Positions 1 through 64,000 of a stretch of 64,000 nt of DNA are shown piece by piece. The stretch spans positions 1,860,001-1,924,000 of the forward strand of contig NZ_CP054931.1 of the NCBI RefSeq assembly GCF_013364355.1. The letters run 5' to 3'. The DNA comes from Stenotrophomonas sp. NA06056. Its GTDB lineage: Bacteria > Pseudomonadota > Gammaproteobacteria > Xanthomonadales > Xanthomonadaceae. Numbering within the stretch: the first letter of the stretch is position 1; every line of letters starts with the position of its first letter. The notes beneath the pieces are model-generated. The model was not told where the DNA came from. It did no database searches and saw only the letters and a program-made list of their open reading frames with translations. The position numbers and the translations under genes were made by a program.

Positions 1-1
1 C

Positions 2-622
2 ATGGACAGCCTGCAGCGCGAGCGCTTCAGCACCATCACCGGCCACGACCGCCTGCCGGAAATCCAGCAAGGGCTGGAGATGGCGCAGGCACTGGGCCTG
101 CCGGCCATCAAGCTCAATGCGGTGCTGCTGCGCGGCCTGAACGACGACGAGCTGCCGCAGTGGATGGAGTTCCTGCGTGACCGTCCCTTCAGCGTGCGCT
201 TCATCGAACTGATGCGTACCGGCGACAACGAAGCCTATTTCCAGCGGCACCACCTGCGTGCCGAACACGTGATCGACCAGCTGCATGCCGCTGGTTGGCA
301 TGAGCGCCCGCGCGCGGCCGATGCCGGCCCGGCGCGTGAATTCAGCCACCCGCAGCATCGCGGAACGGTGGGCATCATCGCCCCGTATTCGCGTGACTTC
401 TGCAAGGGCTGCAACCGCCTGCGGGTGACCGCCAAGGGCGACCTGCGGCTGTGCCTGTTCGGCGAATTCGGCGTGCCACTGCGCCCGCTGCTGCAGAGCG
501 ACGATGACCAGGACGCGCTGCTGGCACGCATCACCACACAGCTTGGCCTGAAAGCGGCCGGGCACGGATTGCACCAGGGCCAGACCGGGCTGACCCCGCA
601 CCTGGCATCGATCGGAGGATGA
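2..622 (+). CDS. moaA: GTP 3',8-cyclase MoaA, 3' part only
   Basis: This is the C-terminal part of MoaA, the radical-SAM enzyme that, with MoaC, converts GTP to cyclic pyranopterin monophosphate, the first intermediate of molybdenum cofactor. The N-terminal CxxxCxxC cluster lies upstream of the window, so the gene is truncated at its 5' end by the window edge; codon position 2 is simply the first in-frame codon seen. The second Fe-S cluster motif is intact as C-x2-C-x13-C, beginning CKGCNRLRV. The protein ends in Gly-Gly (SIGG), as MoaA proteins characteristically do. It heads a tightly packed moa-moe-mob block, with the next gene starting 8 bases after the stop. Confidence 0.95.
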   Translation: MDSLQRERFSTITGHDRLPEIQQGLEMAQALGLPAIKLNAVLLRGLNDDELPQWMEFLRDRPFSVRFIELMRTGDNEAYFQRHHLRAEHVIDQLHAAGWHERPRAADAGPAREFSHPQHRGTVGIIAPYSRDFCKGCNRLRVTAKGDLRLCLFGEFGVPLRPLLQSDDDQDALLARITTQLGLKAAGHGLHQGQTGLTPHLASIGG

Positions 623-630
623 GGAACACG

Positions 631-1629
631 ATGAGTGGTGAATTGACTGCGGCCTTCCACATGGCCGATGTGCGCGACAAACGCGTTACCCGCCGCCGCG
701 CCGTGGCGGTGGGCGAGCTGCATGCTGGACCGGTGGCCTACCCGCTGATTGTCGAGCGCCGCCTGCCCAAGGGCGATGCGCTGGTGATGGCCGAGATTGC
801 AGGCCTGCAGGGGGCGAAGATGGCCTCGATGCTGATGCCGCTGTGCCACCCGTTGCCGCTGGAACTGGTGCAGGTGTATTGCGCGCCGGTGCCGGAACGG
901 CAGTCGATCCGCGTGTGGTGCGAATGCGCCAGTGAGGCACGCACCGGTGTGGAAATGGAAGCACTGGCCGGGGTGAACGCCGCACTGCTGACCCTGTACG
1001 ACCTGAGCAAGCCGGTGGAGCCGGCGCTGCGCATCGAGGGCATCCGCCTGCTGTTCAAGGAAGGCGGCAAGCGTGGCCTGTGGCTGCATCCGGATGGCAT
1101 GGACGATGGTGAGCGCGAGCGCTTCAGGCCGCGCCCGCCGAAGGGCTTGAACGGTGCTGCCTGCGCGGTGATCACCCTGAGCGATCGCGCGAGCGAGGGC
1201 ACGTATGCCGACGAGTCCGGGCCGAAGCTGGTGAGCGGGCTGCAGTCGCTCGGTGGCGAGGTGGTGGCTGCCGAGGTACTGCCCGATGGCGTCGAGCCGC
1301 TGGCGGGCCGCCTGCGTGCGCTGGCGGGCGAGGGCGTACGCCTGTGCCTGTGTACCGGCGGCACCGGGCTTGGCGCGCGCGACCTGACCCCGGAAGCGCT
1401 GCGTTCGTTGAACGCGCGACCGGTGCACGGCCTGGCGCAGATGGTGCGCGCGTTGAGTGCGCAGCACACGCCGATGGCCTGGCTGAGCCGTGCCGAGGTG
1501 GTGCAGCTGGATGACATGCTGGTATTTGCACTGCCGGGCAGCCCGCGTGCGGCCGCGCAGTGTCTGGACATTCTGGCACCGGTGCTGGGCCACGCGCTGG
1601 CGATGGTCGATGGCGGTGGCCACGCATGA
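631..1629 (+). CDS. moaCB: MoaC-MoaB fusion, bifunctional molybdopterin biosynthesis protein
   Basis: A 332-residue fusion. Residues about 1-155 are MoaC, cyclic pyranopterin monophosphate synthase, with the MPLCHPLPL segment and TGVEMEAL. Residues about 168-332 are a MoaB/Mog-type molybdopterin adenylyltransferase domain with the signature CTGGTGLGARDLTPEAL. One chain would therefore act both before and after molybdopterin synthase. I chose the ATG at 631 because GGAGGA at 614-619 lies 11 bases upstream; an ATG at 619 would overlap moaA but has no ribosome site. The stop overlaps the moeA start (ATGA). MoaC-MoaB fusions are known in Xanthomonadaceae, so this is unusual in E. coli terms but not new. 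Confidence 0.93.
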   Translation: MSGELTAAFHMADVRDKRVTRRRAVAVGELHAGPVAYPLIVERRLPKGDALVMAEIAGLQGAKMASMLMPLCHPLPLELVQVYCAPVPERQSIRVWCECASEARTGVEMEALAGVNAALLTLYDLSKPVEPALRIEGIRLLFKEGGKRGLWLHPDGMDDGERERFRPRPPKGLNGAACAVITLSDRASEGTYADESGPKLVSGLQSLGGEVVAAEVLPDGVEPLAGRLRALAGEGVRLCLCTGGTGLGARDLTPEALRSLNARPVHGLAQMVRALSAQHTPMAWLSRAEVVQLDDMLVFALPGSPRAAAQCLDILAPVLGHALAMVDGGGHA

Positions 1630-2879
1630 TCGCCTACAGCGAAGCGCTGCAGCACTTGATGGAGGCAGCCACACCGCTGCCGGCCGAGCGGCTGGCGCTG
1701 CATGAGGCGGGGGGTCGCATCCTGGCCACGGACATCATCAGCGGGCAGTCTTTGCCGCCGTTCGACAATTCGGCGATGGACGGCTTCGCGCTGCGCGCCA
1801 ACGGCACGCCCTTCGAAAGCGGTACCGGGTTTGCGGTGCAGGGCTGGCAGGCGGCAGGCGATGCCGGTGCCGAGGGCGGCGAAGGTGCCTGGGAAATCAT
1901 GACCGGCGCGCGCATGCCGGTCGGGCTGGATACGGTGGTGCCGATCGAGAACGTGGAGATCCTCGCCAGCGAGGAGGGCCGACCGACCCGCATCGCGTTG
2001 AAGAGCGCGGTGAAGCCTGGCCAGAACGTGCGCCTGCGGGGGCAGGACGTGGAAGAAGGCGAGCGCGTGCTGCAGGCCGGGCAGGCGCTGGACATCAATG
2101 CGCGCACCCTGCTGCATGCCATCGGCGTGGCCGAGGTGGCGGTGGTGGCACGGCCGAAGGTCGCTGTCATTGCCACCGGCAAGGAACTGGTGACCGAAGC
2201 GGCGCAGGCGCTGGACTCCGGACAGATCCGTGACAGCAACCGGCCCTATCTGATCGGCCGCCTGCAGGCCGCCGGTGCCAAGGTGGTGTGGCAGGGCACG
2301 GTGGGCGATGAAGTGGCTGCCTTCGATGCCGTGCTGGATGACACGCTGGCGGCAGGGGCACAGGTGCTGGTGAGTACCGGCGCGGTGTCAGCCGGCCGCT
2401 ACGACTTCATTCCCGATGCGCTGCGCGCGCGTGGCGCCCGCATCGTGTTCCACAAAGTGGCGATCCGCCCGGGCAAGCCGTTGCTGTTTGCGGTGCTTCC
2501 GGGCGGCGCGCTGTATTTCGGTCTGCCGGGCAACCCGGTGTCGGCGGCGGTGGGGCAGCGTTTCTTCGTTGAACCGGTGCTGCGGTGCCTGCTGGGCCTG
2601 GCTGCCGAGCCGATGCTGCAGCTGCCGTTGCAGGCCGACGTGCGCAAGCCGCCGGGCCTGCGCTTCCACGCGCGGGCTCGGGTGGAACTGGACGCGCAGG
2701 GGCGCTTGAGCGCGCGCGTGCTGGCGGGCCAGGAATCGTTCCGTTTGAAATCCATGCTGCAGGCCAACGCCTGGGTGGTGCTGGAGGGCGAGGGTGACCT
2801 GGCCACGGCCGGCACACCGGTGCGCGTGCAGGGCTGGGGCCATCAGGACCCGCTGCAGCTGGCGAACCAGGAGTCATGA
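1626..2879 (+). CDS. moeA: molybdopterin molybdenumtransferase MoeA
   Basis: MoeA (417 aa) inserts molybdate into adenylylated molybdopterin. The N-terminal region carries PPFDNSAMDGFALR, typical of MoeA domain I/III, and the central MoaB-like domain has VSTGAVSAGRYDF where canonical MoeA has TGGVSVGDYD, so it is a slightly divergent loop. The GLPGNPVSA motif follows near residue 305. The C-terminal beta-barrel (MoeA domain IV) is present. Start ATG at 1626 shares the ATGA overlap with moaCB; an in-frame upstream extension in the same reading frame lies inside moaCB and is not needed. The 3' end overlaps moaD, also by ATGA, so the block is translationally coupled. Confidence 0.93.
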   Translation: MIAYSEALQHLMEAATPLPAERLALHEAGGRILATDIISGQSLPPFDNSAMDGFALRANGTPFESGTGFAVQGWQAAGDAGAEGGEGAWEIMTGARMPVGLDTVVPIENVEILASEEGRPTRIALKSAVKPGQNVRLRGQDVEEGERVLQAGQALDINARTLLHAIGVAEVAVVARPKVAVIATGKELVTEAAQALDSGQIRDSNRPYLIGRLQAAGAKVVWQGTVGDEVAAFDAVLDDTLAAGAQVLVSTGAVSAGRYDFIPDALRARGARIVFHKVAIRPGKPLLFAVLPGGALYFGLPGNPVSAAVGQRFFVEPVLRCLLGLAAEPMLQLPLQADVRKPPGLRFHARARVELDAQGRLSARVLAGQESFRLKSMLQANAWVVLEGEGDLATAGTPVRVQGWGHQDPLQLANQES

Positions 2880-3139
2880 TGAAACAGGTGAATCTGCAGC
2901 TGTTCGGTGCGTTTTCCGATCTGGATGCCAGCCGCGAGATCGCGCTGGAGGTGGCCGGTGGCACCGTGGCCGATCTGCGCCAGGCGTTGCGTGAGCTGTT
3001 GCCGGTGCGCTTTCCCGGGTTCCGCGCCGGGTTGCTGGACTATTCGGCCTTTGCCGACCAGCAGCGCGTTCTGCGTGACCACGAGGCGCTGCCCGCCGAT
3101 GGCAAGGTGGCGATCCTGCCGCCGGTGAGTGGGGGCTGA
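2876..3139 (+). CDS. moaD: molybdopterin synthase sulfur carrier subunit MoaD
   Basis: Small ubiquitin-fold protein (87 aa, or 86 from the second of two adjacent ATG codons). It ends in Gly-Gly (PPVSGG), the tail that is thiocarboxylated and donates sulfur in the MoaE active site. Length and the SAFADQQRVLRDHEALPADG segment fit MoaD. It overlaps moeA by four bases and is followed three bases later by its partner moaE, the expected pairing. Confidence 0.92.
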   Translation: MMKQVNLQLFGAFSDLDASREIALEVAGGTVADLRQALRELLPVRFPGFRAGLLDYSAFADQQRVLRDHEALPADGKVAILPPVSGG

Positions 3140-3142
3140 GCC

Positions 3143-3622
3143 ATGAGCAACGTGACTGCGAAAGTGGTGGACCGCGCGCAGCGCGCCATCGATCCGGCCG
3201 AAGGCATCGCGGCGGTGTCCGACCCGGCATTCGGCGGCATCGATGTGTTCATCGGCAAGGTACGCGACTTCAATGTGGGGCGGCCGGTGACCGGCATCAC
3301 CTACGACCTGTTCGAACCGCTGGTGCTGAACGAGATCCAGCGCTTGGCGGCGGAGATCGAGGCGGCGTTCGGGCCGAAGCTGAAGGTGTACGTGGCACAT
3401 GCCAAGGGTCGCTTGGGCATTGGCGATGTGGCGGTGGTGGTGGCTGCGGGCAGCCCGCACCGTGATGAAGCGTTCAGGGCGTGCCGGCAGCTGATCGAGG
3501 CGGTGAAACACCAATGCCCGATCTGGAAGCAGGAGCACTACGAAGACGGCGACAGCGAATGGAGCGAGGGCTGCACCTTGTGCCACACCGACAGTGAACC
3601 GGCACATGAGCACCACCATTGA
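3143..3622 (+). CDS. moaE: molybdopterin synthase catalytic subunit MoaE
   Basis: MoaE (159 aa) forms the MoaD2-MoaE2 molybdopterin synthase that converts cyclic pyranopterin monophosphate to molybdopterin. The active-site region KHQCPIWKQEHYEDG is clearly conserved and contains the catalytic lysines. The extreme C-terminus is His-rich (HEHHH), which is not part of the catalytic core. A SMAG repeat follows directly and separates it from mobA. Confidence 0.94.
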   Translation: MSNVTAKVVDRAQRAIDPAEGIAAVSDPAFGGIDVFIGKVRDFNVGRPVTGITYDLFEPLVLNEIQRLAAEIEAAFGPKLKVYVAHAKGRLGIGDVAVVVAAGSPHRDEAFRACRQLIEAVKHQCPIWKQEHYEDGDSEWSEGCTLCHTDSEPAHEHHH

Positions 3623-3627
3623 CCCCA

Positions 3628-3650
3628 GTAGATCCACGCCATGCGTGGAT
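3628..3650 (+). repeat. SMAG (GTAG-type) REP element between moaE and mobA
   Basis: GTAG followed by the inverted arms ATCCACGC and GCGTGGAT around the loop CAT. The same sequence recurs at 35692, in inverted form with one variation at 35745, and at 60611. It falls inside an otherwise co-directional gene block and could trim or stabilise mRNA between moaE and mobA. Confidence 0.85.
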
Positions 3651-3661
3651 GGCGGTCACCG

Positions 3662-4204
3662 ATGACCATCGCCGGCATCGTGCTGGCCGGTGGCCTGTCC
3701 AGCCGGATGGGCCGCGACAAGGCGCTGCTACCCTGGCAAGGGCGCACGCTGCTGGAGCACATGCGCGGCACGTTGCGTCTGGCCGGGGCAGACCGTGTCT
3801 GGGTAAGCGGCCGCTACCCGGCCTTCGGCGGCGTGCCCGACCGGATCACACGGTGCGGTCCGCTGGGAGGCCTGTTCAGCGTGGCAATGCAGATGCCCGA
3901 TGGCCCCGCCTGGGTGGTGCCGGTGGATACGCCGCGGTTGGCCCCGGATCTGCTGCAACAATTGCGTGACGGTCATCGCAGCGCTTGCACGATCTTTGAC
4001 GGACACCCGCTTCCGATGCTGTTTAATGTGGACAATGAAAGTCGCACGATCCTCGAAAACATGATCCACGATCCCCTTGGCCCGCGTTCCCTGCAGGCCC
4101 TGCAACACCGGCTGGACGCACACACGCTGCGCCTGGCCCATGCCGATGAAAGCGCCCTGGTCAACTGCAATACCCCCGCCCAATGGGAGGACGTTGCCTC
4201 ATGA
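3662..4204 (+). CDS. mobA: molybdenum cofactor guanylyltransferase MobA
   Basis: MobA (180 aa) attaches GMP to Mo-molybdopterin, giving the bis-MGD cofactor required by NarG. The N-terminal nucleotide-binding signature LAGGLSSRMGRDKALL is intact at residues 7-22, followed by RCGPLGGLFS and VVPVDTPRLAP. I chose ATG 3662, which begins the conserved MTIAGIVLAGG, over an upstream in-frame ATG at 3641 that lies inside the SMAG repeat. The stop overlaps the next gene by ATGA. The C-terminal lobe is a little shorter than in E. coli MobA (about 194 aa). Confidence 0.92.
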   Translation: MTIAGIVLAGGLSSRMGRDKALLPWQGRTLLEHMRGTLRLAGADRVWVSGRYPAFGGVPDRITRCGPLGGLFSVAMQMPDGPAWVVPVDTPRLAPDLLQQLRDGHRSACTIFDGHPLPMLFNVDNESRTILENMIHDPLGPRSLQALQHRLDAHTLRLAHADESALVNCNTPAQWEDVAS

Positions 4205-4566
4205 AGGTGCAGTTGCAAGAACAGACAATGCGCCTGCGCCTGGACGAGGCCGAATTGGCCCAGCTGCTGGCCGGTGAAACGGTGGAAAACCTGACCCGGT
4301 TCGGTGGCAGTGGCGGTTGGGGTACGGCCGTGTCACTGCATGGCGGTGAAACGGCGGTGTTGCTCGACAGCGGCACCGATTGCCGCCTGGTGCTGCCACG
4401 GTCGCCGGTGGAGGATCTTGCCGGGCGCCTACCGTGCCGCGATGGCCTGGCGTTTGCACTGTACCTGGACGACGGCACCACGCTGCAGCTGCAGTTCGAT
4501 GTAGACGTGCGCGACAGCGTGCGCCAGCGCGGGGTGACCCGCCGCAGCACCGCTTCATCGGTTTGA
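4201..4566 (+). CDS. small conserved protein of unknown function in moa operon
   Basis: A 121-residue soluble protein without signal peptide or membrane segment. It begins MKVQLQEQTMRLRLDEAELA, which to my eye resembles the small family whose members start with a similar MK-R-R-RLRL pattern (possibly DUF7009), but I could not verify this. It overlaps mobA by ATGA, so it is translated with the molybdenum cofactor genes. I assign no function. It has one cysteine (about residue 61) and is rich in Leu, Gly and acidic residues. Confidence 0.75.
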   Translation: MKVQLQEQTMRLRLDEAELAQLLAGETVENLTRFGGSGGWGTAVSLHGGETAVLLDSGTDCRLVLPRSPVEDLAGRLPCRDGLAFALYLDDGTTLQLQFDVDVRDSVRQRGVTRRSTASSV

Positions 4567-4573
4567 CATTTGT

Positions 4574-4600
4574 CAGGGGCAGGGTGGAAACCGGCCCCTG
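4574..4600 (+). terminator. possible hairpin terminator of the moa block
   Basis: Seven-base inverted repeat CAGGGGC / GCCCCTG with a 13-base loop, eight bases after the stop of the last moa-block gene. No clear T-run follows, so termination is only a suggestion. It abuts the FNR box. Confidence 0.35.
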
Positions 4601-4601
4601 A

Positions 4602-4615
4602 TTGATCCAGATCAA
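4602..4615 (+). promoter_or_regulatory. FNR box upstream of the nar operon, with candidate -10
   Basis: TTGATCCAGATCAA is a perfect match to the FNR consensus TTGAT-N4-ATCAA. TAATGG at 4640-4645 is a candidate -10 and would put the transcription start at about 4651, so the box is centred near -42, the class II activator position. The narK ATG follows at 4711. The window encodes a matching Fnr-type regulator at 16508-17284. Confidence 0.88.
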
Positions 4616-4710
4616 CCCCGTCGTCCGTGCAGCACGGCCTAATGGCTGCATGACGACGGGTTACAACTTGAAAGCAGTACCCACGTCATTCCACAGCCTT
4701 GGAGCCATGT

Positions 4711-6129
4711 ATGACCGTCGGTAGCGATCCTGTTGTCCGCAGCACTGCCAGTCCCGGTCGCGTCATCAGCGACTGGATGCCGGAAGATCCCGGCTATTGG
4801 GAGCGCACCGGCAAGCGGGTCGCCACCCGCAACCTGGTCATTTCCATTCCCTCGCTGCTGCTGGCCTTCTCGGTCTGGGTGCTGTTCTCGGCGGTGTCGA
4901 TCAGCCTGCCGAAGATCGGCTTCAACTTCAGCACCGACCAGCTGTTCTGGCTGGTGGCGCTGCCCAGCCTGTCCGGCGCGACCCTGCGCATCTTCTATTC
5001 GTTCGTGATCCCGATCTTCGGCGGCCGTCGCTGGACCGCGCTGTCGACCGCGTCGCTGCTGGCGCCGACGCTCTGGCTCGGCTTTGCGGTGCAGAACCCG
5101 GCCACGCCGTACTGGGTGTTCGTGGCCATCGCGATCCTGTGTGGCTTCGGTGGCGCGAACTTCTCGTCGTCGATGTCCAACATCTCCTTCTTCTACCCCA
5201 AGCAGAAGCAGGGCCTGGCGCTGGGCCTGAACGCCGGCCTGGGCAACGTGGGCGTGTCGGTGGCGCAGGCGGTGATTCCGCTGGTCATCACCGTGGGCGT
5301 GTTCGGTGCGCTGGGTGGTGCACCGCAGCCCGCGGTGGAGGGTGGGGCACCGCTGTTCCTGCAGAACGCCGGCTTCATCTGGGTGCCGGCCATCGCGCTG
5401 TGCGCCATCGCGGCGTGGTTTGGCATGAACGACCTGACCAGCGCCCGGTCGTCCTTCTCCGAGCAGGCGGTGATCTTCCGCCGCAAGCACAACTGGCTGA
5501 TGTGCTGGTTGTACATCGGCACCTTCGGTTCCTACATCGGTTTCTCGGCCGGCTTCCCGATGCTGGTGAAGAGCCAGTTCCCGGACGTGAACCCGCTGGC
5601 CTATGCCTTCATCGGCCCGCTGCTGGGCGCACTGATGCGCTCGGTGGGTGGCAGCATGGCCGACCGCTGGGGCGGCGCACGTCTGACCTTCTGGGTGTTC
5701 GCGCTGATGATCGCCGCGGTGTTCGGCGTGCTGCACTTCCTGCCCAGCCATGGCCAGGGCGGCAACTTCTACGGCTTCCTGCTCAGCTTCATGGCGCTGT
5801 TCGTGCTCAGTGGCATCGGCAACGGCACCACCTTCCGCATGATCCCGGTGATCTTCCGCACCCTGCATGAGCGCTGGTCGGCCAACGACAACGCCGAAGG
5901 CAAGGCCACGGCCGCGCACCAGGCCAGCATCGAGTCGGCCGCGGTGGTCGGCTTCTCCGGTGCGATCGGCGCCTACGGCGGCTTCTTCATTCCCAAGAGC
6001 TACGGCTCGTCCATTACGTTGACCGGCAGCCCCGACATGGCGCTGTACGGATTCGTTGTTTTCTATGTCACCTGCCTGGCCGTGACCTGGTGGTGGTACT
6101 ACCGGCGCGGTGCCGAGACACCCTGCTGA
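4711..6129 (+). CDS. narK2: nitrate/nitrite antiporter, NarK2 type (MFS)
   Basis: An MFS inner-membrane transporter (472 aa, about 12 membrane segments) of the nitrate/nitrite porter family. The loop GGANFSSSMSNISFFYPK and GLGNVGVSVAQ are the nitrate-signature regions typical of E. coli NarK and of the NarK2 class. It is expected to take up nitrate in exchange for the nitrite made by NarGHI. The TTG at 4699 was rejected in favour of ATG 4711, which has GGAG at 4701-4704. It is the first gene behind the FNR box. The second porter at 13852 belongs to the other (NarK1) class. Confidence 0.93.
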   Translation: MTVGSDPVVRSTASPGRVISDWMPEDPGYWERTGKRVATRNLVISIPSLLLAFSVWVLFSAVSISLPKIGFNFSTDQLFWLVALPSLSGATLRIFYSFVIPIFGGRRWTALSTASLLAPTLWLGFAVQNPATPYWVFVAIAILCGFGGANFSSSMSNISFFYPKQKQGLALGLNAGLGNVGVSVAQAVIPLVITVGVFGALGGAPQPAVEGGAPLFLQNAGFIWVPAIALCAIAAWFGMNDLTSARSSFSEQAVIFRRKHNWLMCWLYIGTFGSYIGFSAGFPMLVKSQFPDVNPLAYAFIGPLLGALMRSVGGSMADRWGGARLTFWVFALMIAAVFGVLHFLPSHGQGGNFYGFLLSFMALFVLSGIGNGTTFRMIPVIFRTLHERWSANDNAEGKATAAHQASIESAAVVGFSGAIGAYGGFFIPKSYGSSITLTGSPDMALYGFVVFYVTCLAVTWWWYYRRGAETPC

Positions 6130-6201
6130 CGACATGAAAACGCACCGCAGCCAGATGACACACACAGCCACGATGCCGATGTCCGCAAAGGGAGATCCCC
6201 G

Positions 6202-9200
6202 ATGAGTTATTTCCTCGATCGCTTGCAGTTCTTCAAGCGTGACCCCCAGACCTTTGCCGATGGCCATGGATTTGCCAAGAGCGAGGGCCGCGACTGGGAA
6301 AACAGTTACCGCGCCCGCTGGCAGTACGACAAGATCGTGCGTTCCACCCATGGCGTGAACTGCACCGGCTCCTGCAGCTGGAAGATCTACGTCAAGAACG
6401 GCCTGGTCACCTGGGAAACCCAGCAGACCGACTACCCGCGCACGCGCCCGGACCTGCCCAACCATGAGCCGCGTGGCTGCCCGCGTGGCGCCAGCTATTC
6501 CTGGTACCTGTACAGCGCCAACCGGCTGAAGTACCCGCTGATCCGCGGCACGCTGCTGCGCCTGTGGCGCGAAGCCCGCAAGAGCAAGGCCCCGGTCGAT
6601 GCCTGGGCCAGCATCGTGGAGGACAAGGAGAAGGCGCGCTCGTACAAGACCCGCCGCGGCATGGGTGGTTTCGTGCGCCTGCAGTGGGAAGAGGCCAACG
6701 AGATCATCGCTGCCTCCAACCTGTACACGGTGAAGCAGTACGGCCCGGACCGCGTGGTCGGGTTCTCGCCGATTCCGGCGATGTCGATGGTGTCCTACGC
6801 CGCCGGCGCGCGTTACCTGTCGCTGCTGGGTGGCGCCTGCCTGTCGTTCTACGACTGGTACTGCGACCTGCCGCCGGCCTCGCCGCAGATCTGGGGCGAG
6901 CAGACCGACGTGCCCGAATCGGCTGACTGGTACAACAGCCGCTACATCATCGCCTGGGGCTCGAACGTGCCGCAGACGCGTACGCCCGATGCGCACTTCT
7001 TTACCGAGGCGCGCTACAACGGCACCAAGACGGTGGCGATCTGCCCGGACTATTCCGAGCTGGCCAAGCTGACCGACCACTGGCTGCACCCCAAGCAGGG
7101 CACCGACGCGGCGCTGGCCTTTGCCTTCGGCCATGTGATCCTGCGCGAGTTCCATGTCGATTCGCCCTCGCAGTATTTCCAGGACTACTGCCGTCAGTAC
7201 TCGGACATGCCGATGCTGGTGCGCCTGGAGCGTCGTGACGATGGCCGCCTGGTGGCGGGCCGCTTCCTGCGTGCCAGTGAGCTGGGCGGGCTGGGTGAAG
7301 CCAACAACCCGGATTGGAAGACCCTGGCCTACGACGAGAACAGCGGCCAGATCGTGGTGCCCAATGGCTCGATCGGCTTCCGCTGGGGTGAGAAGGGCCG
7401 CTGGAACATCGAAGAGAAGGCCAGCAATGGCGCCGACACACGCCTGCGCCTGAGCTTGTCCGATGCCAACGACGGCATCGAGGCAGTGAGCTTCCCGTAC
7501 TTCGGTGGCATTGAAAGCGACGGCTGGACCGCCGCGCCGGCCGAAGAAGTTCTGGATCGCAACATTCCGGTGCGCCGGCTGGCCACGGCCGACGGCGGCG
7601 AGACGCTGGTGGCCACGGTTTACGACCTGCTGCTGGCCCAGTACGGCGTGGACCGTGGCTTTGGCGGCGGCAACGTGGCATCGAGCTTCGATGACATGGT
7701 GCCGGGCACTCCGGCGTGGCAGGAGCGCATCACCGGCGTGTCGCGCGCCGAGGTGATCGAGATCGCCCGCGAATTCGCGCGTACCGCCGACAAGACCCAC
7801 GGCCGCTCGATGATCATCGTCGGCGCGGGCATGAACCACTGGTTCCACAACGACATGAACTACCGCGGCCTGATCAACATGCTGATCATGTGCGGTTGCG
7901 TGGGCCAGACCGGTGGCGGCTGGGCGCATTACGTGGGCCAGGAAAAGCTGCGCCCGCAGACCGGCTGGCAGCCGCTGGCGTTCGGCCTGGACTGGAGCAA
8001 GCCGCCGCGCCACATGAACGGCACCTCGTTCTTCTACTTCAATACCGGGCAGTGGCGCTACGAGAAGCTGCAGGTGGACGAGCTGCTGTCACCGCTGGCC
8101 GACGCCAGCAAGTACAGCGGCAGCCTGGCCGACCTGAACCTGCGCGCGGTGCGCATGGGCTGGCTGCCCAGCGCGCCGCAGCTGGACCGCAACCCGCTGC
8201 AGCTGGTACGCGAGGCCGAAGCGGCCGGCGTGGCCCCGGCGGACTACGCACTGGGCAAGTTCAAGGATGGCTCGCTGGACTTCGCCTTCGCCGACCCGGA
8301 CGCCAGCCAGAACCACCCGCGCATGATGTTCATCTGGCGCTCGAACCTGCTGGGTTCCTCGGGCAAGGGCCACGAGTACATGCTGCGGCACCTGCTGGGT
8401 ACGCGCCACGGGCTGCAGGGCAAGGACCTGGGCGAAATGGGCGCAGTGAAGCCGCAGGAGGTGAAGTGGCGCGACGAGGCGCCGGAAGGCAAGCTGGACC
8501 TGCTGGTCACGCTCGACTTCCGCATGTGCACCACCGCGCTGTACTCGGACATCGTGCTGCCGACCGCGACCTGGTACGAGAAGGACGACCTCAACACCTC
8601 GGACATGCACCCGTTCATCCACCCGCTGTCGAAGGCGGTGGACCCTGCATGGGAATCGCGCAGCGATTGGGACATCTTCAAGGAGGTGGCCCGCACCGTG
8701 AGTGAGATGGCACCGGGCGTGCTGGGTGTGGAGAAGGACCTGGTGCTGGTGCCGACCCTGCACGACACCCCCAACGAGCTGGGCATGCCGTTCGGCGTGG
8801 CCGACTGGAAGAAGGGCGAGTGCGAGGCCATTCCGGGCCAGACCATGCCGTCGATGACGGTGGTGGAGCGTGACTACCCGAATCTGTACCGCAAGTTCAC
8901 CTCGCTCGGCCCACTGCTGGACAAGCAGGGCAACGGCGGCAAGGGCATGAGCTGGGACACGAAGCACGAGGTCGAGTTCCTCGGCAAGTTGAACCACACC
9001 GTGCACGAAGAAGGCGTAAGCCAGGGGCGCCCGTCCATCTCGACTGCGATCGACGCAGCCGAGGTGATCCTGCACCTGGCGCCGGAAACCAACGGCCACG
9101 TGGCAGTGAAGGCCTGGGAATCGCTGGGTACCTTCACCGGCCGCGAGCATACCCATCTGGCGGTGGGCAAGGAGCACGAGGCGATCCGCTTCCGTGACAT

Positions 9201-9996
9201 CCAGGCGCAGCCACGCAAGATCATCTCCTCGCCCATCTGGTCGGGCCTGGAAGACGACAACGTCAGCTACAACGCCGGCTATACCAACGTGCACGAGCTG
9301 ATTCCGTGGCGCACGGTGACCGGTCGCCAGCAGTTCTACCAGGACCACGAGTGGATGATCGACTTCGGCGAGGCCTTCATGAGCTACCGGCCGCCGGTCA
9401 ACACGCGCACGGTGGAGCCGCTGCTGAACCAGCGCCCGAACGGCAACAAGGAGATCGTGCTGAACTGGATCACCCCGCACCAGAAGTGGGGCATCCACAG
9501 CACCTACAGCGACAACCTGATCATGCAGACGCTGTCGCGCGGTGGCCCGATCGTGTGGATAAGCGAGGACGACGCGCGCAGTGCCGGCATCGTCGACAAC
9601 GACTGGATCGAGCTGTTCAACGTCAACGGCGCGATTGCCGCCCGTGCGGTGGTCAGCCAGCGCGTGATGCCGGGCATGGCGATGATGTACCACGCCCAGG
9701 AACGCATCATCAACGTGCCGGGCTCGGAGATTTCCGGCACCCGCGGCGGCATCCACAACTCGGTGACCCGCATCGTGCTCAAGCCCACCCACATGATCGG
9801 CGGCTACGCGCAGCTGGCCTATGGCTTCAACTACTACGGCACCTGCGGCACCAACCGCGACGAGTTCGTGATCGTCCGCAAGATGGACAAGATCGATTGG
9901 CTTGACGATGAACAAGGAAGTTCGAGTGTCGCGGGCGCAGGACGCGCAGGAGCGACGAGCGAGGCCGTACCGGCCGCTGCCAAGGAGGTGGTGTGA
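6202..9996 (+). CDS. narG: respiratory nitrate reductase alpha subunit NarG
   Basis: The catalytic Mo-bis-MGD subunit (1,264 aa) that reduces nitrate to nitrite on the cytoplasmic face of the inner membrane. The N-terminal FS0 cluster region STHGVNCTGSCSW and the later NHEPRGCPRG are intact, giving the His-Cys-Cys-Cys set. FYDWYCDLPP contains the expected Mo-ligand aspartate, and GEQTDVPESADWYNS follows. Length matches the family (E. coli NarG about 1,247 aa). The start has the ribosome site AAGGGAGA at 6188-6195. The last residues (KEVV) overlie the ribosome site of narH. There is no Tat signal, as expected for NarG. Confidence 0.97.
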   Translation: MSYFLDRLQFFKRDPQTFADGHGFAKSEGRDWENSYRARWQYDKIVRSTHGVNCTGSCSWKIYVKNGLVTWETQQTDYPRTRPDLPNHEPRGCPRGASYSWYLYSANRLKYPLIRGTLLRLWREARKSKAPVDAWASIVEDKEKARSYKTRRGMGGFVRLQWEEANEIIAASNLYTVKQYGPDRVVGFSPIPAMSMVSYAAGARYLSLLGGACLSFYDWYCDLPPASPQIWGEQTDVPESADWYNSRYIIAWGSNVPQTRTPDAHFFTEARYNGTKTVAICPDYSELAKLTDHWLHPKQGTDAALAFAFGHVILREFHVDSPSQYFQDYCRQYSDMPMLVRLERRDDGRLVAGRFLRASELGGLGEANNPDWKTLAYDENSGQIVVPNGSIGFRWGEKGRWNIEEKASNGADTRLRLSLSDANDGIEAVSFPYFGGIESDGWTAAPAEEVLDRNIPVRRLATADGGETLVATVYDLLLAQYGVDRGFGGGNVASSFDDMVPGTPAWQERITGVSRAEVIEIAREFARTADKTHGRSMIIVGAGMNHWFHNDMNYRGLINMLIMCGCVGQTGGGWAHYVGQEKLRPQTGWQPLAFGLDWSKPPRHMNGTSFFYFNTGQWRYEKLQVDELLSPLADASKYSGSLADLNLRAVRMGWLPSAPQLDRNPLQLVREAEAAGVAPADYALGKFKDGSLDFAFADPDASQNHPRMMFIWRSNLLGSSGKGHEYMLRHLLGTRHGLQGKDLGEMGAVKPQEVKWRDEAPEGKLDLLVTLDFRMCTTALYSDIVLPTATWYEKDDLNTSDMHPFIHPLSKAVDPAWESRSDWDIFKEVARTVSEMAPGVLGVEKDLVLVPTLHDTPNELGMPFGVADWKKGECEAIPGQTMPSMTVVERDYPNLYRKFTSLGPLLDKQGNGGKGMSWDTKHEVEFLGKLNHTVHEEGVSQGRPSISTAIDAAEVILHLAPETNGHVAVKAWESLGTFTGREHTHLAVGKEHEAIRFRDIQAQPRKIISSPIWSGLEDDNVSYNAGYTNVHELIPWRTVTGRQQFYQDHEWMIDFGEAFMSYRPPVNTRTVEPLLNQRPNGNKEIVLNWITPHQKWGIHSTYSDNLIMQTLSRGGPIVWISEDDARSAGIVDNDWIELFNVNGAIAARAVVSQRVMPGMAMMYHAQERIINVPGSEISGTRGGIHNSVTRIVLKPTHMIGGYAQLAYGFNYYGTCGTNRDEFVIVRKMDKIDWLDDEQGSSSVAGAGRAGATSEAVPAAAKEVV

Positions 9997-11540
9997 TGAA
10001 GGTCCGTGCACAGATCGCGATGGTGCTGAACCTGGACAAGTGCATCGGCTGCCATACCTGCTCGATCACCTGCAAGAACGTCTGGACCTCGCGCGAGGGC
10101 GTCGAGTACGCCTGGTTCAACAACGTGGAAACCAAGCCGGGCATCGGCTACCCGAAGGAATGGGAAAACCAGGACAAGTGGAACGGCGGCTGGGTGCGCA
10201 CCCGCGCCGGCAAGCTGGTGCCACGCGCGGGTGGCCGCTGGCGCATGCTGGCCAAGATCTTCGCCAACCCGGACCTGCCGCAGATCGACGACTACTACGA
10301 GCCGTTCGATTTCGACTACCAGAACCTGCATACCGCCAAGGACAGCCAGCACCAGCCGACCGCGCGCCCGCGTTCGCTGATCAGTGGCGAGCGCATGCAG
10401 AAGATCGAGTGGGGCCCGAACTGGGAGGAAATCCTCGGTTCGGAGTTCAGCAAGCGCTCGCGCGACTACAACTTCGACCAGGTGCAGAAGGAGATCTACG
10501 GCGCCTTCGAGAAGACCTTCATGATGTACCTGCCGCGCCTGTGCGAGCACTGCCTGAACCCGGCGTGCGTGTCGGCGTGCCCCTCGGGCGCGATCTACAA
10601 GCGCGAGGAAGACGGCATCGTGCTGATCGACCAGGACAAGTGCCGCGGCTGGCGCATGTGCGTCTCGGCGTGCCCGTACAAGAAGATCTACTACAACTGG
10701 AAGAGCGGCAAGTCGGAGAAGTGCATCTTCTGCTACCCGCGCATCGAGATGGGTGAGCCGACCGTGTGCTCGGAAACCTGCGTGGGCCGCATCCGCTACC
10801 TGGGCGTGATGCTGTACGACGCCGACCGCATCGCCGAGGCCGCTTCGGTGGCCGCCGAGAAGGACCTGTACCAGGCCCACCTGGACATCTTCCTGGACCC
10901 GAACGATCCGGCGGTGATCGCCGCCGCGCGCAAGGAGGGTATCCCGGACAGCTGGCTGGAGTCTGCCAAGCAGTCGCCGGTGTACAAGCTGGCGATCGAC
11001 TGGAAGCTGGCGCTGCCGCTGCACCCGGAATACCGCACGTTGCCGATGGTCTGGTACGTGCCGCCGCTGTCGCCGATCCAGTCCGCCGCCGAGCGTGGCC
11101 GGGTGGGCATGAGCGGGGAGCTGCCGGACGTGGCGTCGCTGCGCATCCCGATGCGCTACCTGGCCAACCTGCTGACGGCCGGTGACGAGGCACCGGTGGT
11201 ACGCGCGCTGGAGCGGCTGATGGCCATGCGTGCCTGGCGCCGGGCGAAGAACGTGGACGGCGTGGAAGACACCGCGGTACTGGAGCAGACCGGGCTGAGC
11301 ATCGCCCAGGTGGAAGAGATGTACCGCTACCTGGCCATCGCCAACTACGAGGACCGTTTCGTGATTCCGACCGGCCACCGCGAGTACGCCAACGATGCCT
11401 TCGGCGAGCGCGGCGGCTGCGGCTTCACCTTCGGCAACGGTTGCAATGGTGACAGCCCGGCCGACCTGTTCGGCCAGCGCAAGAGCACCACCTTCGTGGT
11501 GGACAAGGGACCGAACCACCGCCGCAAGGAGGTGGTGTGA
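9996..11540 (+). CDS. narH: respiratory nitrate reductase beta subunit NarH
   Basis: The electron-transfer subunit (514 aa) with four Fe-S clusters. The cysteine groups start CIGCHTCSITCKNVW, then CEHCLNPACVSACPSG and CRGWRMCVSACPYKK; the Trp in the last motif marks the [3Fe-4S] site. I start at ATG 9996, which overlaps the narG stop by one base and has AAGGAGG at 9982-9988; a GTG directly before it is the alternative. A cysteine-containing tail near GGCGFTFGNGCNGD precedes the C-terminal KEVV. Confidence 0.97.
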   Translation: MKVRAQIAMVLNLDKCIGCHTCSITCKNVWTSREGVEYAWFNNVETKPGIGYPKEWENQDKWNGGWVRTRAGKLVPRAGGRWRMLAKIFANPDLPQIDDYYEPFDFDYQNLHTAKDSQHQPTARPRSLISGERMQKIEWGPNWEEILGSEFSKRSRDYNFDQVQKEIYGAFEKTFMMYLPRLCEHCLNPACVSACPSGAIYKREEDGIVLIDQDKCRGWRMCVSACPYKKIYYNWKSGKSEKCIFCYPRIEMGEPTVCSETCVGRIRYLGVMLYDADRIAEAASVAAEKDLYQAHLDIFLDPNDPAVIAAARKEGIPDSWLESAKQSPVYKLAIDWKLALPLHPEYRTLPMVWYVPPLSPIQSAAERGRVGMSGELPDVASLRIPMRYLANLLTAGDEAPVVRALERLMAMRAWRRAKNVDGVEDTAVLEQTGLSIAQVEEMYRYLAIANYEDRFVIPTGHREYANDAFGERGGCGFTFGNGCNGDSPADLFGQRKSTTFVVDKGPNHRRKEVV

Positions 11541-12220
11541 TGAGCGTGCTCAAGCTGGTCGGAGTGTTGCTGGACTACCCCCGTGAAGAACTGTGGGAGC
11601 ACGGCGAGGAACTGCTCGCCGCCTGTGACGACCCGGCGCTGAACGCCGCCCGCCGCCTGCAGTTGCGCAGCTTCGTGCAGCAGCTGCTGGCCACCGATGC
11701 GCTGGATGCGCAGGCGGCGTGGCTGGCCAGTTTCGACCGCGGCCGCTCGATGAGCCTGCTGCTGTTCGAGCACATCCATGGCGAGTCGCGCGACCGTGGC
11801 CAGGCCATGGTCGATCTGGTCGAAACCTACCGCCGCAACGGCTTCGAACTGGATGCACGCGAGCTGCCGGATTACCTGCCGCTGCTGCTGGAGTTCCTGG
11901 CCCATCGCCCCGGCAGCGAGGCCCGCGAGTGGCTGCATCACATCGGCCATATCGCCGGGATGCTGGCGGCGCGTGCCGCCGAGCGTGAGCTGCCGCACCG
12001 GGTACTGTTCGAGATCCTGGTCGAAGCCGGTGACGGCAAGGCCGATCTGCAGGCGCTGCGCCAGCGTGCCAGCGAGGAAGTCCGCGACGATACCGCCGAG
12101 GCCATGGACCGTTTGTGGGAGGAGGAGGCAGTGCGCTTCGGTGCCGAAGCCCCCGCCGAAGACTGCAAGCCGCCCGTGCGTTCACCGGCCCGTCCTTCGC
12201 ATCGAGAGGTCCAGCCATGA
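11540..12220 (+). CDS. narJ: nitrate reductase assembly chaperone NarJ
   Basis: NarJ (226 aa) is the dedicated chaperone that binds the NarG N-terminus and allows cofactor insertion before membrane attachment. The protein is all-helical in appearance, with LLDYPREELW near the start and SLLLFEHIHGESRDRGQAM in the middle, the most conserved part of the family. ATG 11540 overlaps the narH stop and is preceded by AAGGAGG at 11526-11532. The C-terminal 40 residues are Pro/Arg-rich and probably disordered. The stop overlaps narI. Confidence 0.95.
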   Translation: MSVLKLVGVLLDYPREELWEHGEELLAACDDPALNAARRLQLRSFVQQLLATDALDAQAAWLASFDRGRSMSLLLFEHIHGESRDRGQAMVDLVETYRRNGFELDARELPDYLPLLLEFLAHRPGSEAREWLHHIGHIAGMLAARAAERELPHRVLFEILVEAGDGKADLQALRQRASEEVRDDTAEAMDRLWEEEAVRFGAEAPAEDCKPPVRSPARPSHREVQP

Positions 12221-12924
12221 GTTACTCCCTGCATCAATTCGCCTTCCAGTACTACCCGTACATCGCCGTGGCGGTGCTGCTGATCGGCAGCTGGGCCCGT
12301 TATGACAAGGCCATGTACACCTGGCGGACCGGCTCCAGCCAGATGCTGTCGGACAAGGGCATGCGGATCGGCAGCAACTGCTTCCACATCGGCATCCTGG
12401 CCATCCTCGGTGGCCACCTGGTCGGCCTGCTGACCCCGCACGCGGTGTACGAGCATTTCATCACCTCGTCGCAGAAGCAGATGCTGGCGATGGTGATCGG
12501 TGGTGTGTTCGGCGCACTGTGCTTCATCGGCATCAGCATCCTGCTGGTACGCCGGCTGTTCAACGCACGCGTGCGGGCCACCGGCAGCTTCGGTGACACC
12601 CTGGTACTGGTGCTGCTGTTCGCCCAGCTGTGCCTGGGCCTGTACAGCATCCGCGTCTCGTCCGGCCACCTGGACGGTGGGGTGATGGTGCAGCTGGCCG
12701 AATGGGCGCAGCACATCGTGACCTTCCGCGCCGGTGCCGCCGACTATATCGAGGGCGTCAGCTGGGTCTACAAGATGCATATCTTCCTGGGCCTGACCCT
12801 GTTCCTGATCGCGCCGTTCACCCGCCTGGTGCACGTATGGAGCATTCCGATCAGCTACCTGTGGAGGCCTTACCAGGTGGTGCGCCGCCGCCAGGCCACG
12901 CTGCGCTACGGTCCGCGGGAGTAA
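12217..12924 (+). CDS. narI: respiratory nitrate reductase gamma subunit NarI (cytochrome b)
   Basis: The membrane diheme cytochrome b subunit (235 aa) that oxidises quinol and passes electrons to NarH. Five hydrophobic segments are visible. The heme ligands are present as His57 and His67 (NCFHIGILAILGGH) and as the pair in VYKMHIFLGL and RLVHVWSIP near residues 187 and 205. It overlaps narJ by ATGA, and the start is fixed by the conserved opening MSYSLHQFAFQYYPY. Confidence 0.96.
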   Translation: MSYSLHQFAFQYYPYIAVAVLLIGSWARYDKAMYTWRTGSSQMLSDKGMRIGSNCFHIGILAILGGHLVGLLTPHAVYEHFITSSQKQMLAMVIGGVFGALCFIGISILLVRRLFNARVRATGSFGDTLVLVLLFAQLCLGLYSIRVSSGHLDGGVMVQLAEWAQHIVTFRAGAADYIEGVSWVYKMHIFLGLTLFLIAPFTRLVHVWSIPISYLWRPYQVVRRRQATLRYGPRE

Positions 12925-12928
12925 CGCC

Positions 12929-13828
12929 ATGGGCAGCCTGCCGAAGTTCCTGCCGATCACCGTGATCGACTCCGCCGCACCGGTTCCCGCCGAGGCGCAT
13001 TCGCACCACCATGACGCGGCAGCGCAGGGGCCGCGTTCGCTCGGGCAGCCGGCACCGTGCCGGCTGTTCGTGGACGAGACCGCGATCAGCGAGGCCGACA
13101 TCGCCCGCGAGATGCAGCACCACCGGGCGATGCGCCCGGAGCAGTCTCGTGCCGAAGCGGCACGTGCACTGGTGGTGCGCGAGCTGCTGCGCCTGGAAGC
13201 GCAGCGGTTGGGTCTGCAGGCGCCGGACGGCAACCGGGTAAGCGACGAGGAAGTGCTGATCCAGCAGCTGCTGGAAGACGCGATCGAAGACCGCGTGCCG
13301 ACCGATGAAGACTGCCGGCGCTACTTCGAGCAGAACCCGGAGCGCTTCCGCTCCCCCGACCGCGTGCGTCTGCGCCATATCCTGCTGGCCGCGCCGGCCG
13401 ACGACGTGGCCGGGCGCTTTACCGCACGTACCGAGGGCGAACGGCTGGTCGGGCTGCTGAAGGAGTCGCCGCACCTGTTCGCCGATTTCGCCCTGCGCCA
13501 TTCGCGTTGCCCATCCAGCAGCGAGGGCGGTGACCTGGGCTGGCTGCAGCGCGGGCAGACCACGCCGGAGTTCGACCGCCAGGTGTTCCGCCTGCGCGAG
13601 GGTCTGGCCGGTTTTCCGGTGGAATCACGCTGGGGCTACCACGTGGTCTGCATTGATGCCCGCGAGGAAGGCCAGCCGCAACCGTTCGAGGCGGTGCTGC
13701 CGCAGCTGCGTGACTACCTGGAACTGCAGGTGCGCCAGCGTGAAGTGCAGGCCTACCTGCTGCAGCTGCAGGAGCGCTACCCGGTGCGCGGGCTGGATGA
13801 GATCGAAGCCGAAGCGGATATCGGCTGA
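12929..13828 (+). CDS. parvulin-type peptidyl-prolyl isomerase of the nar operon
   Basis: A 299-residue protein with a C-terminal parvulin domain (about residues 145-250). The motifs VRLRHILLA, GGDLGWLQRG and GFPVESRWGYHVV are those of PpiC/NifM-like rotamases. The first 100 residues contain a His-rich stretch (AHSHHHD) and a helical region. No signal peptide or lipobox is evident, so a cytoplasmic role seems likely. It sits four bases behind narI. Parvulins occur in the nar operons of several proteobacteria and are inferred to help mature NarGHI; the precise substrate here is unknown. Confidence 0.88.
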   Translation: MGSLPKFLPITVIDSAAPVPAEAHSHHHDAAAQGPRSLGQPAPCRLFVDETAISEADIAREMQHHRAMRPEQSRAEAARALVVRELLRLEAQRLGLQAPDGNRVSDEEVLIQQLLEDAIEDRVPTDEDCRRYFEQNPERFRSPDRVRLRHILLAAPADDVAGRFTARTEGERLVGLLKESPHLFADFALRHSRCPSSSEGGDLGWLQRGQTTPEFDRQVFRLREGLAGFPVESRWGYHVVCIDAREEGQPQPFEAVLPQLRDYLELQVRQREVQAYLLQLQERYPVRGLDEIEAEADIG

Positions 13829-13851
13829 ACCCCCTTGAACGAGGAGAATTC

Positions 13852-15183
13852 ATGAACCAGGCCCTTGCCCCCGCCAGTGCCGGGCAGCAGCAACGTGCGC
13901 TGTGGCTGAGCACGTTCGCCTTCACCGTGTGCTTCGCCGTGTGGATGATCTTTTCGATCATCGGCATCCAGATCAGTCAACAGCTCGGCTTGAATGACAC
14001 CCAGTTTGGCCTGTTGATCGCCACGCCGGTGCTGACCGGTTCGGTCAGCCGGGTCTTTCTCGGCATCTGGTCCGACCAGTTCGGTGGCCGCAAGGTGATG
14101 GTGCTGGTGATGCTGTGTGGCGCAGTCGCTACCTGGATGCTGACCTATGCACAGACCTACACCCAGTTCCTGATTGCCGCGCTGTGCGTGGGAATCGCCG
14201 GCGGCAACTTCTCGGTGGGCGTGGCCTACGTCTCCAAGTGGTTCCCGGCCAGCAAGCAGGGCACCGCGCTGGGCATCTTCGGTGCCGGCAACATCGGTTC
14301 GGCGGTGACCAAGCTGCTGGCGCCGCTGGTGATGGTGGCGGCCGGCTGGACCATGGTTGCCAAGGTCTGGGCGGTGGCGCTGGCCGTCACTGCGGTGCTG
14401 TTCTTCCTTTTCAGCAAGGAAGACCCATCGCTGGAGCAGCGCCGTCGCGAAGGCGTGAAGCCGGTGCCGTTCGCCGAGCAGATGGCACCGCTGAAGAACC
14501 TGCAGGTGTGGCGGTTCTCGCTGTACTACTTCTTCGTGTTCGGCGGCTTCGTGGCGCTGGCGTTGTGGCTGCCGCACTATCTGGTGGGCGCCTATGGCAT
14601 GGACGTGGGCCACGCCGGCATGCTGGCGGCGTGCTATTCGATCCCGGCCAGCCTGTTCCGCGTGGTCGGTGGCTGGATGTCGGACCGGATGGGCGCGCGC
14701 CGGGTGATGTACTGGACCTTTGGCGTGTCGGCCATCTGTACTTTCCTGCTGGCCTACCCGGATACCGAGTATGTGGTGAAGGGCATCCATGGCCCGATCC
14801 ACTTCCATCTGGCGATCGGCGTGGTGATGTTCACCGTGCTGGTGTTCGTGCTGGGCTTCTTCATGTCGCTGGGCAAGGCCGCTGTCTACAAGCACATTCC
14901 GGTGTACTACCCCAAGCACGTGGGTGCGGTGGGCGGCGTGGTCGGCATGATCGGTGGCCTGGGTGGCTTCATCCTGCCGATCGTGTTTGGCGCATTGAAC
15001 GATGCGGTGGGCATCTGGAGCAGCTGCTTCATGCTGCTGTTCGTGCTGGTGTCGGCTGCACTGGCGTGGATGCACTTTGCGATCCGCCGCATGGAACGCC
15101 GCCACTTCCCGCAGATCGACCGCGAGACCGATCTGCCCGAAGCCATCGATGCGGCCGCCGCCGAGCGGGTGCGCGGCGGGTGA
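13852..15183 (+). CDS. narK1: nitrate transporter, NarK1 type (MFS)
   Basis: A second nitrate/nitrite porter (443 aa, about 12 membrane segments), preceded by the strong ribosome site GAGGAG. The N-terminal segment WLSTFAFTVCFAVWMIFS and GGNFSVGVAYVSKWFP are typical of the NarK1/NasA class, thought to be proton-nitrate symporters. The first porter at 4711 is of the NarK2 antiport class. In some denitrifiers the two are adjacent or fused; here they bracket narGHJI. A SMAG repeat lies five bases after the stop. Confidence 0.92.
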   Translation: MNQALAPASAGQQQRALWLSTFAFTVCFAVWMIFSIIGIQISQQLGLNDTQFGLLIATPVLTGSVSRVFLGIWSDQFGGRKVMVLVMLCGAVATWMLTYAQTYTQFLIAALCVGIAGGNFSVGVAYVSKWFPASKQGTALGIFGAGNIGSAVTKLLAPLVMVAAGWTMVAKVWAVALAVTAVLFFLFSKEDPSLEQRRREGVKPVPFAEQMAPLKNLQVWRFSLYYFFVFGGFVALALWLPHYLVGAYGMDVGHAGMLAACYSIPASLFRVVGGWMSDRMGARRVMYWTFGVSAICTFLLAYPDTEYVVKGIHGPIHFHLAIGVVMFTVLVFVLGFFMSLGKAAVYKHIPVYYPKHVGAVGGVVGMIGGLGGFILPIVFGALNDAVGIWSSCFMLLFVLVSAALAWMHFAIRRMERRHFPQIDRETDLPEAIDAAAAERVRGG

Positions 15184-15187
15184 AGGG

Positions 15188-15210
15188 GTAGTGCCGGCCG
15201 CTGGCCGGCA
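15188..15210 (+). repeat. SMAG (GTAG-type) REP element downstream of narK1
   Basis: GTAG followed by TGCCGGCC-GCT-GGCCGGCA, a second subtype of the GTAG palindromes. A variant starting GTGG occurs at 23345-23367. Confidence 0.8.
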
Positions 15211-15232
15211 GGAACCAACAGATGCGCCGCGC

Positions 15233-15246
15233 TTGATTTCAATCAG
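15233..15246 (+). promoter_or_regulatory. near-consensus FNR box upstream of hemN-like/fnr
   Basis: TTGATTTCAATCAG differs from TTGAT-N4-ATCAA only in the last base. Its centre is only about 33 bases before the first ATG at 15273, and a ribosome site (AGAGGAA) lies between. That is too close for class II activation of a leadered mRNA, so repression or autoregulation of the downstream fnr is a reasonable inference. Confidence 0.6.
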
Positions 15247-15272
15247 GGCCACGCGAAGAGGAACGCCCGAAG

Positions 15273-16496
15273 ATGTCTGCCATGAGCTTCCACGTTGACG
15301 AGAGCGAGGACACTGCGCTGCAGGCGGCATTGCTGCGGCAGCCCCGGCACGTGCTGTTTCCGCCGGCTGACCAGTTCAGTACCGGCTTTGGCGAAAGCGG
15401 GTGGCGCGCTGCCGTGCGCGCCAGCAACGAGCACCTGATCCCGCGTGGCCTGACGCTCGGATTCCAGGCCGGTCGTGGTGGACGCGATGCGCCACCGCAG
15501 GCATACCTGGACACGCTGCTGCTGGCGCTGCGCCTGCAGGCCGGCGTGCTGGCCGAGGATCGCGAAGTGGTGGCGATGGTGTTGCAGCTGGGGCTTGCCG
15601 AGACGCTGCCACCGCCACAGCTGGGCCAGCTGCTGGATGCGGTGCCGCAGCACCTGCGCACCGTGGCAAGGCCCCAAGTGGAGGTGCGGCTGGATGCGGG
15701 CAGCGCGTTGGCACCGGCGCAGCTGCGCGCGGTGGGCTGTACCCGTTTGAACGTGATCGATCGTGCCGATGCGCCGGGGCCGACCCTGCTGGCGCAGGCG
15801 CGACAGGTGGGCTTCACCGCGCGCTACTACCAGTTGCGGGTGCCTGGCAGCGAGGACACCGGCTTCATCGAACGACTGCATGAGGTACTGGCCGAAGCGC
15901 CCGAGCGTATCCTGCTGCCGGCGCCTTGCGCGCTGCCGGAGCATCCCTCGGCGGCACGATGGCTGCAGAGCTGGCGGCTGCTGCGCGCAGCGGGCTATGA
16001 ACCGATCGGTGGCGATCACTATCAGCGTGGCGATCTGCCGAACCCGCATGGCCCGGGCGATGGCCAGCGCCATTGCGATCTTGCCGGCGTGCCGCGCCGC
16101 GACCGCAGTGATTTCATCGGCCTTGGCCTTTCCGCCTGCAGCCAGATCGGTGAGGTGTTCTACCGGCTGGAGGACGAACTGGGCGAATGGCGTGCGCGGC
16201 TGCAGGCGGGTCACATGGGCGTGGCTGCCGGGCTGATCCTGTCCGAGGACGAGCGGCTGGTGGCCGAAGTTGCGCAGAGCATCGCCTGCGACCACGCGCT
16301 CGATGCGGCCGCCTTCGAATGGCGCAACGATGAGCCGTTCGAGGAATGCTTCGCCGAACAGCTGCCGGCGCTGTCGCCGTTGCTGGCACGTGGCTGGGCG
16401 CATTGGGATACGCGCGTGCTGCGCCTGGCCGAAGAAGGGCGCCTGCTGTGGCGTATGATGGCTGCATGCTTCCGGCCGGCGGCCGCCATCGCTTGA
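15273..16496 (+). CDS. HemN-like protein lacking the radical-SAM cluster motif
   Basis: A 407-residue protein whose C-terminal half reads as coproporphyrinogen III dehydrogenase HemN: GYEPIGGDHY, DFIGLGLSACSQIGEVFY, then the winged-helix tail ending EEGRLLWRMMAACF. The front half can be followed through FPPADQFSTGFGE and QAYLDTLLLALRLQ, but where HemN has the CxxxCxxC loop there is LTLGFQAGRGGRD, with no cysteine. The Gly-rich SAM-binding segment and the EVDP motif are degraded to LGLAETLPP and EVRLDAG. It therefore cannot hold the catalytic 4Fe-4S cluster and is probably not a dehydrogenase. It lies next to fnr, as hemN does next to anr in Pseudomonas. ATG 15282 is an alternative start. Confidence 0.8.
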   Translation: MSAMSFHVDESEDTALQAALLRQPRHVLFPPADQFSTGFGESGWRAAVRASNEHLIPRGLTLGFQAGRGGRDAPPQAYLDTLLLALRLQAGVLAEDREVVAMVLQLGLAETLPPPQLGQLLDAVPQHLRTVARPQVEVRLDAGSALAPAQLRAVGCTRLNVIDRADAPGPTLLAQARQVGFTARYYQLRVPGSEDTGFIERLHEVLAEAPERILLPAPCALPEHPSAARWLQSWRLLRAAGYEPIGGDHYQRGDLPNPHGPGDGQRHCDLAGVPRRDRSDFIGLGLSACSQIGEVFYRLEDELGEWRARLQAGHMGVAAGLILSEDERLVAEVAQSIACDHALDAAAFEWRNDEPFEECFAEQLPALSPLLARGWAHWDTRVLRLAEEGRLLWRMMAACFRPAAAIA

Positions 16497-16507
16497 GTCT
16501 TGCCCCG

Positions 16508-17284
16508 ATGTCTTCGAATCCGCCTTCGCACGGCCGCCTTGGACAGGCCACACCAAACCCCGCCGCCGCCGATGACGGTGACGCGCTTCACTTCTGCAGC
16601 ACCTGCGCGTTTTCCGACGCGTGCATGTCGCAGGGCTACGACAAGACCGCGCTGGGCGATCTGCACGTGCTGGTCGACCACGTCGGTCCGTTCCATGCGG
16701 GTGACTACATCTTCCGCGCCGGTGAATCGTTCGATTCGATTGCTGCGGTGCGCGCCGGCATGGTCAAGACCTTCGTCGATGACAGCCAGGGCAACGAGCA
16801 GGTGCTGGGCTTCAGCCTGCCGGGCGAAGTGATCGGCCTGAATGCGATCCACGGTTCGCGCTTCCCCTGCAATGCGGTGGCGCTGGATACGGTGCACCTG
16901 TGCCGCATTTCGTTTCCCAAGCTGAGCCTGTTGGCCACGCGCATGCCGGGGCTGCAGGCCAAGCTGTTCAGCCTGCTCAGTGCGGAGATCGGCAAGGTCG
17001 CCACGCTGGCCGCCAATCACCGTACCGAAGAGCGCATGGCCGCATTCCTGCTGGACATGTCCGAGCGCTACGCGCGGCGCGGCTTCTCCGCCACGCGCTT
17101 CAACCTGACGATGGCGCGTACCGAGATCGCCAACTACCTGCGGATGGCGCCGGAAACCGCCAGCCGCGTGCTGCGCCGCCTGAGCGATGATGGGATCATC
17201 GCGGTGAAGCAGCGCGAGATCCTGCTGCTGCAGCCCGAGCGCCTGGCGGCGCTGGCGGTGGCCGACGAATCCGATCCGAACTGA
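16508..17284 (+). CDS. fnr: Fnr-type oxygen-sensing transcriptional regulator
   Basis: A 258-residue Crp/Fnr-family regulator. The N-terminal cysteines FCSTCAFSDAC and the distant VHLCRIS supply the four ligands of an oxygen-labile [4Fe-4S] cluster. A cyclic-nucleotide-like beta-roll follows (residues about 55-150), then a dimer helix and a helix-turn-helix with PETASRVLRR, which keeps the E-x2-SR residues that read TTGAT half-sites. It matches the three FNR-like boxes found in the window. I chose ATG 16508, 11 bases after the HemN-like gene; longer in-frame extensions lie inside that gene. A clear ribosome site is lacking, so it may be coupled to the upstream gene. Confidence 0.92.
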   Translation: MSSNPPSHGRLGQATPNPAAADDGDALHFCSTCAFSDACMSQGYDKTALGDLHVLVDHVGPFHAGDYIFRAGESFDSIAAVRAGMVKTFVDDSQGNEQVLGFSLPGEVIGLNAIHGSRFPCNAVALDTVHLCRISFPKLSLLATRMPGLQAKLFSLLSAEIGKVATLAANHRTEERMAAFLLDMSERYARRGFSATRFNLTMARTEIANYLRMAPETASRVLRRLSDDGIIAVKQREILLLQPERLAALAVADESDPN

Positions 17285-17303
17285 ACCTGGCCGGGAGCCG
17301 ACG

Positions 17304-18047
17304 ATGAAGCGAGCTGGACTGTTGTTGCTGGGACTGCTGGCCACGGTGCCGGCGTGGGCGGCCGACCTGACGGTGTCCGCGGCATCGAGCCTGACCGAGA
17401 GCTTCCGCGAACTGGGCACCGCCTATGAGAAGGCACACCCGGGAACCAAGGTCGATTTCAACTTCGCCGCGTCCGGCGTACTGCTGCAGCAGATCAGCCG
17501 CGGCGCGCCGGTGGATGTGTTCGCGTCGGCCGATGAAGCCACGATGGACCAGGCCCAGCAGCAGGATCTGCTGGCGGCCGGCACCCGCGAGGTGTTCGCG
17601 GTGAACGCGCTGTGGGTGGTGGTGCCGCCGCAGGCCAAGGCTGCGCCGCGAACCTTGAAGGACCTGGCCGGTGCCGGCGTGCAGCGCATCGCATTGGGCA
17701 ACCCGGACAGCGTGCCGGTCGGACGCTATGCCAAGGGTGCGCTGGAAGCGGCAGGCCTGTGGCCGTCGGTGCAAGGCAAGACCATCACCACGCAGAACGT
17801 GCGCCAGTCGCTGGATTACGTGGCGCGCGGTGAAGTGGATGCCGGCTTCGTCTATGCCACCGATGCGCAGGCGATGCCCGACCGTGTGCGCCGTGCCTTC
17901 GCAGTACCTGTGTCGGGGCGCATTGCCTATCCGCTGGCGGTGACCAAGGCCAGTGCGCAGCCGGCTGAAGCCAAGCGCTTCACCGCCTTCGTGCGTTCGG
18001 CACAGGGCCAGGCGATCCTGGCCAAGCATGGGTTCGGCAAGCCCTGA
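17304..18047 (+). CDS. modA: molybdate ABC transporter, periplasmic binding protein ModA
   Basis: ModA (247 aa) begins with a Sec signal peptide (residues 1-19, cleavage after PAWA). The mature protein starts ADLTVSAASSLTESF, and contains FNFAASGVLLQQI, DVFASADEATMDQA and LDYVARGEVDAGFVYATDA, all typical of molybdate/tungstate binders. It supplies molybdenum for the cofactor genes at the start of the window. It follows fnr by 19 bases and is three bases ahead of modB. Confidence 0.95.
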   Translation: MKRAGLLLLGLLATVPAWAADLTVSAASSLTESFRELGTAYEKAHPGTKVDFNFAASGVLLQQISRGAPVDVFASADEATMDQAQQQDLLAAGTREVFAVNALWVVVPPQAKAAPRTLKDLAGAGVQRIALGNPDSVPVGRYAKGALEAAGLWPSVQGKTITTQNVRQSLDYVARGEVDAGFVYATDAQAMPDRVRRAFAVPVSGRIAYPLAVTKASAQPAEAKRFTAFVRSAQGQAILAKHGFGKP

Positions 18048-18050
18048 GGC

Positions 18051-18734
18051 ATGGATCTGGACTGGAGCGCACTGGGGTTGTCGCTGAAGGTGGCCGGCTG
18101 GGCCACCGCGATCAATCTGGTGCTGGGCGTGGCGCTGGGCGCGCTGCTGGCGCGTCGGCGATTTCCCGGCCGTGAGCTGCTGGATTCGCTGCTGACCCTG
18201 CCGATGGTGCTGCCACCGACGGTGCTGGGGTATTACCTGCTGGTGCTGATCGGTCGCAACGGCCCGATCGGCGCGTGGCTGCAGTCGTGGTTCGGCATCA
18301 ACCTGGTATTCACCTGGCAGGCTGCAGTGATTGCTGCGGCGGTGGCCTCGCTGCCGCTGGTGTTCAAGCCGGCACGCGCGGCGTTCGAGGAAGTGGACGG
18401 TCAGCTGGAGCAGGCCGCACGAACGCTCGGTGTGTCCGAAGCGGCGGTGTTTTTCCGCATCACGCTGCCACTGGCCTGGCGCGGCATCCTCGCTGGCCTG
18501 TTGCTGGCGTTTGCACGCGCGATGGGCGAGTTTGGCGCGACGCTGATGGTGGCTGGCAGCATTCCTGGCCGCACGCAGACGCTGTCGATCGCCATCTACG
18601 AGGCGGTGCAGGCTGGCCAGGATGGCAAGGCCAATGCGCTGGTGATCCTGACCTCGGTGGTCTGTATCGTGATCCTGTTGCTGGCCGCGCGGCTGGTGGG
18701 CGGACGTCGCCGGGAGCTGCGCGATGTGGCTTGA
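18051..18734 (+). CDS. modB: molybdate ABC transporter permease ModB
   Basis: An inner-membrane permease (227 aa, about five or six membrane segments). The EAA loop that contacts the ATPase is visible as QAARTLGVSEAAVFFRITLP, and the family segment LPMVLPPTVLGYYLL is near the N-terminus. It overlaps modC by 11 bases. Confidence 0.95.
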   Translation: MDLDWSALGLSLKVAGWATAINLVLGVALGALLARRRFPGRELLDSLLTLPMVLPPTVLGYYLLVLIGRNGPIGAWLQSWFGINLVFTWQAAVIAAAVASLPLVFKPARAAFEEVDGQLEQAARTLGVSEAAVFFRITLPLAWRGILAGLLLAFARAMGEFGATLMVAGSIPGRTQTLSIAIYEAVQAGQDGKANALVILTSVVCIVILLLAARLVGGRRRELRDVA

Positions 18735-19392
18735 CCTGCAGGTGCAGCGCCGCCTGCAGGCGGCCGGCCAGGATTTCGTGTTGGACGTATCGCTGCAGTG
18801 CACGCAGCGCCAGGTGGTGCTGTTCGGACCCTCAGGCGCGGGCAAGAGCCTGACCCTGAAGGCGGTGGCCGGGCTGCTGAGACCGGGCCAGGGCCATGTG
18901 CGCCTGCAGGGACAGACCCTGTTCGATGCGGCCACCGGCGTGGATCTGCCGCCGCAGCGCCGCCGGTTGGGCTATGTGTTCCAGGATTACGCGTTGTTCC
19001 CGCACCTGAGCGTGCGCCAGAACGTGGCCTTCGGGCTGCAGAAGGGCTGGTTGAATCCACGGATCGGCCAGCGCTTCAATGCGGTGGAGCAGTGGTTGCA
19101 CGCATTCCGCATCGACACGGTGGGCGATCTGTTGCCCTCGCAGGTCTCCGGTGGCCAACGCCAGCGTACCGCCCTCGCGCGCGCCCTGGTGACGCAGCCG
19201 CAGGCGTTGCTGCTGGATGAACCGTTCTCCGCGCTGGACCATGATCTTCGCCAGCACCTGCGCCAGGAGCTGGAGAGCGTGCTGGACAAGACCGGCATCC
19301 CATTGTTGTTGATCAGCCACGACCCGCAGGATGTGGCCGTGTTTGGCCAGCAGGTGGCGCGCGTGGTGGACGGTCGCATCGTCGGCGGTTGA
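18724..19392 (+). CDS. modC: molybdate ABC transporter ATPase ModC, short form
   Basis: An ABC ATPase (222 aa) with Walker A GPSGAGKSLT, Q-loop VFQDYALFPHLSV, signature VSGGQRQRTALARAL, Walker B LLLDEPFSALD and the switch His in LLISHDPQDV. E. coli ModC has about 350 residues because of a C-terminal molybdate-binding (MOP) domain; that domain is absent here, so this copy cannot sense substrate in the same way. The stop is followed nine bases later by an inverted SMAG pair. Confidence 0.93.
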   Translation: MWLDLQVQRRLQAAGQDFVLDVSLQCTQRQVVLFGPSGAGKSLTLKAVAGLLRPGQGHVRLQGQTLFDAATGVDLPPQRRRLGYVFQDYALFPHLSVRQNVAFGLQKGWLNPRIGQRFNAVEQWLHAFRIDTVGDLLPSQVSGGQRQRTALARALVTQPQALLLDEPFSALDHDLRQHLRQELESVLDKTGIPLLLISHDPQDVAVFGQQVARVVDGRIVGG

Positions 19393-19401
19393 CCGGCGCC
19401 T

Positions 19402-19473
19402 GTAGAGCCGAGCCCATGCTCGGCTGCTCTTCGCGACACCGCCAACAGCAGCCGAGCATGGGCTCGGCTCTAC
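19402..19473. repeat. inverted SMAG pair, likely bidirectional terminator
   Basis: A 24-base element at 19402-19425 (GTAG + AGCCGAGC/GCTCGGCT palindrome) and its exact reverse complement at 19450-19473, separated by 24 bases. It lies between the convergent modC and the diflavin reductase gene and can fold as one large hairpin from either strand. Confidence 0.88.
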
Positions 19474-19485
19474 AGGATCAACGGA

Positions 19486-21015
19486 TCAATACAGTTCACA
19501 GTGCGTGCGGCCTTCGCCTCGCAGCGCGTCCCAGTGCCCTTCGCCACCGATGGCATCGATGGCCTCGCGCACCGCGCCTTCCAGGTGGCTCTTGTTGCCG
19601 CACAGGTACAGATGTCCGCCGCGGGCCAGCACATCACGCACCTCGCTGGCGCGCTGCTGCAGCACATGCTGCACATAGACCTTTTCGGCACCATCGCGCG
19701 AGAACGCAGTATGCAGGCCGGCCAGCACGCCACGCGTGTGCCAGTCCTGCAGCTGGTCGCGATACAGGTAGTCATGCTGGCTGTGCTTCTCGCCGAACAC
19801 CAGGTGCACCTCGCGTTCGCAGGCACTGGCCTGCAGCTCCTGCATCAGGCCCATCAACGGTGCGATGCCGGTGCCGGTGCCGACCAGAAACAGCGGTGCA
19901 TCGCCGGTATCGGGAAGGTGGAAGCCAGGGTTGGAGCGGCAGTACACGCGGGCATGTTCGCCGCCATGCAGCAGGCTGCCGGTAGCAGTGCCGAAGCGCT
20001 CGCGGCCGCGCAGGGTGTAGCGCACTTCGCGCACGCACAGGCTCAGCTGGTCGTCGCACGGATGCGAGGCGATGGAATAGGCGCGCGGCAGTCGCGGTGA
20101 CAGCAGTTCGCGCAGCCGGACCAGCGGCACGCTGTCCGGCGTGGCGTGGTCCTGCAGCACGTCCAGCAGGTCCAGGCCGTGGAGGTAGGCTTCCAGCTCG
20201 CGCTTCTGGCTGACCTTCAAAAGGCCCTTCAGTACCTCGCTGCCGCCCAGCCTGGCCAGTTCGCGCAGCACGCCCTTGCTCAGCAGGCGCAGCTCGCGGT
20301 CATGCAGGGCGGCCACGGCGGCGGTGTCGCCGTACCAGGTGGCCAATGCCTGCAGCAGGGCAGGGTCGTTCTCGGGTACTACGTGCAGGGTGTCGCCCGC
20401 GCGGTAGGCCATGCCACTGCCGGCAATGTCCAACTGCAGGTGCCAGGCGGCCGGCTCGCTGCTGTTCAAGCGGCGGCGTTCGAGAATGGGGGCGGCAAAC
20501 GCATTATCTTCGCCATAGGCGGTGACCTGCAGGTGCAGGTCCTGGCCAGCGTCGGGGTCGCCATCCAGCACTTGGCCGAGCACTGGCTGCCATTGCTGGA
20601 AGAACTGCTCGTAGCCCAGGTCGGCGTCCACCCGATGCAGCAGCGGCTGCGCCTGGCGCTCGCTCAGCGCAGCATCCAGCGCCTTGGTGAAGCCGCAGAA
20701 GCTGGGGTAGCCGGTGTCGCCAAGGCCGAACACCGCATAGCGCAGGCCGCTCAGCGTCGGGGTCTGGCGCAGTGTTTCAAAGAACTGCTCGCCGTTGGCC
20801 GGCGGTTCGCCATCGCCGAACGAGCTGGAAATCGCCAGCAGCACATCGCCTTGGCCGAGACTGGCCACGTCGATGTCGTTGAACGGGAGCACCTGCGGCC
20901 CGTGCGGCTGCAGCTCCGCGCCCAGGCGCTGGGCCAGGGCGCGGGCATTGCCCGACTCGGACGCGAAACCCACCAGCAGGCGGCTGAAGGGCGTACTGGT
21001 CGGGAGGGCGTTCAC
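19486..21015 (-). CDS. CysJ-like diflavin reductase (FMN/FAD/NADPH)
   Basis: A 509-residue protein with the domain order of CysJ and cytochrome P450 reductase. The flavodoxin domain (about 1-150) has FASESGNARALAQRL, SSSFGDGEPPANGEQF and FGLGDTGYPSFCGF. The FAD domain has PRAYSIASHP; the NADPH domain has LVGTGTGIAPLMGL and VYVQHVL, and the chain ends ELY with the expected C-terminal aromatic. It starts with GTG, overlapping the TGA of the PAS gene, so the two are coupled. No CysI, CysH or sulfur gene is nearby. The partner is unknown; the PAS protein or another redox protein is an inference. The C-terminus abuts an inverted SMAG pair. Confidence 0.88.
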   Translation of the reverse strand: MNALPTSTPFSRLLVGFASESGNARALAQRLGAELQPHGPQVLPFNDIDVASLGQGDVLLAISSSFGDGEPPANGEQFFETLRQTPTLSGLRYAVFGLGDTGYPSFCGFTKALDAALSERQAQPLLHRVDADLGYEQFFQQWQPVLGQVLDGDPDAGQDLHLQVTAYGEDNAFAAPILERRRLNSSEPAAWHLQLDIAGSGMAYRAGDTLHVVPENDPALLQALATWYGDTAAVAALHDRELRLLSKGVLRELARLGGSEVLKGLLKVSQKRELEAYLHGLDLLDVLQDHATPDSVPLVRLRELLSPRLPRAYSIASHPCDDQLSLCVREVRYTLRGRERFGTATGSLLHGGEHARVYCRSNPGFHLPDTGDAPLFLVGTGTGIAPLMGLMQELQASACEREVHLVFGEKHSQHDYLYRDQLQDWHTRGVLAGLHTAFSRDGAEKVYVQHVLQQRASEVRDVLARGGHLYLCGNKSHLEGAVREAIDAIGGEGHWDALRGEGRTHCELY

Positions 21016-21440
21016 GCGGCCTCGTAGAAGTCGTCGAATTTTTCCTTGCTGAACTCGACCAGGTCGTAGTTCTGCATCAGGTCGTTCACCACGCGGCGGA
21101 TGCTGATGTAGGAGGTGATGTTGCCGTCGGCGTCGAACAGCGGCTGCACGGTGGTATCGACCACATAGAGCACACCGCCCTTGCCAAGGTTGGGCACGAT
21201 GCCGGTCCAGGTCTTGCCGGCCTTGATGGTGTCCCACATGTCCTTGTAGACGGCCTTGGGCACGTCCGGATGGCGGACGATGCTGTGCGGCTGGCCGATC
21301 AGTTCCTCGCGTGCGAAGCCGGTGAGCGTGCAGAACAGGTCGTTGGCATAGGTGATGTTGCCCTGCAGGTCGGTGGTGGAGATCACCATCACGTTCTGCA
21401 TGGCGTTTAGCAGCTGGGCGTTGTCGGGGGTGTAGCTCAT
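21012..21440 (-). CDS. stand-alone Aer-type PAS domain protein
   Basis: A 142-residue protein that is almost only one PAS domain. TTDLQGNITYANDLFCTLTG, GQPHSIVRHPDVPK and MWDTIKAGKTWTG closely match the FAD-binding PAS of the aerotaxis receptor Aer. There is no HAMP, kinase or methyl-accepting domain, so it may bind FAD and report redox state to a partner. ATG 21440 has AAGGA upstream; longer in-frame extensions run through the FNR-like box and a SMAG repeat and are not coding. It is translationally coupled to the diflavin reductase. Confidence 0.88.
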   Translation of the reverse strand: MSYTPDNAQLLNAMQNVMVISTTDLQGNITYANDLFCTLTGFAREELIGQPHSIVRHPDVPKAVYKDMWDTIKAGKTWTGIVPNLGKGGVLYVVDTTVQPLFDADGNITSYISIRRVVNDLMQNYDLVEFSKEKFDDFYEAA

Positions 21441-21491
21441 CGCAGGGTCCTTGTGGATGCCGGTAACGCCGGCGTGTTCGGGTCCTGCATA

Positions 21492-21533
21492 GAAATACGC
21501 CCGCGCGGCGGCGGGCGGTTTGACATTGATCAA
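21492..21533 (-). promoter_or_regulatory. FNR-like box and -10 upstream of the PAS-diflavin operon
   Basis: On the minus strand TTGATCAATGTCAA (21533-21520) matches the FNR consensus except GTCAA in the second half. A possible -10, TATTTC at 21497-21492, is spaced as expected for a site centred near -42, giving a start around 21485 and a 45-base leader before ATG 21440. Confidence 0.68.
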
Positions 21534-21580
21534 GCGGGTGACGCGATGGCCTGCGACCGGGTGTCGCAGGGGGCATCTCT

Positions 21581-21652
21581 GTAGAGCCGAGCCCATGCTC
21601 GGCTTATGCCGCAAGCGGGATTGCCAGCAGCCGAGCGTGGGCTCGGCTCTAC
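21581..21652. repeat. inverted SMAG pair upstream of the PAS gene
   Basis: GTAG-type element at 21581-21604, identical to that at 19402, and an inverted copy with one change at 21629-21652, 24 bases apart. The two pairs at 19402 and here bracket the PAS-diflavin operon. This pair also follows azlD, which reads leftward, and could terminate its transcript. Confidence 0.88.
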
Positions 21653-21668
21653 TGAAAAGGCGAGCGCC

Positions 21669-21983
21669 TCAGCCCATGAGATAACGCAACACCCCGGCCG
21701 AGACCACGCCGATCAGCACCGTCGGCAGCATCGACAGCCGCGTGGCGGCCAGCAGGGTGATCGCCAGCGCGGCCAGGTCGGCGGGCTTGTCGGCGACGAA
21801 GTCCGGGGCGATCACCGAAATCAGCACGCAGCCTGGCGCGGCTTCCATCACCGTCACTGCGCGTTTGCTCAACGTGCGGTTGCGCAGCGCGAGGAAGCCG
21901 ACGATGCGGGTCAGGTAGGTGGCGGCGGCCATCAGCACGATGGTCAGCACCGAGGTCCAGTGGATCATTCCATTGAAGATCAT
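21669..21983 (-). CDS. azlD: AzlD family branched-chain amino-acid exporter small subunit
   Basis: A 104-residue membrane protein with about four hydrophobic segments, including AAATYLTRIVGFLALR and a Leu/Val-rich end. Family members pair with AzlC to export branched-chain amino acids. The start ATG 21983 overlaps the azlC stop by four bases. Confidence 0.85.
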   Translation of the reverse strand: MIFNGMIHWTSVLTIVLMAAATYLTRIVGFLALRNRTLSKRAVTVMEAAPGCVLISVIAPDFVADKPADLAALAITLLAATRLSMLPTVLIGVVSAGVLRYLMG

Positions 21984-22711
21984 GCCGCGTCCTCCGCCAG
22001 CAGCCAGGCGGCCGCCAGGCCGGCCAGTGCGCCGCTGGCCACGTACCACGCACCCGGGATCAGCAGATAGGTGGCAGCGGCCACGACCAGGCTGACCAGC
22101 CATGGCCGCGCAGCCTTCATGCCCTGCCACATGCCGCGCAGCAGCACCAGGAACACGGCGGGGAAGGCCATGTCGAAGCCGTAGGCGTGGATGTCGCCCA
22201 GCATCGGCCCGACGATTGCGCCCAGCGCAGTGCAGGCCACCCAGACCGTATACAGGCCTGCCGAGACGCCCAGGTAATAGGCCAGGCTGAAGCCCAACGC
22301 ACGGCGGCGCGCATCGGCCACGCCCATCGCCCAGCTTTCGTCGCACATGAAGAACAGAGCCGGCAGCACCCGGCGGCGCGGCAGGTGCTGCAGCAGCGGA
22401 GCCAGGCTGGCGCCCATCAGCAGGTGGCGGCTGTTGACCAGTGCGGTGATCGCCACGATCAGCGCGATGTGTGGCGGCGAGGTCCACAGTTCGACGGCGG
22501 CGAACTCCGAGCCGCCAGCAAAGTTGAGGCCGGTCATCAGCGGCACTTCCAATGCGCTCAGGCCTTTCTGGGCGGCCTGCGCGCCGAGCACCAGGGCGAA
22601 GGGAATGAAGCCGATCATCACTGGCACGGCGGCGCGCAGGCCGCGCAGGAATTCGGCGCGCGGCGCGGTATCGCAGGTGTCGGGCAGGGGGAGGGTGGTA
22701 CGGGCGTCCAT
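21980..22711 (-). CDS. azlC: AzlC family branched-chain amino-acid exporter large subunit
   Basis: A 243-residue inner-membrane protein with the family segments RGLRAAVPVMIGFIPFALVLG, GLNFAGGSEFAAVELW and NSRHLLMGASLAPLL (shown in parts). It works with AzlD as a two-component exporter. ATG 22711 was chosen over a longer in-frame extension, since the preceding stretch is the promoter region shared with the divergent Lrp gene. Regulation by that Lrp-type protein is inferred from arrangement. Confidence 0.86.
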   Translation of the reverse strand: MDARTTLPLPDTCDTAPRAEFLRGLRAAVPVMIGFIPFALVLGAQAAQKGLSALEVPLMTGLNFAGGSEFAAVELWTSPPHIALIVAITALVNSRHLLMGASLAPLLQHLPRRRVLPALFFMCDESWAMGVADARRRALGFSLAYYLGVSAGLYTVWVACTALGAIVGPMLGDIHAYGFDMAFPAVFLVLLRGMWQGMKAARPWLVSLVVAAATYLLIPGAWYVASGALAGLAAAWLLAEDAA

Positions 22712-22838
22712 GGAACGGCACAACGAGGTGGGGGTGGCCCATGCTAGCGGTCCGATCACGAAATCGGGTTGCGTTGATGCCACTGGATTCTGGATGATTG
22801 ATATTTAATGCGGCCAGAAGTGACAAGGGTGGAATCCC

Positions 22839-23303
22839 ATGCAGTATCAGCTCGACAACCTCGATCGACGCATCCTCGACGCCCTGCAGCGCGACGGCCG
22901 CCTGCAGAACCTGGAGCTGGCACGTCTGGTCGGGCTCTCGCCGTCGGCCTGCCTGCGCCGGGTGCGGCTACTGGAGGAGGGCGGCTACATCGACCGCTAT
23001 GTGGCCTTGTTGAACGAGGCCAAGGTGGGCCGTGGCTTCACCGTGTTCGTGCGCGTGTGGCTGCGCGGGCAGGACGAGGACACCACCAACCACTTCATCA
23101 ACAGCATCAAGTCTTTCCCGGAAGTACTTGAATGCCATCTGATGGCCGGTGACTGCGATTTCCTGCTGCGGGTGGCGGTGGCCGACCTTGATGCCTACCG
23201 GCAGTTCCAGATGCAGCACCTGAACCGGATCGCCGGGGTGCAGAACACCAAGACCGAGATTCCGATGCAGCGGATCAAGCAGACGACCCAGCTGCCGCTT
23301 TGA
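22839..23303 (+). CDS. Lrp/AsnC family transcriptional regulator
   Basis: A 154-residue feast/famine regulator. The N-terminal helix-turn-helix covers residues about 4-60 (LDRRILDALQRDGRLQNLEL, LVGLSPSACLRRVRLLEE). The C-terminal RAM ligand domain is recognised by FPEVLECHLMAGDCDFLLRV. It is divergent from azlCD across a 127-base gap, the usual layout for a local amino-acid-responsive regulator of an exporter. Confidence 0.92.
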   Translation: MQYQLDNLDRRILDALQRDGRLQNLELARLVGLSPSACLRRVRLLEEGGYIDRYVALLNEAKVGRGFTVFVRVWLRGQDEDTTNHFINSIKSFPEVLECHLMAGDCDFLLRVAVADLDAYRQFQMQHLNRIAGVQNTKTEIPMQRIKQTTQLPL

Positions 23304-23344
23304 GGGATGGGTGGTTGCGGCCGGGTTGCACCCGGCACCCGCAG

Positions 23345-23367
23345 GTGGTGCCGGCCGCTGGCCGGCA
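23345..23367 (+). repeat. SMAG variant (GTGG start)
   Basis: GTGG followed by TGCCGGCC-GCT-GGCCGGCA; the same palindrome as at 15188 but with GTGG in place of GTAG. Confidence 0.65.
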
Positions 23368-23376
23368 ACCTCAGGA

Positions 23377-23492
23377 GCAACAGCCGAAGCAACAGCCGAA
23401 GCAACAGCCGAAGCAACAGCCGAAGCAACAGCCGAAGCAACAGCCGAAGCAACAGCCGAAGCAACAGCCGAAGCAACAGCCGAAGCAACAGC
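23377..23492 (+). repeat. 12-bp tandem repeat (minisatellite), nine full copies
   Basis: The unit GCAACAGCCGAA is repeated nine times without a mismatch (23377-23484), then eight bases of a tenth copy. All reading frames through it are open because 12 is a multiple of three, which produces artificial ORFs of the ATAE, QPKQ, LLLR and CCFG type. None has a credible start or homologous flanks, so I treat it as non-coding. Confidence 0.92.
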
Positions 23493-23508
23493 GTGCATTC
23501 CGTGGGAT

Positions 23509-23689
23509 GGCGGGGTGGGTCCGGTTGCAGGGGAAGCTGCAAGTACGTCCATGTAAGCTCGGTCGCCGCTTGCTCGTGTGCGCAGTCCTGCGCACACGGC
23601 AAGACCTGGGTTGGGCGTCCTGCCCAACCCGCCCGAGGCATGCCTCGGGCCCATGCGGCTCACGCCCCTGCAACCGGACCCACCCCGCC
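23509..23689. repeat. composite palindromic intergenic element with 25-bp terminal inverted repeats
   Basis: A 25-base sequence at 23509-23533 recurs as its perfect reverse complement at 23665-23689. Between them lie three nested palindromes: 23576-23597 (9-bp stem, loop GTCC), 23608-23630 (9-bp stem, loop GTCCT) and 23631-23650 (perfect 20-bp palindrome). There is no ORF with coding character. It resembles a folded, MITE-like or REP-cluster element. Confidence 0.8.
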
Positions 23690-23993
23690 TTCGACAGATT
23701 TCCGCGATCTGCCGGAACGGCATGATCTGCTCCTGGTGGGTGTCGACCTTGGTCGACACGTTTGGGTCGGCACGGGCTCCGACCCCGTGCGCAGATGATC
23801 ATGTCTGCTCGATTCATTGATGCCTGATGGGTGACTGGGTTCACGGAGCCTGGCTCCACGTCGGCTGTGGGCGGCGGTCATCGCAATGACATGTGACCCC
23901 GGTACGGTTTGAGCCCGCTTGCTGGTCGCGCGCGGGCCGGGGTTCCGGTGGTGGCGCGCGTCCGCTGCAGCTGCTGTCGCTGCCGAGGGTCAT
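23690..23993. other. non-coding stretch with two further hairpins before the secretion island
   Basis: About 300 bases without a supportable gene. Palindromes at 23740-23759 (9-bp stem around TT) and 23764-23785 (GGGTCGG/CCGACCC) continue the repeat cluster. I looked here for a Pho box or ECF-type promoter for the following gene and saw none I could defend. Confidence 0.6.
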
Positions 23994-24674
23994 GTGTTCT
24001 ACGTCAGGGGGCTGAATGGACACCATGCGGTCGGAACTTGGAAGGTGGCCATCGCCGCGTGGCTGCTGCTGTCCTTTGCCGCTGGCGCGCAGGACGGTGT
24101 TCATCCCTATGACATCCCTGCGCAGCCGCTGGAACAGGCGGTCGAGCGCTTCAGTGTCATCAGCGGGTGGTCGGTGATGTACCCGGGCGACCTTGCCGCA
24201 GGCCGCAGCAGCCATGCGCTGCGCGCCAGCCTGGCGCCGCTGCCTGCCTTGCAGGCGCTGTTGCAGGGCTCCGGTATCGAGGCCGAGGTGATCGGCGAAC
24301 AGCGTGTGGTGCTGCGCCGGGGCACGTCCTCCGTCGACGAACCCGGTGTCGGCGCCGAACTTCCCGAGGCCGAGCGTCGGCGTCGCTACGGCGGGCTGCA
24401 GCAGCGCCTGCGCGCAGTGTTCTGTGACGACCCGGAGATCGCGCCCGGCGGCTATGCCGCGACGCTGCGTTTCCATGTCGACAGCGAAGGCCAGGTGCAT
24501 GCACCCGAGCTGCTGTCAGGCAGTGGCAGCGCCCGTCGCGATGCACGCCTGCTGCAGGCGATGCAGGGCCTGGTGCTGGCGGCCGAGGCTGGCGCGCTGG
24601 CGCAGCCGGTAACGCTGCAGATCCGACCTTCCGGCACCGACCACGACTGTGGCCGGCGCGCGCCCCTTCCATGA
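23994..24674 (+). CDS. STN-domain signalling protein (VreA-like) with TonB-C-like end
   Basis: A 226-residue protein: hydrophobic signal segment (residues about 18-35), then an STN domain (YDIPAQPLEQAVERFSVISG through about residue 110), then a segment resembling a TonB C-terminal domain (LRFHVDSEGQVHAPELLSGS). There is no beta-barrel, so it is not a full TonB-dependent receptor. This is how I remember P. aeruginosa VreA, which signals to an anti-sigma factor. The two following genes are an ECF sigma factor and a FecR-like protein, as for VreI and VreR. The start is uncertain: I chose GTG 23994 with GAGGG at 23985-23989; GTG 24045 is an alternative. Confidence 0.8.
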   Translation: MFYVRGLNGHHAVGTWKVAIAAWLLLSFAAGAQDGVHPYDIPAQPLEQAVERFSVISGWSVMYPGDLAAGRSSHALRASLAPLPALQALLQGSGIEAEVIGEQRVVLRRGTSSVDEPGVGAELPEAERRRRYGGLQQRLRAVFCDDPEIAPGGYAATLRFHVDSEGQVHAPELLSGSGSARRDARLLQAMQGLVLAAEAGALAQPVTLQIRPSGTDHDCGRRAPLP

Positions 24675-24690
24675 CTTCAAGGATTCGAAC

Positions 24691-25221
24691 ATGAGCAACG
24701 GTACGGCTGGGGCAGTTGACCTGATGGACCACCTTCTGGGTGCCTACGATGAGCTGAAGCGCCGGCTGGTGCGCAAGCTGGGCTCGGAAGAGCTGGCCGG
24801 CGACGCGCTGCAGGACACCTGGATGCGCCTGAGCGCGCGTCGTGACCGCCTGGACGCCGTGCAGAACCCCGCGGCCTACCTGCTGCGCATGGCGATGAAT
24901 ACCGTGATCGACCGCCAACGTGCGGACCACCGCCTGCTGAGCCTGGAGGAGGTGGATACGCTGATGGACATGGCCGACCCGGCACCCGGCCCGGCGCAGG
25001 CGGCCGAACTGGACTTCGCGCTGGAAGACATGGTCGGCCTGCTGCAGCGCATGCCCGAGCGCCGTCGTAGCATCCTGCTGGCAATCCGCGTCGATGGCCT
25101 GCAGCAGCGCGACGTGGCCGACCACCTCGGCGTGTCGCTGCGGCTGGTACAGCGTGAGCTGAAGGCGGCCCAGGACTACCTGGCCGAGCGCAGCGGGCAG
25201 GGGCGCCAGGTGCGGTTCTGA
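24691..25221 (+). CDS. ECF-family RNA polymerase sigma factor (FecI/VreI-like)
   Basis: A 176-residue group IV sigma factor. Region 2 has DALQDTWMRLSARRD and NPAAYLLRMAMNTVIDRQR; region 4 has MPERRRSILLAIRVDGLQQR followed by a helix-turn-helix. It belongs to the FecI type controlled from the cell surface. ATG 24691 has AAGGA at 24679-24683; a longer in-frame form would start inside the upstream gene. The FecR-like partner is 69 bases downstream. Its likely targets are the T2SS and TPS genes of this island, by analogy with VreI. Confidence 0.9.
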   Translation: MSNGTAGAVDLMDHLLGAYDELKRRLVRKLGSEELAGDALQDTWMRLSARRDRLDAVQNPAAYLLRMAMNTVIDRQRADHRLLSLEEVDTLMDMADPAPGPAQAAELDFALEDMVGLLQRMPERRRSILLAIRVDGLQQRDVADHLGVSLRLVQRELKAAQDYLAERSGQGRQVRF

Positions 25222-25290
25222 GCGACGGCATCCGTCTACACTTTGACGCCGAGCAGAACCCCGCAGCGTGCGGGTCCGGCATGAGCCCCC

Positions 25291-26271
25291 ATGGATCCTG
25301 ACGATCGCCCGCAACGCCCGCTGGATGCCGTTGAGCGTCAGGCCCACGCGTGGGTGGTGCGGCTGACCTCGGGCGAGGCGACCGCCGCCGACGGGCGCAG
25401 GTTCCGTGCGTGGTGTGAGGCTGACCCGCGTCATCGCGAAGCGTTTGGCCGTGCGCGCCGGCAATGGGAGCAGGTACGCCTGGCCGGCGAGCAGCTGCCC
25501 GCCACCGCGCGCCAGCCGGTAGCGCCGACGCCGGCCCAGCGCTGGAGCCGACGCGCCTTCCTCGGCGCCGCGATTGCCGCGCCGGCCAGCCTGGTAGTGG
25601 TGGCGGCCATCCGCCCGCCGCTGGGGCTGTGGCCCTCGGTGACGGCCATGGCAGCCGATTTCCATACTGGCACCGGTGAGCGACTGCAGATCGCGCCCTC
25701 GCCGCAGCTGAAGATCGAACTGGATACGCAGAGCAGCCTGCGCCGCCGCGCGGACGCGCAGGGCGAAGGCTTCGAGCTGGTGCAGGGACAGGCTGCGATC
25801 GAGACCCTGGACGGCCTGCGCCTGGCGTTGTTCGCGGGCCCGGGCTGCGTGATTGCCGAGGAGGGAGCGGTGCGCCTGGACGTACGCAACACCCATGGCC
25901 AGGTGCGGGTGACCTGCCTGCATGGCAGCGCCCGCATCGAGCATCCGCAGGGCCGGCTGCAGCTACAGGCGGGCCAGCAGACCCAGTACGACGAGCGCCT
26001 CAGTGGCGTGGTCGCCGCGGCCGTGGCCTCGGAAGTGAGTGCCTGGACCGAGGGCATGCTGGTGTTCCGCCGCGCACCGCTGCGCGAGGTGGTGGAAGAG
26101 ATCAACCGTTACCGCCGCGGCAAGGTGCTGCTGGGAGAATCGGCGTTGGCGCGTGCTCCGGTCAGCGGCCGCTTCCGCATTGATGATCCGGATGCAGCGC
26201 TGGAGCAGCTGCGACTGACGATGTCGCTGGATCTGCGTCGCTTTCCGGGTGGCATTGCCGTCCTTGGATAG
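25291..26271 (+). CDS. FecR-family anti-sigma factor / transmembrane sensor (VreR-like)
   Basis: A 326-residue FecR-type protein. The cytoplasmic N-terminus (FRAWCEADPRHREAFGRARR) is the sigma-binding DUF4880-like part. One membrane segment lies near residues 90-113 (FLGAAIAAPASLVVVAAI). The periplasmic FecR domain contains GERLQIAPSPQLKIELDTQS and ends in an STN-facing C-terminal region (GRFRIDDPDAALEQL). It should hold the ECF factor until the STN protein signals. Confidence 0.88.
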   Translation: MDPDDRPQRPLDAVERQAHAWVVRLTSGEATAADGRRFRAWCEADPRHREAFGRARRQWEQVRLAGEQLPATARQPVAPTPAQRWSRRAFLGAAIAAPASLVVVAAIRPPLGLWPSVTAMAADFHTGTGERLQIAPSPQLKIELDTQSSLRRRADAQGEGFELVQGQAAIETLDGLRLALFAGPGCVIAEEGAVRLDVRNTHGQVRVTCLHGSARIEHPQGRLQLQAGQQTQYDERLSGVVAAAVASEVSAWTEGMLVFRRAPLREVVEEINRYRRGKVLLGESALARAPVSGRFRIDDPDAALEQLRLTMSLDLRRFPGGIAVLG

Positions 26272-26329
26272 ATGAAGACGCTGGCCGTGCGCACCGCGCA
26301 GGGCTGTTGCAAGCAAGGAGAGGCCAAGG

Positions 26330-26881
26330 ATGCGCAACGAGAACATCGGTGTGCTGGATCTGCGTCGCAATCTGTCGGCGCTGCTGGAAACCACGCAGCG
26401 ACGGCCGTTGATGGTGCATCGCTATGGCTCGCCATGGGTGTGCGTGGTGTCCGATGCGCAGTGGCAGCGACAGTCGGTGCTGCTGGATTTCGATCCGCAG
26501 TCGCACCCGCTGGCGATGCTGCTGCGCCTGCAGCAGCAGGCGCTTCCGCTGTCCGAAGCCGGTGCGTTGTCACCCGCGGTCCTCGCGCGCGCTCTGCTGT
26601 TGACGGGAGTTCATGGCATTGACGATCTGGCGCAGCTGCACGAGCAGGTGCTGCATCATCGACTGTGGCACTGGTTCGTGGCGGGTACCCACGGTGTGAT
26701 GGACAGCTGGCAATTGCCGGCGCTGCGCGCTGCGATGGGGTCATGGTGCGATGACGCGGAGATGACCGATGCACTGGCCGCGTTCGCTGCGCGCAGCGAT
26801 GTGGCGATACTGGCGCGCCGTTGCGGGGGCGAAGCACCGCGGCTGGAGCGCGAAGCCTGCAGGCAGATGACGCTGCGATGA
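26330..26881 (+). CDS. Phd/YefM-like N-terminal protein with transposase-like (DUF772) middle, copy 1
   Basis: A 183-residue protein with ribosome site AAGGAGAGG upstream. Residues about 5-46 look like a Phd/YefM antitoxin fold: IGVLDLRRNLSALLETTQRR, then PLMVHRYGSPWVCVVSDAQW. Residues about 88-137 resemble the N-terminal DUF772 region of IS5/IS1182 transposases, with LHHRLWHWFVAGTHGVMDSW matching that family's NLLFRWFVGL-WDHS pattern. No DDE catalytic domain and no toxin gene are nearby. It is paralogous to the next gene and shares the first motif with 60249-60602. From memory, P. aeruginosa has a Phd-named protein (PhdA) in the equivalent locus. A DNA-binding regulatory role is an inference. 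Confidence 0.72.
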   Translation: MRNENIGVLDLRRNLSALLETTQRRPLMVHRYGSPWVCVVSDAQWQRQSVLLDFDPQSHPLAMLLRLQQQALPLSEAGALSPAVLARALLLTGVHGIDDLAQLHEQVLHHRLWHWFVAGTHGVMDSWQLPALRAAMGSWCDDAEMTDALAAFAARSDVAILARRCGGEAPRLEREACRQMTLR

Positions 26882-27001
26882 CGTTGTCGATGAAGCGCAA
26901 CGCAGCGCACATACCTGCATGTGCGCTGTCGCTTCACCTGCCTTGCTGACGTCTTCTCCAGAGTACGGCGCAACACGCGTCGCGGAGCACGGGCGGCGCC
27001 G

Positions 27002-27586
27002 ATGGCAGACAGTCGCAGGATCAGCATGCTGGAGCTGGATCGTCACCTGAGCCAGTCACTGGAGCAGGCACGGCATACGCCATTGAACGTGCAGCGCTAT
27101 GGGCACTCCTGGGTCTGGGTGCTGTCCAGTGACGCTTGGGCAGATGCGGCGCGCTGGGCGGCACTGGATGGTAGTGCGCACCCACTGGTGGCGCTGCGAA
27201 AAGCCCTCGACCTGCAGCTGCGGCCCTGGCCCGAAGCGGCCATGAGCCCGCTGCCGCTTGATGCAGGTGATGCGCGGCTGCTGCAACGCGCGGCCCTGCT
27301 GGTGGTCGTGCGCGATCTGAACAGTGCCCAGCGCGTGTACGACGACCTGCGCTATCACCAGGCCTATCGGATGTTCATCGGCCTCGATCATGGAACGGCG
27401 TGGTCGCCGATGCAGTGCGTGCGGCTGCTGCAGGCCTGTGCGCACCCGTTGCTGCGCGGCTGCATCGACGATGCGCTGGCCAGCGTGCCGCGGTATCTGT
27501 TCGAGTCTGCATGTGCGCCGGCTGCACCTGTTGCGCCTGCACAGGCACACGCGCAGCGAATTGCCGGCGGATGTTTATCGTACTGA
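27002..27586 (+). CDS. Phd/YefM-like N-terminal protein with transposase-like middle, copy 2
   Basis: A 194-residue paralogue of the preceding gene. The N-terminus ISMLELDRHLSQSLEQARHT, followed by NVQRYGHSWVWVLSSDAW, aligns position by position with copy 1. The middle (YHQAYRMFIGLDHGTAWSPM) again follows the DUF772 pattern of transposase N-termini. The C-terminal 35 residues are Ala/Pro-rich. ATG 27002 is chosen because the conserved part begins directly after it; an in-frame ATG at 26921 would add an Arg-rich leader and cannot be excluded. There is no adjacent toxin. Confidence 0.68.
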   Translation: MADSRRISMLELDRHLSQSLEQARHTPLNVQRYGHSWVWVLSSDAWADAARWAALDGSAHPLVALRKALDLQLRPWPEAAMSPLPLDAGDARLLQRAALLVVVRDLNSAQRVYDDLRYHQAYRMFIGLDHGTAWSPMQCVRLLQACAHPLLRGCIDDALASVPRYLFESACAPAAPVAPAQAHAQRIAGGCLSY

Positions 27587-27643
27587 CACATGCACCGCTG
27601 ACCATGGCGCAGCGGTCTCTTCCAGGATGACGAGGGCGGAACA

Positions 27644-28081
27644 ATGGCAAGGCAGGTTCGTGGTCGCAGGGCTCGGCAGCAGGGTTTCAGCCTGATCGAG
27701 ATCATGGTGGTGGTGGTGATCATCGGCATCCTCGCCGCATTGATCGTGCCGCGGTTGATGGACCGTCCCGACCAGGCACGCGTGGTGGCGGCGCGCCAGG
27801 ACATCGCCGCACTGATGCAGGCATTGAAGCTGTTCAAGCTGGACAACGGTCGCTATCCCAGTGCCGAGCAGGGCCTGCAGGCACTGGTGAAGCCACCGCA
27901 GGGCGGTGGCGCGATGCCGGTCACGCCCTATCTGGATCGCCTGCCCAATGACCCGTGGGGCCATCCGTACCAGTATCAGATACCAGGTACCCACGGCGAC
28001 ATCGATGTGTTCTCGCTGGGTGCGGACAGCAAACCCGGTGGCGACGCCGGGAACGCGGACATCGGCTCCTGGCAGCTGTGA
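27644..28081 (+). CDS. gspG: type II secretion major pseudopilin GspG
   Basis: A 145-residue pseudopilin. The prepilin cleavage site G|FSLIEIMVVVVIIGILAAL lies at residues 14-15, after a basic leader. The C-terminal part has the GspG calcium-loop features YPSAEQGLQALV, NDPWGHPYQY and DVFSLGADSKPGG. It forms the T2SS pseudopilus in the periplasm. It is the first of seven co-directional gsp genes. Confidence 0.94.
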   Translation: MARQVRGRRARQQGFSLIEIMVVVVIIGILAALIVPRLMDRPDQARVVAARQDIAALMQALKLFKLDNGRYPSAEQGLQALVKPPQGGGAMPVTPYLDRLPNDPWGHPYQYQIPGTHGDIDVFSLGADSKPGGDAGNADIGSWQL

Positions 28082-28090
28082 GGCAGGCCG

Positions 28091-28996
28091 ATGTCAGCCC
28101 TGATGCGTTCTGTTTCAAGTGCCCGTCAACGTGGCATGGCGGTGATCGTCGCCCTGCTGGTGGTGGCGCTGGTGGCGGTGATTGCCACGGCACTGCTGAC
28201 CCGGCAGTCGGCCCAGCTGCGCGCGCTGCGTGGCGACCAGCTACGCGCGCAGGTGCGTATGGCGGTGGACGCAACGCTGGAGCGTGCGGCGCAGCAGCTG
28301 CGTGAGGATGTAAAGGAACAGCTGACCACGGTGCGCAGCGGGCGCTGGGCCCGCCCATTGCAGCTGCAGGCGCCGTTGCCGGTGCGGCTGCAGCTCGTCG
28401 ATGCGCAGTCGATGTTCAACCTGCGGAACCTTCTGGCACATGGCAGGCCGGACCCCGAGGCGCGGCGCGCGTTCATCGCGTTGTGTGCCGGGCAGGGGCT
28501 GGGCCAGGGCGCCTGCACATCCGCCGCGGACCACATCCAGGCGCGCCTGCGCGATGGCGACATGCAGGCGCAGGCGCCGCTGCCCCGTGAATCACTGATC
28601 GAACAGGCGCTGGCCGGCGCTGACCCGGTAGCGCTGCAGGCGCTTGCACGGCGCACCGTGGTGCTGCCGGCGCAGACCCTGGTCAACGCCAACACCAGCG
28701 ACCTGCGCGTTCTGCAGGCGGTGACGCCTGCGGTCGAGCCGGCACGGCTGCAGGCGCTGCTCGGTGAGCGCGACGCTGGCCATTGGCTGCTCAATCGCGG
28801 CGACATCGCCAACCGACTCCAACTGAGCAACGAACAGATGGCGGTGCTTCCCTTGGGTATCCATAGCGAGTGGTTCCTGGCCGTCGGCCAGGTGCAGGCT
28901 GATGGCAGCGCGGTTGATTTTCGCGCGCTGCTCTGGCGCGAGTACCGCGACGATGGCGTGCGTGTGCAACGTGTGTGGACGAGGATCGGCGCATGA
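28091..28996 (+). CDS. gspK: type II secretion minor pseudopilin GspK
   Basis: A 301-residue tip pseudopilin. After a basic leader comes RGMAVIVALLVVALVAVIAT, in which the prepilin cleavage would leave Met-Ala-Val rather than the usual Phe start; GspK is also the pseudopilin lacking Glu+5. The NTSDLRVL segment and large C-terminal domain fit GspK (about 300-330 aa). Its stop overlaps the gspL start. In a reconstituted tip it would sit on GspI and GspJ, which are encoded far away on the other strand at 51.2-52.2 kb. Confidence 0.88.
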   Translation: MSALMRSVSSARQRGMAVIVALLVVALVAVIATALLTRQSAQLRALRGDQLRAQVRMAVDATLERAAQQLREDVKEQLTTVRSGRWARPLQLQAPLPVRLQLVDAQSMFNLRNLLAHGRPDPEARRAFIALCAGQGLGQGACTSAADHIQARLRDGDMQAQAPLPRESLIEQALAGADPVALQALARRTVVLPAQTLVNANTSDLRVLQAVTPAVEPARLQALLGERDAGHWLLNRGDIANRLQLSNEQMAVLPLGIHSEWFLAVGQVQADGSAVDFRALLWREYRDDGVRVQRVWTRIGA

Positions 28997-30156
28997 ACGT
29001 GCAGCTTCGCGTGCGCCTGCCGGCGCTTGAGCGTCTGCGCGCCGACAGCGCGGTGGACTGGGCGCAGCTGCACAAGGGCGAGGTGCTGGCTCACGGTCGC
29101 GACACACTGGCGGCGCTGGGCCTGCGGCATCCGCAGGCTGCGGTGCATGCCTGCCTCGATCCGAACGACCTGATCCTGCTGGAACTGCAGCTGCCACCGT
29201 TGTCGGGGCGCCGCCTGCAGTCGGCGCTGCAGGGTGAGGTGGAGGCGATGCTGCTGGATGACCTGCAGGAAGTCGCGTTGGCCCACGGCGCGCAGGCGAC
29301 GGACGGCGCGGTTCCTGTGGCCTGGCTGGGCCAGCAGGCGGTCCTGCAGGCGCAGCAGCTGCTGGCTTCGTGTGCACTGCGGCTGCAGGCGCTGTATCCG
29401 ACGCCGCTGCTGCTGCCCTGGCAGGACGGCCATGCCACGCTGCAGGTCAGCGGCGAGCACCTGCTGGTACGCAGCGGGCGCGATCGGGGTTTCGTTCAAT
29501 GGTATGGCGGACGTGATGCCTGTGCGGTGATGCAGGCGTTGGTTGTGCGCCTGCAACAGGCCGGCGTGCAGGCCGTGCAGTGGATCGATCGTGTGCCGCC
29601 GACGTGGCCGGACAGCCTGCCGGCCACCGCCATTCCGCATGAACGGCAGGCCTCTGGCCCCTTGCCAGGCTGGTCATTGCCGCTGCCCGGCGCGGGCCAG
29701 AAGGCGCCGCGGCTTGCGATCGGGCTGGCATTGGCGGCGGTGCTGCTGGCCGCGCTCGGTCTGCAGCTGCAGGTCTCGCGGTGGCGAAGTGAGGGCGAGA
29801 CCCTGCAACAGGACATGGCGCGCCAGTTCAGCGAACGCTTCCCGGAGATCACCGATGTGGTGGACCCGGTGTTGCAGGCAAGGCGAGCACTGGCCGTGCC
29901 ACTGCCGGCGCCGCCGTTGCCGCCGCTGCAGCGTCAGGTAGCCGGCACGCTGCAGGCGGTTCCGGAGCTGGCGGGACAGGTGCGCAGCCTGCATTACCAA
30001 CCCGGGCAACTGGAGATGGAGCTGGATGCCGACGCCCAGGCATTGGCCGATGATCCCCAGCGGCTTGAACACTGGCAGCAGGCAGTGCAGGCGAAGGGCC
30101 TGCAGTTGGCGCGCGAAGCCGGTGGGCGCCTGCGGGTGAGCGGAGCTGGACAGTGA
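28993..30156 (+). CDS. gspL: type II secretion inner-membrane protein GspL
   Basis: A 387-residue protein with a cytoplasmic actin-like domain (residues about 1-235), one membrane segment near residue 245 (GLALAAVLLAALGLQLQVSR) and a periplasmic ferredoxin-like end. GspL recruits the GspE ATPase to the inner-membrane platform. ATG 28993 overlaps the gspK stop as ATGA; an in-frame GTG 18 bases upstream is less likely. Confidence 0.88.
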   Translation: MNVQLRVRLPALERLRADSAVDWAQLHKGEVLAHGRDTLAALGLRHPQAAVHACLDPNDLILLELQLPPLSGRRLQSALQGEVEAMLLDDLQEVALAHGAQATDGAVPVAWLGQQAVLQAQQLLASCALRLQALYPTPLLLPWQDGHATLQVSGEHLLVRSGRDRGFVQWYGGRDACAVMQALVVRLQQAGVQAVQWIDRVPPTWPDSLPATAIPHERQASGPLPGWSLPLPGAGQKAPRLAIGLALAAVLLAALGLQLQVSRWRSEGETLQQDMARQFSERFPEITDVVDPVLQARRALAVPLPAPPLPPLQRQVAGTLQAVPELAGQVRSLHYQPGQLEMELDADAQALADDPQRLEHWQQAVQAKGLQLAREAGGRLRVSGAGQ

Positions 30157-30680
30157 CGACCCGAACCCTGCGGCTGGGCGAGGGAATGGCGGGCCTGCAG
30201 CAGCGCTGGCAACGCCTGCCACCGCGCGACCGGCTGATGCTGTGGGTGATGGTGGTGGCGCTGCTGGTGGCGGGTCTGTGGATGTTGTGGCTGGAGCCGC
30301 TGCTGAAGCAGCGCACGCACTGGCAGGCCGAGCTGCCGCGGCTGCAGGCGCAGGCGCGTGTCCTGGCGCCACTGCTGCAGGCGCGCGAGCGTCAGCAGCA
30401 GACGCAGGGGCAGCGCCCGACGATGGCCGGGTTGCGTGACGGAATCAAGTCGGCCGGCCTGGCCGACGGACTGCATATCGAAGCGCGCGACGGGCATTGG
30501 CACCTGCAGGTGCAGGCGGTGCCCGCTGACGCGCTGTGGAACTGGCTGCTGCCCGTGCTGGCCGATCCGGCCATCGAACTGCAGCAGCTGCAACTGACAC
30601 GCACAGGGGATGCGAACATGCCGGCGGCACGGATTTCCGGAAACATCGTGATGGCGCTCAACGTGGGTGCCCATCCATGA
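30153..30680 (+). CDS. gspM: type II secretion inner-membrane protein GspM
   Basis: A 175-residue bitopic protein: short basic N-terminus, one membrane segment (residues about 28-48, LMLWVMVVALLVAGLWMLWL), then a periplasmic ferredoxin-like domain. GspM pairs with GspL. It starts with GTG overlapping the gspL stop (GTGA) and its own stop overlaps gspD (ATGA). Confidence 0.87.
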   Translation: MTTRTLRLGEGMAGLQQRWQRLPPRDRLMLWVMVVALLVAGLWMLWLEPLLKQRTHWQAELPRLQAQARVLAPLLQARERQQQTQGQRPTMAGLRDGIKSAGLADGLHIEARDGHWHLQVQAVPADALWNWLLPVLADPAIELQQLQLTRTGDANMPAARISGNIVMALNVGAHP

Positions 30681-33058
30681 GGGCGATGCGCAGCCTTGCC
30701 TGCAGTACTGCGTTGGCCCTGATCGTGGGCATGGCCCACGTACCGGCACCGGTGCTGGCGCAGGACACCCGCGAAGAGCCGGTTCAGTTGAACCTGGTGG
30801 ATACCGATATCGGCGGGGTACTGCGCATGGCGGCGCGCTTCACCGGGCGCCAGTTCCTGGTCGATCCGCGGGTGACCGGCAAGATGACGGTGGTTTCCGA
30901 TGGTCCGGTCAGCCGTACCCAGGCCTACCAGTTGCTGCTGGGCGCACTGCGTATGCGTGGCTTCGCGGTGGTCGAGAACGGCGGCGTCAGCCGGGTGGTG
31001 CCGCAGGCCGATGCCAAGCTGTTGGGAGGACGCGTCGGCATCGGTGGTGCCGGCGGTGGCGTGACCACGCGCACCTTCGCGCTGCGCTACGAGAACGCGG
31101 CGGCACTGGTGGCGGTGCTGCGGCCGATGATCAGCCCGGACAATCCGATCACAGCCAATCCAGGCAACAACACCCTGGTGATCACCGACTACGCCGACAA
31201 CCTGGAGCGCATCGCGCGGGTGATCGCCAGCGTCGATACACCGGCTGGCATGGACACCGATGTGGTGAAGCTGCAGCAGGGCATTGCCGTTGACGTCGCG
31301 GCGATGGTCGCGCCACTGCTGGATGCGCAGGGCGCCGAGCCCACCCAGAAGGTGGTGGTGATGGCCGACCCGCGCAGCAACAGCGTGCTGCTGCGCTCCA
31401 GCAGTCCCGGCCGCACCCGCCTGGCGCGGCAGCTGGTGGAGAAGCTGGACCGTGCCCAGGACGAATCCGGCAACCTGCATGTGGTCTACCTTCGCAATGC
31501 CCAGGCCAACCAGCTGGCCGGTGTGCTGCGCGGCGTGGTGGCGGGGCAGAGCGATGCACCGGCGATGGGCAGCAATGAAGGCATCACGCCACTGCCGGGT
31601 GACGCCAACCGTTCCACGCCAACGCAGCCGTCGCAGCCGCAGCAGGCCAAGACCGGAGGCAATGCGCTGGAATCGCAGCGCCTGGACCCGAGCCGCCGTG
31701 ACCCGATCGATGCGGGAAGCACCGGCTTCAGCCAGAACGGCATCTCGGTGCAGGCGGACGTGGCCACCAACACGCTGCTGATCTCGGCGCCGGAGCCGGT
31801 GTACCGCAACCTGCGGCGGGTGATCGACCAGCTCGACCAGCGCCGTGCACAGGTGCTGGTCGAGAGCCTGATCGTGGAGGTCAACCAGACCGATGCGGCC
31901 GAGCTGGGCGTGCAGTGGATGCTGGGCAATGGACGCACCTTTGGTGGCACCCACTTCGGTGGAGCCACCGGCGGTAGCGGGCTCAACACCGGTGCGCGCA
32001 CCACGCTGGACGTGCTGCCCAAGGACGGCCTGAAGATCGGCGTGATCGACGGCACCATCAACCTGCCTGGCGTCGGCCAGATCCTCAACATGAAAGCGCT
32101 GGCCAACGCGCTGCAGAGCAAGGGCGGCGCCAACATCCTGTCGACGCCGAACCTGATGACGCTGGACAACGAGGCGGCCAGCATCATGGTCGGCCAGACC
32201 GTGCCATTCGTCAGCGGCCGCTACGTGACCGACGGTGGCGGTGGCAGCAACAACCCGTTCCAGACCATCGTGCGCGAGGACGTGGGCCTGAAGCTGCGGG
32301 TGCGCCCGCAGATTTCCGAGGGCGGCACGGTGAAGCTGGACATCTACCAGGAAGTCAGCAGCATCGACGCGCAGAGTGCCAGCAGCACGGCCGGCATCAT
32401 CACCAACAAGCGTGCGCTGGATACCAGCGTGCTGCTGGACGATGGCCAGATCATGGTGCTCGGCGGCCTGCTGGAAGACAGCGTCAGCCATGGTCGCGAT
32501 GCGGTGCCAGGGCTGGGCAGGATCCCGGTGCTGGGCGCGCTGTTCCGCAGTGATACGCGCAAGCGCTCCAAGACCAACCTGATGGTGTTCCTGCGCCCGC
32601 ACGTGGTGCGTGACCCCGCCGCCGGCCAGCGCCTGACCCGCGACCGCTACGACTACATGCGCAACGCGCAGGCCGGCGCGCAGCCGGTACAGAGCTGGGC
32701 ATTGCCGGCGCTGTCCGCACCGCAGCTGCCGCCGCAGGACCTGTCTGTACTCGGCCAGGGCAATGCGCGCGATGGCCAGGGCCAGCCGCTGCAGAACACC
32801 AGCCTGGCAGCGTTGTATCCGGCCGGCGACGGCGATGCGCAGTTGGTGCAGTTCGCACAGGGGCTGGACCCGGCGCGTGCCAGCCAGGGCGTGGCGCAGG
32901 TGCGTGCACTGGGCCTGCAGGCCTATGCCGAAGCGACGCCCGGCGAGAGCGGGCAACGCCTGCGCGTGCGATTGCCGCGCGATCCGGCGACGCTGGACCC
33001 GGCGCTGCAGCAGCTGCGCGGGCTGGGCTACACGCCGGAACTGGTGATCGGGCCGTGA
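30677..33058 (+). CDS. gspD: type II secretion outer-membrane secretin GspD
   Basis: A 793-residue secretin with a signal peptide (cleavage after PVLAQ or nearby). The N-domains follow (QLNLVDTDIGGVLRMAARFT; the N1-N3 repeats contain VTGKMTVVSD, TLVITDYADNLERIA and VVVMADPRSNSVLLR). The secretin core includes NILSTPNLMTLDNEAASIMV and VPGLGRIPVLGALFR. About 140 residues past the core form an S-domain-like tail rich in Gln and Ala. No pilotin gene is seen nearby. Start ATG 30677 overlaps gspM. Confidence 0.95.
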   Translation: MRAMRSLACSTALALIVGMAHVPAPVLAQDTREEPVQLNLVDTDIGGVLRMAARFTGRQFLVDPRVTGKMTVVSDGPVSRTQAYQLLLGALRMRGFAVVENGGVSRVVPQADAKLLGGRVGIGGAGGGVTTRTFALRYENAAALVAVLRPMISPDNPITANPGNNTLVITDYADNLERIARVIASVDTPAGMDTDVVKLQQGIAVDVAAMVAPLLDAQGAEPTQKVVVMADPRSNSVLLRSSSPGRTRLARQLVEKLDRAQDESGNLHVVYLRNAQANQLAGVLRGVVAGQSDAPAMGSNEGITPLPGDANRSTPTQPSQPQQAKTGGNALESQRLDPSRRDPIDAGSTGFSQNGISVQADVATNTLLISAPEPVYRNLRRVIDQLDQRRAQVLVESLIVEVNQTDAAELGVQWMLGNGRTFGGTHFGGATGGSGLNTGARTTLDVLPKDGLKIGVIDGTINLPGVGQILNMKALANALQSKGGANILSTPNLMTLDNEAASIMVGQTVPFVSGRYVTDGGGGSNNPFQTIVREDVGLKLRVRPQISEGGTVKLDIYQEVSSIDAQSASSTAGIITNKRALDTSVLLDDGQIMVLGGLLEDSVSHGRDAVPGLGRIPVLGALFRSDTRKRSKTNLMVFLRPHVVRDPAAGQRLTRDRYDYMRNAQAGAQPVQSWALPALSAPQLPPQDLSVLGQGNARDGQGQPLQNTSLAALYPAGDGDAQLVQFAQGLDPARASQGVAQVRALGLQAYAEATPGESGQRLRVRLPRDPATLDPALQQLRGLGYTPELVIGP

Positions 33059-34488
33059 GCACCGCCGCACCGCTGCCGTACGCCTGGGTGCGCAGCCATG
33101 GCGTGATGCTGTCCGAGGCGGGCGGCGAGCCCGTGTTGCTGGGCACCGCCGAAACTGCGGCGTGGGCTGTGGCTGAACTGCGCCGCCGGCATGGCCCGCT
33201 GCCCTTCCAGGCGCTGGACGCTGCGAGCTGGCAGCAGCGGCTGGGTGAGCAATACCGTGACGGCGGCGATGCCGCCGCCGTGGTCGGTGCCGCCGAAAGC
33301 GAAGTCGATCTGGACCGGCTGATGCAGGACATGCCGGAGGTCACCGATCTGCTGGATGCGCAGGACGATGCGCCGGTGATCCGCATGATCAATGCGCTGC
33401 TGGCACAGGCTGCACGCGATGGCGCCAGCGATCTGCACATCGAGCCGTTCGAGACCCATTCGGTGGTGCGCTACCGCGTGGACGGCACCCTGCGCGACAT
33501 GGTGCAGCCACGGCGCGCACTGCACGCGGCGCTGGTGTCGCGCATCAAGATCATGGCCCACCTGGATATTGCCGAGAAGCGGCTGCCACAGGACGGGCGC
33601 ATCGCGATCCGCGTGGGCGGGCGGCCGCTGGATATCCGTGTCTCCACGGTGCCGACCGGGCACGGCGAACGCGCCGTGCTGCGATTGTTGGAAAAGGACG
33701 CCGGCCGGCTGCAGCTGCAGCGCCTCGGCATGGCCGATGACACCCTGGCCACGTTCACCGGATTGATTCGGCAGCCGCATGGCATCGTGCTGGTCACCGG
33801 GCCGACCGGCAGCGGCAAGACCACCTCGCTGTACGCCGCGCTTGGCCAGCTCGACAGCACCACCAGCAACATCCTCACCGTGGAAGACCCGGTGGAGTAC
33901 GACTTCGCCGGCATCGGCCAGATCCAGGTCAACGCGCGCATCGGCATGAGCTTCGGCACCGCGCTGCGTGCGATCCTGCGCCAGGATCCGGACACCATCA
34001 TGATCGGCGAGATCCGCGACCTGGAAACCGCGCAGATCGCCGTGCAGTCGTCGCTGACCGGGCATGGCGTGCTGGCCTCGCTGCACACCAACGATGCGAT
34101 CTCTGCGGTGACCCGCTTGGCCGACATGGGTGTGGAGCCATTCCTGCTGGCGTCCTCGTTGCGTGGCGTGCTGGCGCAGCGGTTGGTGCGGCGGCTGTGC
34201 ACGCAGTGCCGGCGCGCCGAGGTGGACGGCGAGGGCCGCACTGTGTGGCGTGCGGTGGGCTGCGCGGCCTGCGCCAACAGTGGCTATCGGGGGCGCACCG
34301 GCATCCATGAGTTGTTCGTGGTCGACGAGCGCGTGCGAGCACTGATCCATGAAGGGCAGGGTGAGCCCGCGCTGCGCGAGGCGGCTCGGCGCGCCGGCAT
34401 GCGGACGTTGCGGCAGGACGGCCAGCGCTGGGTCGACAGCGGGGTGACTACGCTGGAAGAGATCCTGCGCGTCACCGGCGACGATTGA
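33055..34488 (+). CDS. gspE: type II secretion ATPase GspE
   Basis: A 477-residue hexameric cytoplasmic ATPase. Walker A is GPTGSGKTTSLY near residue 250, the Asp box is ILTVEDPVEYDF, Walker B IMIGEIRDLETAQIA and the His box LASLHTNDAISAV. A zinc-type tetra-cysteine pair is kept as CTQC and CAAC. It is on the short side for GspE, like HxcR-type proteins. It starts at GTG overlapping the gspD stop (GTGA). Confidence 0.95.
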   Translation: MSTAAPLPYAWVRSHGVMLSEAGGEPVLLGTAETAAWAVAELRRRHGPLPFQALDAASWQQRLGEQYRDGGDAAAVVGAAESEVDLDRLMQDMPEVTDLLDAQDDAPVIRMINALLAQAARDGASDLHIEPFETHSVVRYRVDGTLRDMVQPRRALHAALVSRIKIMAHLDIAEKRLPQDGRIAIRVGGRPLDIRVSTVPTGHGERAVLRLLEKDAGRLQLQRLGMADDTLATFTGLIRQPHGIVLVTGPTGSGKTTSLYAALGQLDSTTSNILTVEDPVEYDFAGIGQIQVNARIGMSFGTALRAILRQDPDTIMIGEIRDLETAQIAVQSSLTGHGVLASLHTNDAISAVTRLADMGVEPFLLASSLRGVLAQRLVRRLCTQCRRAEVDGEGRTVWRAVGCAACANSGYRGRTGIHELFVVDERVRALIHEGQGEPALREAARRAGMRTLRQDGQRWVDSGVTTLEEILRVTGDD

Positions 34489-34495
34489 GGCGACC

Positions 34496-35695
34496 ATGGC
34501 ACTGTTCGATTACCAGGCCGCCAACGCGCAGGGCCGCATCGAGAAGGGCCAGCTGGACGCCGACAGCCCACGCGGTGCTCGGCAGGTGCTGCGCGGGCGC
34601 GGGCTGACTCCTGTGCAGGTGAGTGTGGCGCGCAGTGCCGGCAGTGGTTGGGGTGCTCGCCGGTTGTCCGCCAGCGAGCTGGCCTGGGCCACGCGCCAGC
34701 TGGCCAGCCTGCTGGCCGCCAGCCTGCCGTTGGAAGGTGCTTTGAGTGCGGTGATCGAGCAGGCCGAGCGCCCGCATGTTGCGCAGGCGCTCACTGCCGT
34801 GCGTGCCGATGTACGCGCCGGCCAGCGCCTGACCGTGGCGCTGGCAGCGCGCCCGCGCGATTTTCCACCGATCTATCGGGCGCTGGTGGGGGCAGGCGAA
34901 GACTCCGGCGATCTGGCGCGGGTGATGGAGCGCCTGGCTGACTACATCGAAGAGCGCAATGCGCTGCAGGCCAAGGTGCTGACCGCCTTCATCTACCCGG
35001 CGGCGATCAGCCTGGTATCGGTGGCGATCGTGATCTTCCTGCTCAGCTACGTGGTACCGCAGGTCGTGACCGCATTCGTGCAGGCGCGGCAGACGCTGCC
35101 GATGCTCACGCAGGTGATGCTGGCCGCCAGTGCGTTCGTGCGCAGCTGGGGCATGTGGGTGGGGCTCGGCATCGCTGCGCTGGTGGTGGCCTGGCGGTTG
35201 GCCCTGCGCAAGCCGGACCTGCGCCTGCGCTGGGACGCGATGCTGCTGCGGGTGCCGATGGTCGGGCGCTTCGTGCTGGGTGTGAACAGTGCGCGCTTCG
35301 CCTCGACACTGGCGATCCTGCTGGATGCCGGCGTGCCGCTGCTGCGCGCGCTGGAAGCTGCCCGGCAGACCCTGGGCAATGCGCTGCTGGCGCGTTGTGC
35401 CGATGACGTGTCCGCGCGCGTACGCGAAGGCGCTGCATTGGGCTCTGCGTTGAAAGTGCAGAAGGTGTATCCGCCGATCCTGGTGCATCTGGTGGCCAGT
35501 GGCGAAAAGACCGGTTCGCTGGCGCCGTTGCTGGATCGCGCCGCGCAGACGATCTCGCGCGAGATCGAGCGTCGCGCGATGGCACTGACCGCGCTGCTGG
35601 AGCCGACCATGATCCTGGTGATGGGCGGGGTGGTGCTGACGATCGTGCTGGCCGTGCTGATGCCGATCATGGAAATGAACCAATTGGTGCAGTAG
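34496..35695 (+). CDS. gspF: type II secretion inner-membrane platform protein GspF
   Basis: A 399-residue polytopic protein with two GspF repeats. The first begins near WATRQLASLLAASLPLEGAL, the second near ARFASTLAILLDAGVPLLRA; three membrane segments are visible (TAFIYPAAISLVSVAIVIF, MWVGLGIAALVVAW, MILVMGGVVLTIVLAVLMP). The TAG stop at 35693-35695 is part of the GTAG of a SMAG repeat, so the repeat ends the reading frame. It closes the gspGKLMDEF group. Confidence 0.95.
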   Translation: MALFDYQAANAQGRIEKGQLDADSPRGARQVLRGRGLTPVQVSVARSAGSGWGARRLSASELAWATRQLASLLAASLPLEGALSAVIEQAERPHVAQALTAVRADVRAGQRLTVALAARPRDFPPIYRALVGAGEDSGDLARVMERLADYIEERNALQAKVLTAFIYPAAISLVSVAIVIFLLSYVVPQVVTAFVQARQTLPMLTQVMLAASAFVRSWGMWVGLGIAALVVAWRLALRKPDLRLRWDAMLLRVPMVGRFVLGVNSARFASTLAILLDAGVPLLRALEAARQTLGNALLARCADDVSARVREGAALGSALKVQKVYPPILVHLVASGEKTGSLAPLLDRAAQTISREIERRAMALTALLEPTMILVMGGVVLTIVLAVLMPIMEMNQLVQ

Positions 35696-35767
35696 ATCCA
35701 CGCCATGCGTGGATGCACGTCATATCGCGCACGTCTGGCGATCCATCCACGCGTGGCGTGGATCTAC
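35692..35767. repeat. inverted SMAG pair at the end of gspF
   Basis: Element at 35692-35714 (GTAG + ATCCACGC-CAT-GCGTGGAT) and an inverted copy at 35745-35767 with a one-base change in the loop, 30 bases apart. The first supplies the gspF stop codon. The pair probably ends the gsp transcript. Confidence 0.86.
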
Positions 35768-35965
35768 GGGAAGCAGGATTCTCCACACAATCCTCCACAC
35801 CTTTTTCTGATCTTCCACAGGTTTCTTAAGCGGCCTGTCATCGGCGCGGACCAGCATGGACACGTCGCCGCAGAGTGGGCTGGGAGGCCCTCGGCGGCAG
35901 CAGGCGTGTAGTGACCGTTCCTCCCTTGGCGTTTCCCTTCGCAGTAAACCCTTCAGGAGAAGATC
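35768..35965 (+). promoter_or_regulatory. leader region of the first DING gene
   Basis: About 200 bases without a gene. It contains one CTGTCAT at 35835-35841, a Pho-box half-site without a second half at the 11-base spacing, and the ribosome site AGGAGA just before ATG 35966. The codon use of the following gene suggests high expression, so a strong promoter is expected here, but I could not fix -35 and -10 boxes. Confidence 0.4.
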
Positions 35966-37150
35966 ATGAACAAGTACAAGACCCTGGCCGCGCTGGTTGC
36001 TACCGCGCTGCTCGCCACCGCCGGTGCCGCTTCGGCGCAGCAGTCCCTCGTCAACGGTGGTGGTGCCTCGCTGCCGGCCGACCTGTACAAGGGCCAGGCC
36101 GACAGCATCCTGCCGGCGAACTTCAGCTACGCCGTGACCGGTTCGGGCACCGGCAAGAAGGCCTTCCTGGAAAACAAGATCGCGCTGTTCATCCCGACCG
36201 GCACCGGCAACGTGCATTTCGCCGGCAGCGACTCGGTGCTGAGCCAGACCGAGATCGACACCTACAACACCACCTACAACAGCGCGAGCTCGACCACCAC
36301 GTTCGGCCCGCTGCTGCAGCTGCCGTCGGTGGCCACCTCGGTCACCATTCCGTTCAACAAGTCGGGTTCGGCTGTTGACCTGACCGTGGCCCAGGCTTGC
36401 GGCATCTTCTCGGGCAAGATCACCGACTGGTCGAGCATCGGCAGCGGCCGCAGCGGCGCGATCCAGGTCGTCTACCGCGGCGAGAGCAGCGGCACCAGCG
36501 AACTGCTGACCCGCTTCCTGGCCAATGCCTGCCAGGCGGCCGATGTCTCGGGCACCAGCCTGAAGCTGACCAACGGCGTGCCGGCCTTCTCGGTGCAGTC
36601 GACCTTCGCCAACCTGTTCACCACCGTGCCGGCGAACTTCATCGCCGCGCCGGCCACCGGTGGCACCGCGCTGTACAACGCCGTGTACGCTGTTGACGGC
36701 CGCATCGGCTATGTCGGCCCGGACGTGATCCCGGACCTGAAGGACGCGACCAAGGTCGCCAAGCTGAAGGGCAACTCGCCGGATGAAGTGAGCGTTGCCG
36801 CCACCCTGAACACCATCGCGCCGCCGTCCACCGCTGCCGATATCGCCAACCCGGCCAAGTGGGTCCCGGTGTTCACCAACCCGTCGGCGGGCTACCCGAT
36901 TGCTGGCTACACCAACTTCGTGTTCGGCCAGTGCTACCGTGTCGCCCTGGCTCGCAACGCGATCCGCGATTTCCTGCAGAGCCACTACAACCTGGGCGCT
37001 GCCGGCACCAACGATGCCGCCGTGCGCGCGCATGGTTTCATCCCGCTGACCCAGGCTTGGCGTGAAGCGATTGCCAACAACCTGGTGGCTTCTTCGGCCC
37101 CGAACGGCCTGAGCAACGCCAACACCTGCACCACCGGCGTCGGCCGCTGA
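35966..37150 (+). CDS. DING/PstS-like secreted phosphate-binding protein
   Basis: A 394-residue protein with a Sec signal peptide (cleavage after ASA, before QQSLVNGGGASLPADLY). That start corresponds to the DINGGGATLP opening of DING proteins, a branch of the PstS phosphate-binding superfamily. Phosphate-site features include FIPTGTGNVHFAGSDSVLS and YRGESSGTSELLTRFL. P. aeruginosa LapA-type DING proteins are secreted by the Hxc T2SS and act in phosphate starvation, so this is a candidate substrate of the neighbouring gsp system. Its codons are more uniform (mostly C-ending) than its neighbours', as in highly expressed genes. A terminator follows, then a divergent paralogue. Confidence 0.88.
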   Translation: MNKYKTLAALVATALLATAGAASAQQSLVNGGGASLPADLYKGQADSILPANFSYAVTGSGTGKKAFLENKIALFIPTGTGNVHFAGSDSVLSQTEIDTYNTTYNSASSTTTFGPLLQLPSVATSVTIPFNKSGSAVDLTVAQACGIFSGKITDWSSIGSGRSGAIQVVYRGESSGTSELLTRFLANACQAADVSGTSLKLTNGVPAFSVQSTFANLFTTVPANFIAAPATGGTALYNAVYAVDGRIGYVGPDVIPDLKDATKVAKLKGNSPDEVSVAATLNTIAPPSTAADIANPAKWVPVFTNPSAGYPIAGYTNFVFGQCYRVALARNAIRDFLQSHYNLGAAGTNDAAVRAHGFIPLTQAWREAIANNLVASSAPNGLSNANTCTTGVGR

Positions 37151-37171
37151 TCCAGCGGTTGCGCTGAATTG

Positions 37172-37200
37172 GGCGCCGGCCGCGAGGTCGGCGCCTTCTT
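37172..37200 (+). terminator. intrinsic terminator after the first DING gene
   Basis: Stem GGCGCCGGCC / GGTCGGCGCC (one G-T pair) with loop GCGA, followed by TTCTT. It lies 21 bases after the stop codon. Confidence 0.75.
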
Positions 37201-37250
37201 GCGTGTGAGTCCCCGGTCGAAAAGGAAATGGGAATCCAAAGGAGAGGAAG

Positions 37251-38378
37251 ATGAAACGAAAGCTTCTGGCGGTGCTGTACATAGGCGCGGCGCTCTGTGG
37301 AACTGCCAGTGCACAGGTCAAGGTTCTGCCCATCAAGGGCGCAGGATCGGCCGTGCCTGCAAAGCTCTTTGCGGAATCGGCAGACAGGATCCTGCCCGCC
37401 AATGTGACCTATCGCGCCGTGGGTGATGAACTCGCACGGCGGGCCTTCCTTGAGAATGTGCCCGAGACTCCCGGTGAGGCCCGGCCGCCGCATTTCATCG
37501 CGACCGAATCGGTGCTGACCGGCGCTGAGATCCTGGCGTACAACAAGAATCATGCGAAGCAGTTTGGCGCGCTCATCCAGGTGCCAGTGGCCGGCCTGGC
37601 GATTGCGTTGCCGTTCAACAAGCCTGGCGGTGCCCTGGACTTGAGCGTGCCGCAACTGTGCCGCCTGTTCTCGGGCAAGACCGAGTACTGGGGTGACCTC
37701 GATCCTGACCGTTCCGGAGTGGTCAGGGTGATCTATCGTGCCGAGAAAAGTGGAACGACCGAACTGCTGACCCGCTTCCTGTCCACGGCGTGCTCATCGT
37801 TGGACACCGCCGGTTCCAATTTGGTGGGAGGCTCGTTCAAGACCACCCGCGATTTTGCTTCGCTGTTCTCGGCATTGCCCACCAACTTCGTGGCTGCAAC
37901 CAGTGAGCAGGCGCAGTATGACCGGGTGATGGCCACCGGTGGTGCGATTGGATACAGCGGCCCGGACATCGCCGCACCGCTGTCCGATCCAACCCGCGTT
38001 GCCAAGGTGCGCGGCTACTCGCCCGATGACGCCAGCGTGCGCGCGACGCTGAACTCGATCGCTCCTCCGACCGGTTCTGCGGCGGAGCGACCGGAAAACT
38101 GGGTGCCGGCTTTCAGCATCCCGTTTGTGGGCTATCCCATCGTCGGCACCACCAACCTGATTTTCAGCCAGTGCCATGCCGAGCTTTGGGAAGCGATGTC
38201 GCTGCGGGTGTTTCTGATTCCGCATTACGCCAGGCGGAATGATGCGGCCGTCACCGCGCATCGGTTCATTCCGCTGCCCTCCGCCTGGGGCGAAGCCATC
38301 CGCAGCCGGTTCGCCGTGGCGGGCGTGCCGACGGGCTTGAACAACCCGAGCACCTGCGCGGGCATCGGTCGTCCGTGA
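37251..38378 (+). CDS. divergent DING/PstS-like paralogue
   Basis: A 375-residue paralogue of the previous gene, with signal peptide ending ASA before QVKVLPIKGAGSAVPAKLF. The N-terminal NGGGASLP of copy 1 has become KGAGSAVP. The phosphate-site loop FIPTGTGNVHFAGSD is altered to one including PPHFIATESVLTGAE, while YRAEKSGTTELLTRFL is retained. It may bind another ligand or bind phosphate differently. The ribosome site is AGGAGAGGAAG. Codon use is less biased than in copy 1, so expression is probably lower. Confidence 0.84.
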   Translation: MKRKLLAVLYIGAALCGTASAQVKVLPIKGAGSAVPAKLFAESADRILPANVTYRAVGDELARRAFLENVPETPGEARPPHFIATESVLTGAEILAYNKNHAKQFGALIQVPVAGLAIALPFNKPGGALDLSVPQLCRLFSGKTEYWGDLDPDRSGVVRVIYRAEKSGTTELLTRFLSTACSSLDTAGSNLVGGSFKTTRDFASLFSALPTNFVAATSEQAQYDRVMATGGAIGYSGPDIAAPLSDPTRVAKVRGYSPDDASVRATLNSIAPPTGSAAERPENWVPAFSIPFVGYPIVGTTNLIFSQCHAELWEAMSLRVFLIPHYARRNDAAVTAHRFIPLPSAWGEAIRSRFAVAGVPTGLNNPSTCAGIGRP

Positions 38379-38408
38379 CGAGGCGGTGTTGGCGCGATGC
38401 CATGAACA

Positions 38409-38437
38409 GGCGCCGGCGCGATTGCCGGCGCCTTTTT
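38409..38437 (+). terminator. intrinsic terminator after the second DING gene
   Basis: Perfect 9-bp stem GGCGCCGGC / GCCGGCGCC with loop GCGATT, followed by TTTTT. It separates the DING genes from the exoprotein gene, which therefore needs its own promoter. Confidence 0.9.
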
Positions 38438-38568
38438 CATTGTGGCGAATGCTTTCTTGATGTCGGCTTCACGCCCGCAGCCTCGTCTAACAGGGGCAGG
38501 GCACCCATCGCCCCATCCATCAGACAGTGATGCGGCTGCGGCCGCCCAATCAGGTTGACGAGGTCCAG

Positions 38569-41500
38569 ATGTCGCATCCGCTCACGACCGTTTCCCGTCC
38601 GTCCATGCTGCGCCGCAGTCACCCCATGGCGTGGGCCGTCGCAGTCGCGCTGGGTACGGTGGTCGCTCCCGCCAGCCAGGCCCAGCAGGCGTTCAGTCCT
38701 GGCTGGTTCGCTGATCGCGGTGCGGCCCAGGGCGCGGCAGCGCAGAGCGGACGGATGCCCAACGGGGTACCGATCCAGTTCCAGCTGCCGGCGCAGCAGC
38801 AGGACGCCGCACGCCAGAAGCTACAGCAATCCATCGACAACCTCGGCACCGCCGCACAGGCTATTGCATTGCAGCAGCGGCTGCAGGAGCAGGCCCGGCA
38901 GGCGCGTCGGGAGGCTGGCTTCATCGTGGCCGACGGGCTGGGCAAGGACGGCCTGAAGGTCGATGAAAACCCGCTCACCCGTGGCTGGTTGAATGCGCGC
39001 GAGGCGATCCAGTCACAGGGCAGCGATGGCCGGGTCCAGGTGAGCGTGGAGCAGACGGCGGACAAGGCAATCCTGAACTGGGAAACCTTCAACATCGGCG
39101 GCAACACCACGCTGACCTTCCAGCAGAATGCGGACTGGGCGGTGTTGAACCGGGTCAACGACCCCACTGCCCGGCCCAGCCAGATCCTCGGCCAGCTGAA
39201 GGCCAATGGCACGGTGTTCGTGGCCAACCGCAATGGCGTGGTGTTCGGCAGCAACAGCCAGGTCAACGTCCGCAACCTGGTTGCCGCTGCCGCACGGATC
39301 AGTGATGGGCAGTTCCGCGACAACGGCCTGTTCAGTGCCGACGGCACCACTGCCGCGCTGACCGAGGCCTTCGGCAAGGTGATGGTGGAGCAGGGCGCGC
39401 GCATCGCCACCCACGATCCTTCAAGCGCCACCCGCGGCGGCGGCTACGTGCTGCTGGCCGGCAGCAGCGTGGAGAACGCCGGCCAGATCGAGACGCGCAA
39501 GGGCCAGGCGCAGCTGGCGGCGGGTGACAGTTTCGTGATCCGTCGCGGCGTCGGCACCGCGCAGAACACCGCGTCGACCACGGCCGGCAACGAGATCGCG
39601 CCGCGCTTCGTGCAGGGCAGCAGTGCCGGCGAGGTGCGCAACAGTGGCCTGATCCAGGCGCGCGAGGGCGACATCACCCTGGCCGGGCGCAGGGTCGAGC
39701 AGGCCGGCGTTGCCGTCGCTACGACCACGCTGGGCCAGCGCGGCACCATCCATCTGCTCAACGCGATCAGCGACCGCCAGGGCCAGGTGACCCTGCAATC
39801 CGGTGCAACCACCGCGGTGCTGATCGAAGACGACGGCAAGAGCGCGGTGCTGGACAGCCAGCGCGACGCGTTGATCAAGGCCTCGGCGGAGCAGGATGTG
39901 CTGCGTGCGGCAAGCAGCGCTGGCACGTTCGACAACCTCTCGCGGCTGCAGGACCGTCGTGACCAGTCGCGCGTGGAGATCGTCTCCGGTGGCGACATCA
40001 ATTTCAAGGATGGCTCGTTGACCGTTGCGACTGGCGGCCAGGTAGTCGGCGACGCAGCGCGCCGCAGCTACGTGGGCAATGCGGCGCAGGTCGATGTCTC
40101 CGGCGCAGTCGGTGTGCGCGTGGCGATGGAGAGCAACAACGTGCAGGTGAAGGTGCAGGGCAACGAACTGCGCGATTCGCCGGTCAACCGCGACAATGGC
40201 AGGTTGATCAGCAGCGAAGTCTGGATCGATCGTCGTGAACTGCAGCGCGTCGCAGCCGGTACCGGCGGTTATGCCGCCGAGCGCTGGTATGCCGGTGGCG
40301 GGCTGCTGGAAGTGGGCGGCTATCTGGACAACCAGCGCCACTCGATCGGCGAATGGGCGGCCCAGGGCGGCACCGTGCAGTTGAGCGGCAGCGAGGTGGT
40401 GACCCATGGCGGGTCGAAGATCAACCTGGCCGGTGGCAGCCTGGATGTGCAATCCGGCGTGATCAAGCAGAGCTGGCTGCGCGGCACCGATGGGCAGTTG
40501 TACCGCCTGGACGATGCGCCGGCGGAGATGCAGTACGCCGGCCTGTACAAGGGGTTCGAGGTTGATCACCAGCGCTGGGGCGTCAATGAGGCCTTCCGCA
40601 ATCCGTTGGTGGCGCCGGGCGAGCGGGTCGACAACGGCTATACCGTGGGGCGCGATGCCGGCCGGTTGGTGATCTCCGCGCCGACCGCGGTGCTGCAGGG
40701 TGACATCAACACCCAGGTGTTCCAGGGCGCTCAGCAGGCCAAAGCACCGGACCAGGGCAAGGACGGCTACGCGCAGGCACAGACCGCGGTGGCCCGCAAC
40801 GCCCAGCTGTGGCTGGGGCGCTATGACAACGCAGGGCGCAATGCGGTCTTCGATACCCAGGTGCGGATCGCTGATGGCGCGATGCCCGTGGCTGACTGGA
40901 CGCTGCAGGCACCGATCCCGGTACCGCAGCGCAACACCCTGTGGCTGGATGCGGGCCGCCTGAGCGAGCAGCAATGGGGACGCCTGGACCTGGCCACTGC
41001 CGGCAGCATCGGCATCGATGGGAAGATGCGCCTGCAGGATGGTGGTCAGCTGGTGCTGACCGCCAGTGACATCCGCCTCGACGGTGATATCGGCATTGCG
41101 GGTGGCCAGCTGCAGGCCGGCAATCTGCTGGCGGTGGTCGGCAGCCCTCTGGTCCCGCTGCTGCAGGCCGGGCGTGGACGGGTGGAGATCGCCGATGGCG
41201 CGCGCATCGACCTTGCCGGCCGCTGGAGCAATCTGCTGCTGGACCCCGGCGCGGCGCAGGGCCAGGCGTGGAGCGATGGCGGTCGCCTGCAGCTGGAGAA
41301 CAGCCAGGATGTGGTGGTCGGGCGTGGCAGCGAGCTGAGCGTAGACGCCGGCGGCCGTGTCGACAGCGCCGGCAAGGCGCGCATCGGGAAGGGCGGCAGC
41401 GTCAGCCTGCAGGCCAACAATCTGGACACCGGCACGGGCGATGTTGGTCGTCTTTCGTTGGCTGAGGATGTACGCATCAGCGCGCTTGGCCAGGGCAGTG

Positions 41501-44500
41501 GGAGCTTGTCGTTGACGGATGGCGGGCATATCCGCATCGGTGGCGATGGTCAGGTCGACGACGTGCTGACGTTGCGCGGTGCGCTGTTCGGCAGTGGTTT
41601 CAGCCAGTACGACATCAATGCGCACAAAGGCCTGGAAGTGGCCGGTGGTGCGCAGGTCGAGGTGGTCATGCCGGGCCTGCACCTGGCCAGCGGCGCGCTG
41701 AAGGCCGTCACCCGTGAGGAAGCCGTGCAGGCATGGCTGGCCCCGCTCTACAGCGCCGATCCGTTGAGTGGCCGCGTCAGCCAGCGTGCGGGTGCCGGCC
41801 TGGTCCTGCGCTCGCAGTTCGGCAATCGTGGCGGCGACCTGCGCATCGGCACGGGCGCCAGTGTGCAGGTCGATCCGGCGCAGTCCATCGAACTGCGGGG
41901 TGGCGGCAACATCACAGTGGAGGGGCGCCTGCATGCGGCGGGCGGGCGGATCCGGCTGGATGACGTACGCTTGCCCACTGATCTGTTTGACAGTCAGCCC
42001 AACAGCCGCACTTACCGCATTGCCGATGGCGCCGAGTTGGATGTCAGTGGCGACGCCTTCAGCGTGGAGGATTCAGCGCGGCGGCAGCGCGGACTGGTGC
42101 GCAAGGGCGGCAGCATCGAGATCGGGGGCGCGCTGGATTGGGAAGGCGCGGGCGAGATCAGCGATCGTCCGCTGGATGCCTTCATCGTGGTCGAGCGGGG
42201 CGCACGGCTGCATGCCGACGGCAGCTCGACGGCGTTGCACATCGATGGCCAGGGCGCGCAGCAGGTGGACAGCGATGGTGGCGAGATCATACTGCGCTCG
42301 GCCAATGCACTCTACCTGCAGGGCGATCTGCACGCGGCTGCCGGCGGTGCCGGCGCGCGTGGCGGCACCCTTGGCATTGCCTTCGGTGGCGGCATCTATG
42401 CAAAGGGATCCGGCGAGGATGTCAAGGTACCCCGGTACCTCAACCTCAGCCAGAAACGCGACGTGACGTCGATGGTGGCCGCGCCGAAGTATGGCGACGC
42501 ACGGCTTTCGGTGGAGCAGATCCGCGACGGAGGGTTCGACAATCTGGCAGTGTTCGCTGCGCTTCGCAGCGAGGGAGACATTGATTTGCAAATGGGCCAG
42601 AGCCTGCGCCTGGCTGGCTCGATCGGCCTGCTGCCGGGTGCTGCATCAGGCAGCAGCATCTCATTGCACTCGCCCTATCTGAAGTTGACCAACCCGTCCT
42701 GGTCTGTAATCAACGGCAACGAACTCGAGATCAGCGCCGAAGCGCCACTGGCGACCGGGGAGCAGCACCGGTTGCAGGCCGACGCGCGATTGATCGATAT
42801 CCGCGACCGGGTGGCACTGGATGGCTTTGGCGACGTCGCCCTGCATAGCAGCGGTGATGTACGTTTCCTCAAGGGGGCAACCAGCACCGGAGCGTTGGAT
42901 GCCGATCTACTCGCCGCGCAACGCCTGGAAATCACTGCCGCGCAGCTTTATCCCGTCGCTGGTGCGTCCGCCCGGATAGGCGCTGGTTTCGCAGCAGGCA
43001 CGCTTTCCAGAGACATGATCTGGAGCGATCCGACCGGTGTTCTGCGCATCAATGGCCTCGGAGAAGCATCGCCTGCAGCTCCGCTCTCGGCGATGGGCAG
43101 CCTGATGCTGGCAGCTGCGACCGTCGAGCAGGGCGGCGTGGTCCGCGCGCCGATGGGCAGCATTACCGTGGGTGGCTCCGACAGGAGCAACACGATTGCT
43201 TCCAGGGTCTCGTTCCTGCCAGGCAGCCTGACCTCGACCAGCGGTGCGGGGCTGAGCCTGCCTTACGGCGGTACGGTCGATGGCATCCAATGGCGACTTG
43301 ACGGTGCAATCGTTGTCCCACGCAATGTGGGCGGTGGCGCGTTGCCGGTTGGCATCGGTGTGGTCAGCAGCCAGACCGACGTGGCGCTCGGCGCGGTGCT
43401 GGACATGAACGGTGGCGGCGAGCTGACCGGCGCTGCGTTCGTCAGTGGCCGTGGTGGTTCGGTGGACATCCTGCGCCACACCCTTGCCGAAGCCAATCCG
43501 CGCTATGGCTTCAGCCAGTCCGGTAGCGAGGTCTATGCGATCCTGCCAGGCTACACCGGCAACGCTGCACCGCAGGGCCTGTCTGACGGTACTGCCGATC
43601 CACGCGTGGGCCAGCAGATTGTCGTGCCAGCCGGCGTGCCGGGCCTGGCCGCAGGCACCTACACGCTGTTGCCAGCCAGTTTCGCGCTGCAATCTGGCGC
43701 GTTCCGGGTCGAGATGGGGGCGAGCTCTACGACCGGTTCTGCTACGCCGCTGCCCACTGGGACGGGCTCCTGGCGCGTGGCAGGTCACCGCAGCGACGGT
43801 CTGGTCGAGGCGGTCTCGCCGCTGCTGACCGACCTGCTGCTGACCCCGGCCGCGACCGTGCGCCGTCATTCCGGATACAACGAAACCAGCTACAACGCGT
43901 TCACCGCCACCAACGCGCAGCGCCTCGGCCTGCCGCGTGGCTGGCAGACGGTCGACGCGGGCATGCTGCGCTTTGAGCTGGGCAACGGGGCCGGTCGTCA
44001 AGGCACGTCCGCGCTCCGTGTCGAAGGCGAGGCCCGCTTCCAGGCGGCTACCGGAAGCACCGGAACCGGCGGCAGTGTGGAGGTCACGCGCGTCAACCAG
44101 CTCGGCTCGCTCGAGATCATTGCCGCGGGCGGCAAGGCCGACTTGCGCCTCGATGGGTCGACGATCGAAGCCGACGCACTCAACGCATTGCAGCCCTCGC
44201 GCCTTGTCGTCAACGCGCGGGTGCGTTCGACGGCTCAATCAGTCATTGATGTCGGCGGCGTTGGCCAGGACGTGGTGGTGCGGAGCGGGGCTGTCTTGCG
44301 CGCGCCGGAAGTCCTGATCGGCGCGGTGGCCGGCGGCAGCGGCATCGTAGTGGAGGCGGGGGCAGCCATCGACACACTCGGTCTGGGTACGGCCGGTCTG
44401 CCCTCTAGTCTCGGCTACGTCTATCAGGTGGGTGGAGCGCTGCTGGCGGTATCCAATGATCGCCCCGAGCTGTTGGGGCTCGCGGTCGGAACCGGCGGCT

Positions 44501-47500
44501 CGAACGTGAACATCGACATTGGCGGATGCGGTCCGGCTGCGACCTGTGCTGGTCAGGCCCGCCTGGTGTCCGAGGGCAGCATCAATGTGACCACCAATGG
44601 CCAGCTGCAGCTGCGTGAGGGGGCCACCTATGGCACGCGCGAGTTGGCGTTGGGGGTGGGCAACATCAACCTGGGCTCGGCCGAAGCGATTGCGCGAGCC
44701 GCAGCCATCGCCGCACTGCCGCCGGGCATGACCCTTAACCAGCAGGTGCTGGGCGACCTGCTGCGCGGCAACACGGCTACCGGGGCCCCGGCGCTGGATA
44801 CGCTGCGCCTGAATGCCAGCGAGGCGATCAATGTATTCGGCAGTGTGGACCTGGACACCCGTGATGCGGCGACCGGCAAGGCCACCCTGCGCAACCTGGT
44901 GCTGGGTACGCCCGCAATTCATGGTTATGGTGACAGCAATGACCGGGCGCGCATCTTCGCCGCGGACCTGACCTGGGCAGGGCAGCTGGGCGGTTCGCCG
45001 GCACTCGGCAGTACCCAGACGCCGCCGTCGGCGCCGGCCATCACTGGCCGGCTGGGCAGCGGGCAGCTGGACATCATCACCGACACACTGCGCCTCGCAC
45101 CTTCGGCGCGCTCGCAGCCTCTACCTGAGGTGGTGGCCGGGCGCCAGGTGCTGGGTTTCGCCGGCGTCAATCTGCAGGCGGCGCGTGAACTGGTGTTTGC
45201 CGGCAATGGTGCGCTGGATGTCTACCAGCGACAAGGCGACTACATCACCGGCAAGGGCTGGACGTTCAGTGGCGGCAATCTCGACATCCAGGCTCCGTTG
45301 ATCACTGCTGAGGCCGGCGCGAAGCTTTCGGTGAAGGCTGGAGGTACGCTCGCTGCGCACGGTGCGGGGGCGGGCAGGGCAGCCGACGCGCTGGGTGCCG
45401 AACTGGACCTGCGTGCCAGTGATATCGTGCTCGATACGCGTTTCGCTCTGGCTTCCGGCAGGTTGACCGCCAACGCAGATCATTCCGTACGTCTGGGCAG
45501 CAAGGCCGAGCTGGATCTTTCCGGGCGCAAGGTCAGCCTGTTCGACGTCGACAACTACAGCTGGGGTGGCGATGTCGAGCTGACGGCTGCCGATGGCAGC
45601 GTGCTCGCCGATGCCGCATCGAGGATCGATGTTTCGGCACGCAACAACCGGGCCGGTCGACTGACGGTCACCGCCCTTGGGGCTGGCGATGGACGTGTCG
45701 ATCTGGCCGGGCAGATCCTCGGCCAGGCCAGCGGCCGCCATGACGTCAGTGGCAGCGTGGTGCCATATGACAACGGCGAACTGCTGGTGCGCGCACAGCA
45801 GCTGCAGGACTTCAGTGGTCTGAACCAACGCCTGACCCGCGATGGCGTGACCGGCGCGCGCAGCTTCCAGATCAAACAGGGCGACTTGGTGATCAGCGAT
45901 GAAGTGAAGGCACGCAAGGTTGACATCAGCGTGGATGGCGGCGCGCTTCGGGTAAACGGCCGCATCGACGCCAGTGGTGAGCAGGTGGGCACCATTCGCC
46001 TTGCAGCGCGCGACGACCTGCAGGTGGATGGCACCCTGGACGCGCACGGCACCGCGCTGCGCGTGGACAGCTACGGCAGCATCATCGACAGTCCGAACCG
46101 CGCCATCATTGAACTGGAGAGTCGCAGCGGAACGCTGGCATTGGGGCGGACGGCCAGGGTCGATCTGCGCAGCGGTACCGATGTTGCGGTTGGCAGCACT
46201 GCGGGTCAGAACGATGGCCGTGCACGCGGCACGCTGGTACTGAACATGCCGCGTACTGGCGGCGGAGATGCATCCATCCGCACCGATGCCGGGTTGCAGG
46301 TGCTGGGAGCACGCGATGTCTTCGCCACGGGCGTGCGTCGCTATGACGATGCTCCGTTGGCGACGACGCCTGATGTGAACGGCCATCGTTCGCAGATGGT
46401 GACGCAGGCCTGGCTGGACAGCGTCGTCGACCCGGACAGCGTGGCCTGGATGAATGCCGCGCTTGGCAATGGCAATCTGTCCGCGCGCCTGGCGGCATTG
46501 GACAGCGTACGCTTGCGGCCGGGCGTGGAAATCGTCGGCATGACATCGGCAGCCAATCCCAGCGGTGACCTGACCGTCAGTGGCGATCTGGACCTGTCCG
46601 GCTACCGCTATGGCCCACAGGCCAATCGTACCGATCCGGCACGTCGCGGCTTCGGTGAGGCCGGTGCGCTGCGCCTTCGCGCCGCTGGTGATCTGCATGT
46701 CTACGGCAGCATCAACGATGGCTTTGCGCCACCGCCGGTCAGTCCGGACGACGCCGGCTGGCAGCTGTTCGAGGGCAGCGATGCCACCGTGGGGATCACG
46801 CCGTTCGGCGCTGACATCGTGGTGCCGGGCGATGGTGTGGTGCTGGATGTCGGCTCGCGCTTCCCGGCTTCGTCAGTGTTGAACTACGCCATCAAGGTGC
46901 AAGCTGCGCAGCTTCCGGCAGGCACGACACTGCCGGTGGAGATGACCCTGACCCAGGCCCTGCAGCTGCCGGCTGGCACGGTCCTGTCCGCCGCGATCAC
47001 CCTGAGCGATGGCCAGTTCCATGCAGCCGGAACCGTGCTTGCACAGGCCCTGACAGTACCGATGGGCGCGCGTCTGGGCGCCGGCTTCCAGCTGCGAAGC
47101 GCTGCTGACGTCGCAGCGCACACCTGGCCGGCTGGGGTGCCGTTGCCGACGGAGCTGCGGCTGGCGGCGAGTACGCCGTTGCCGCGTGGTGCGCTCATTC
47201 CGTCGATGGCCCTGGTCAAGCTTCCGGGAGGCACGCCGATCAAGCTGCGCCCTTCCGGCAGCGACGGAAGGCAGGGGCGAAACTGGGCGTTGGCACAGAT
47301 GCTGCCCGAGGGCACCACGTCATGGGATCTCTCCCTGGTCGCAGGTGCAGACACCGAGTCCGCCGATCCGCGCACACGCCGATTTGGCGCCAATGGCGAC
47401 CTGACGTTGTCCGACACGCATTACGGCGTGATCCGTGACTCACTGAAGCAGAACAAGTTCGTGCGGGAACGGCTGGTGACCCAGGAAGGTGCGCAGCGCC

Positions 47501-50500
47501 TCGGTGTTGACGGTTCCTGGGTGGGCAGGACCGTAAAGGAGCTGGCCGCTCACCTTGGGCGGGACGAGGATGCCCTGTGTGCGGTGGGTTCAAGCTGCAT
47601 CACCTCGCCGTACATCTTCACCGAGTTCGGTGCGGAAGAGCTGGCAGGCGACCCATCCCTCGCCGGAACCAGCGTGAGGGAGTTTGGCGAGATGATCGGC
47701 ATGACCGAGGAGGCGATCTGCGGGCTGCTCAGCGAGGGGTACTGCCTGATGCCCGGCGAGATGCGCGAGATCACGACCATCGGTCCGCCGCAGCATGGAA
47801 CGCCGATGTGGAGCGTGCTGCGCACCGGCACGGGCGACCTGCAGCTGTCGGCTGCCAGGGACGTGCAGATGCGTTCGGTGTTCGGCGTGTACACGGCGGG
47901 TACACCCACCTCCCTTGGCAATGGTCACGATGCTCGTTTCCAGTCCGTGCGCAGCCCGCTGGGCGCAAGTGACATGCTGCTTGGCCTGCAGCAGTCGACC
48001 GGCGACTATGATGCCGCGCTGGCGGCTTACCAGGCGTGGTATCCGGACCATGGCGGAAACCTGAGTGTGATTGCGGGCCGTGATGTTACCGGAGCAACCT
48101 GGGGCAGTCGTTCTGCTACCGGCGGATCCAACAATGGAGTCGCTGGAACCTTCAGCAGCGCGACCGGGGGCTGGCTGTGGCGGCAGGGTACTGGGACTAC
48201 CACGGGTGTCGAGCCGGTAGCTACCAGTTGGTGGATCAACTTCGGTACATACGCCGCGTTCAGTCCCACTGAGGTCCGGGACTATCCAAAGATGGTCGGA
48301 TTCACCGGCCTCGGCACGTTGGGCGGCGGCAATCTTGAGGTTGAGGCAGGCCGTCATGGCGGCGTGACAGCCGCCAAGGGCGAGGCGCTGGGCGTCCTCG
48401 GTGGTACCCGCTACTCGACCGCGATCAACGCGGCAGTCGGGGCCACCGGCCGCGTTGATGATGGTCGCCTCGTGCAGACCGGTGGCGGTGATCTGCGCCT
48501 GCGGTTTGCCGGCGCGCTGAATCCGCTGCTGGCAGCAACGTCGATGAGCCAGACCGAAAACATCCAGAACCCTCAGCTCAACGGCACACTGGTCAATCTG
48601 CGCGGCCATCTCGGCATCGATGCCGCAAGGATTGGCGGTAGCGTTGTGCGTGCCAGTGACTATCAGACCATCAGTAGCGGACTTCGTGCGATGGACCCGT
48701 TCCGCGCCAGCACCAGCGCTGCGATGGGTGGCCCGCTGCTGGTGCTGGGCGATGCGGTTGCGGACCTGCAGGCGCGTGGGGACGTCGTCCTTTCCAGTGC
48801 CGCGGATGCCGGCCGGGTTCGTCAGTACAATGCGTTCGAGGCCAGGACCGATGATGGTTCACGGTTGCTGGGCGTTGCTGGATTCGCGCTGTGGACCCCT
48901 ACCACCGCCATCAATCTGTTCTCCGCAGGCGGCGACATCGTGCCTGTCGGGCAGGCGACAACGCAGGAAGAGGCAGATGGTGGAATGGAAGGCGTCGTGG
49001 GCGGAGCCACCTATCGGATCTATCCGTCGCGCCTGACGGCCATCGCTGCCAGCGGTGATATCAAGCTTTCGCGTTCCGTTTCCAGAGAGGTGCTGCTGAC
49101 GGCCCCAGGGACCAACAGCACTCTGCAGCTGCTGGCAGGTAACTCCATCCTGGCTGCAGCCGATGCACCGATGATCAGCAGCTCGGGGGCGGATGCCCGC
49201 TTGCCGTCGCCCTTCGACCCTGCCTTCAGCGGATTCGGTGGCAGTAGCCGCAATCAGCTGCTACGCAGCAATCTGTCGCAGGATGGCACGATTGCGCCGC
49301 TCAATGTCAGGTTCAATGGCGATTCACCGTTGTTTGCGTTCGGACCGAACCGGCCGATGCTGAGCACGCCGCGTGCCGGCGACGGACAGCCGAACCGCTT
49401 CTACGCCGGCAGCGGCGACATCATCGGCCTGCGTACCGGCGGCGAATGGGCCTTGGGCACCAGCGCGGGCATGATCCGAACGGTCGGCATCTGGTATGAC
49501 GTGTCGGCGCCGGTTCAGCTGCGCGCAGGCATGGACATTCTCGGCAGCTCGGTAATGGCGATGAACAATGGCAGCACCGACATGACTGTTGTCCAGGCTG
49601 GCCGTGACATCGTGCACACCAACCTGACCGTGTTTGGCCCAGGAAGCGTCGATGTCAGTGCAGGCCGCCAGCTCCGCCAGGAAGACAGCGGCAGCATCGT
49701 CTCGCGCGGTGGGCTGATCCAGGGCGACACGCGCCCGGGTGCGAGCATCGCGGTGGCCGCCGGCAACCAGTACATTGCGTTCGATGCCGTGCGCGCCCGC
49801 TACCTGGATCCGGCCAACCTCGCCGATCCTTCGCAGTCGCTGGCATCGCAGCCCGGCAAGGCGGTGAAGATCTACGACAAGGAGCTGAAGCAGTGGCTGC
49901 AGCAGCGCTTCGGCCTTGCCGTCGACGGCGCCGAGGCCCTGGCTGTGTTCGACCGGTTGCCGCTGGAACAGCAGCACATCTTCCTGCGCCAGGTCTACTA
50001 CGCTGAACTGCGCGAGGGCGGCCGCGAGTACAACAATCCGGACGGGCCGCGATTGGGTTCCTACCTGCGTGGTCGCGAAGCCATTGCAACCCTGCTGCCG
50101 GACAAGGAAGCAAACGGCAAGACGATTGATCGCAGCGGCGATATCGTGATGTACGGTGGCTCCGGCGTACGCACCGAGGCCGGTGGCAACATCGAGCTGA
50201 TGGCGCCCGGTGGGCAGATCGTGGTGGGCGTGGTCGGCGAGGCGCCGCCTGCGAGCGCGGGCCTGGTGACCCAGGGACAGGGCGATATCCGCTTGTTCAG
50301 CCAGGACAGCGTGCTACTCGGCCTGTCGCGTGTCATGACCGCGTTCGGCGGTGACATCCTGGCCTGGACGGAGCAGGGCGACATCAATGCCGGTCGCGGC
50401 TCTCGCACCACGCTGCTGTATACGCCGCCGCGTCGGATCTATGACAACTGGGGCAATGTGTTGCTGTCGCCGCAGGCGCCGGCCAGCGGTGCCGGGTTCG

Positions 50501-50949
50501 CCACGCTGGCCCCGATTCCCGAAGTGCCGCCGGGCGACGTCGATCTGATCGCGCCGCTGGGCACCATCGATGCGGGTGAGGCGGGTATCCGCGTCTCGGG
50601 CAACATCAACCTGGCCGCACTGCAGGTGCTCAATGCAGCCAACATCCAGGTGCAGGGCGAGAGCAAGGGCCTGCCGGTGCTGGCCACGGTGAACGTCAAT
50701 GCGCTGGCCTCGGCCAGTGCGGCAGCGAACAGCGCCAGCCAGGCCGCGCAGGATGTGATGCGCAAGAGCCAGGACGACGCACGGCGCAACCAGCCGTCGG
50801 TGATCAGCGTGCAGATCCTCGGCTTCGGCAGCGGCACCAGCAGCATTGCGCCGCCGGCGCGCGGCACGACCGCCAACAGCGGCTACGACGCCAACAGCGC
50901 GTTCCAGTTCCCGCAGGCGAGCAGGGACGAAGGCACGCAGCGACGCTAG
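38569..50949 (+). CDS. giant two-partner-secretion exoprotein (TpsA, PdtA-like filamentous haemagglutinin)
   Basis: A 4,126-residue exoprotein. A long signal peptide (AWAVAVALGTVVAPASQAQ) precedes the TPS secretion domain, recognised by NRNGVVFGSNSQVNVRNL near residue 220 and GGGYVLLAGSSVENAGQI. The rest is beta-helix-like with hundreds of degenerate VDVSG/LRIDG-type repeats. Residues about 2777-2900 hold a different series of LPAGT-type repeats. Only six cysteines occur, in three close pairs (1987/1993, 3004/3010, 3051/3059). Length and position match what I recall of P. aeruginosa PdtA. No toxin (CDI-type) C-terminus is seen; it ends in an Ala/Ser/Gln-rich tail. Start ATG 38569 has GAGG at 38560-38563; GTG 38527 and ATG 38530 are alternatives. 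The TpsB partner is at 53815. Confidence 0.92.
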   Translation: MSHPLTTVSRPSMLRRSHPMAWAVAVALGTVVAPASQAQQAFSPGWFADRGAAQGAAAQSGRMPNGVPIQFQLPAQQQDAARQKLQQSIDNLGTAAQAIALQQRLQEQARQARREAGFIVADGLGKDGLKVDENPLTRGWLNAREAIQSQGSDGRVQVSVEQTADKAILNWETFNIGGNTTLTFQQNADWAVLNRVNDPTARPSQILGQLKANGTVFVANRNGVVFGSNSQVNVRNLVAAAARISDGQFRDNGLFSADGTTAALTEAFGKVMVEQGARIATHDPSSATRGGGYVLLAGSSVENAGQIETRKGQAQLAAGDSFVIRRGVGTAQNTASTTAGNEIAPRFVQGSSAGEVRNSGLIQAREGDITLAGRRVEQAGVAVATTTLGQRGTIHLLNAISDRQGQVTLQSGATTAVLIEDDGKSAVLDSQRDALIKASAEQDVLRAASSAGTFDNLSRLQDRRDQSRVEIVSGGDINFKDGSLTVATGGQVVGDAARRSYVGNAAQVDVSGAVGVRVAMESNNVQVKVQGNELRDSPVNRDNGRLISSEVWIDRRELQRVAAGTGGYAAERWYAGGGLLEVGGYLDNQRHSIGEWAAQGGTVQLSGSEVVTHGGSKINLAGGSLDVQSGVIKQSWLRGTDGQLYRLDDAPAEMQYAGLYKGFEVDHQRWGVNEAFRNPLVAPGERVDNGYTVGRDAGRLVISAPTAVLQGDINTQVFQGAQQAKAPDQGKDGYAQAQTAVARNAQLWLGRYDNAGRNAVFDTQVRIADGAMPVADWTLQAPIPVPQRNTLWLDAGRLSEQQWGRLDLATAGSIGIDGKMRLQDGGQLVLTASDIRLDGDIGIAGGQLQAGNLLAVVGSPLVPLLQAGRGRVEIADGARIDLAGRWSNLLLDPGAAQGQAWSDGGRLQLENSQDVVVGRGSELSVDAGGRVDSAGKARIGKGGSVSLQANNLDTGTGDVGRLSLAEDVRISALGQGSGSLSLTDGGHIRIGGDGQVDDVLTLRGALFGSGFSQYDINAHKGLEVAGGAQVEVVMPGLHLASGALKAVTREEAVQAWLAPLYSADPLSGRVSQRAGAGLVLRSQFGNRGGDLRIGTGASVQVDPAQSIELRGGGNITVEGRLHAAGGRIRLDDVRLPTDLFDSQPNSRTYRIADGAELDVSGDAFSVEDSARRQRGLVRKGGSIEIGGALDWEGAGEISDRPLDAFIVVERGARLHADGSSTALHIDGQGAQQVDSDGGEIILRSANALYLQGDLHAAAGGAGARGGTLGIAFGGGIYAKGSGEDVKVPRYLNLSQKRDVTSMVAAPKYGDARLSVEQIRDGGFDNLAVFAALRSEGDIDLQMGQSLRLAGSIGLLPGAASGSSISLHSPYLKLTNPSWSVINGNELEISAEAPLATGEQHRLQADARLIDIRDRVALDGFGDVALHSSGDVRFLKGATSTGALDADLLAAQRLEITAAQLYPVAGASARIGAGFAAGTLSRDMIWSDPTGVLRINGLGEASPAAPLSAMGSLMLAAATVEQGGVVRAPMGSITVGGSDRSNTIASRVSFLPGSLTSTSGAGLSLPYGGTVDGIQWRLDGAIVVPRNVGGGALPVGIGVVSSQTDVALGAVLDMNGGGELTGAAFVSGRGGSVDILRHTLAEANPRYGFSQSGSEVYAILPGYTGNAAPQGLSDGTADPRVGQQIVVPAGVPGLAAGTYTLLPASFALQSGAFRVEMGASSTTGSATPLPTGTGSWRVAGHRSDGLVEAVSPLLTDLLLTPAATVRRHSGYNETSYNAFTATNAQRLGLPRGWQTVDAGMLRFELGNGAGRQGTSALRVEGEARFQAATGSTGTGGSVEVTRVNQLGSLEIIAAGGKADLRLDGSTIEADALNALQPSRLVVNARVRSTAQSVIDVGGVGQDVVVRSGAVLRAPEVLIGAVAGGSGIVVEAGAAIDTLGLGTAGLPSSLGYVYQVGGALLAVSNDRPELLGLAVGTGGSNVNIDIGGCGPAATCAGQARLVSEGSINVTTNGQLQLREGATYGTRELALGVGNINLGSAEAIARAAAIAALPPGMTLNQQVLGDLLRGNTATGAPALDTLRLNASEAINVFGSVDLDTRDAATGKATLRNLVLGTPAIHGYGDSNDRARIFAADLTWAGQLGGSPALGSTQTPPSAPAITGRLGSGQLDIITDTLRLAPSARSQPLPEVVAGRQVLGFAGVNLQAARELVFAGNGALDVYQRQGDYITGKGWTFSGGNLDIQAPLITAEAGAKLSVKAGGTLAAHGAGAGRAADALGAELDLRASDIVLDTRFALASGRLTANADHSVRLGSKAELDLSGRKVSLFDVDNYSWGGDVELTAADGSVLADAASRIDVSARNNRAGRLTVTALGAGDGRVDLAGQILGQASGRHDVSGSVVPYDNGELLVRAQQLQDFSGLNQRLTRDGVTGARSFQIKQGDLVISDEVKARKVDISVDGGALRVNGRIDASGEQVGTIRLAARDDLQVDGTLDAHGTALRVDSYGSIIDSPNRAIIELESRSGTLALGRTARVDLRSGTDVAVGSTAGQNDGRARGTLVLNMPRTGGGDASIRTDAGLQVLGARDVFATGVRRYDDAPLATTPDVNGHRSQMVTQAWLDSVVDPDSVAWMNAALGNGNLSARLAALDSVRLRPGVEIVGMTSAANPSGDLTVSGDLDLSGYRYGPQANRTDPARRGFGEAGALRLRAAGDLHVYGSINDGFAPPPVSPDDAGWQLFEGSDATVGITPFGADIVVPGDGVVLDVGSRFPASSVLNYAIKVQAAQLPAGTTLPVEMTLTQALQLPAGTVLSAAITLSDGQFHAAGTVLAQALTVPMGARLGAGFQLRSAADVAAHTWPAGVPLPTELRLAASTPLPRGALIPSMALVKLPGGTPIKLRPSGSDGRQGRNWALAQMLPEGTTSWDLSLVAGADTESADPRTRRFGANGDLTLSDTHYGVIRDSLKQNKFVRERLVTQEGAQRLGVDGSWVGRTVKELAAHLGRDEDALCAVGSSCITSPYIFTEFGAEELAGDPSLAGTSVREFGEMIGMTEEAICGLLSEGYCLMPGEMREITTIGPPQHGTPMWSVLRTGTGDLQLSAARDVQMRSVFGVYTAGTPTSLGNGHDARFQSVRSPLGASDMLLGLQQSTGDYDAALAAYQAWYPDHGGNLSVIAGRDVTGATWGSRSATGGSNNGVAGTFSSATGGWLWRQGTGTTTGVEPVATSWWINFGTYAAFSPTEVRDYPKMVGFTGLGTLGGGNLEVEAGRHGGVTAAKGEALGVLGGTRYSTAINAAVGATGRVDDGRLVQTGGGDLRLRFAGALNPLLAATSMSQTENIQNPQLNGTLVNLRGHLGIDAARIGGSVVRASDYQTISSGLRAMDPFRASTSAAMGGPLLVLGDAVADLQARGDVVLSSAADAGRVRQYNAFEARTDDGSRLLGVAGFALWTPTTAINLFSAGGDIVPVGQATTQEEADGGMEGVVGGATYRIYPSRLTAIAASGDIKLSRSVSREVLLTAPGTNSTLQLLAGNSILAAADAPMISSSGADARLPSPFDPAFSGFGGSSRNQLLRSNLSQDGTIAPLNVRFNGDSPLFAFGPNRPMLSTPRAGDGQPNRFYAGSGDIIGLRTGGEWALGTSAGMIRTVGIWYDVSAPVQLRAGMDILGSSVMAMNNGSTDMTVVQAGRDIVHTNLTVFGPGSVDVSAGRQLRQEDSGSIVSRGGLIQGDTRPGASIAVAAGNQYIAFDAVRARYLDPANLADPSQSLASQPGKAVKIYDKELKQWLQQRFGLAVDGAEALAVFDRLPLEQQHIFLRQVYYAELREGGREYNNPDGPRLGSYLRGREAIATLLPDKEANGKTIDRSGDIVMYGGSGVRTEAGGNIELMAPGGQIVVGVVGEAPPASAGLVTQGQGDIRLFSQDSVLLGLSRVMTAFGGDILAWTEQGDINAGRGSRTTLLYTPPRRIYDNWGNVLLSPQAPASGAGFATLAPIPEVPPGDVDLIAPLGTIDAGEAGIRVSGNINLAALQVLNAANIQVQGESKGLPVLATVNVNALASASAAANSASQAAQDVMRKSQDDARRNQPSVISVQILGFGSGTSSIAPPARGTTANSGYDANSAFQFPQASRDEGTQRR

Positions 50950-51210
50950 GCATCTTGCAACCGTGCCGACCAACGGTCGGCACCCACCGTGGATCCATGC
51001 CATGCGTGGATGCAGCTGGACCGCAGGAATGGACAGCATCGGGCCAGCCGCCAGGGAACGGTGGCGGCCCCAGCCAGGACGGCACGGAGGGCAGGGAGCG
51101 GCCATCAGCGGTGAGGACCACCGACACAGCGCCGCCGGGTGCAGGAGAGCACCCGGCGGCAGGAGGGTAGTAGAACCACGCCCTGCGTGGATGCGTAGCG
51201 GGGATGCGCC
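50950..51210. repeat. REP/hairpin cluster between converging tpsA and gspJ
   Basis: No gene. It holds a hairpin at 50963-50983 (GTGCCGACC-AAC-GGTCGGCAC), a SMAG-like palindrome at 50993-51011, a perfect 12-bp stem at 51131-51142/51149-51160 (GCCGCCGGGTGC) and a GTAG-type SMAG at 51170-51192. Placed between two convergent transcripts, it probably terminates both. Confidence 0.78.
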
Positions 51211-51825
51211 CTAAAGCTCCAGCACCCGTCGGTAGCTCAACGGCCCACGTGCATCGCGCAGGCCCAATCGCAGCTCCAGTCCAGTAGCCGGCAGCACCTC
51301 GCCGTCGCTGGGCAACATCGCCCACCCGGCGCCCGGCTGCCACGCTCGCACCTCGAACCGCTGCACATCGTGCGCCACCGCGATTCCCTTTGACGGATCC
51401 GGTGCGGGCAAAGGGTAGCGATCCGTTGCAGCGCCGCTGGCCCGCCACAGTGTGCTTCCCTGTCGCCACCAGCGAACACGTTGCCAGCGCAACCCGTCGC
51501 TGCCCAGACTGCGGGTGATCTCCAACGCGAAGCTTCCATCCGGATGTCGTTCGCTCACCAGTGAAGGGGGCAGCAGGCGCTGCGGACGATCTGCCGGACG
51601 TACTGCGCCATTCATCAGTGCATCGTCTGCGCGCATCTCGATATCACGCTGGAACTGTTGCAGCACGCGCAGCGCCGTCGTGGTCTCGGCATCGGCCCGG
51701 CGCAGGCGCTGGTCGCTGCTGGCCACGCTGTCCAGTGCACGCCAGCAGATCAGCGCCAGCACGCCCATGATGGTGATCGCGATCATTACCTCGATCAGGG
51801 TGAAACCCGCTGCGTCACGCTTCAT
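51211..51825 (-). CDS. gspJ: type II secretion minor pseudopilin GspJ
   Basis: A 204-residue pseudopilin with cleavage site G|FTLIEVMIAITIMGVLALI after a short basic leader. The larger C-terminal domain with RALDSVASSDQRLRRADAET and TLWRASGAA fits GspJ. ATG 51825 overlaps the gspI stop by four bases; an in-frame ATG at 51840 is less likely. Transcribed opposite to gspGKLMDEF, 16 kb away. Confidence 0.88.
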   Translation of the reverse strand: MKRDAAGFTLIEVMIAITIMGVLALICWRALDSVASSDQRLRRADAETTTALRVLQQFQRDIEMRADDALMNGAVRPADRPQRLLPPSLVSERHPDGSFALEITRSLGSDGLRWQRVRWWRQGSTLWRASGAATDRYPLPAPDPSKGIAVAHDVQRFEVRAWQPGAGWAMLPSDGEVLPATGLELRLGLRDARGPLSYRRVLEL

Positions 51826-52184
51826 TGCGCCGCCGTCCATGGCAGCTGAATCCGCGCCAGCGACTGCCGCGGTGCATCTTCGGCAACCACACCAAGTTCC
51901 AGTTGCGGCTGCCCGTCACTTCCCGTGCCGATATGCTGCAGTACCAGGAAGCTGCTGCGCCCCTGCACGCAGCGCTGCCGCGCATCCTGCGGTGGCTGCC
52001 CGGCCAGGCGCAGCTCCTGCCAGCGATCCTGCGCGCACATCAGTGCCAGGCGACGGTCGCGCAGGCGTGACTGATCGTCGGTGGCCACCGCCACCGAGCG
52101 CATCACCGCCGCCAGCGCAATTGAAACAATCGCCAATGCGATCAGCACTTCGATCAGGGTGAACCCGCGCACGTTCCGCTTCAC
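51822..52184 (-). CDS. gspI: type II secretion minor pseudopilin GspI
   Basis: A 120-residue pseudopilin with G|FTLIEVLIALAIVSIALAA and the conserved LALMCAQDRWQELRLAG region. Size is typical for GspI. It starts with GTG overlapping the gspH stop (GTGA). Confidence 0.9.
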   Translation of the reverse strand: MKRNVRGFTLIEVLIALAIVSIALAAVMRSVAVATDDQSRLRDRRLALMCAQDRWQELRLAGQPPQDARQRCVQGRSSFLVLQHIGTGSDGQPQLELGVVAEDAPRQSLARIQLPWTAAQ

Positions 52185-52627
52185 TGCACGACCTGCAACT
52201 GTCCGCTGCCATCATCACGCAGACGCAGCTGGCGGCCCTGCAACGACAACGTCAGTTCCCACGCCACGCCGATCCACTCCGGGCTCAGCTCAATCGGCGT
52301 GGCAGGTTGTACCGCAATGCCTGCCGGTTGCCATTGCTGCGGGCGCAGCAGGTCATCGCGCTGCACGTCCACCCAGCGGGTGCCTTCGCGGCGGCTGAAG
52401 CGGTAGCCGGCGGCATCGGCCTGCCAGCGCAGGGTGCGGCCATCGATGCGGGCCTCGTCGCGCGCCACCTGCAGGCGCTGTGCCAGCCGTTCGGCTTCCT
52501 GCTGCAGCTGGCGCGCGGGGTCGAGCAGGCTGCCCAGGCCCAGGCCGATGCCCGCCGTGCAGATGCCGATGATCACCAGCACCACCATCAGTTCCAGCAG
52601 GGTGAAACCATGCGGCACGCGCTCCAT
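52181..52627 (-). CDS. gspH: type II secretion minor pseudopilin GspH
   Basis: A 148-residue pseudopilin with G|FTLLELMVVLVIIGICTAG near the N-terminus and ARQLQQEAERLAQRLQVARD in the helical spine. ATG 52627 has AGGAGG at 52637-52642; a longer in-frame reading to 52675 would run into the promoter region shared with gspC. It leads the leftward gspH-I-J unit. Confidence 0.88.
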   Translation of the reverse strand: MERVPHGFTLLELMVVLVIIGICTAGIGLGLGSLLDPARQLQQEAERLAQRLQVARDEARIDGRTLRWQADAAGYRFSRREGTRWVDVQRDDLLRPQQWQPAGIAVQPATPIELSPEWIGVAWELTLSLQGRQLRLRDDGSGQLQVVQ

Positions 52628-52730
52628 CGACGTTGCCTCCTGTCCAGGTCGATGCCTGCCAGCGTAGATCGGCATGATGAAACAAAAGCGTCAGCGGCAG
52701 CTGCTAGCGTGGGCAGACACGAACGTGGCG
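52628..52730. promoter_or_regulatory. divergent promoter region gspH / gspC
   Basis: The roughly 100 bases between the gspH ATG and the favoured gspC start contain TAGCGT-like -10 candidates: GCTAGCGT at 52704-52711 for gspC and, on the other strand, CTACGCT at 52663-52669 for gspH. Both are weak visual matches, so the assignment is tentative. Confidence 0.35.
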
Positions 52731-53192
52731 ATGGTGCGGAACATGGATGGCAGGCGCTGGGATCGCAATCGCATACTGACTCTACTGGCGGCAACGCTGC
52801 TGCTGGCGGTGGTCGCCTATTGGGGCGTGACACTGTCTGCGGTGACGCCCATGGCGGCGGCCAGCGAAACCCACGCGGAGGCACCTGTACGTCCGCTGTT
52901 CGATGCGGTGGCCAGCCTGCCGCTGGTGCGGTTGCTGTCCCCTGGTGCGGTGCAGACCGAGGTGGTCGTACTGGGCGTGATGGCCGGCGACCACGCGCCG
53001 CTGGCACTGCTTTCGGTGGATGGCCGTCCTGCCGAAGCCTACGCGCCGGGCCAGCGGTTGGGACCCTGCACGGTTCTCGCCCGCATCAGTGCCACGGCGG
53101 TGGAGCTGAACCAGGCGGGGCAGTCGCGCAGCCTGGTGGTTCCCGAGCTGCCGCCGGTACCGACCGATGGCATCGTGCCGGCCGCACTGTAG
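52731..53192 (+). CDS. gspC: type II secretion protein GspC (short form)
   Basis: A 153-residue inner-membrane protein: short cytoplasmic N-terminus, one membrane segment (LTLLAATLLLAVVAYWGVTL) and a periplasmic homology-region domain (VLGVMAGDHAPLALLSVDGR, then YAPGQRLGPCTVLARI). There is no PDZ or coiled-coil C-terminus, so it ends after the domain that contacts GspD. The start is uncertain: the frame is open from ATG 52674, but a candidate -10 lies between, so I prefer 52731 (52743 also possible). The TAG stop is provided by the GTAG of a SMAG repeat. Confidence 0.82.
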   Translation: MVRNMDGRRWDRNRILTLLAATLLLAVVAYWGVTLSAVTPMAAASETHAEAPVRPLFDAVASLPLVRLLSPGAVQTEVVVLGVMAGDHAPLALLSVDGRPAEAYAPGQRLGPCTVLARISATAVELNQAGQSRSLVVPELPPVPTDGIVPAAL

Positions 53193-53249
53193 GGCCGAGC
53201 CTACGCTCGGCTGCGTCTGGAAGAACAGTCGAGCACGGGTCGACTCTAC
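53189..53249. repeat. inverted SMAG pair at the end of gspC
   Basis: GTAG-type element at 53189-53212 whose TAG is the gspC stop, and an inverted, more diverged copy at 53227-53249. It lies between the convergent gspC and the small leftward gene. Confidence 0.8.
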
Positions 53250-53292
53250 AGAATCCTGCCGAGCGATGGCCCGGCGCTACGGCCGCGCAGGC

Positions 53293-53622
53293 TCAGCGTG
53301 CCGGACGCTGCGGTATCACCGAACGACCAAAGGCATCGCCCATGCGCTGTCGCGTGCCTTCCAGGTTGTACTGCATCAGCTGGTTGCCGGGCTGCCGCAT
53401 CAGGCGCTCGGCTTCGGGGAGCGTCGGTGACTTCGCCGCTTTCGGTGGCGGCGCCAGCTTGCGTTGCAGGCAGTCCCAGGCCGGAATCCGCTCGCCGTTG
53501 ACCTGCACTTCAATGCAGGGCGCTGCATCTTCCTGCTTCTTCGCCTCGTCGGCGCGAACCGATGGCAGCAGCAGGGCAAGGGCGAGGGAAGCGCGCAGGC
53601 CCATCATCAACGATTCACGCAT
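53293..53622 (-). CDS. small periplasmic protein with a cysteine pair, unknown function
   Basis: A 109-residue protein with a signal peptide (MRESLMMGLRASLALALLLP, cleavage near VRA). The mature part contains two cysteines 14 apart, starting CIEVQVNGERIPAWDC, and an Arg/Gln-rich end. ATG 53622 has AGGAG seven bases upstream, so this is a real gene even though the same frame stays open into tpsB on the other strand. It is divergent from tpsB, across a region with a candidate Pho box. I do not recognise the family. A role in folding or export of the TPS or T2SS proteins is only suggested by position. Confidence 0.72.
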   Translation of the reverse strand: MRESLMMGLRASLALALLLPSVRADEAKKQEDAAPCIEVQVNGERIPAWDCLQRKLAPPPKAAKSPTLPEAERLMRQPGNQLMQYNLEGTRQRMGDAFGRSVIPQRPAR

Positions 53623-53720
53623 CCCGAATCTCCTGCAGCAAGCGATGTTCTGCAATGAAGACGTGTGGCGAAGGCAGGGTCCGCCTGCGGGTGTTGCGGC
53701 GCTGTCAAAAGATGACAGTG

Positions 53721-53738
53721 CTGTCACAAAACTGTTGG
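53721..53738 (+). promoter_or_regulatory. candidate Pho box upstream of tpsB
   Basis: CTGTCAC-AAAA-CTGTTGG matches the PhoB direct-repeat pattern (CTGTCAT-N4-CTGTCAT) at 10 of 14 positions. A further CTGTCA at 53702 forms a small inverted repeat with TGACAG at 53713-53718. It lies 77 bases before ATG 53815 and about 100 bases before the divergent small gene. P. aeruginosa's equivalent locus responds to phosphate starvation, so the site is plausible. Confidence 0.5.
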
Positions 53739-53814
53739 CGGCTTTGACGCGACGTACACGTCCTGTTGATAGACCCACGCGCCGCTCCCTGGCCACTCCC
53801 TTCGATACGCCGCG

Positions 53815-55446
53815 ATGCCTTCGATGAACCCTGTTCCGTGCCGAGCCGTCCGCCTTCCGCTGCGCCTGCATCCGTTGATGCTGGCCCTGGCAGCGCTGCC
53901 GCTGCCGCTGTTCGCGCAGGAGGCAGCGCCTGCGCCCAGCGTGAACATCAATGAATACATCGTGCGTGGCAACACCGTGCTCGATCCACGCGACATTGAA
54001 CGCGCGGTGGAGCCGTTCCTCGGCCCGGGCAAGACCCTGGCCGATGTCGAGAAGGCGCGCGATGCGGTTCACGCGCTGTACCAGCAGGCCGGCTACCAGT
54101 CGGTCTATGTCGAGCTTCCCGAGCAGCAGGTCAGTGGCGGCGTGGTGCTGCTGAAGGTGCAGCAGACGCCGATCGGCCAGCTGCGGGTCGTGGGCACGAA
54201 GCATGAATCGCCCGAACGCATCCGCGATCGCGTACCGGCACTGGCCGAGGGCAAGGTGCCCGACTTCGACCAGGCACAGAAGGAACTGACTGCGCTGAAC
54301 GAAGGGGGCCGCCGCCAGGTGATGCCGCTGGTGCGCGAGGGCCAGGTGCCGGGCACCATGGATGTGGATCTGCAGGTGGAAGAGAAATCGCCCTGGCGGG
54401 CCAGTGCGGCGCTCAACAACGACCACAGCGCCGATACCGAGAAGCTGCGGCTGAGTGCATCGCTGGCCCATGACAACCTGTGGCGGCGTGGGCACAGCGC
54501 GAGCATCGGCGTGTTCATCGCGCCGGAAGACATGGACCAGGCAAAGGTGTTCTCTGCCTCCTACACGGTGCCCTTCGAGGGCACGCCGTGGAGCCTGGAG
54601 GCCTCGGGCTACAAATCCGACAGCCGCGTACTCAATGCTGGTGGTCAAGGCGGTGCAGGCACGGGTACCGGCACCAATGTGATCGGTAACGGTCATTCGA
54701 TCGGCCTCAAGCTCAACTACCGCCTGCCCGGCAGCGGTGCCTGGTGGCGACAGCTCAGCCTCGGCGTGGACTTCAAGGACACCGAAGAAGACACGCAGAT
54801 GGGCAAGGACAGCCTGAAAACGCCACTGAAGTATGCGCCGATCACGCTGGCCTTCGTCGGCGTGCGCCAGGGCGAGAGCGATCAGCTGAGCATCAACACC
54901 CAGCTGGTGGCTGGCACCCGCCGCCTGTTCGGCTACGGCAGCGACGCCATTGCCTTCGACCAGAAGCGCTACTGGGCCGACCCGAGTTTCGTGGCCTTCA
55001 AGGCCGATGTGGCCAACACCCACACCTTCGGCAGCGACTGGCAGTGGTACGCACGCGGCTCGCTGCAGGTCACCGATGCGCCCCTGGTGTCGGCCGAGCA
55101 GTTCGCCGCCGGTGGCATGTACACCGTGCGTGGCTACCTGTCGGCCGAGGCGATCGGCGACTACGGCGGACTGGCCAACCTCGAATGGCGCACCCCGGCG
55201 TGGTCGCTGTGGAGCGGTACCGACCTGCGCCTGTACAGCTTCGCGGACGCGGCCTACCTGCGCCTGCGCCAGCCGCTGCCGGAACAGCGCGACAAGTACA
55301 ACCTGGCCTCGGTCGGGCTGGGCGCGCAACTGCGCCTGGGCGAACACCTGCAGCTGCGCCTGGACTACGCCTGGCCCTACGCCGACGGCCCGGTCACGCG
55401 CAAGGACGACCCGCGCCTGCATTTCAACATCAGCACCAGCTACTGA
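53815..55446 (+). CDS. two-partner-secretion outer-membrane transporter TpsB (PdtB-like)
   Basis: A 543-residue Omp85-superfamily transporter. After a signal peptide (LMLALAALPLPLFAQ) come two POTRA domains (YIVRGNTVLDPRDIERAVEP; PIGQLRVVGTKHESPERIRD) and a 16-strand barrel. The conserved L6-loop motif appears in GGMYTVRGYLSAE, and the last residue is the aromatic Tyr. It should thread the TpsA protein encoded upstream through the outer membrane. ATG 53824 is an alternative start. It leads a rightward unit of exbB, exbD, tonB and porin. Confidence 0.93.
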   Translation: MPSMNPVPCRAVRLPLRLHPLMLALAALPLPLFAQEAAPAPSVNINEYIVRGNTVLDPRDIERAVEPFLGPGKTLADVEKARDAVHALYQQAGYQSVYVELPEQQVSGGVVLLKVQQTPIGQLRVVGTKHESPERIRDRVPALAEGKVPDFDQAQKELTALNEGGRRQVMPLVREGQVPGTMDVDLQVEEKSPWRASAALNNDHSADTEKLRLSASLAHDNLWRRGHSASIGVFIAPEDMDQAKVFSASYTVPFEGTPWSLEASGYKSDSRVLNAGGQGGAGTGTGTNVIGNGHSIGLKLNYRLPGSGAWWRQLSLGVDFKDTEEDTQMGKDSLKTPLKYAPITLAFVGVRQGESDQLSINTQLVAGTRRLFGYGSDAIAFDQKRYWADPSFVAFKADVANTHTFGSDWQWYARGSLQVTDAPLVSAEQFAAGGMYTVRGYLSAEAIGDYGGLANLEWRTPAWSLWSGTDLRLYSFADAAYLRLRQPLPEQRDKYNLASVGLGAQLRLGEHLQLRLDYAWPYADGPVTRKDDPRLHFNISTSY

Positions 55447-55483
55447 CCCTTCCCTTGAGATGCGTTCTCCGGAGACCCTTTGC

Positions 55484-57268
55484 ATGGACCGTCTGCTTTC
55501 CCGAATGTTGCTGCTGCTGGTTGCGCTGATCGCGCTGCCCGCCGCCGCGGCCGATGCCAACTGGTGGCAGGCCGAATGGAAGTACCGCAAGCCGATCACC
55601 GTCGACGCCGGCCCACAGGGTGCGGGGTTGGCCGGTAACCCCGGGCGTACACCGCTGCTGCTGCGCCTGCATACCGGCAACTTCGGTTTTGATGGCACCC
55701 AGGAGGGCGGCAATGACCTGCGCTTCGTTTCTGCTGACGGACGCACCGTGCTGGCCCATCAGATCGAACAGTTCGACCCGAACCTGGGCCTGGCCCTGGT
55801 CTGGGTGGACGTGCCGGCACTGACCGCCAGCGCGCCGCAGACAATCTGGATGTACTACGGCAACCCAAAGGCACCGGCCAGCGGCAATGGCCAGCAGGTG
55901 TTCGATCCGGACTACACGCTGGTCTACCACTTTGCCGAAGCCAATGCGCCGGCGCGTGATACCACGGCCTACGGCAACACGGCCGGCGCGGTTGTGACCG
56001 CAGCGGAAAGCACGGTGATCGGGCGTGGCGTGCAGCTCGGGACCGGCCCCCTGCCGCTGCCGGCCAGCGCTTCGCTGGCACAGGAAGCGGGCGCGCCGCT
56101 CACCGTTTCGGCCTGGATCAAGCCGGGCGCGCTGACCACCGCGCAGGCGATCTATGCCCGGCGTGATGGCAGTGCCGAGCTGGTGGTGGGTATCGACAAC
56201 CGTGTGCCGTTCGTGCAGCTCAACGGCCAGCGCAGTACGCCGGCACAGCCAATTCCGGAAGGACAGTGGGCGCATCTTGCGCTTACCGCCGAGAAGGGTT
56301 CGTTGCAGCTGTACCTGAACGGTCGCGTGGTGGCCCAGCTCAGTGGTGAACTGCCGGCACTGACGACCGCAGCGGTGGTGGGTGCCGACGCACCGGGTGC
56401 GACGCAGCCGCTGGCCAACTTCGATGGCGCGCTGGATGAACTGCGGGTCTCACGCGTCGCGCGCCCGGCGGCACTGCTGTTGGCCGATGCCACCGCGCAG
56501 GGCGCCGACTCGCGCCTGATCAGCTACGGTGCCGACGAGCAATCGGCGGGGCAGAGCCACTTCGCCTTCATCCTCAAGGCGATGCCATTCGACGCCTGGG
56601 TGGTGGTCGCCATCCTTGGCCTGATGATGCTGCTGTCGTGGGCGATCATGATCGCCAAGGGGCGCCACTTCGGTCGAACCAGCAAGGCCAATGCAGTGTT
56701 CACCGAGAGCTTCAGCAAGCTTTCCGGCGTGCCGCTGCGCACCTTGTCCGAGATGAACCAGCAGGGGAAGGTGCCGACGGCGATGCACGACGGTTCGCTG
56801 TGGCGCATCTACCAGGTCGCCATCGATGAAATGCAGCAGCGCCATCAGCGCGACGGCAACTCCGGCTACCTGAGCGCGGCCACCATCGCGGCCATTCGCG
56901 CGTCGATGGACGCGGTGATGGTGCGCGAACAGGAGGCGATGGCGCGGCGCATGAACTGGCTGTCGACCACCATCGAGGGCGCACCGTATGTCGGCCTCTT
57001 CGGCACCGTGATCGGCATCATGCTGGTGTTCGTGGTGGCGGCGATGGCCGGTGCGGTGGACATCAACTCGGTGGCCCCGGGCATGGCGGCAGCGCTGCTG
57101 TGTACGGCAGCCGGCCTGGGCGTCGCGATTCCGGCGCTGTTCGGCTACAACTGGCTGGGCGCACGCGCCGAAGCGATCGGTGCCGACATGGCGGTGTTCA
57201 TCGACGAGTTCGCCGCCCGCCTGGCCGAAGAGCAGGACGGGCGCGGCCCGGCCGCGGTCCAGGGCTGA
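55484..57268 (+). CDS. exbB: ExbB/TolQ-type proton channel fused to DUF2341 and LamG-like domains
   Basis: A 594-residue fusion. A signal peptide (MLLLLVALIALPAAAADA) is followed by a DUF2341-like domain (residues about 30-130, with WVDVPAL and QTIWMYYGNPKA), then a LamG/ConA-like jelly-roll (about 145-330, with PLTVSAWIKPGAL, GQWAHLALTAEKGSLQLYLN and FDGALDELRVSRVA). From about residue 366 it is ExbB: membrane segment AWVVVAILGLMMLLSWAIMI, then GLFGTVIGIMLVFVVAAMAG and AALLCTAAGLGVAIPALFGY. The channel would have a large periplasmic, possibly glycan-binding, head. ATG 55484 has GGAG at 55471-55474; ATG 55460 is possible. Confidence 0.9.
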   Translation: MDRLLSRMLLLLVALIALPAAAADANWWQAEWKYRKPITVDAGPQGAGLAGNPGRTPLLLRLHTGNFGFDGTQEGGNDLRFVSADGRTVLAHQIEQFDPNLGLALVWVDVPALTASAPQTIWMYYGNPKAPASGNGQQVFDPDYTLVYHFAEANAPARDTTAYGNTAGAVVTAAESTVIGRGVQLGTGPLPLPASASLAQEAGAPLTVSAWIKPGALTTAQAIYARRDGSAELVVGIDNRVPFVQLNGQRSTPAQPIPEGQWAHLALTAEKGSLQLYLNGRVVAQLSGELPALTTAAVVGADAPGATQPLANFDGALDELRVSRVARPAALLLADATAQGADSRLISYGADEQSAGQSHFAFILKAMPFDAWVVVAILGLMMLLSWAIMIAKGRHFGRTSKANAVFTESFSKLSGVPLRTLSEMNQQGKVPTAMHDGSLWRIYQVAIDEMQQRHQRDGNSGYLSAATIAAIRASMDAVMVREQEAMARRMNWLSTTIEGAPYVGLFGTVIGIMLVFVVAAMAGAVDINSVAPGMAAALLCTAAGLGVAIPALFGYNWLGARAEAIGADMAVFIDEFAARLAEEQDGRGPAAVQG

Positions 57269-57277
57269 GGGTCGGCC

Positions 57278-57691
57278 ATGGCCTACAAGGCGAAGTTCGG
57301 CATCAAGAAGCGCGAGAAGGGCATCAATGTGACGCCCTTCGTCGACGTGCTGCTGGTGGTGCTGGTGATCTTCATTCTTACCAGCAACGCCTCCATTCCC
57401 GGCATCGAGGTCAACCTGCCGAAGGCCAGCAACAGCACCGCACTGGAGAAGCCCAAGACCAAGGCCATCACCATCGACCCCAGCGGCCAGGTGTTCCTGG
57501 ATGCCTACCCGGTGACGATGGCCGAGCTGGAAGACCGCCTGCGTACCGAACGTGCGACCTCACCGGATTTCCCGGTGATCGTGCGAGGTGACGCGCAGGT
57601 GCAGTACGCCCGCGTGGTCGAGGTGCTGGACCTGCTGCGGCGGCTGGAGCTGGCCCAGGTCGGCCTCGTTACCGGCAAGGCGCAGGGCTGA
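57278..57691 (+). CDS. exbD: ExbD proton-channel subunit
   Basis: A 137-residue bitopic protein: KREKGINVTPFVDVLLVVLV carries the membrane Asp that conducts protons, and the periplasmic domain has PVIVRGDAQVQYARVVEVLD. It pairs with the ExbB fusion nine bases upstream. Confidence 0.94.
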   Translation: MAYKAKFGIKKREKGINVTPFVDVLLVVLVIFILTSNASIPGIEVNLPKASNSTALEKPKTKAITIDPSGQVFLDAYPVTMAELEDRLRTERATSPDFPVIVRGDAQVQYARVVEVLDLLRRLELAQVGLVTGKAQG

Positions 57692-57694
57692 AGC

Positions 57695-58393
57695 ATGGCC
57701 GGTCATCGACCACCCCTGCAGGAGCCGGGTACGCGCGGACGCCAGCTGCTGGTGACGATCGCGCTGGTGCTGGCGGCGCTGCTGGTACTGGGTATCGCCG
57801 TGTGGTGGCTGCTGTTCAAGGACACCGCCAGCACCCGCCGACCGGTGGTACAGCCGCCGATGCTGGCGTTGCCACCACCCCCGCCACCCCCGCCGCCACC
57901 GGAAAAGCCGCCCGAGCCGGAGACGCCGCCGGAAGAGACCGTGCCTGAGCCGGAACCGCTGGACCAGCCAACACCGGCGGAGGAACCAACACCGACGCCG
58001 GACAACGCCGACCCGGTAACCATGGACGCCGATGCGCAGGCCGGTGGGGACAACTTCGGCATCCAGTCGGGCAGCGGTGGTGGCGCGTCCGGTGTGGGCC
58101 GTGGCGGTGCCGACAATGCCAGCTATGGCCGCTACCTGGGCTATCTGATGCAGCAGGCGATTTCGCGCGATGCGCGGGTCAAGCGCCTGGCATTCCAGCT
58201 GCAGGTGAATGTGTGGTTGGCGCCGGACGGCCGGCTGGAGAAGGTCGAGCTGGTGCGTGGCAGCGGCAACGAGGAGGCCGATGTGGCCGTGCTCGAAGCG
58301 CTGCGGCAGATCGGCAAAGTCGACCAGATGCCACCGGCGTCGCTGGATTTCCCCGCGCGCGTGCTGATCCAGGGGCGTCGCCCCGGCGCCTGA
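57695..58393 (+). CDS. tonB: TonB-like energy transducer
   Basis: A 232-residue protein with an N-terminal membrane anchor (residues about 18-41), a proline/glutamate-rich spacer (about 50-105, including ten consecutive prolines) and a C-terminal TonB fold (LAFQLQVNVWLAPDGRLEKV, then VLEALRQIGKVDQMPP). It completes an ExbB-ExbD-TonB set. The only receptor-like partners in the island are the STN protein at 23994 and the porin, since no TonB-dependent barrel is encoded here. The Gly-rich linker near residues 115-135 is unusual. Confidence 0.87.
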   Translation: MAGHRPPLQEPGTRGRQLLVTIALVLAALLVLGIAVWWLLFKDTASTRRPVVQPPMLALPPPPPPPPPPEKPPEPETPPEETVPEPEPLDQPTPAEEPTPTPDNADPVTMDADAQAGGDNFGIQSGSGGGASGVGRGGADNASYGRYLGYLMQQAISRDARVKRLAFQLQVNVWLAPDGRLEKVELVRGSGNEEADVAVLEALRQIGKVDQMPPASLDFPARVLIQGRRPGA

Positions 58394-58396
58394 CCG

Positions 58397-60175
58397 ATGA
58401 CTTCCGTGATTTCCCTCTTTTCGATGAGAACCGTGATGAACGACCACGACCGCGCTCGAACCGCATCCCGCCGCCCGCGGCCTGCCCGACGGGCGCTGCT
58501 GTGCTGCGCCGTACTGCTCAGCCTGACCGTGCCGGCCACTGTGATGGCTGCCGAAACCACCATGGTCAAGCTCATCAAGGGCCTGATTGCCAGTGGCGCA
58601 CTGAAGCCCGAAGACGGCCAGGCTCTGCTGGTTCAGGCCGAAGCAGAGGCGGCGGTTGCGCAACACGGCACCGCGGGCGGCACAGCCAGCAGCGGCGGTG
58701 TGGCGCTGGAGGCGGGCGACGTGCGTGTGCCCTACGTGCCGCAGAGCGTGCGCGACGGCATTCGTGACGAAGTGCGCCAGGACGTGATGGCGCAGGCCAA
58801 GTCCGAGGGCTGGGCGGCACCGAACGAAGTGGCGGAATGGACCAAACGCATCAAGGTCACCGGCGACATGCGTGTGCGCAGCGAATCGCGCTTCTACTCC
58901 GAGCGCAACAGCGACATCGAAACCAACTGGGCCTCGGTGAACTCAGGCAGCGGCTTCGATACCAACAACAACACCAACCTGCAGCTGCCGCCGCTGCTCA
59001 ACACCCGCCAGGACCGCCGCAACCTGTGGCGTATCCGTGCACGGCTGGGCATCGAAGCGATGATCGGCGAGCACACCACTGCGGGCGTGCGCTTGGCCAG
59101 CGGCAGCAGCAACGGGCCGGTGTCCACCACCGAGCAGCTTGGCGGCGGCCTGGGCAAGAAGGACGTGTGGCTGGACCAGGCATGGCTGGCCTACAGCCCG
59201 GCCGACTGGGTGACGGTGCGCGGCGGACGCTTCGGCAATCCGTTCTGGACCAGCGACACGCTGTTCTCCAACGACCTGAACTTCGACGGCTTGGCCGCAA
59301 ATCTCAGCTACGACATCGCCGACGACATCGGCCTGTTCGGCACTCTGGCGGTGGTCCCGTTGGAGTACACCTCCGACAGCGCTCCCAGCCAGAGCCGGGT
59401 GAAGACGCCCAACGAGAACAAGTGGCTGTCCGGTGCACAGGTGGGGGTGAATTGGCGCTTCAACGATGACAACAGCCTGCGTGCGGCACTGGGCTACTAC
59501 GATTTCAAGAACATCAGCGGCCGCCTGTCGTCGCCGTGCGCGCTGTACGCAGGTGAGGTCGCTTGCGATACCGACTGGTCGCGGCCGGCGTTCATGCAGA
59601 AGGGCAACACCCTGATGCTGATCCGCGACATCGCCCGCAATCCGCTGGATCCGGCCAACACGCCCACGCCGCAGTACGTGGGCCTGGCCTCGGCGTTCCG
59701 CCTGGCGACCTTCAACCTGCGCTGGGATACACAGCTTGCGCAGGACATCGGCATGCGCCTGGATGCGGACTACATCCGCAACCTGGCCTATGACAAGCAG
59801 GCCATGTTCGCCAGGGCCAACAACGGCATCGTCAACAACTACGGTGCCGGTGGCAGCGCCAGCATCGATACCTTCCGCAGCGGCGACACCGCCTGGATGC
59901 TGCAGGCCACCTTCGGTGCCACCGAGCTGAAGGAGAAGGGCCAGTGGCAGGCCCTGCTGGGCTACAAGCGGATCGAGGCCGATGCACTGCCCGATGCCTA
60001 CAACGATCCGAACTTCCACCTGGGTGGTACCAATGCGCGCGGTTACTACGTGGGCGGCGCCTATGCGCTGGATGCACGCAGCTGGATCAGCGGCAAGTGG
60101 ATGGCGGCCAAGGAAGTGTCGGGCCCGCCGTTGTCGATCGACGTGTTCCAGCTGGAGTTCAATACCGGTTTCTGA
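58397..60175 (+). CDS. putative outer-membrane porin
   Basis: A 592-residue protein. The signal peptide is late (RRALLCCAVLLSLTVPATVM, cleavage after AMAA or nearby). A short helical region (MVKLIKGLIASGALKPEDGQ, about residues 55-100) precedes a beta-barrel rich in Tyr, Trp and Gly that ends in Phe (FNTGF). It looks like the putative porin family (Porin_5-like) with a short periplasmic helix. It is the last gene of the tpsB-exbB-exbD-tonB run; a role in uptake of a substrate released by the secreted proteins is inferred. The start could be ATG 58424 or 58436 instead. Confidence 0.82.
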   Translation: MTSVISLFSMRTVMNDHDRARTASRRPRPARRALLCCAVLLSLTVPATVMAAETTMVKLIKGLIASGALKPEDGQALLVQAEAEAAVAQHGTAGGTASSGGVALEAGDVRVPYVPQSVRDGIRDEVRQDVMAQAKSEGWAAPNEVAEWTKRIKVTGDMRVRSESRFYSERNSDIETNWASVNSGSGFDTNNNTNLQLPPLLNTRQDRRNLWRIRARLGIEAMIGEHTTAGVRLASGSSNGPVSTTEQLGGGLGKKDVWLDQAWLAYSPADWVTVRGGRFGNPFWTSDTLFSNDLNFDGLAANLSYDIADDIGLFGTLAVVPLEYTSDSAPSQSRVKTPNENKWLSGAQVGVNWRFNDDNSLRAALGYYDFKNISGRLSSPCALYAGEVACDTDWSRPAFMQKGNTLMLIRDIARNPLDPANTPTPQYVGLASAFRLATFNLRWDTQLAQDIGMRLDADYIRNLAYDKQAMFARANNGIVNNYGAGGSASIDTFRSGDTAWMLQATFGATELKEKGQWQALLGYKRIEADALPDAYNDPNFHLGGTNARGYYVGGAYALDARSWISGKWMAAKEVSGPPLSIDVFQLEFNTGF

Positions 60176-60248
60176 TCGGACAGCGTGATCGCAGTCACAG
60201 CATGCGTGGCGGAGGCGCGGCGACGCGCCCGTCTAAGGAAAGGAGACC

Positions 60249-60602
60249 ATGCGTTGCACACAGGAGGAGTGGATGAGCCGTCGCAAGCTGTTCGAGAGTT
60301 CCGAGCCCACTGCACAGGCACTGGGCATCGGGCCGGCCTATGTGTCGGTGGAGGGGCTGCGCCAGCACCTGGCCGAGTTCCTGCTGTATGCAGGGCGACC
60401 GGTGGTCATCATGCGCGGGCGCAGCGAGGTTGGCTATTTCCTGCCGGCACGCTGCTGGCGCCAGCGTGAGGATGACCCGCTGGCTGCCGCCGCGGCCGAT
60501 CAGCTGCTCGATGCCGCCGGCTTCCAGGCTGACGACATCCAGCAGGTCGAACAGGAGTTCAACGCAATGCGCCAGCGCACCGTGCTGCATTCACGGCGGT
60601 AA
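60249..60602 (+). CDS. Phd/YefM-like small protein, third copy in the island
   Basis: A 117-residue protein with ribosome site AAGGAGA. Residues about 32-70 (YVSVEGLRQHLAEFLLYAG, PVVIMRGRSEVGYFLPARCW) follow the same pattern as the N-termini of the proteins at 26330 and 27002: strand, helix with LR-x2-L, then two strands ending in Trp. It lacks the transposase-like middle of those two. No toxin gene is adjacent. Together the three copies bracket the T2SS-TPS island. Confidence 0.72.
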   Translation: MRCTQEEWMSRRKLFESSEPTAQALGIGPAYVSVEGLRQHLAEFLLYAGRPVVIMRGRSEVGYFLPARCWRQREDDPLAAAAADQLLDAAGFQADDIQQVEQEFNAMRQRTVLHSRR

Positions 60603-60610
60603 GGGGGCAG

Positions 60611-60633
60611 TAGATCCACGCCATGCGTGGATT
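60611..60633 (+). repeat. SMAG (GTAG-type) REP element
   Basis: GTAG + ATCCACGC-CAT-GCGTGGAT, identical to the element at 3628. It lies between the convergent Phd-like and OsmC-like genes. Confidence 0.85.
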
Positions 60634-60636
60634 TCC

Positions 60637-61035
60637 TCATGCAACCATCCCGCGCTCGCTGGTGATCCGCGCACCCTCGCGCATCACCAGCGTCACCGGG
60701 GTCTTTTCCACCACTTCCAGCAGCCGCTGCCACTGTGCATCACTCAGCTCGGCGCTGGCATGCAGCACACGGTGTACGTGGAAGCGTCCGTCCGCATCAC
60801 GTTCGGAACGCAGCTCGGCGTGGAACTCGCCCAGCTCCCAGCCCTTGCGCTGGGCATACATGCGCAGGGTGATGGCGGTACACGCGGCGAGCGAGGCCAG
60901 GTACAGGTCGAACGGCGCAAAACCCTTGCCCTGGCCGCCGAGCGAGGCCGGTTCATCGGCCGCGACATCAAACTGGCCGTTGCTGATGTGGTGCAGGTAG
61001 TTGTCGGCGGTCGAAACAATGCGTGCGTAGGCCAT
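60637..61035 (-). CDS. OsmC/Ohr-family protein
   Basis: A 132-residue OsmC-fold protein with FAPFDLYLASLAACTAITL, containing the first redox cysteine, and RMYAQRKGWELGEF. The second cysteine of peroxide-reducing members, usually in a KCPV motif, is replaced here by Thr (KTPVTLVM), so it has only one of the pair. ATG 61035 is taken because the OsmC domain begins there; an upstream in-frame start lies in a repeat. A palindrome (61055-61071, GCCGAGC-CAT-GCTCGGC) precedes it. Confidence 0.85.
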   Translation of the reverse strand: MAYARIVSTADNYLHHISNGQFDVAADEPASLGGQGKGFAPFDLYLASLAACTAITLRMYAQRKGWELGEFHAELRSERDADGRFHVHRVLHASAELSDAQWQRLLEVVEKTPVTLVMREGARITSERGMVA

Positions 61036-61054
61036 GGGAATCCCCGGTTGTCGC

Positions 61055-61071
61055 GCCGAGCCATGCTCGGC
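61055..61071 (-). repeat. SMAG-like palindrome without GTAG
   Basis: GCCGAGC-CAT-GCTCGGC, the core of the elements at 19402 and 21581 but without an adjoining GTAG. Confidence 0.55.
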
Positions 61072-61115
61072 TGCAGGAAAAGGCGGCGCCAGCCGGAGCC
61101 GGGGCCGCCACGGAA

Positions 61116-61757
61116 TCACTCCGTACGATCGTACGAGAACTGGATGCCGGCCGTACCACCGGTTTCGATGAAGAGATTCATGAAGGCCGGCACCGTCTCC
61201 GCCCGTACCCAGTCGCGCTGCAGTTCGCAGAACAGCTGCGTCACGCTGATCAACTGGCCACCGGCCTGTTCGATGCGGCGCAGCGCGGCGTCATGCGCGG
61301 CCAGCGAGGTGCCGCCCACCGCATCGACCACCACGTAGACTTCATAGCCTTCCTTCAGCGCATCCAGGGCGGGGAAGGTGAGGCAGGCCTCGGTCCACAG
61401 CGCGGTCATGATCAGTTTCCTGCGGCCGGTCGCTGCCACCGCCTTGCGGAACTCGACGTCTTCCCAGGAATTGATGGTGGTGCGGTCGTAGGTCGGGTAG
61501 TCGCCCAGCACCTTGCGCAGCTGCGGGATCGGCGGCTTGTTCAGGCCGGTCTGCACGTTCACGGTCGAATGCACGATCGGCAGGCCGTAGGCGACCGCCG
61601 CCTTGGCAGTGCCGACAATGTTGTTGACCAGCAGCTGGCGGTCCATCGAGGCGATGGAGTTCACCTGTACCGGCTGGTAGTCGATGATGATGAAGGCGGA
61701 ATTCTGCGGCGTCAGCAGGTGGTCGCTGACGGGGTCACGGATCGGTTCACTGGCCAT
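61116..61757 (-). CDS. isochorismatase-like cysteine hydrolase (YcaC type), copy 1
   Basis: A 213-residue hydrolase. The catalytic set is visible as Asp in AFIIIDYQPVQ, Lys in GRRKLIMTALWTEACLTF and Cys in the same segment. It resembles YcaC-like proteins of unknown substrate. The RE-rich C-terminus includes VPAFMNLFIETGG. It and the next gene are paralogues and, with OsmC and pirin, form a leftward group. Confidence 0.86.
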   Translation of the reverse strand: MASEPIRDPVSDHLLTPQNSAFIIIDYQPVQVNSIASMDRQLLVNNIVGTAKAAVAYGLPIVHSTVNVQTGLNKPPIPQLRKVLGDYPTYDRTTINSWEDVEFRKAVAATGRRKLIMTALWTEACLTFPALDALKEGYEVYVVVDAVGGTSLAAHDAALRRIEQAGGQLISVTQLFCELQRDWVRAETVPAFMNLFIETGGTAGIQFSYDRTE

Positions 61758-61837
61758 GAGGGTGTCCTGGTCGGGGTTGGCTTGCGGTGGAGCCGGCGGC
61801 GTACCGGCAGGAGGAGATCGCCGTGGATGCAGTGGGC

Positions 61838-62518
61838 TCAGCTACGCTGCGAATCCAGCTGCTCGTGGTGCTTCTGCACGTCCTGCGCCTTCTGGTAGCT
61901 CTCGATCAGCAGCTGGTAGTTGGGGAAGATCTGCGTGTAGATCGCAGCCCACTGCTGGGCATCCTCACGGTTCCAGGTGCGCTGGATTTCCGAGGCGACC
62001 GCAGCGGTATCCATCGGCACCACGCCGGCCTGCAACACGCGCGCCAGGGTGATTTCCTCGGCCATCTTCGAATAGGTGCCGGAGGCATCGACCACCGCGA
62101 ACACCTGGTAGCCGTCGGCGACGGCGGCAATGGAAGGGAAGGCCATGCACACGCTGGTGATGGTGCCGGCGATGATCAGCTGCTTGCGGCCGGTGGCCTT
62201 CACCGCGGCGACGAACTCGGGGTTGTCCCACGCGTTGATCTCGCCGCGGCGTGCCACGTACTGCGCATGCGGTGCGGCGTCGTGGATCTCCGGGATCAGC
62301 GGGCCGTTCGGACCCTGCGGTACCGACGCGGTGGTGATCACCGGCATCTTCGCCAGCGTGGCCATCTTCGCCAGGGCGGTGGCGTGCGCACGTACGGACG
62401 TGAACGGCATGTCACCGATGGTCTGGAACAGGCCACTCTGGTGGTCGATCAGCAGCATCGCGGCGTTGTCCGGGTCGATCACCGGGCGGGCGCCGTTGAA
62501 GTTGGCGGGGGTACTCAT
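61838..62518 (-). CDS. isochorismatase-like cysteine hydrolase, copy 2
   Basis: A 226-residue paralogue with Asp in MLLIDHQSGLFQTIG, Lys in TGRKQLIIAGTITSVCMAF and the nucleophilic Cys in SVC. The last 45 residues form an additional helical tail (QQWAAIYTQIFPNYQLLIES) not present in copy 1. ATG 62518 has GGAG upstream; a longer in-frame reading is not supported. Confidence 0.88.
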   Translation of the reverse strand: MSTPANFNGARPVIDPDNAAMLLIDHQSGLFQTIGDMPFTSVRAHATALAKMATLAKMPVITTASVPQGPNGPLIPEIHDAAPHAQYVARRGEINAWDNPEFVAAVKATGRKQLIIAGTITSVCMAFPSIAAVADGYQVFAVVDASGTYSKMAEEITLARVLQAGVVPMDTAAVASEIQRTWNREDAQQWAAIYTQIFPNYQLLIESYQKAQDVQKHHEQLDSQRS

Positions 62519-62587
62519 GGTCAGTCTCCTGGGGAGGGGGCGAAGGCCCGGAAGGCGGCGGGCGGTTGCCCGCCGCAATGCAGTGGA

Positions 62588-63454
62588 TCAGTGCGCGATC
62601 TGGCCGAAGCGGCCGCCGTTGAAGTCGTTGACGGCCTGGCTGATCTCGGCCTGGGTGTTCATCACGAACGGCCCATAGCCCACCACTGGCTCGTCGATCG
62701 GTTCGCCGCTGAGCAGCAGCACGGTGGCGTCGCTGTCGGCATCGATGAACACGTCTTCGCCGCTGCGGTCGAAGGTCACCAGCTGTGCTTCGCCGACTGC
62801 CTGGCCGCCGTTGATTCGCACCGTGCCCTTCAACACCACCAGCGCCAGGGTACGGCCGCCGGCCACCGGCAGTTCAGCGTGCTGGCCCTGCAGCAGGCGG
62901 ATGTCCCACACGTCCATGGGGGTGTGGGTGCGTGCCGGTCCCGCATGGCCATCGAATGCCCCGGCGATGACGCGTACGCGGCCGGCGCCGTCGGGCAAGG
63001 CCACCGAGGGAATCTGCGCATCGAGCAGAGTCTGGTAACCCGGCGCACCCATCTTGTCCTTGGCGGGCAGGTTCACCCACAACTGCACCATGTCCAGCGT
63101 GCCGCCGCGCTTGCTGAATTCCGGCGTGTGGAATTCCTCATGGAGAATGCCGGAGGCAGCGGTCATCCACTGCACGTCACCCGGGCCGATGGTGCCGCCG
63201 GCGCCGGTCGAGTCGCGATGGGCGACTTCACCTTCGTAGACGATGGTGACGGTCTCGAAGCCGCGATGCGGATGCTGACCGACCCCGCGCGGGGTCTCGC
63301 TGGGCGGGAAGCTGTACGGCCCGGCGTAGTCCAGCAGCAGGAACGGGCTCAGGTGCTGGCCATGGGTGTTGTAGGAGAACATCGAACGGGCGGGGAAGCC
63401 GTCGCCCACCCAGTGCGGGCGGGGGGCGCTGTAGGTACCGGTGACACGCTTCAT
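62588..63454 (-). CDS. pirin family protein
   Basis: A 288-residue bicupin. The metal-binding residues are seen in HPHRGFETVTIVYEG and SGILHEEFH. Members include quercetinase-like dioxygenases and redox-sensing nuclear pirins; the substrate here is unknown. It heads the leftward group and is divergent from the LysR-type gene, with a palindromic operator candidate between them. Confidence 0.9.
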   Translation of the reverse strand: MKRVTGTYSAPRPHWVGDGFPARSMFSYNTHGQHLSPFLLLDYAGPYSFPPSETPRGVGQHPHRGFETVTIVYEGEVAHRDSTGAGGTIGPGDVQWMTAASGILHEEFHTPEFSKRGGTLDMVQLWVNLPAKDKMGAPGYQTLLDAQIPSVALPDGAGRVRVIAGAFDGHAGPARTHTPMDVWDIRLLQGQHAELPVAGGRTLALVVLKGTVRINGGQAVGEAQLVTFDRSGEDVFIDADSDATVLLLSGEPIDEPVVGYGPFVMNTQAEISQAVNDFNGGRFGQIAH

Positions 63455-63548
63455 GGCGATCTCCTGACCGGGGCAACCGGTCGCTGTTTTTCGTTGCGGA
63501 GACGATATCGCCGTGACAATGGGCCCGGTAGCCGGCAGAATTTGCCGT

Positions 63549-63565
63549 CATAGTCCTATTCTATG
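63549..63565 (+). promoter_or_regulatory. candidate LysR-type operator between pirin and lysR
   Basis: CATAG-TCCTATT-CTATG is a perfect 5-bp inverted repeat around seven bases and contains the LysR-type T-N11-A pattern. It lies in the 150-base divergent gap, 40 bases before the GTG of the regulator. Confidence 0.65.
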
Positions 63566-63604
63566 AACGATGAAGGCCCGGCAAGGGCCGCAGGAGATCG
63601 TCCC

Positions 63605-64000
63605 GTGTTCATCGCCGACATCCGCCGCTGCGACCTCAACGACCTGTTCTATTTCGCCATGGTGGTCGAGCACGGCGGCTTCTCGCAGGCAGGGCGCGCA
63701 CTGGCCATGCCCAAGTCCAAGCTCAGCCGCCGCATTGCCCTGCTGGAGGAACGGCTGGGTGTCCGCCTGATCCAACGTTCCACCCGCCGCTTTTCGGTCA
63801 CCGAGATCGGCCAGGACTACTATCGCCATTGCAAGGCGATGCTGGTGGAGGCCGAAGCAGCCGAAGAGGCCATCGCGCTGTCACGCGCCGAGCCGCGTGG
63901 CACGATCCGACTGGCATGCCCGATCGCGATCCTGCACGCACGCATTGGCGTCATGCTGGCTGACTTCCTGGCCCTGCATCCGCAGGTGACCCTGCAGCTG
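63605..64000 (+). CDS. LysR-family transcriptional regulator, 5' part
   Basis: The first 132 codons of a LysR-type regulator that continues past the window. The helix-turn-helix is typical (DLFYFAMVVEHGGFSQAGRA, KSKLSRRIALLEERLGVRLI, QRSTRRFSVTEIG). I chose GTG 63605 because AGGAG lies at 63592-63596; an in-frame ATG at 63563 falls inside the candidate operator and has no ribosome site. It probably controls the divergent pirin group. Confidence 0.9.
   Translation, partial: MFIADIRRCDLNDLFYFAMVVEHGGFSQAGRALAMPKSKLSRRIALLEERLGVRLIQRSTRRFSVTEIGQDYYRHCKAMLVEAEAAEEAIALSRAEPRGTIRLACPIAILHARIGVMLADFLALHPQVTLQL

Follow-up and report, generated by a model that had tools for sequence, protein, structure and literature searches.

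Do two different secretion machines and a proton-driven complex, encoded side by side in one genomic island, serve one function? The question is raised by positions 23994–60602 of a 64,000-nt window (the whole stretch of DNA that was analysed) from Stenotrophomonas sp. NA06056, a soil bacterium, and an earlier note on this DNA had inferred that they do, with phosphate scavenging at the cell surface as the probable function. Judged from sequence, the island is a Stenotrophomonas counterpart of the Vre/PUMA3–Hxc–Pdt locus known from P. aeruginosa. Genes were called by Pfam and NCBIfam profiles with their cut-offs, and the DING proteins by matches to solved structures (Table 1). Every gene named in the earlier note lies where it had been placed, with almost no unrelated gene in between, as had been stated. 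Four ORFs had been missed: two Phd/DUF772-like genes, a small two-cysteine gene on the minus strand and the small gene at the end of the island.

Table 1. Features of the island, with positions in the window and the evidence for each.
Feature	Position	Strand	Evidence
Candidate PHO-box-like direct repeat, 5' of vreA-like gene	23875..23892	+	11/14 positions of CTGTCAY-N4-CTGTCAY
VreA-like regulator	23994..24674	+	STN domain, TonB/TolA-like C-terminus, no barrel
ECF sigma factor (VreI-like)	24691..25221	+	Sigma70_r2 and r4_2 above cut-off; ECF sigma 37 bits
FecR-type regulator (VreR-like)	25291..26271	+	DUF4880 52.7 bits, FecR 32.1 bits
Phd/DUF772-like protein 1 (PhdA-like)	26330..26881	+	weak: DUF772 E 0.0086, Phd_YefM E 0.12, both below cut-off
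Phd/DUF772-like protein 2	27002..27586	+	weak: DUF772 E 0.087
GspG major pseudopilin	27644..28081	+	T2SSG 132.9 bits
GspK	28091..28996	+	NCBIfam T2SS_GspK equivalog 169 bits, cut-off 130
GspL	28975..30156	+	T2SSL, GspL_C
GspM	30153..30680	+	T2SSM 70 bits
GspD secretin, hxc type	30677..33058	+	Secretin 168 bits
GspE ATPase	33055..34488	+	T2SSE 488 bits
GspF	34496..35695	+	T2SSF 204.8 bits
DING-family phosphate-binding protein/putative phosphatase 1	35966..37150	+	551 bits to 5jk4, 246 bits to 2q9t 'DING'
DING-family protein 2	37251..38378	+	331 bits to 5jk4, 206 bits to 2q9t
Candidate sigma-dependent promoter element, 5' of tpsA	38461..38488	+	TGTCGGC-N16-CGTCT type
TpsA giant exoprotein, 4,126 aa	38569..50949	+	TPS domain 93 bits, DUF3739 135 bits
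GspJ minor pseudopilin	51211..51840	-	N_methyl 36.8 bits; T2SSJ 19.5 bits, below cut-off 28; in place
GspI minor pseudopilin	51822..52184	-	T2SSI 27.2 bits, above cut-off
GspH minor pseudopilin	52181..52675	-	GspH 28 bits, above cut-off
GspC (short)	52674..53192	+	T2SSC 18.8 bits, below cut-off 27; position
New small secreted protein, two conserved cysteines	53293..53622	-	no Pfam match
Candidate PHO-box-like direct repeat CTGTCAC-AAAA-CTGTTGG, tpsB promoter	53721..53738	+	11/14 positions, A4 spacer
TpsB outer-membrane transporter	53815..55446	+	ShlB 83 bits, POTRA_2 58 bits
DUF2341-LamG-ExbB fusion	55484..57268	+	MotA_ExbB 93.7, DUF2341 73.1, Laminin_G_3 68.6 bits
ExbD	57278..57691	+	102 bits
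TonB/TolA-like protein	57695..58393	+	TonB_2 32.5 bits, above cut-off; TolA-like 30 bits, below its cut-off
Porin_5	58397..60175	+	615 bits; predicted 16-stranded barrel and N-terminal helices
Small protein, Phd/YefM-like by eye only	60249..60602	+	no Pfam match (tested from 60273)

Eleven type II secretion system (T2SS) genes are found in the island, GspC and GspJ being weak assignments. GspD has 52–61% identity to copies from Pseudomonas and Achromobacter genomes in which DING genes lie nearby, and against this genome's other listed T2SS secretin the value is 29%; we class the system as Hxc type rather than Xps type. The two DING genes adjoin the T2SS genes, as LapA-type genes do in the Vre/PUMA3–Hxc–Pdt locus. 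Both products match DING proteins (5jk4, 5j1d, 2q9t and 4f18) over their whole length. The mature N-terminus of DING proteins carries the motif DINGGG, unlike the mature starts seen here (VNGGGASLP and, in the second protein, IKGAGSAVP), and we assign both proteins to the family by whole-sequence match, not by motif. LapA and LapB are described as presumed Hxc cargo (PMC9769906).

The VreA-like protein adjoins the ECF sigma factor and the FecR-type regulator. Both partners score above their cut-offs, whereas its own STN (18 bits) and TonB_2 (15.7 bits) halves fall below the Pfam cut-offs; it matches the N-terminus of FecA (5.2e-8), and P. aeruginosa VreA has the same two-domain build (PMC2729926). 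The start codon of the sigma gene is our choice within an ORF that opens at 24649. A profile made from Phd/DUF772-like protein 1 leads to relatives directly upstream of tpsB in Pseudomonas loci, and protein 2 has 34% identity to the protein directly upstream of tpsB in P. canadensis. A small gene like that at the end of the island sits downstream of the porin gene in all nine other loci of this island type that were examined.

In P. aeruginosa, the pdtA and phdA promoters are driven by PhoB and sigma-VreI and the vreA promoter by PhoB (PMC4971064), and low phosphate raises Hxc, LapA, LapB, PdtA, VreI and PA0696 (PMC9769906). For the present island, the PHO-box evidence for PhoB control is suggestive only. 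Four matches were found in the window against 4.45 expected, which is not above chance, and the best match upstream of ding1 and tpsA reaches only 9/14. The candidate repeats upstream of the vreA-like gene (core GTCATCGCAATGACA) and in the tpsB promoter are each conserved in nine of ten genus islands and missing in G187; the latter overlaps a 12/14 match on the minus strand (53712–53729). The candidate element upstream of tpsA has its exact form in 6/10 of these islands, with a recognisable aligned block in the rest, and the stretch upstream of the first DING gene is strongly conserved across all ten, including G187.

The features of two-partner secretion (TPS, type Vb) are present. TpsA, in an ORF that opens at 38527, has an N-terminal TPS domain (E 2.8e-26) and a DUF3739 domain (E 2e-39), and TpsB combines POTRA_2 and ShlB. 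The solved channels nearest to the ExbB fusion are TolQ (4.7e-30) and then ExbB (1.4e-21), and the membrane aspartate of ExbD, D23, is shared by 90% or more of the 81 aligned rows. The small two-cysteine protein, whose cysteine pair is present in the aligned rows, has relatives in 30 of the 80 related loci described below and at another island that this genome carries.

The kinship to the Pseudomonas locus that had been proposed is borne out by gene order; for PA0674–PA0701 itself, the comparison uses the gene list given in papers, not the PAO1 sequence. P. canadensis has the order found here (vreA-ECF-FecR, gspG-K-L-M-D-E-F, DING, tpsA, tpsB-exbB-exbD-tonB-porin), except that it has one DING gene and that gspH/I/J, the small protein and the Phd gene sit elsewhere; gspC was not detected in its island. 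P. abyssi and Achromobacter pestifer carry the same genes in different orders.

The motor-plus-exporter half turns out to be, as far as gene neighbourhoods indicate, a separate and widely shared unit. The 80 loci whose ExbB fusions are most similar come from Pseudomonadota, Myxococcota and Verrucomicrobiota. In 74 of them tpsB-exbB-exbD-tonB-porin occur in this order, in 79 tpsB lies directly upstream of exbB, and in 24 sigma and FecR genes are both in view within flanks limited to roughly 10 kb. The families are also together in nine more distant gammaproteobacterial loci, with tpsB usually elsewhere: it directly precedes exbB only in G091, most of the loci have tpsA in between, and G136 and G010 have the exbB block at a distance of kilobases. 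DUF3739 was found in 12 of 185 genomes of the class, all 12 within the 18 with DUF2341, not all matches to which are ExbB fusions; the same 18 include all 13 genomes with a near full-length Porin_5 (24 have any match). In a phylum sample of 299 genomes, nine have DUF3739, eight DUF2341 and eight both, and G526, with two DUF3739 matches, lacks DUF2341.

A second island in the same genome (C1, about 4.208–4.231 Mb, L014/L015) has the order small protein, vreA, ECF, FecR, tpsA, tpsB, exbB, exbD, tonB, porin, at 33–86% identity; no match to the T2SS, DING or Phd1/2 genes was found in it. Across the genus, hxc-type gspD, DING and the exbB of the first island occur in an identical set of 28 of 61 genomes. 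With the largely collinear set in P. canadensis, this makes the grouping more than chance; the three are physically linked, so their co-occurrence shows that they are gained or lost together, not that they cooperate. Three further genomes carry only the second-island type, with neither hxc-type gspD nor a DING match. The hxc-type gspD is absent from 5 of 11 other module-bearing genomes, searched whole, and in P. neuropathica the T2SS and motor/TPS halves lie on different contigs. The island is modular, which is a new addition to the known locus, with T2SS plus DING apparently a phosphate-specific supplement to a TPS–proton-motor unit. The claim of one function for both machines and the proton-driven complex is not supported in that form by these distributions. 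Their joint working had also been called not established, a statement that is half outdated: joint control is already published for P. aeruginosa, and we found no demonstration that the machines cooperate physically or functionally.

We consider it rather probable that the island is the Stenotrophomonas version of the Vre/PUMA3–Hxc–Pdt locus, with two modules under one switch that operate as follows. Low phosphate would act through PhoB on the vreA-sigma-antisigma operon, and the sigma factor and PhoB would then transcribe the remaining genes, both steps having been shown in P. aeruginosa. In the first module, the phosphate add-on, the Hxc-type T2SS would export the two DING proteins as its putative substrates, whose role outside the cell would be to bind phosphate or to release it. 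In the second, the core, TpsB would export the giant TpsA, and the lectin-tagged ExbB/TolQ-like channel with ExbD would presumably use the proton gradient to move the TonB/TolA-like rod. The partner on which the rod acts in the outer membrane would most likely be the OmpM-like porin, through which it would affect TpsB/TpsA display; we infer that the motor energises this display. A wider reading is tentative: tpsB, the lectin-tagged ExbB/TolQ fusion, ExbD, rod and OmpM-like porin might form, from Pseudomonadota to Verrucomicrobiota, one machine that draws on the inner-membrane proton gradient to export, stretch, retain or release giant DUF3739 exoproteins. This would be a distinct, proton-powered branch of TPS, and the T2SS, together with DING or other binding proteins, would be one of several cargo kits for it.

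Instead, low-phosphate genes controlled by PhoB and the sigma factor might merely share a regulon, and TPS, Ton genes and T2SS might be mechanically unconnected. Shared control has been shown in P. aeruginosa (PMC4971064), the modules come apart, and single tpsA, tpsB, tonB-homologue and PA0696 mutants of P. aeruginosa lost no virulence relative to wild type in zebrafish embryos when sigma expression was forced. A regulon explains T2SS plus DING well, but not the togetherness of tpsB-exbB-exbD-tonB-porin from Pseudomonadota to Verrucomicrobiota, often without the sigma/FecR pair in the flanks, and we regard it as unlikely to be the whole explanation. It seems similarly improbable that the Ton genes and porin form an active, proton-pulled uptake route for phosphate or phosphate esters freed by the DING proteins, next to a TPS that is a separate, co-controlled adhesin. 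The adjacency of tpsB and exbB and the co-occurrence of DUF3739 with DUF2341 in both genome samples make TPS hardly a bystander, the module is also found without DING or hxc, and OprP ranks below many general porins in comparisons with the Porin_5 protein, so that the fold gives no phosphate hint. A Tol–Pal-like brace, in which the outer membrane is fastened to the wall by TolQ-like channel, TolA-like rod and OmpM-like porin at the site where a 4,000-residue protein is exported, is also improbable, since the Pfam matches of the porin include no wall-binding domain.

Two-partner secretion is usually held to need no energy source at the outer membrane. Under the two-module reading, a gene block in which TpsB is joined with a complete proton motor and a porin, recurrent across phyla, makes this assumption testable. 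Review passages on the Stenotrophomonas maltophilia T2SS tie its named cargo to Xps; the DING proteins are suggested as cargo of the second system (Gsp) of that species, if the island is that locus. The two islands of the present genome, with and without T2SS and DING, offer a ready comparison of phosphate and motor parts.

The P. aeruginosa locus (PA0674–PA0701) contains the same kinds of genes: vreA (STN and a TolA/TonB-like end, no barrel), sigma factor, FecR-type regulator, Hxc T2SS, LapA/LapB, PdtA/PdtB, a Phd protein, exbB2-exbD2-tonB4 and the putative porin PA0696, our comparison ending at 60602. In contrast to that locus, the Phd-like genes here lie downstream of FecR (26330–27586) and, by eye, of the porin; the tpsA–tpsB interval contains gspHIJ and gspC; and the two-cysteine gene is extra. 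No Phd-type gene lies between tpsA and tpsB, a position that is filled in P. canadensis; this is a difference of order, and the other gene-content features of the locus are present.

OmpM attachment porins carry an SLH wall-binding domain ahead of the barrel. The island porin has 18% identity to OmpM1 of Veillonella parvula and agrees with it only in the barrel fold; Porin_5 is its sole Pfam match up to E 0.1, with no SLH or other wall-binding domain, and we rejected its identification as OmpM. A profile search against solved structures yielded nothing credible by sequence (best E 0.27). The porin may need its N-terminal helices for trimerisation or attachment, not for docking of the rod.

A close mechanical parallel is with the Tol and Ton motors (TolQR-TolA, ExbBD-TonB), which likewise have a channel, a membrane aspartate in ExbD and a TonB/TolA-ended rod. 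DUF2341 is listed among appendages of unknown function on such channels (PMC12505986). Unlike in the Tol and Ton motors, the channel here is preceded by a signal peptide (recognised by eye), DUF2341 and LamG, and the motor genes are genetically tied to TpsB and the porin.

Island-1 contains every gene that the earlier note had listed for it, with GspC and GspJ recognized only below the Pfam cut-off. A VreA-like regulator, an ECF sigma factor, and a FecR-type regulator are followed by two Phd/DUF772-like genes, gspG-K-L-M-D-E-F, two DING genes, and the giant tpsA. Beyond it lie gspJ-I-H (minus strand), gspC, the gene of a small secreted protein (minus strand), the block tpsB-exbB-exbD-tonB-porin, in which exbB encodes a DUF2341-LamG-ExbB fusion, and one further small gene. 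The T2SS genes number 11, the figure that a review gives for GSP and for XPS, the two T2SS loci of S. maltophilia K279a (PMC11089167); with K279a known here through that review, we infer that the island T2SS is the Gsp locus. Among the named genomes in the matches listed, S. geniculata has the fusion closest to this ExbB protein (93% identity), with neighbors identical in kind. No Rfam family reached its gathering score within the window.

Coordinates of the island and of further features in the source genome and in related genomes (G, genome; L, locus; C1, contig)
Feature	Location	Strand	Remarks
Window	C1:1860001-1924000		In the 4.52-Mb single-contig source genome
Lrp/AsnC-like gene	window 22839-23303		Judged by eye
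12-base repeat (AGCAACAGCCGA)	window 23376-23492		9.8 perfect copies; between gene 22839-23303 and island-1
Island-1	window 23994-60602
Small secreted protein family	window 53293-53622	-	Two conserved cysteines; no Pfam match
Small gene 3' of the porin	window 60249-60602		Phd-like by eye only; no Pfam match; present in 9/9 other island-1 loci examined
Separate DING pair	source genome, 2.80 Mb		The two remaining over-cut-off DING matches of the genome
Second island (L014/L015)	source genome, ~4.208-4.231 Mb (C1 4200001-4240000)		Upstream proteins Rhs-like by eye
Island in genus genome G237	G237:C1:164461-189655		Interrupted gspD and a stop in exbB; apparent decay, or an assembly error
T2SS-motor set of a distant gammaproteobacterium	L064:10447-18894		gspD-gspE-gspF, one ORF, DUF2341-ExbB, ExbD, TonB; without tpsB
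T2SS-like secretin (G107)	L056:7079-9205		TPR repeats ahead; adjoins the TPS module
Secreted binding-protein-like family, ~500 residues	L056:12487-13956; L069:5306-6832; L064:6211-7872		Beside tpsB
Protein left out of the binding-protein alignment	L058:5860-7287		Did not align

The canonical motif of DING proteins is DINGGG; the two island proteins, whose mature starts read VNGGGASLP and IKGAGSAVP, are placed in the family by whole-sequence match. The first aligns along its full length with 5jk4 (551 bits) and scores 246 bits against 2q9t, named 'DING', and the corresponding scores of the second are 331 and 206 bits. Extra DING genes outside the island are observed in three genomes of the genus (G185, G189, and G235).

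The same genome carries a second island, composed of genes for a small protein, vreA, ECF, FecR, tpsA, tpsB, exbB, exbD, tonB, and porin, with identities to island-1 from 33% (vreA) up to 86% (exbD). A search at this second island for the T2SS, DING, and Phd1/2 proteins of island-1 gave no match. Within the genus, the hxc-type gspD, i.e., the secretin of the Hxc-like T2SS (at least 78% identity), DING, and the island-1 exbB (69-100%) occur in an identical set of 28 of the 61 sampled genomes; the assemblies of G224 and G213 are fragmentary, and G237 has interrupted genes. Three of the 61 (G205, G209, and G226) contain the second kind of exbB only, with the ten core genes at their loci, a best gspD match of merely 29-31%, and no DING match. 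Because the second island and these three genomes carry the core without T2SS or DING genes, the ten-gene core stands as a complete unit of its own in present-day genomes. The absence of the hxc T2SS and DING from them also rules out a reading of the island as a single, inseparable functional unit.

We used an alignment of ExbB fusions to scan named genomes and analyzed the best 80 of at least 569 relatives, which are thus picked for ExbB likeness; neighboring genes were detected by profiles built in this analysis. These loci span Alpha-, Beta-, and Gammaproteobacteria, Anaeromyxobacter, and Verrucomicrobiota, and one is labeled Bacillus subtilis, probably a mislabeled assembly. Among the best 80, exbD is present in 80, tpsB and tonB in 79 each, and the porin in 78. 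The gene tpsB lies immediately 5' of exbB in 79/80, and the strict order tpsB-exbB-exbD-tonB-porin is kept in 74/80; the six failures are contig ends (L079, L084, and L155) or concern the spacing rule only, with identical order (L116, L139, and L151). Within flanks of up to 10 kb, ECF and FecR are both found near at least 24 of the 80 loci, the small protein near at least 30, Phd-like genes near at least 25, DING near at least 2, and gspD near at least 4. The VreA_STN count (77/80) is inflated by the TonB-like end and was left unused. The two-cysteine protein family stands beside TPS-Ton modules in at least 30 of the 80 loci and in both islands of the source genome.

In a class sample of 185 genomes, DUF3739, the TpsA end, is found in 12, DUF2341 in 18, and Porin_5 near full length in 13 (any match in 24). 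All 12 and all 13 are inside the 18 (Fisher p <1e-14, uncorrected for kinship). A phylum sample of 299 genomes, some of them shared with the class sample, has DUF3739 in nine and DUF2341 in eight, with eight common to both and G526 as the exception.

Nine distant multi-gene loci of the class sample (G010, G021, G036, G091, G107, G119, G136, G150, and G156; the fragments G101 and G070 were excluded) all contain tpsA, tpsB, exbB, exbD, and porin, and BLAST detects tonB in seven. Only in G091 is tpsB directly 5' of exbB, and most have the order tpsB-tpsA-exbB-exbD-tonB-porin. The exbB block of G136 is ~25 kb away from tpsA on the opposite strand, and that of G010 lies 5' of tpsB, with the porin far behind. 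The association of the module genes is therefore general, and the compact five-gene order is a trait of nearer relatives. Our preferred explanation, held at somewhat better than even confidence, is that island-1 is a Stenotrophomonas version of the Pseudomonas locus, in which a phosphate add-on of T2SS and DING and a TPS-motor core would be placed under one switch; the looser order in distant loci lowered this confidence very slightly.

The ExbB fusion is composed of a signal peptide (by eye), DUF2341, a LamG lectin-like domain, and the channel, which is closer to TolQ than to ExbB among solved structures. The membrane aspartate is retained in ExbD, and the TonB/TolA-like rod combines a proline-rich segment with an end of TonB/TolA type. 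For the porin, a 16-stranded barrel (our strand count) with helices in front is predicted, and the nearest fold is that of OmpM1; OmpM proteins have an SLH domain. Between the helices of the N-terminal segment lies a V-x-Y-x-P motif; in an alignment of 38 porins, with members ranging from Stenotrophomonas to Verrucomicrobiota, its tyrosine never varies, and its valine and its proline each show at least 90% conservation. The motif is a candidate rod contact, or part of a trimer stalk. The usual view is that TPS requires no energy at the outer membrane; we propose that the motor would act on the porin and the TPS together.

Three of the nine distant loci (G107, G119, and G021) have T2SS-like genes next to the module. 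In a Spartobacteria genome (L149), gspD, gspE, and gspF are directly 5' of tpsB, and in G119 gspD-E-F and one ORF precede a second DUF2341-ExbB, ExbD, and TonB set. The layout of L064:10447-18894 suggests that the motor may also pair with a T2SS alone. A protein of ~490-610 residues, apparently kin to phosphate-type binding proteins by its sequence, is located beside tpsB or tpsA in G107, G119, G021, G156, and G091. It would belong to the phosphate-binding-protein superfamily by an hhalign probability of 81%, a match to 4ecf at E 0.0016, and, in one of three proteins scanned, a Pfam match under the cut-off; the AlphaFold2 model of a ~500-aa member from distant Gammaproteobacteria is of very low confidence (pLDDT 33.7). 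Adjoining the ~500-residue family is a protein of ~270-350 residues with a PEP-CTERM motif, over the cut-off in two of three scanned. The earlier note had suggested that two secretion machines and the motor serve one function; the recurrence of T2SS and binding-protein genes near the module may favor such cooperation, but T2SS genes are common.

Phosphate control was examined by scoring against the PHO-box consensus. The pst promoter of the source genome has a 12/14 match, and at up to two mismatches the genome contains 21 matches versus five in the reversed control, none of them inside the window, where the count at three mismatches is at chance level. A score of 11/14 is reached by 13 of 278 window segments (230 bp), versus two of seven island intergenic regions. 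PHO-box-like repeats ahead of vreA and tpsB are kept in nine of ten genus islands compared and absent in the most distant one, G187; similar repeats lie 5' of tpsA and between the small protein and vreA in 4/4 islands of the second type. In P. aeruginosa, according to PMC4971064, the vreA promoter requires PhoB, those of pdtA and phdA require PhoB and sigma-VreI, and the phdA promoter transcript extends through pdtB, exbB2D2, tonB4, and PA0696-PA0701. The sigma-VreI regulon is described as including hxc, lapA, pdtA-B, exbB2D2, and PA0696 (PMC2729926, PMC7035377), and low phosphate as raising Hxc, LapA, LapB, PdtA, VreI, and PA0696 (PMC9769906). Phosphate control of the island is thus likely by homology, and is not proven by the motif.

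The exbB2-exbD2-tonB4 set of P. aeruginosa is described as a still uncharacterized putative TonB system (PMC7035377), and DUF2341 is among the appendages of unknown function in a 2025 survey (PMC12505986). Our incomplete literature search, with subscription journals mostly outside it, retrieved for the DUF2341-ExbB/TPS link only P. aeruginosa papers and a 2009 PUMA3 note (PMC2729926), and no report of how widely and independently the TPS-motor-porin block occurs, of the twin island that lacks a T2SS, or of the two-cysteine protein.

Best hits of individual genes scattered among unrelated loci, the outcome that the earlier note had set against its proposal, were not what we observed: Pseudomonas canadensis has these hits grouped at one place and mostly collinear with the window. 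The genes there run as follows: small protein, vreA, ECF, FecR, gspJ/H/I, gspG-K-L-M-D-E-F, DING, tpsA, Phd-like, tpsB, exbB, exbD, tonB, and porin, with 30-71% identity to the window proteins. Long gene runs agree, whereas gspH/I/J, the small protein, and the Phd gene are placed differently, DING is single, and no gspC was detected. Achromobacter pestifer, with four DING-type genes, and P. abyssi have the same genes in other orders. Gene content kept despite shuffled order speaks for a functional tie; in P. neuropathica, by contrast, T2SS-DING-tpsA and Phd-tpsB-exbB-exbD-tonB-porin are carried by separate contigs, an argument against a strict tie. Of 11 module-bearing genomes searched whole, six contain the hxc-type gspD (58-61%) and five lack it, and DING matches above 130 bits occur in exactly those six. 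The Lysobacter changpingensis locus (L129) has a weak DING-type match (43 bits) beside the module, its porin is followed by a Phd3-like gene, and the best secretin match of its genome is only 30%. PUMA3 clusters with TPS, ExbBD, and PA0696 homologues were described in 2009 in P. fluorescens, P. entomophila, B. vietnamiensis, R. palustris, and Janthinobacterium (PMC2729926), and a 2025 Stenotrophomonas species description lists hxcQ-W genes (PMC12367676). Island-1 therefore belongs to a known kind, that of the previously described relatives of the P. aeruginosa locus.
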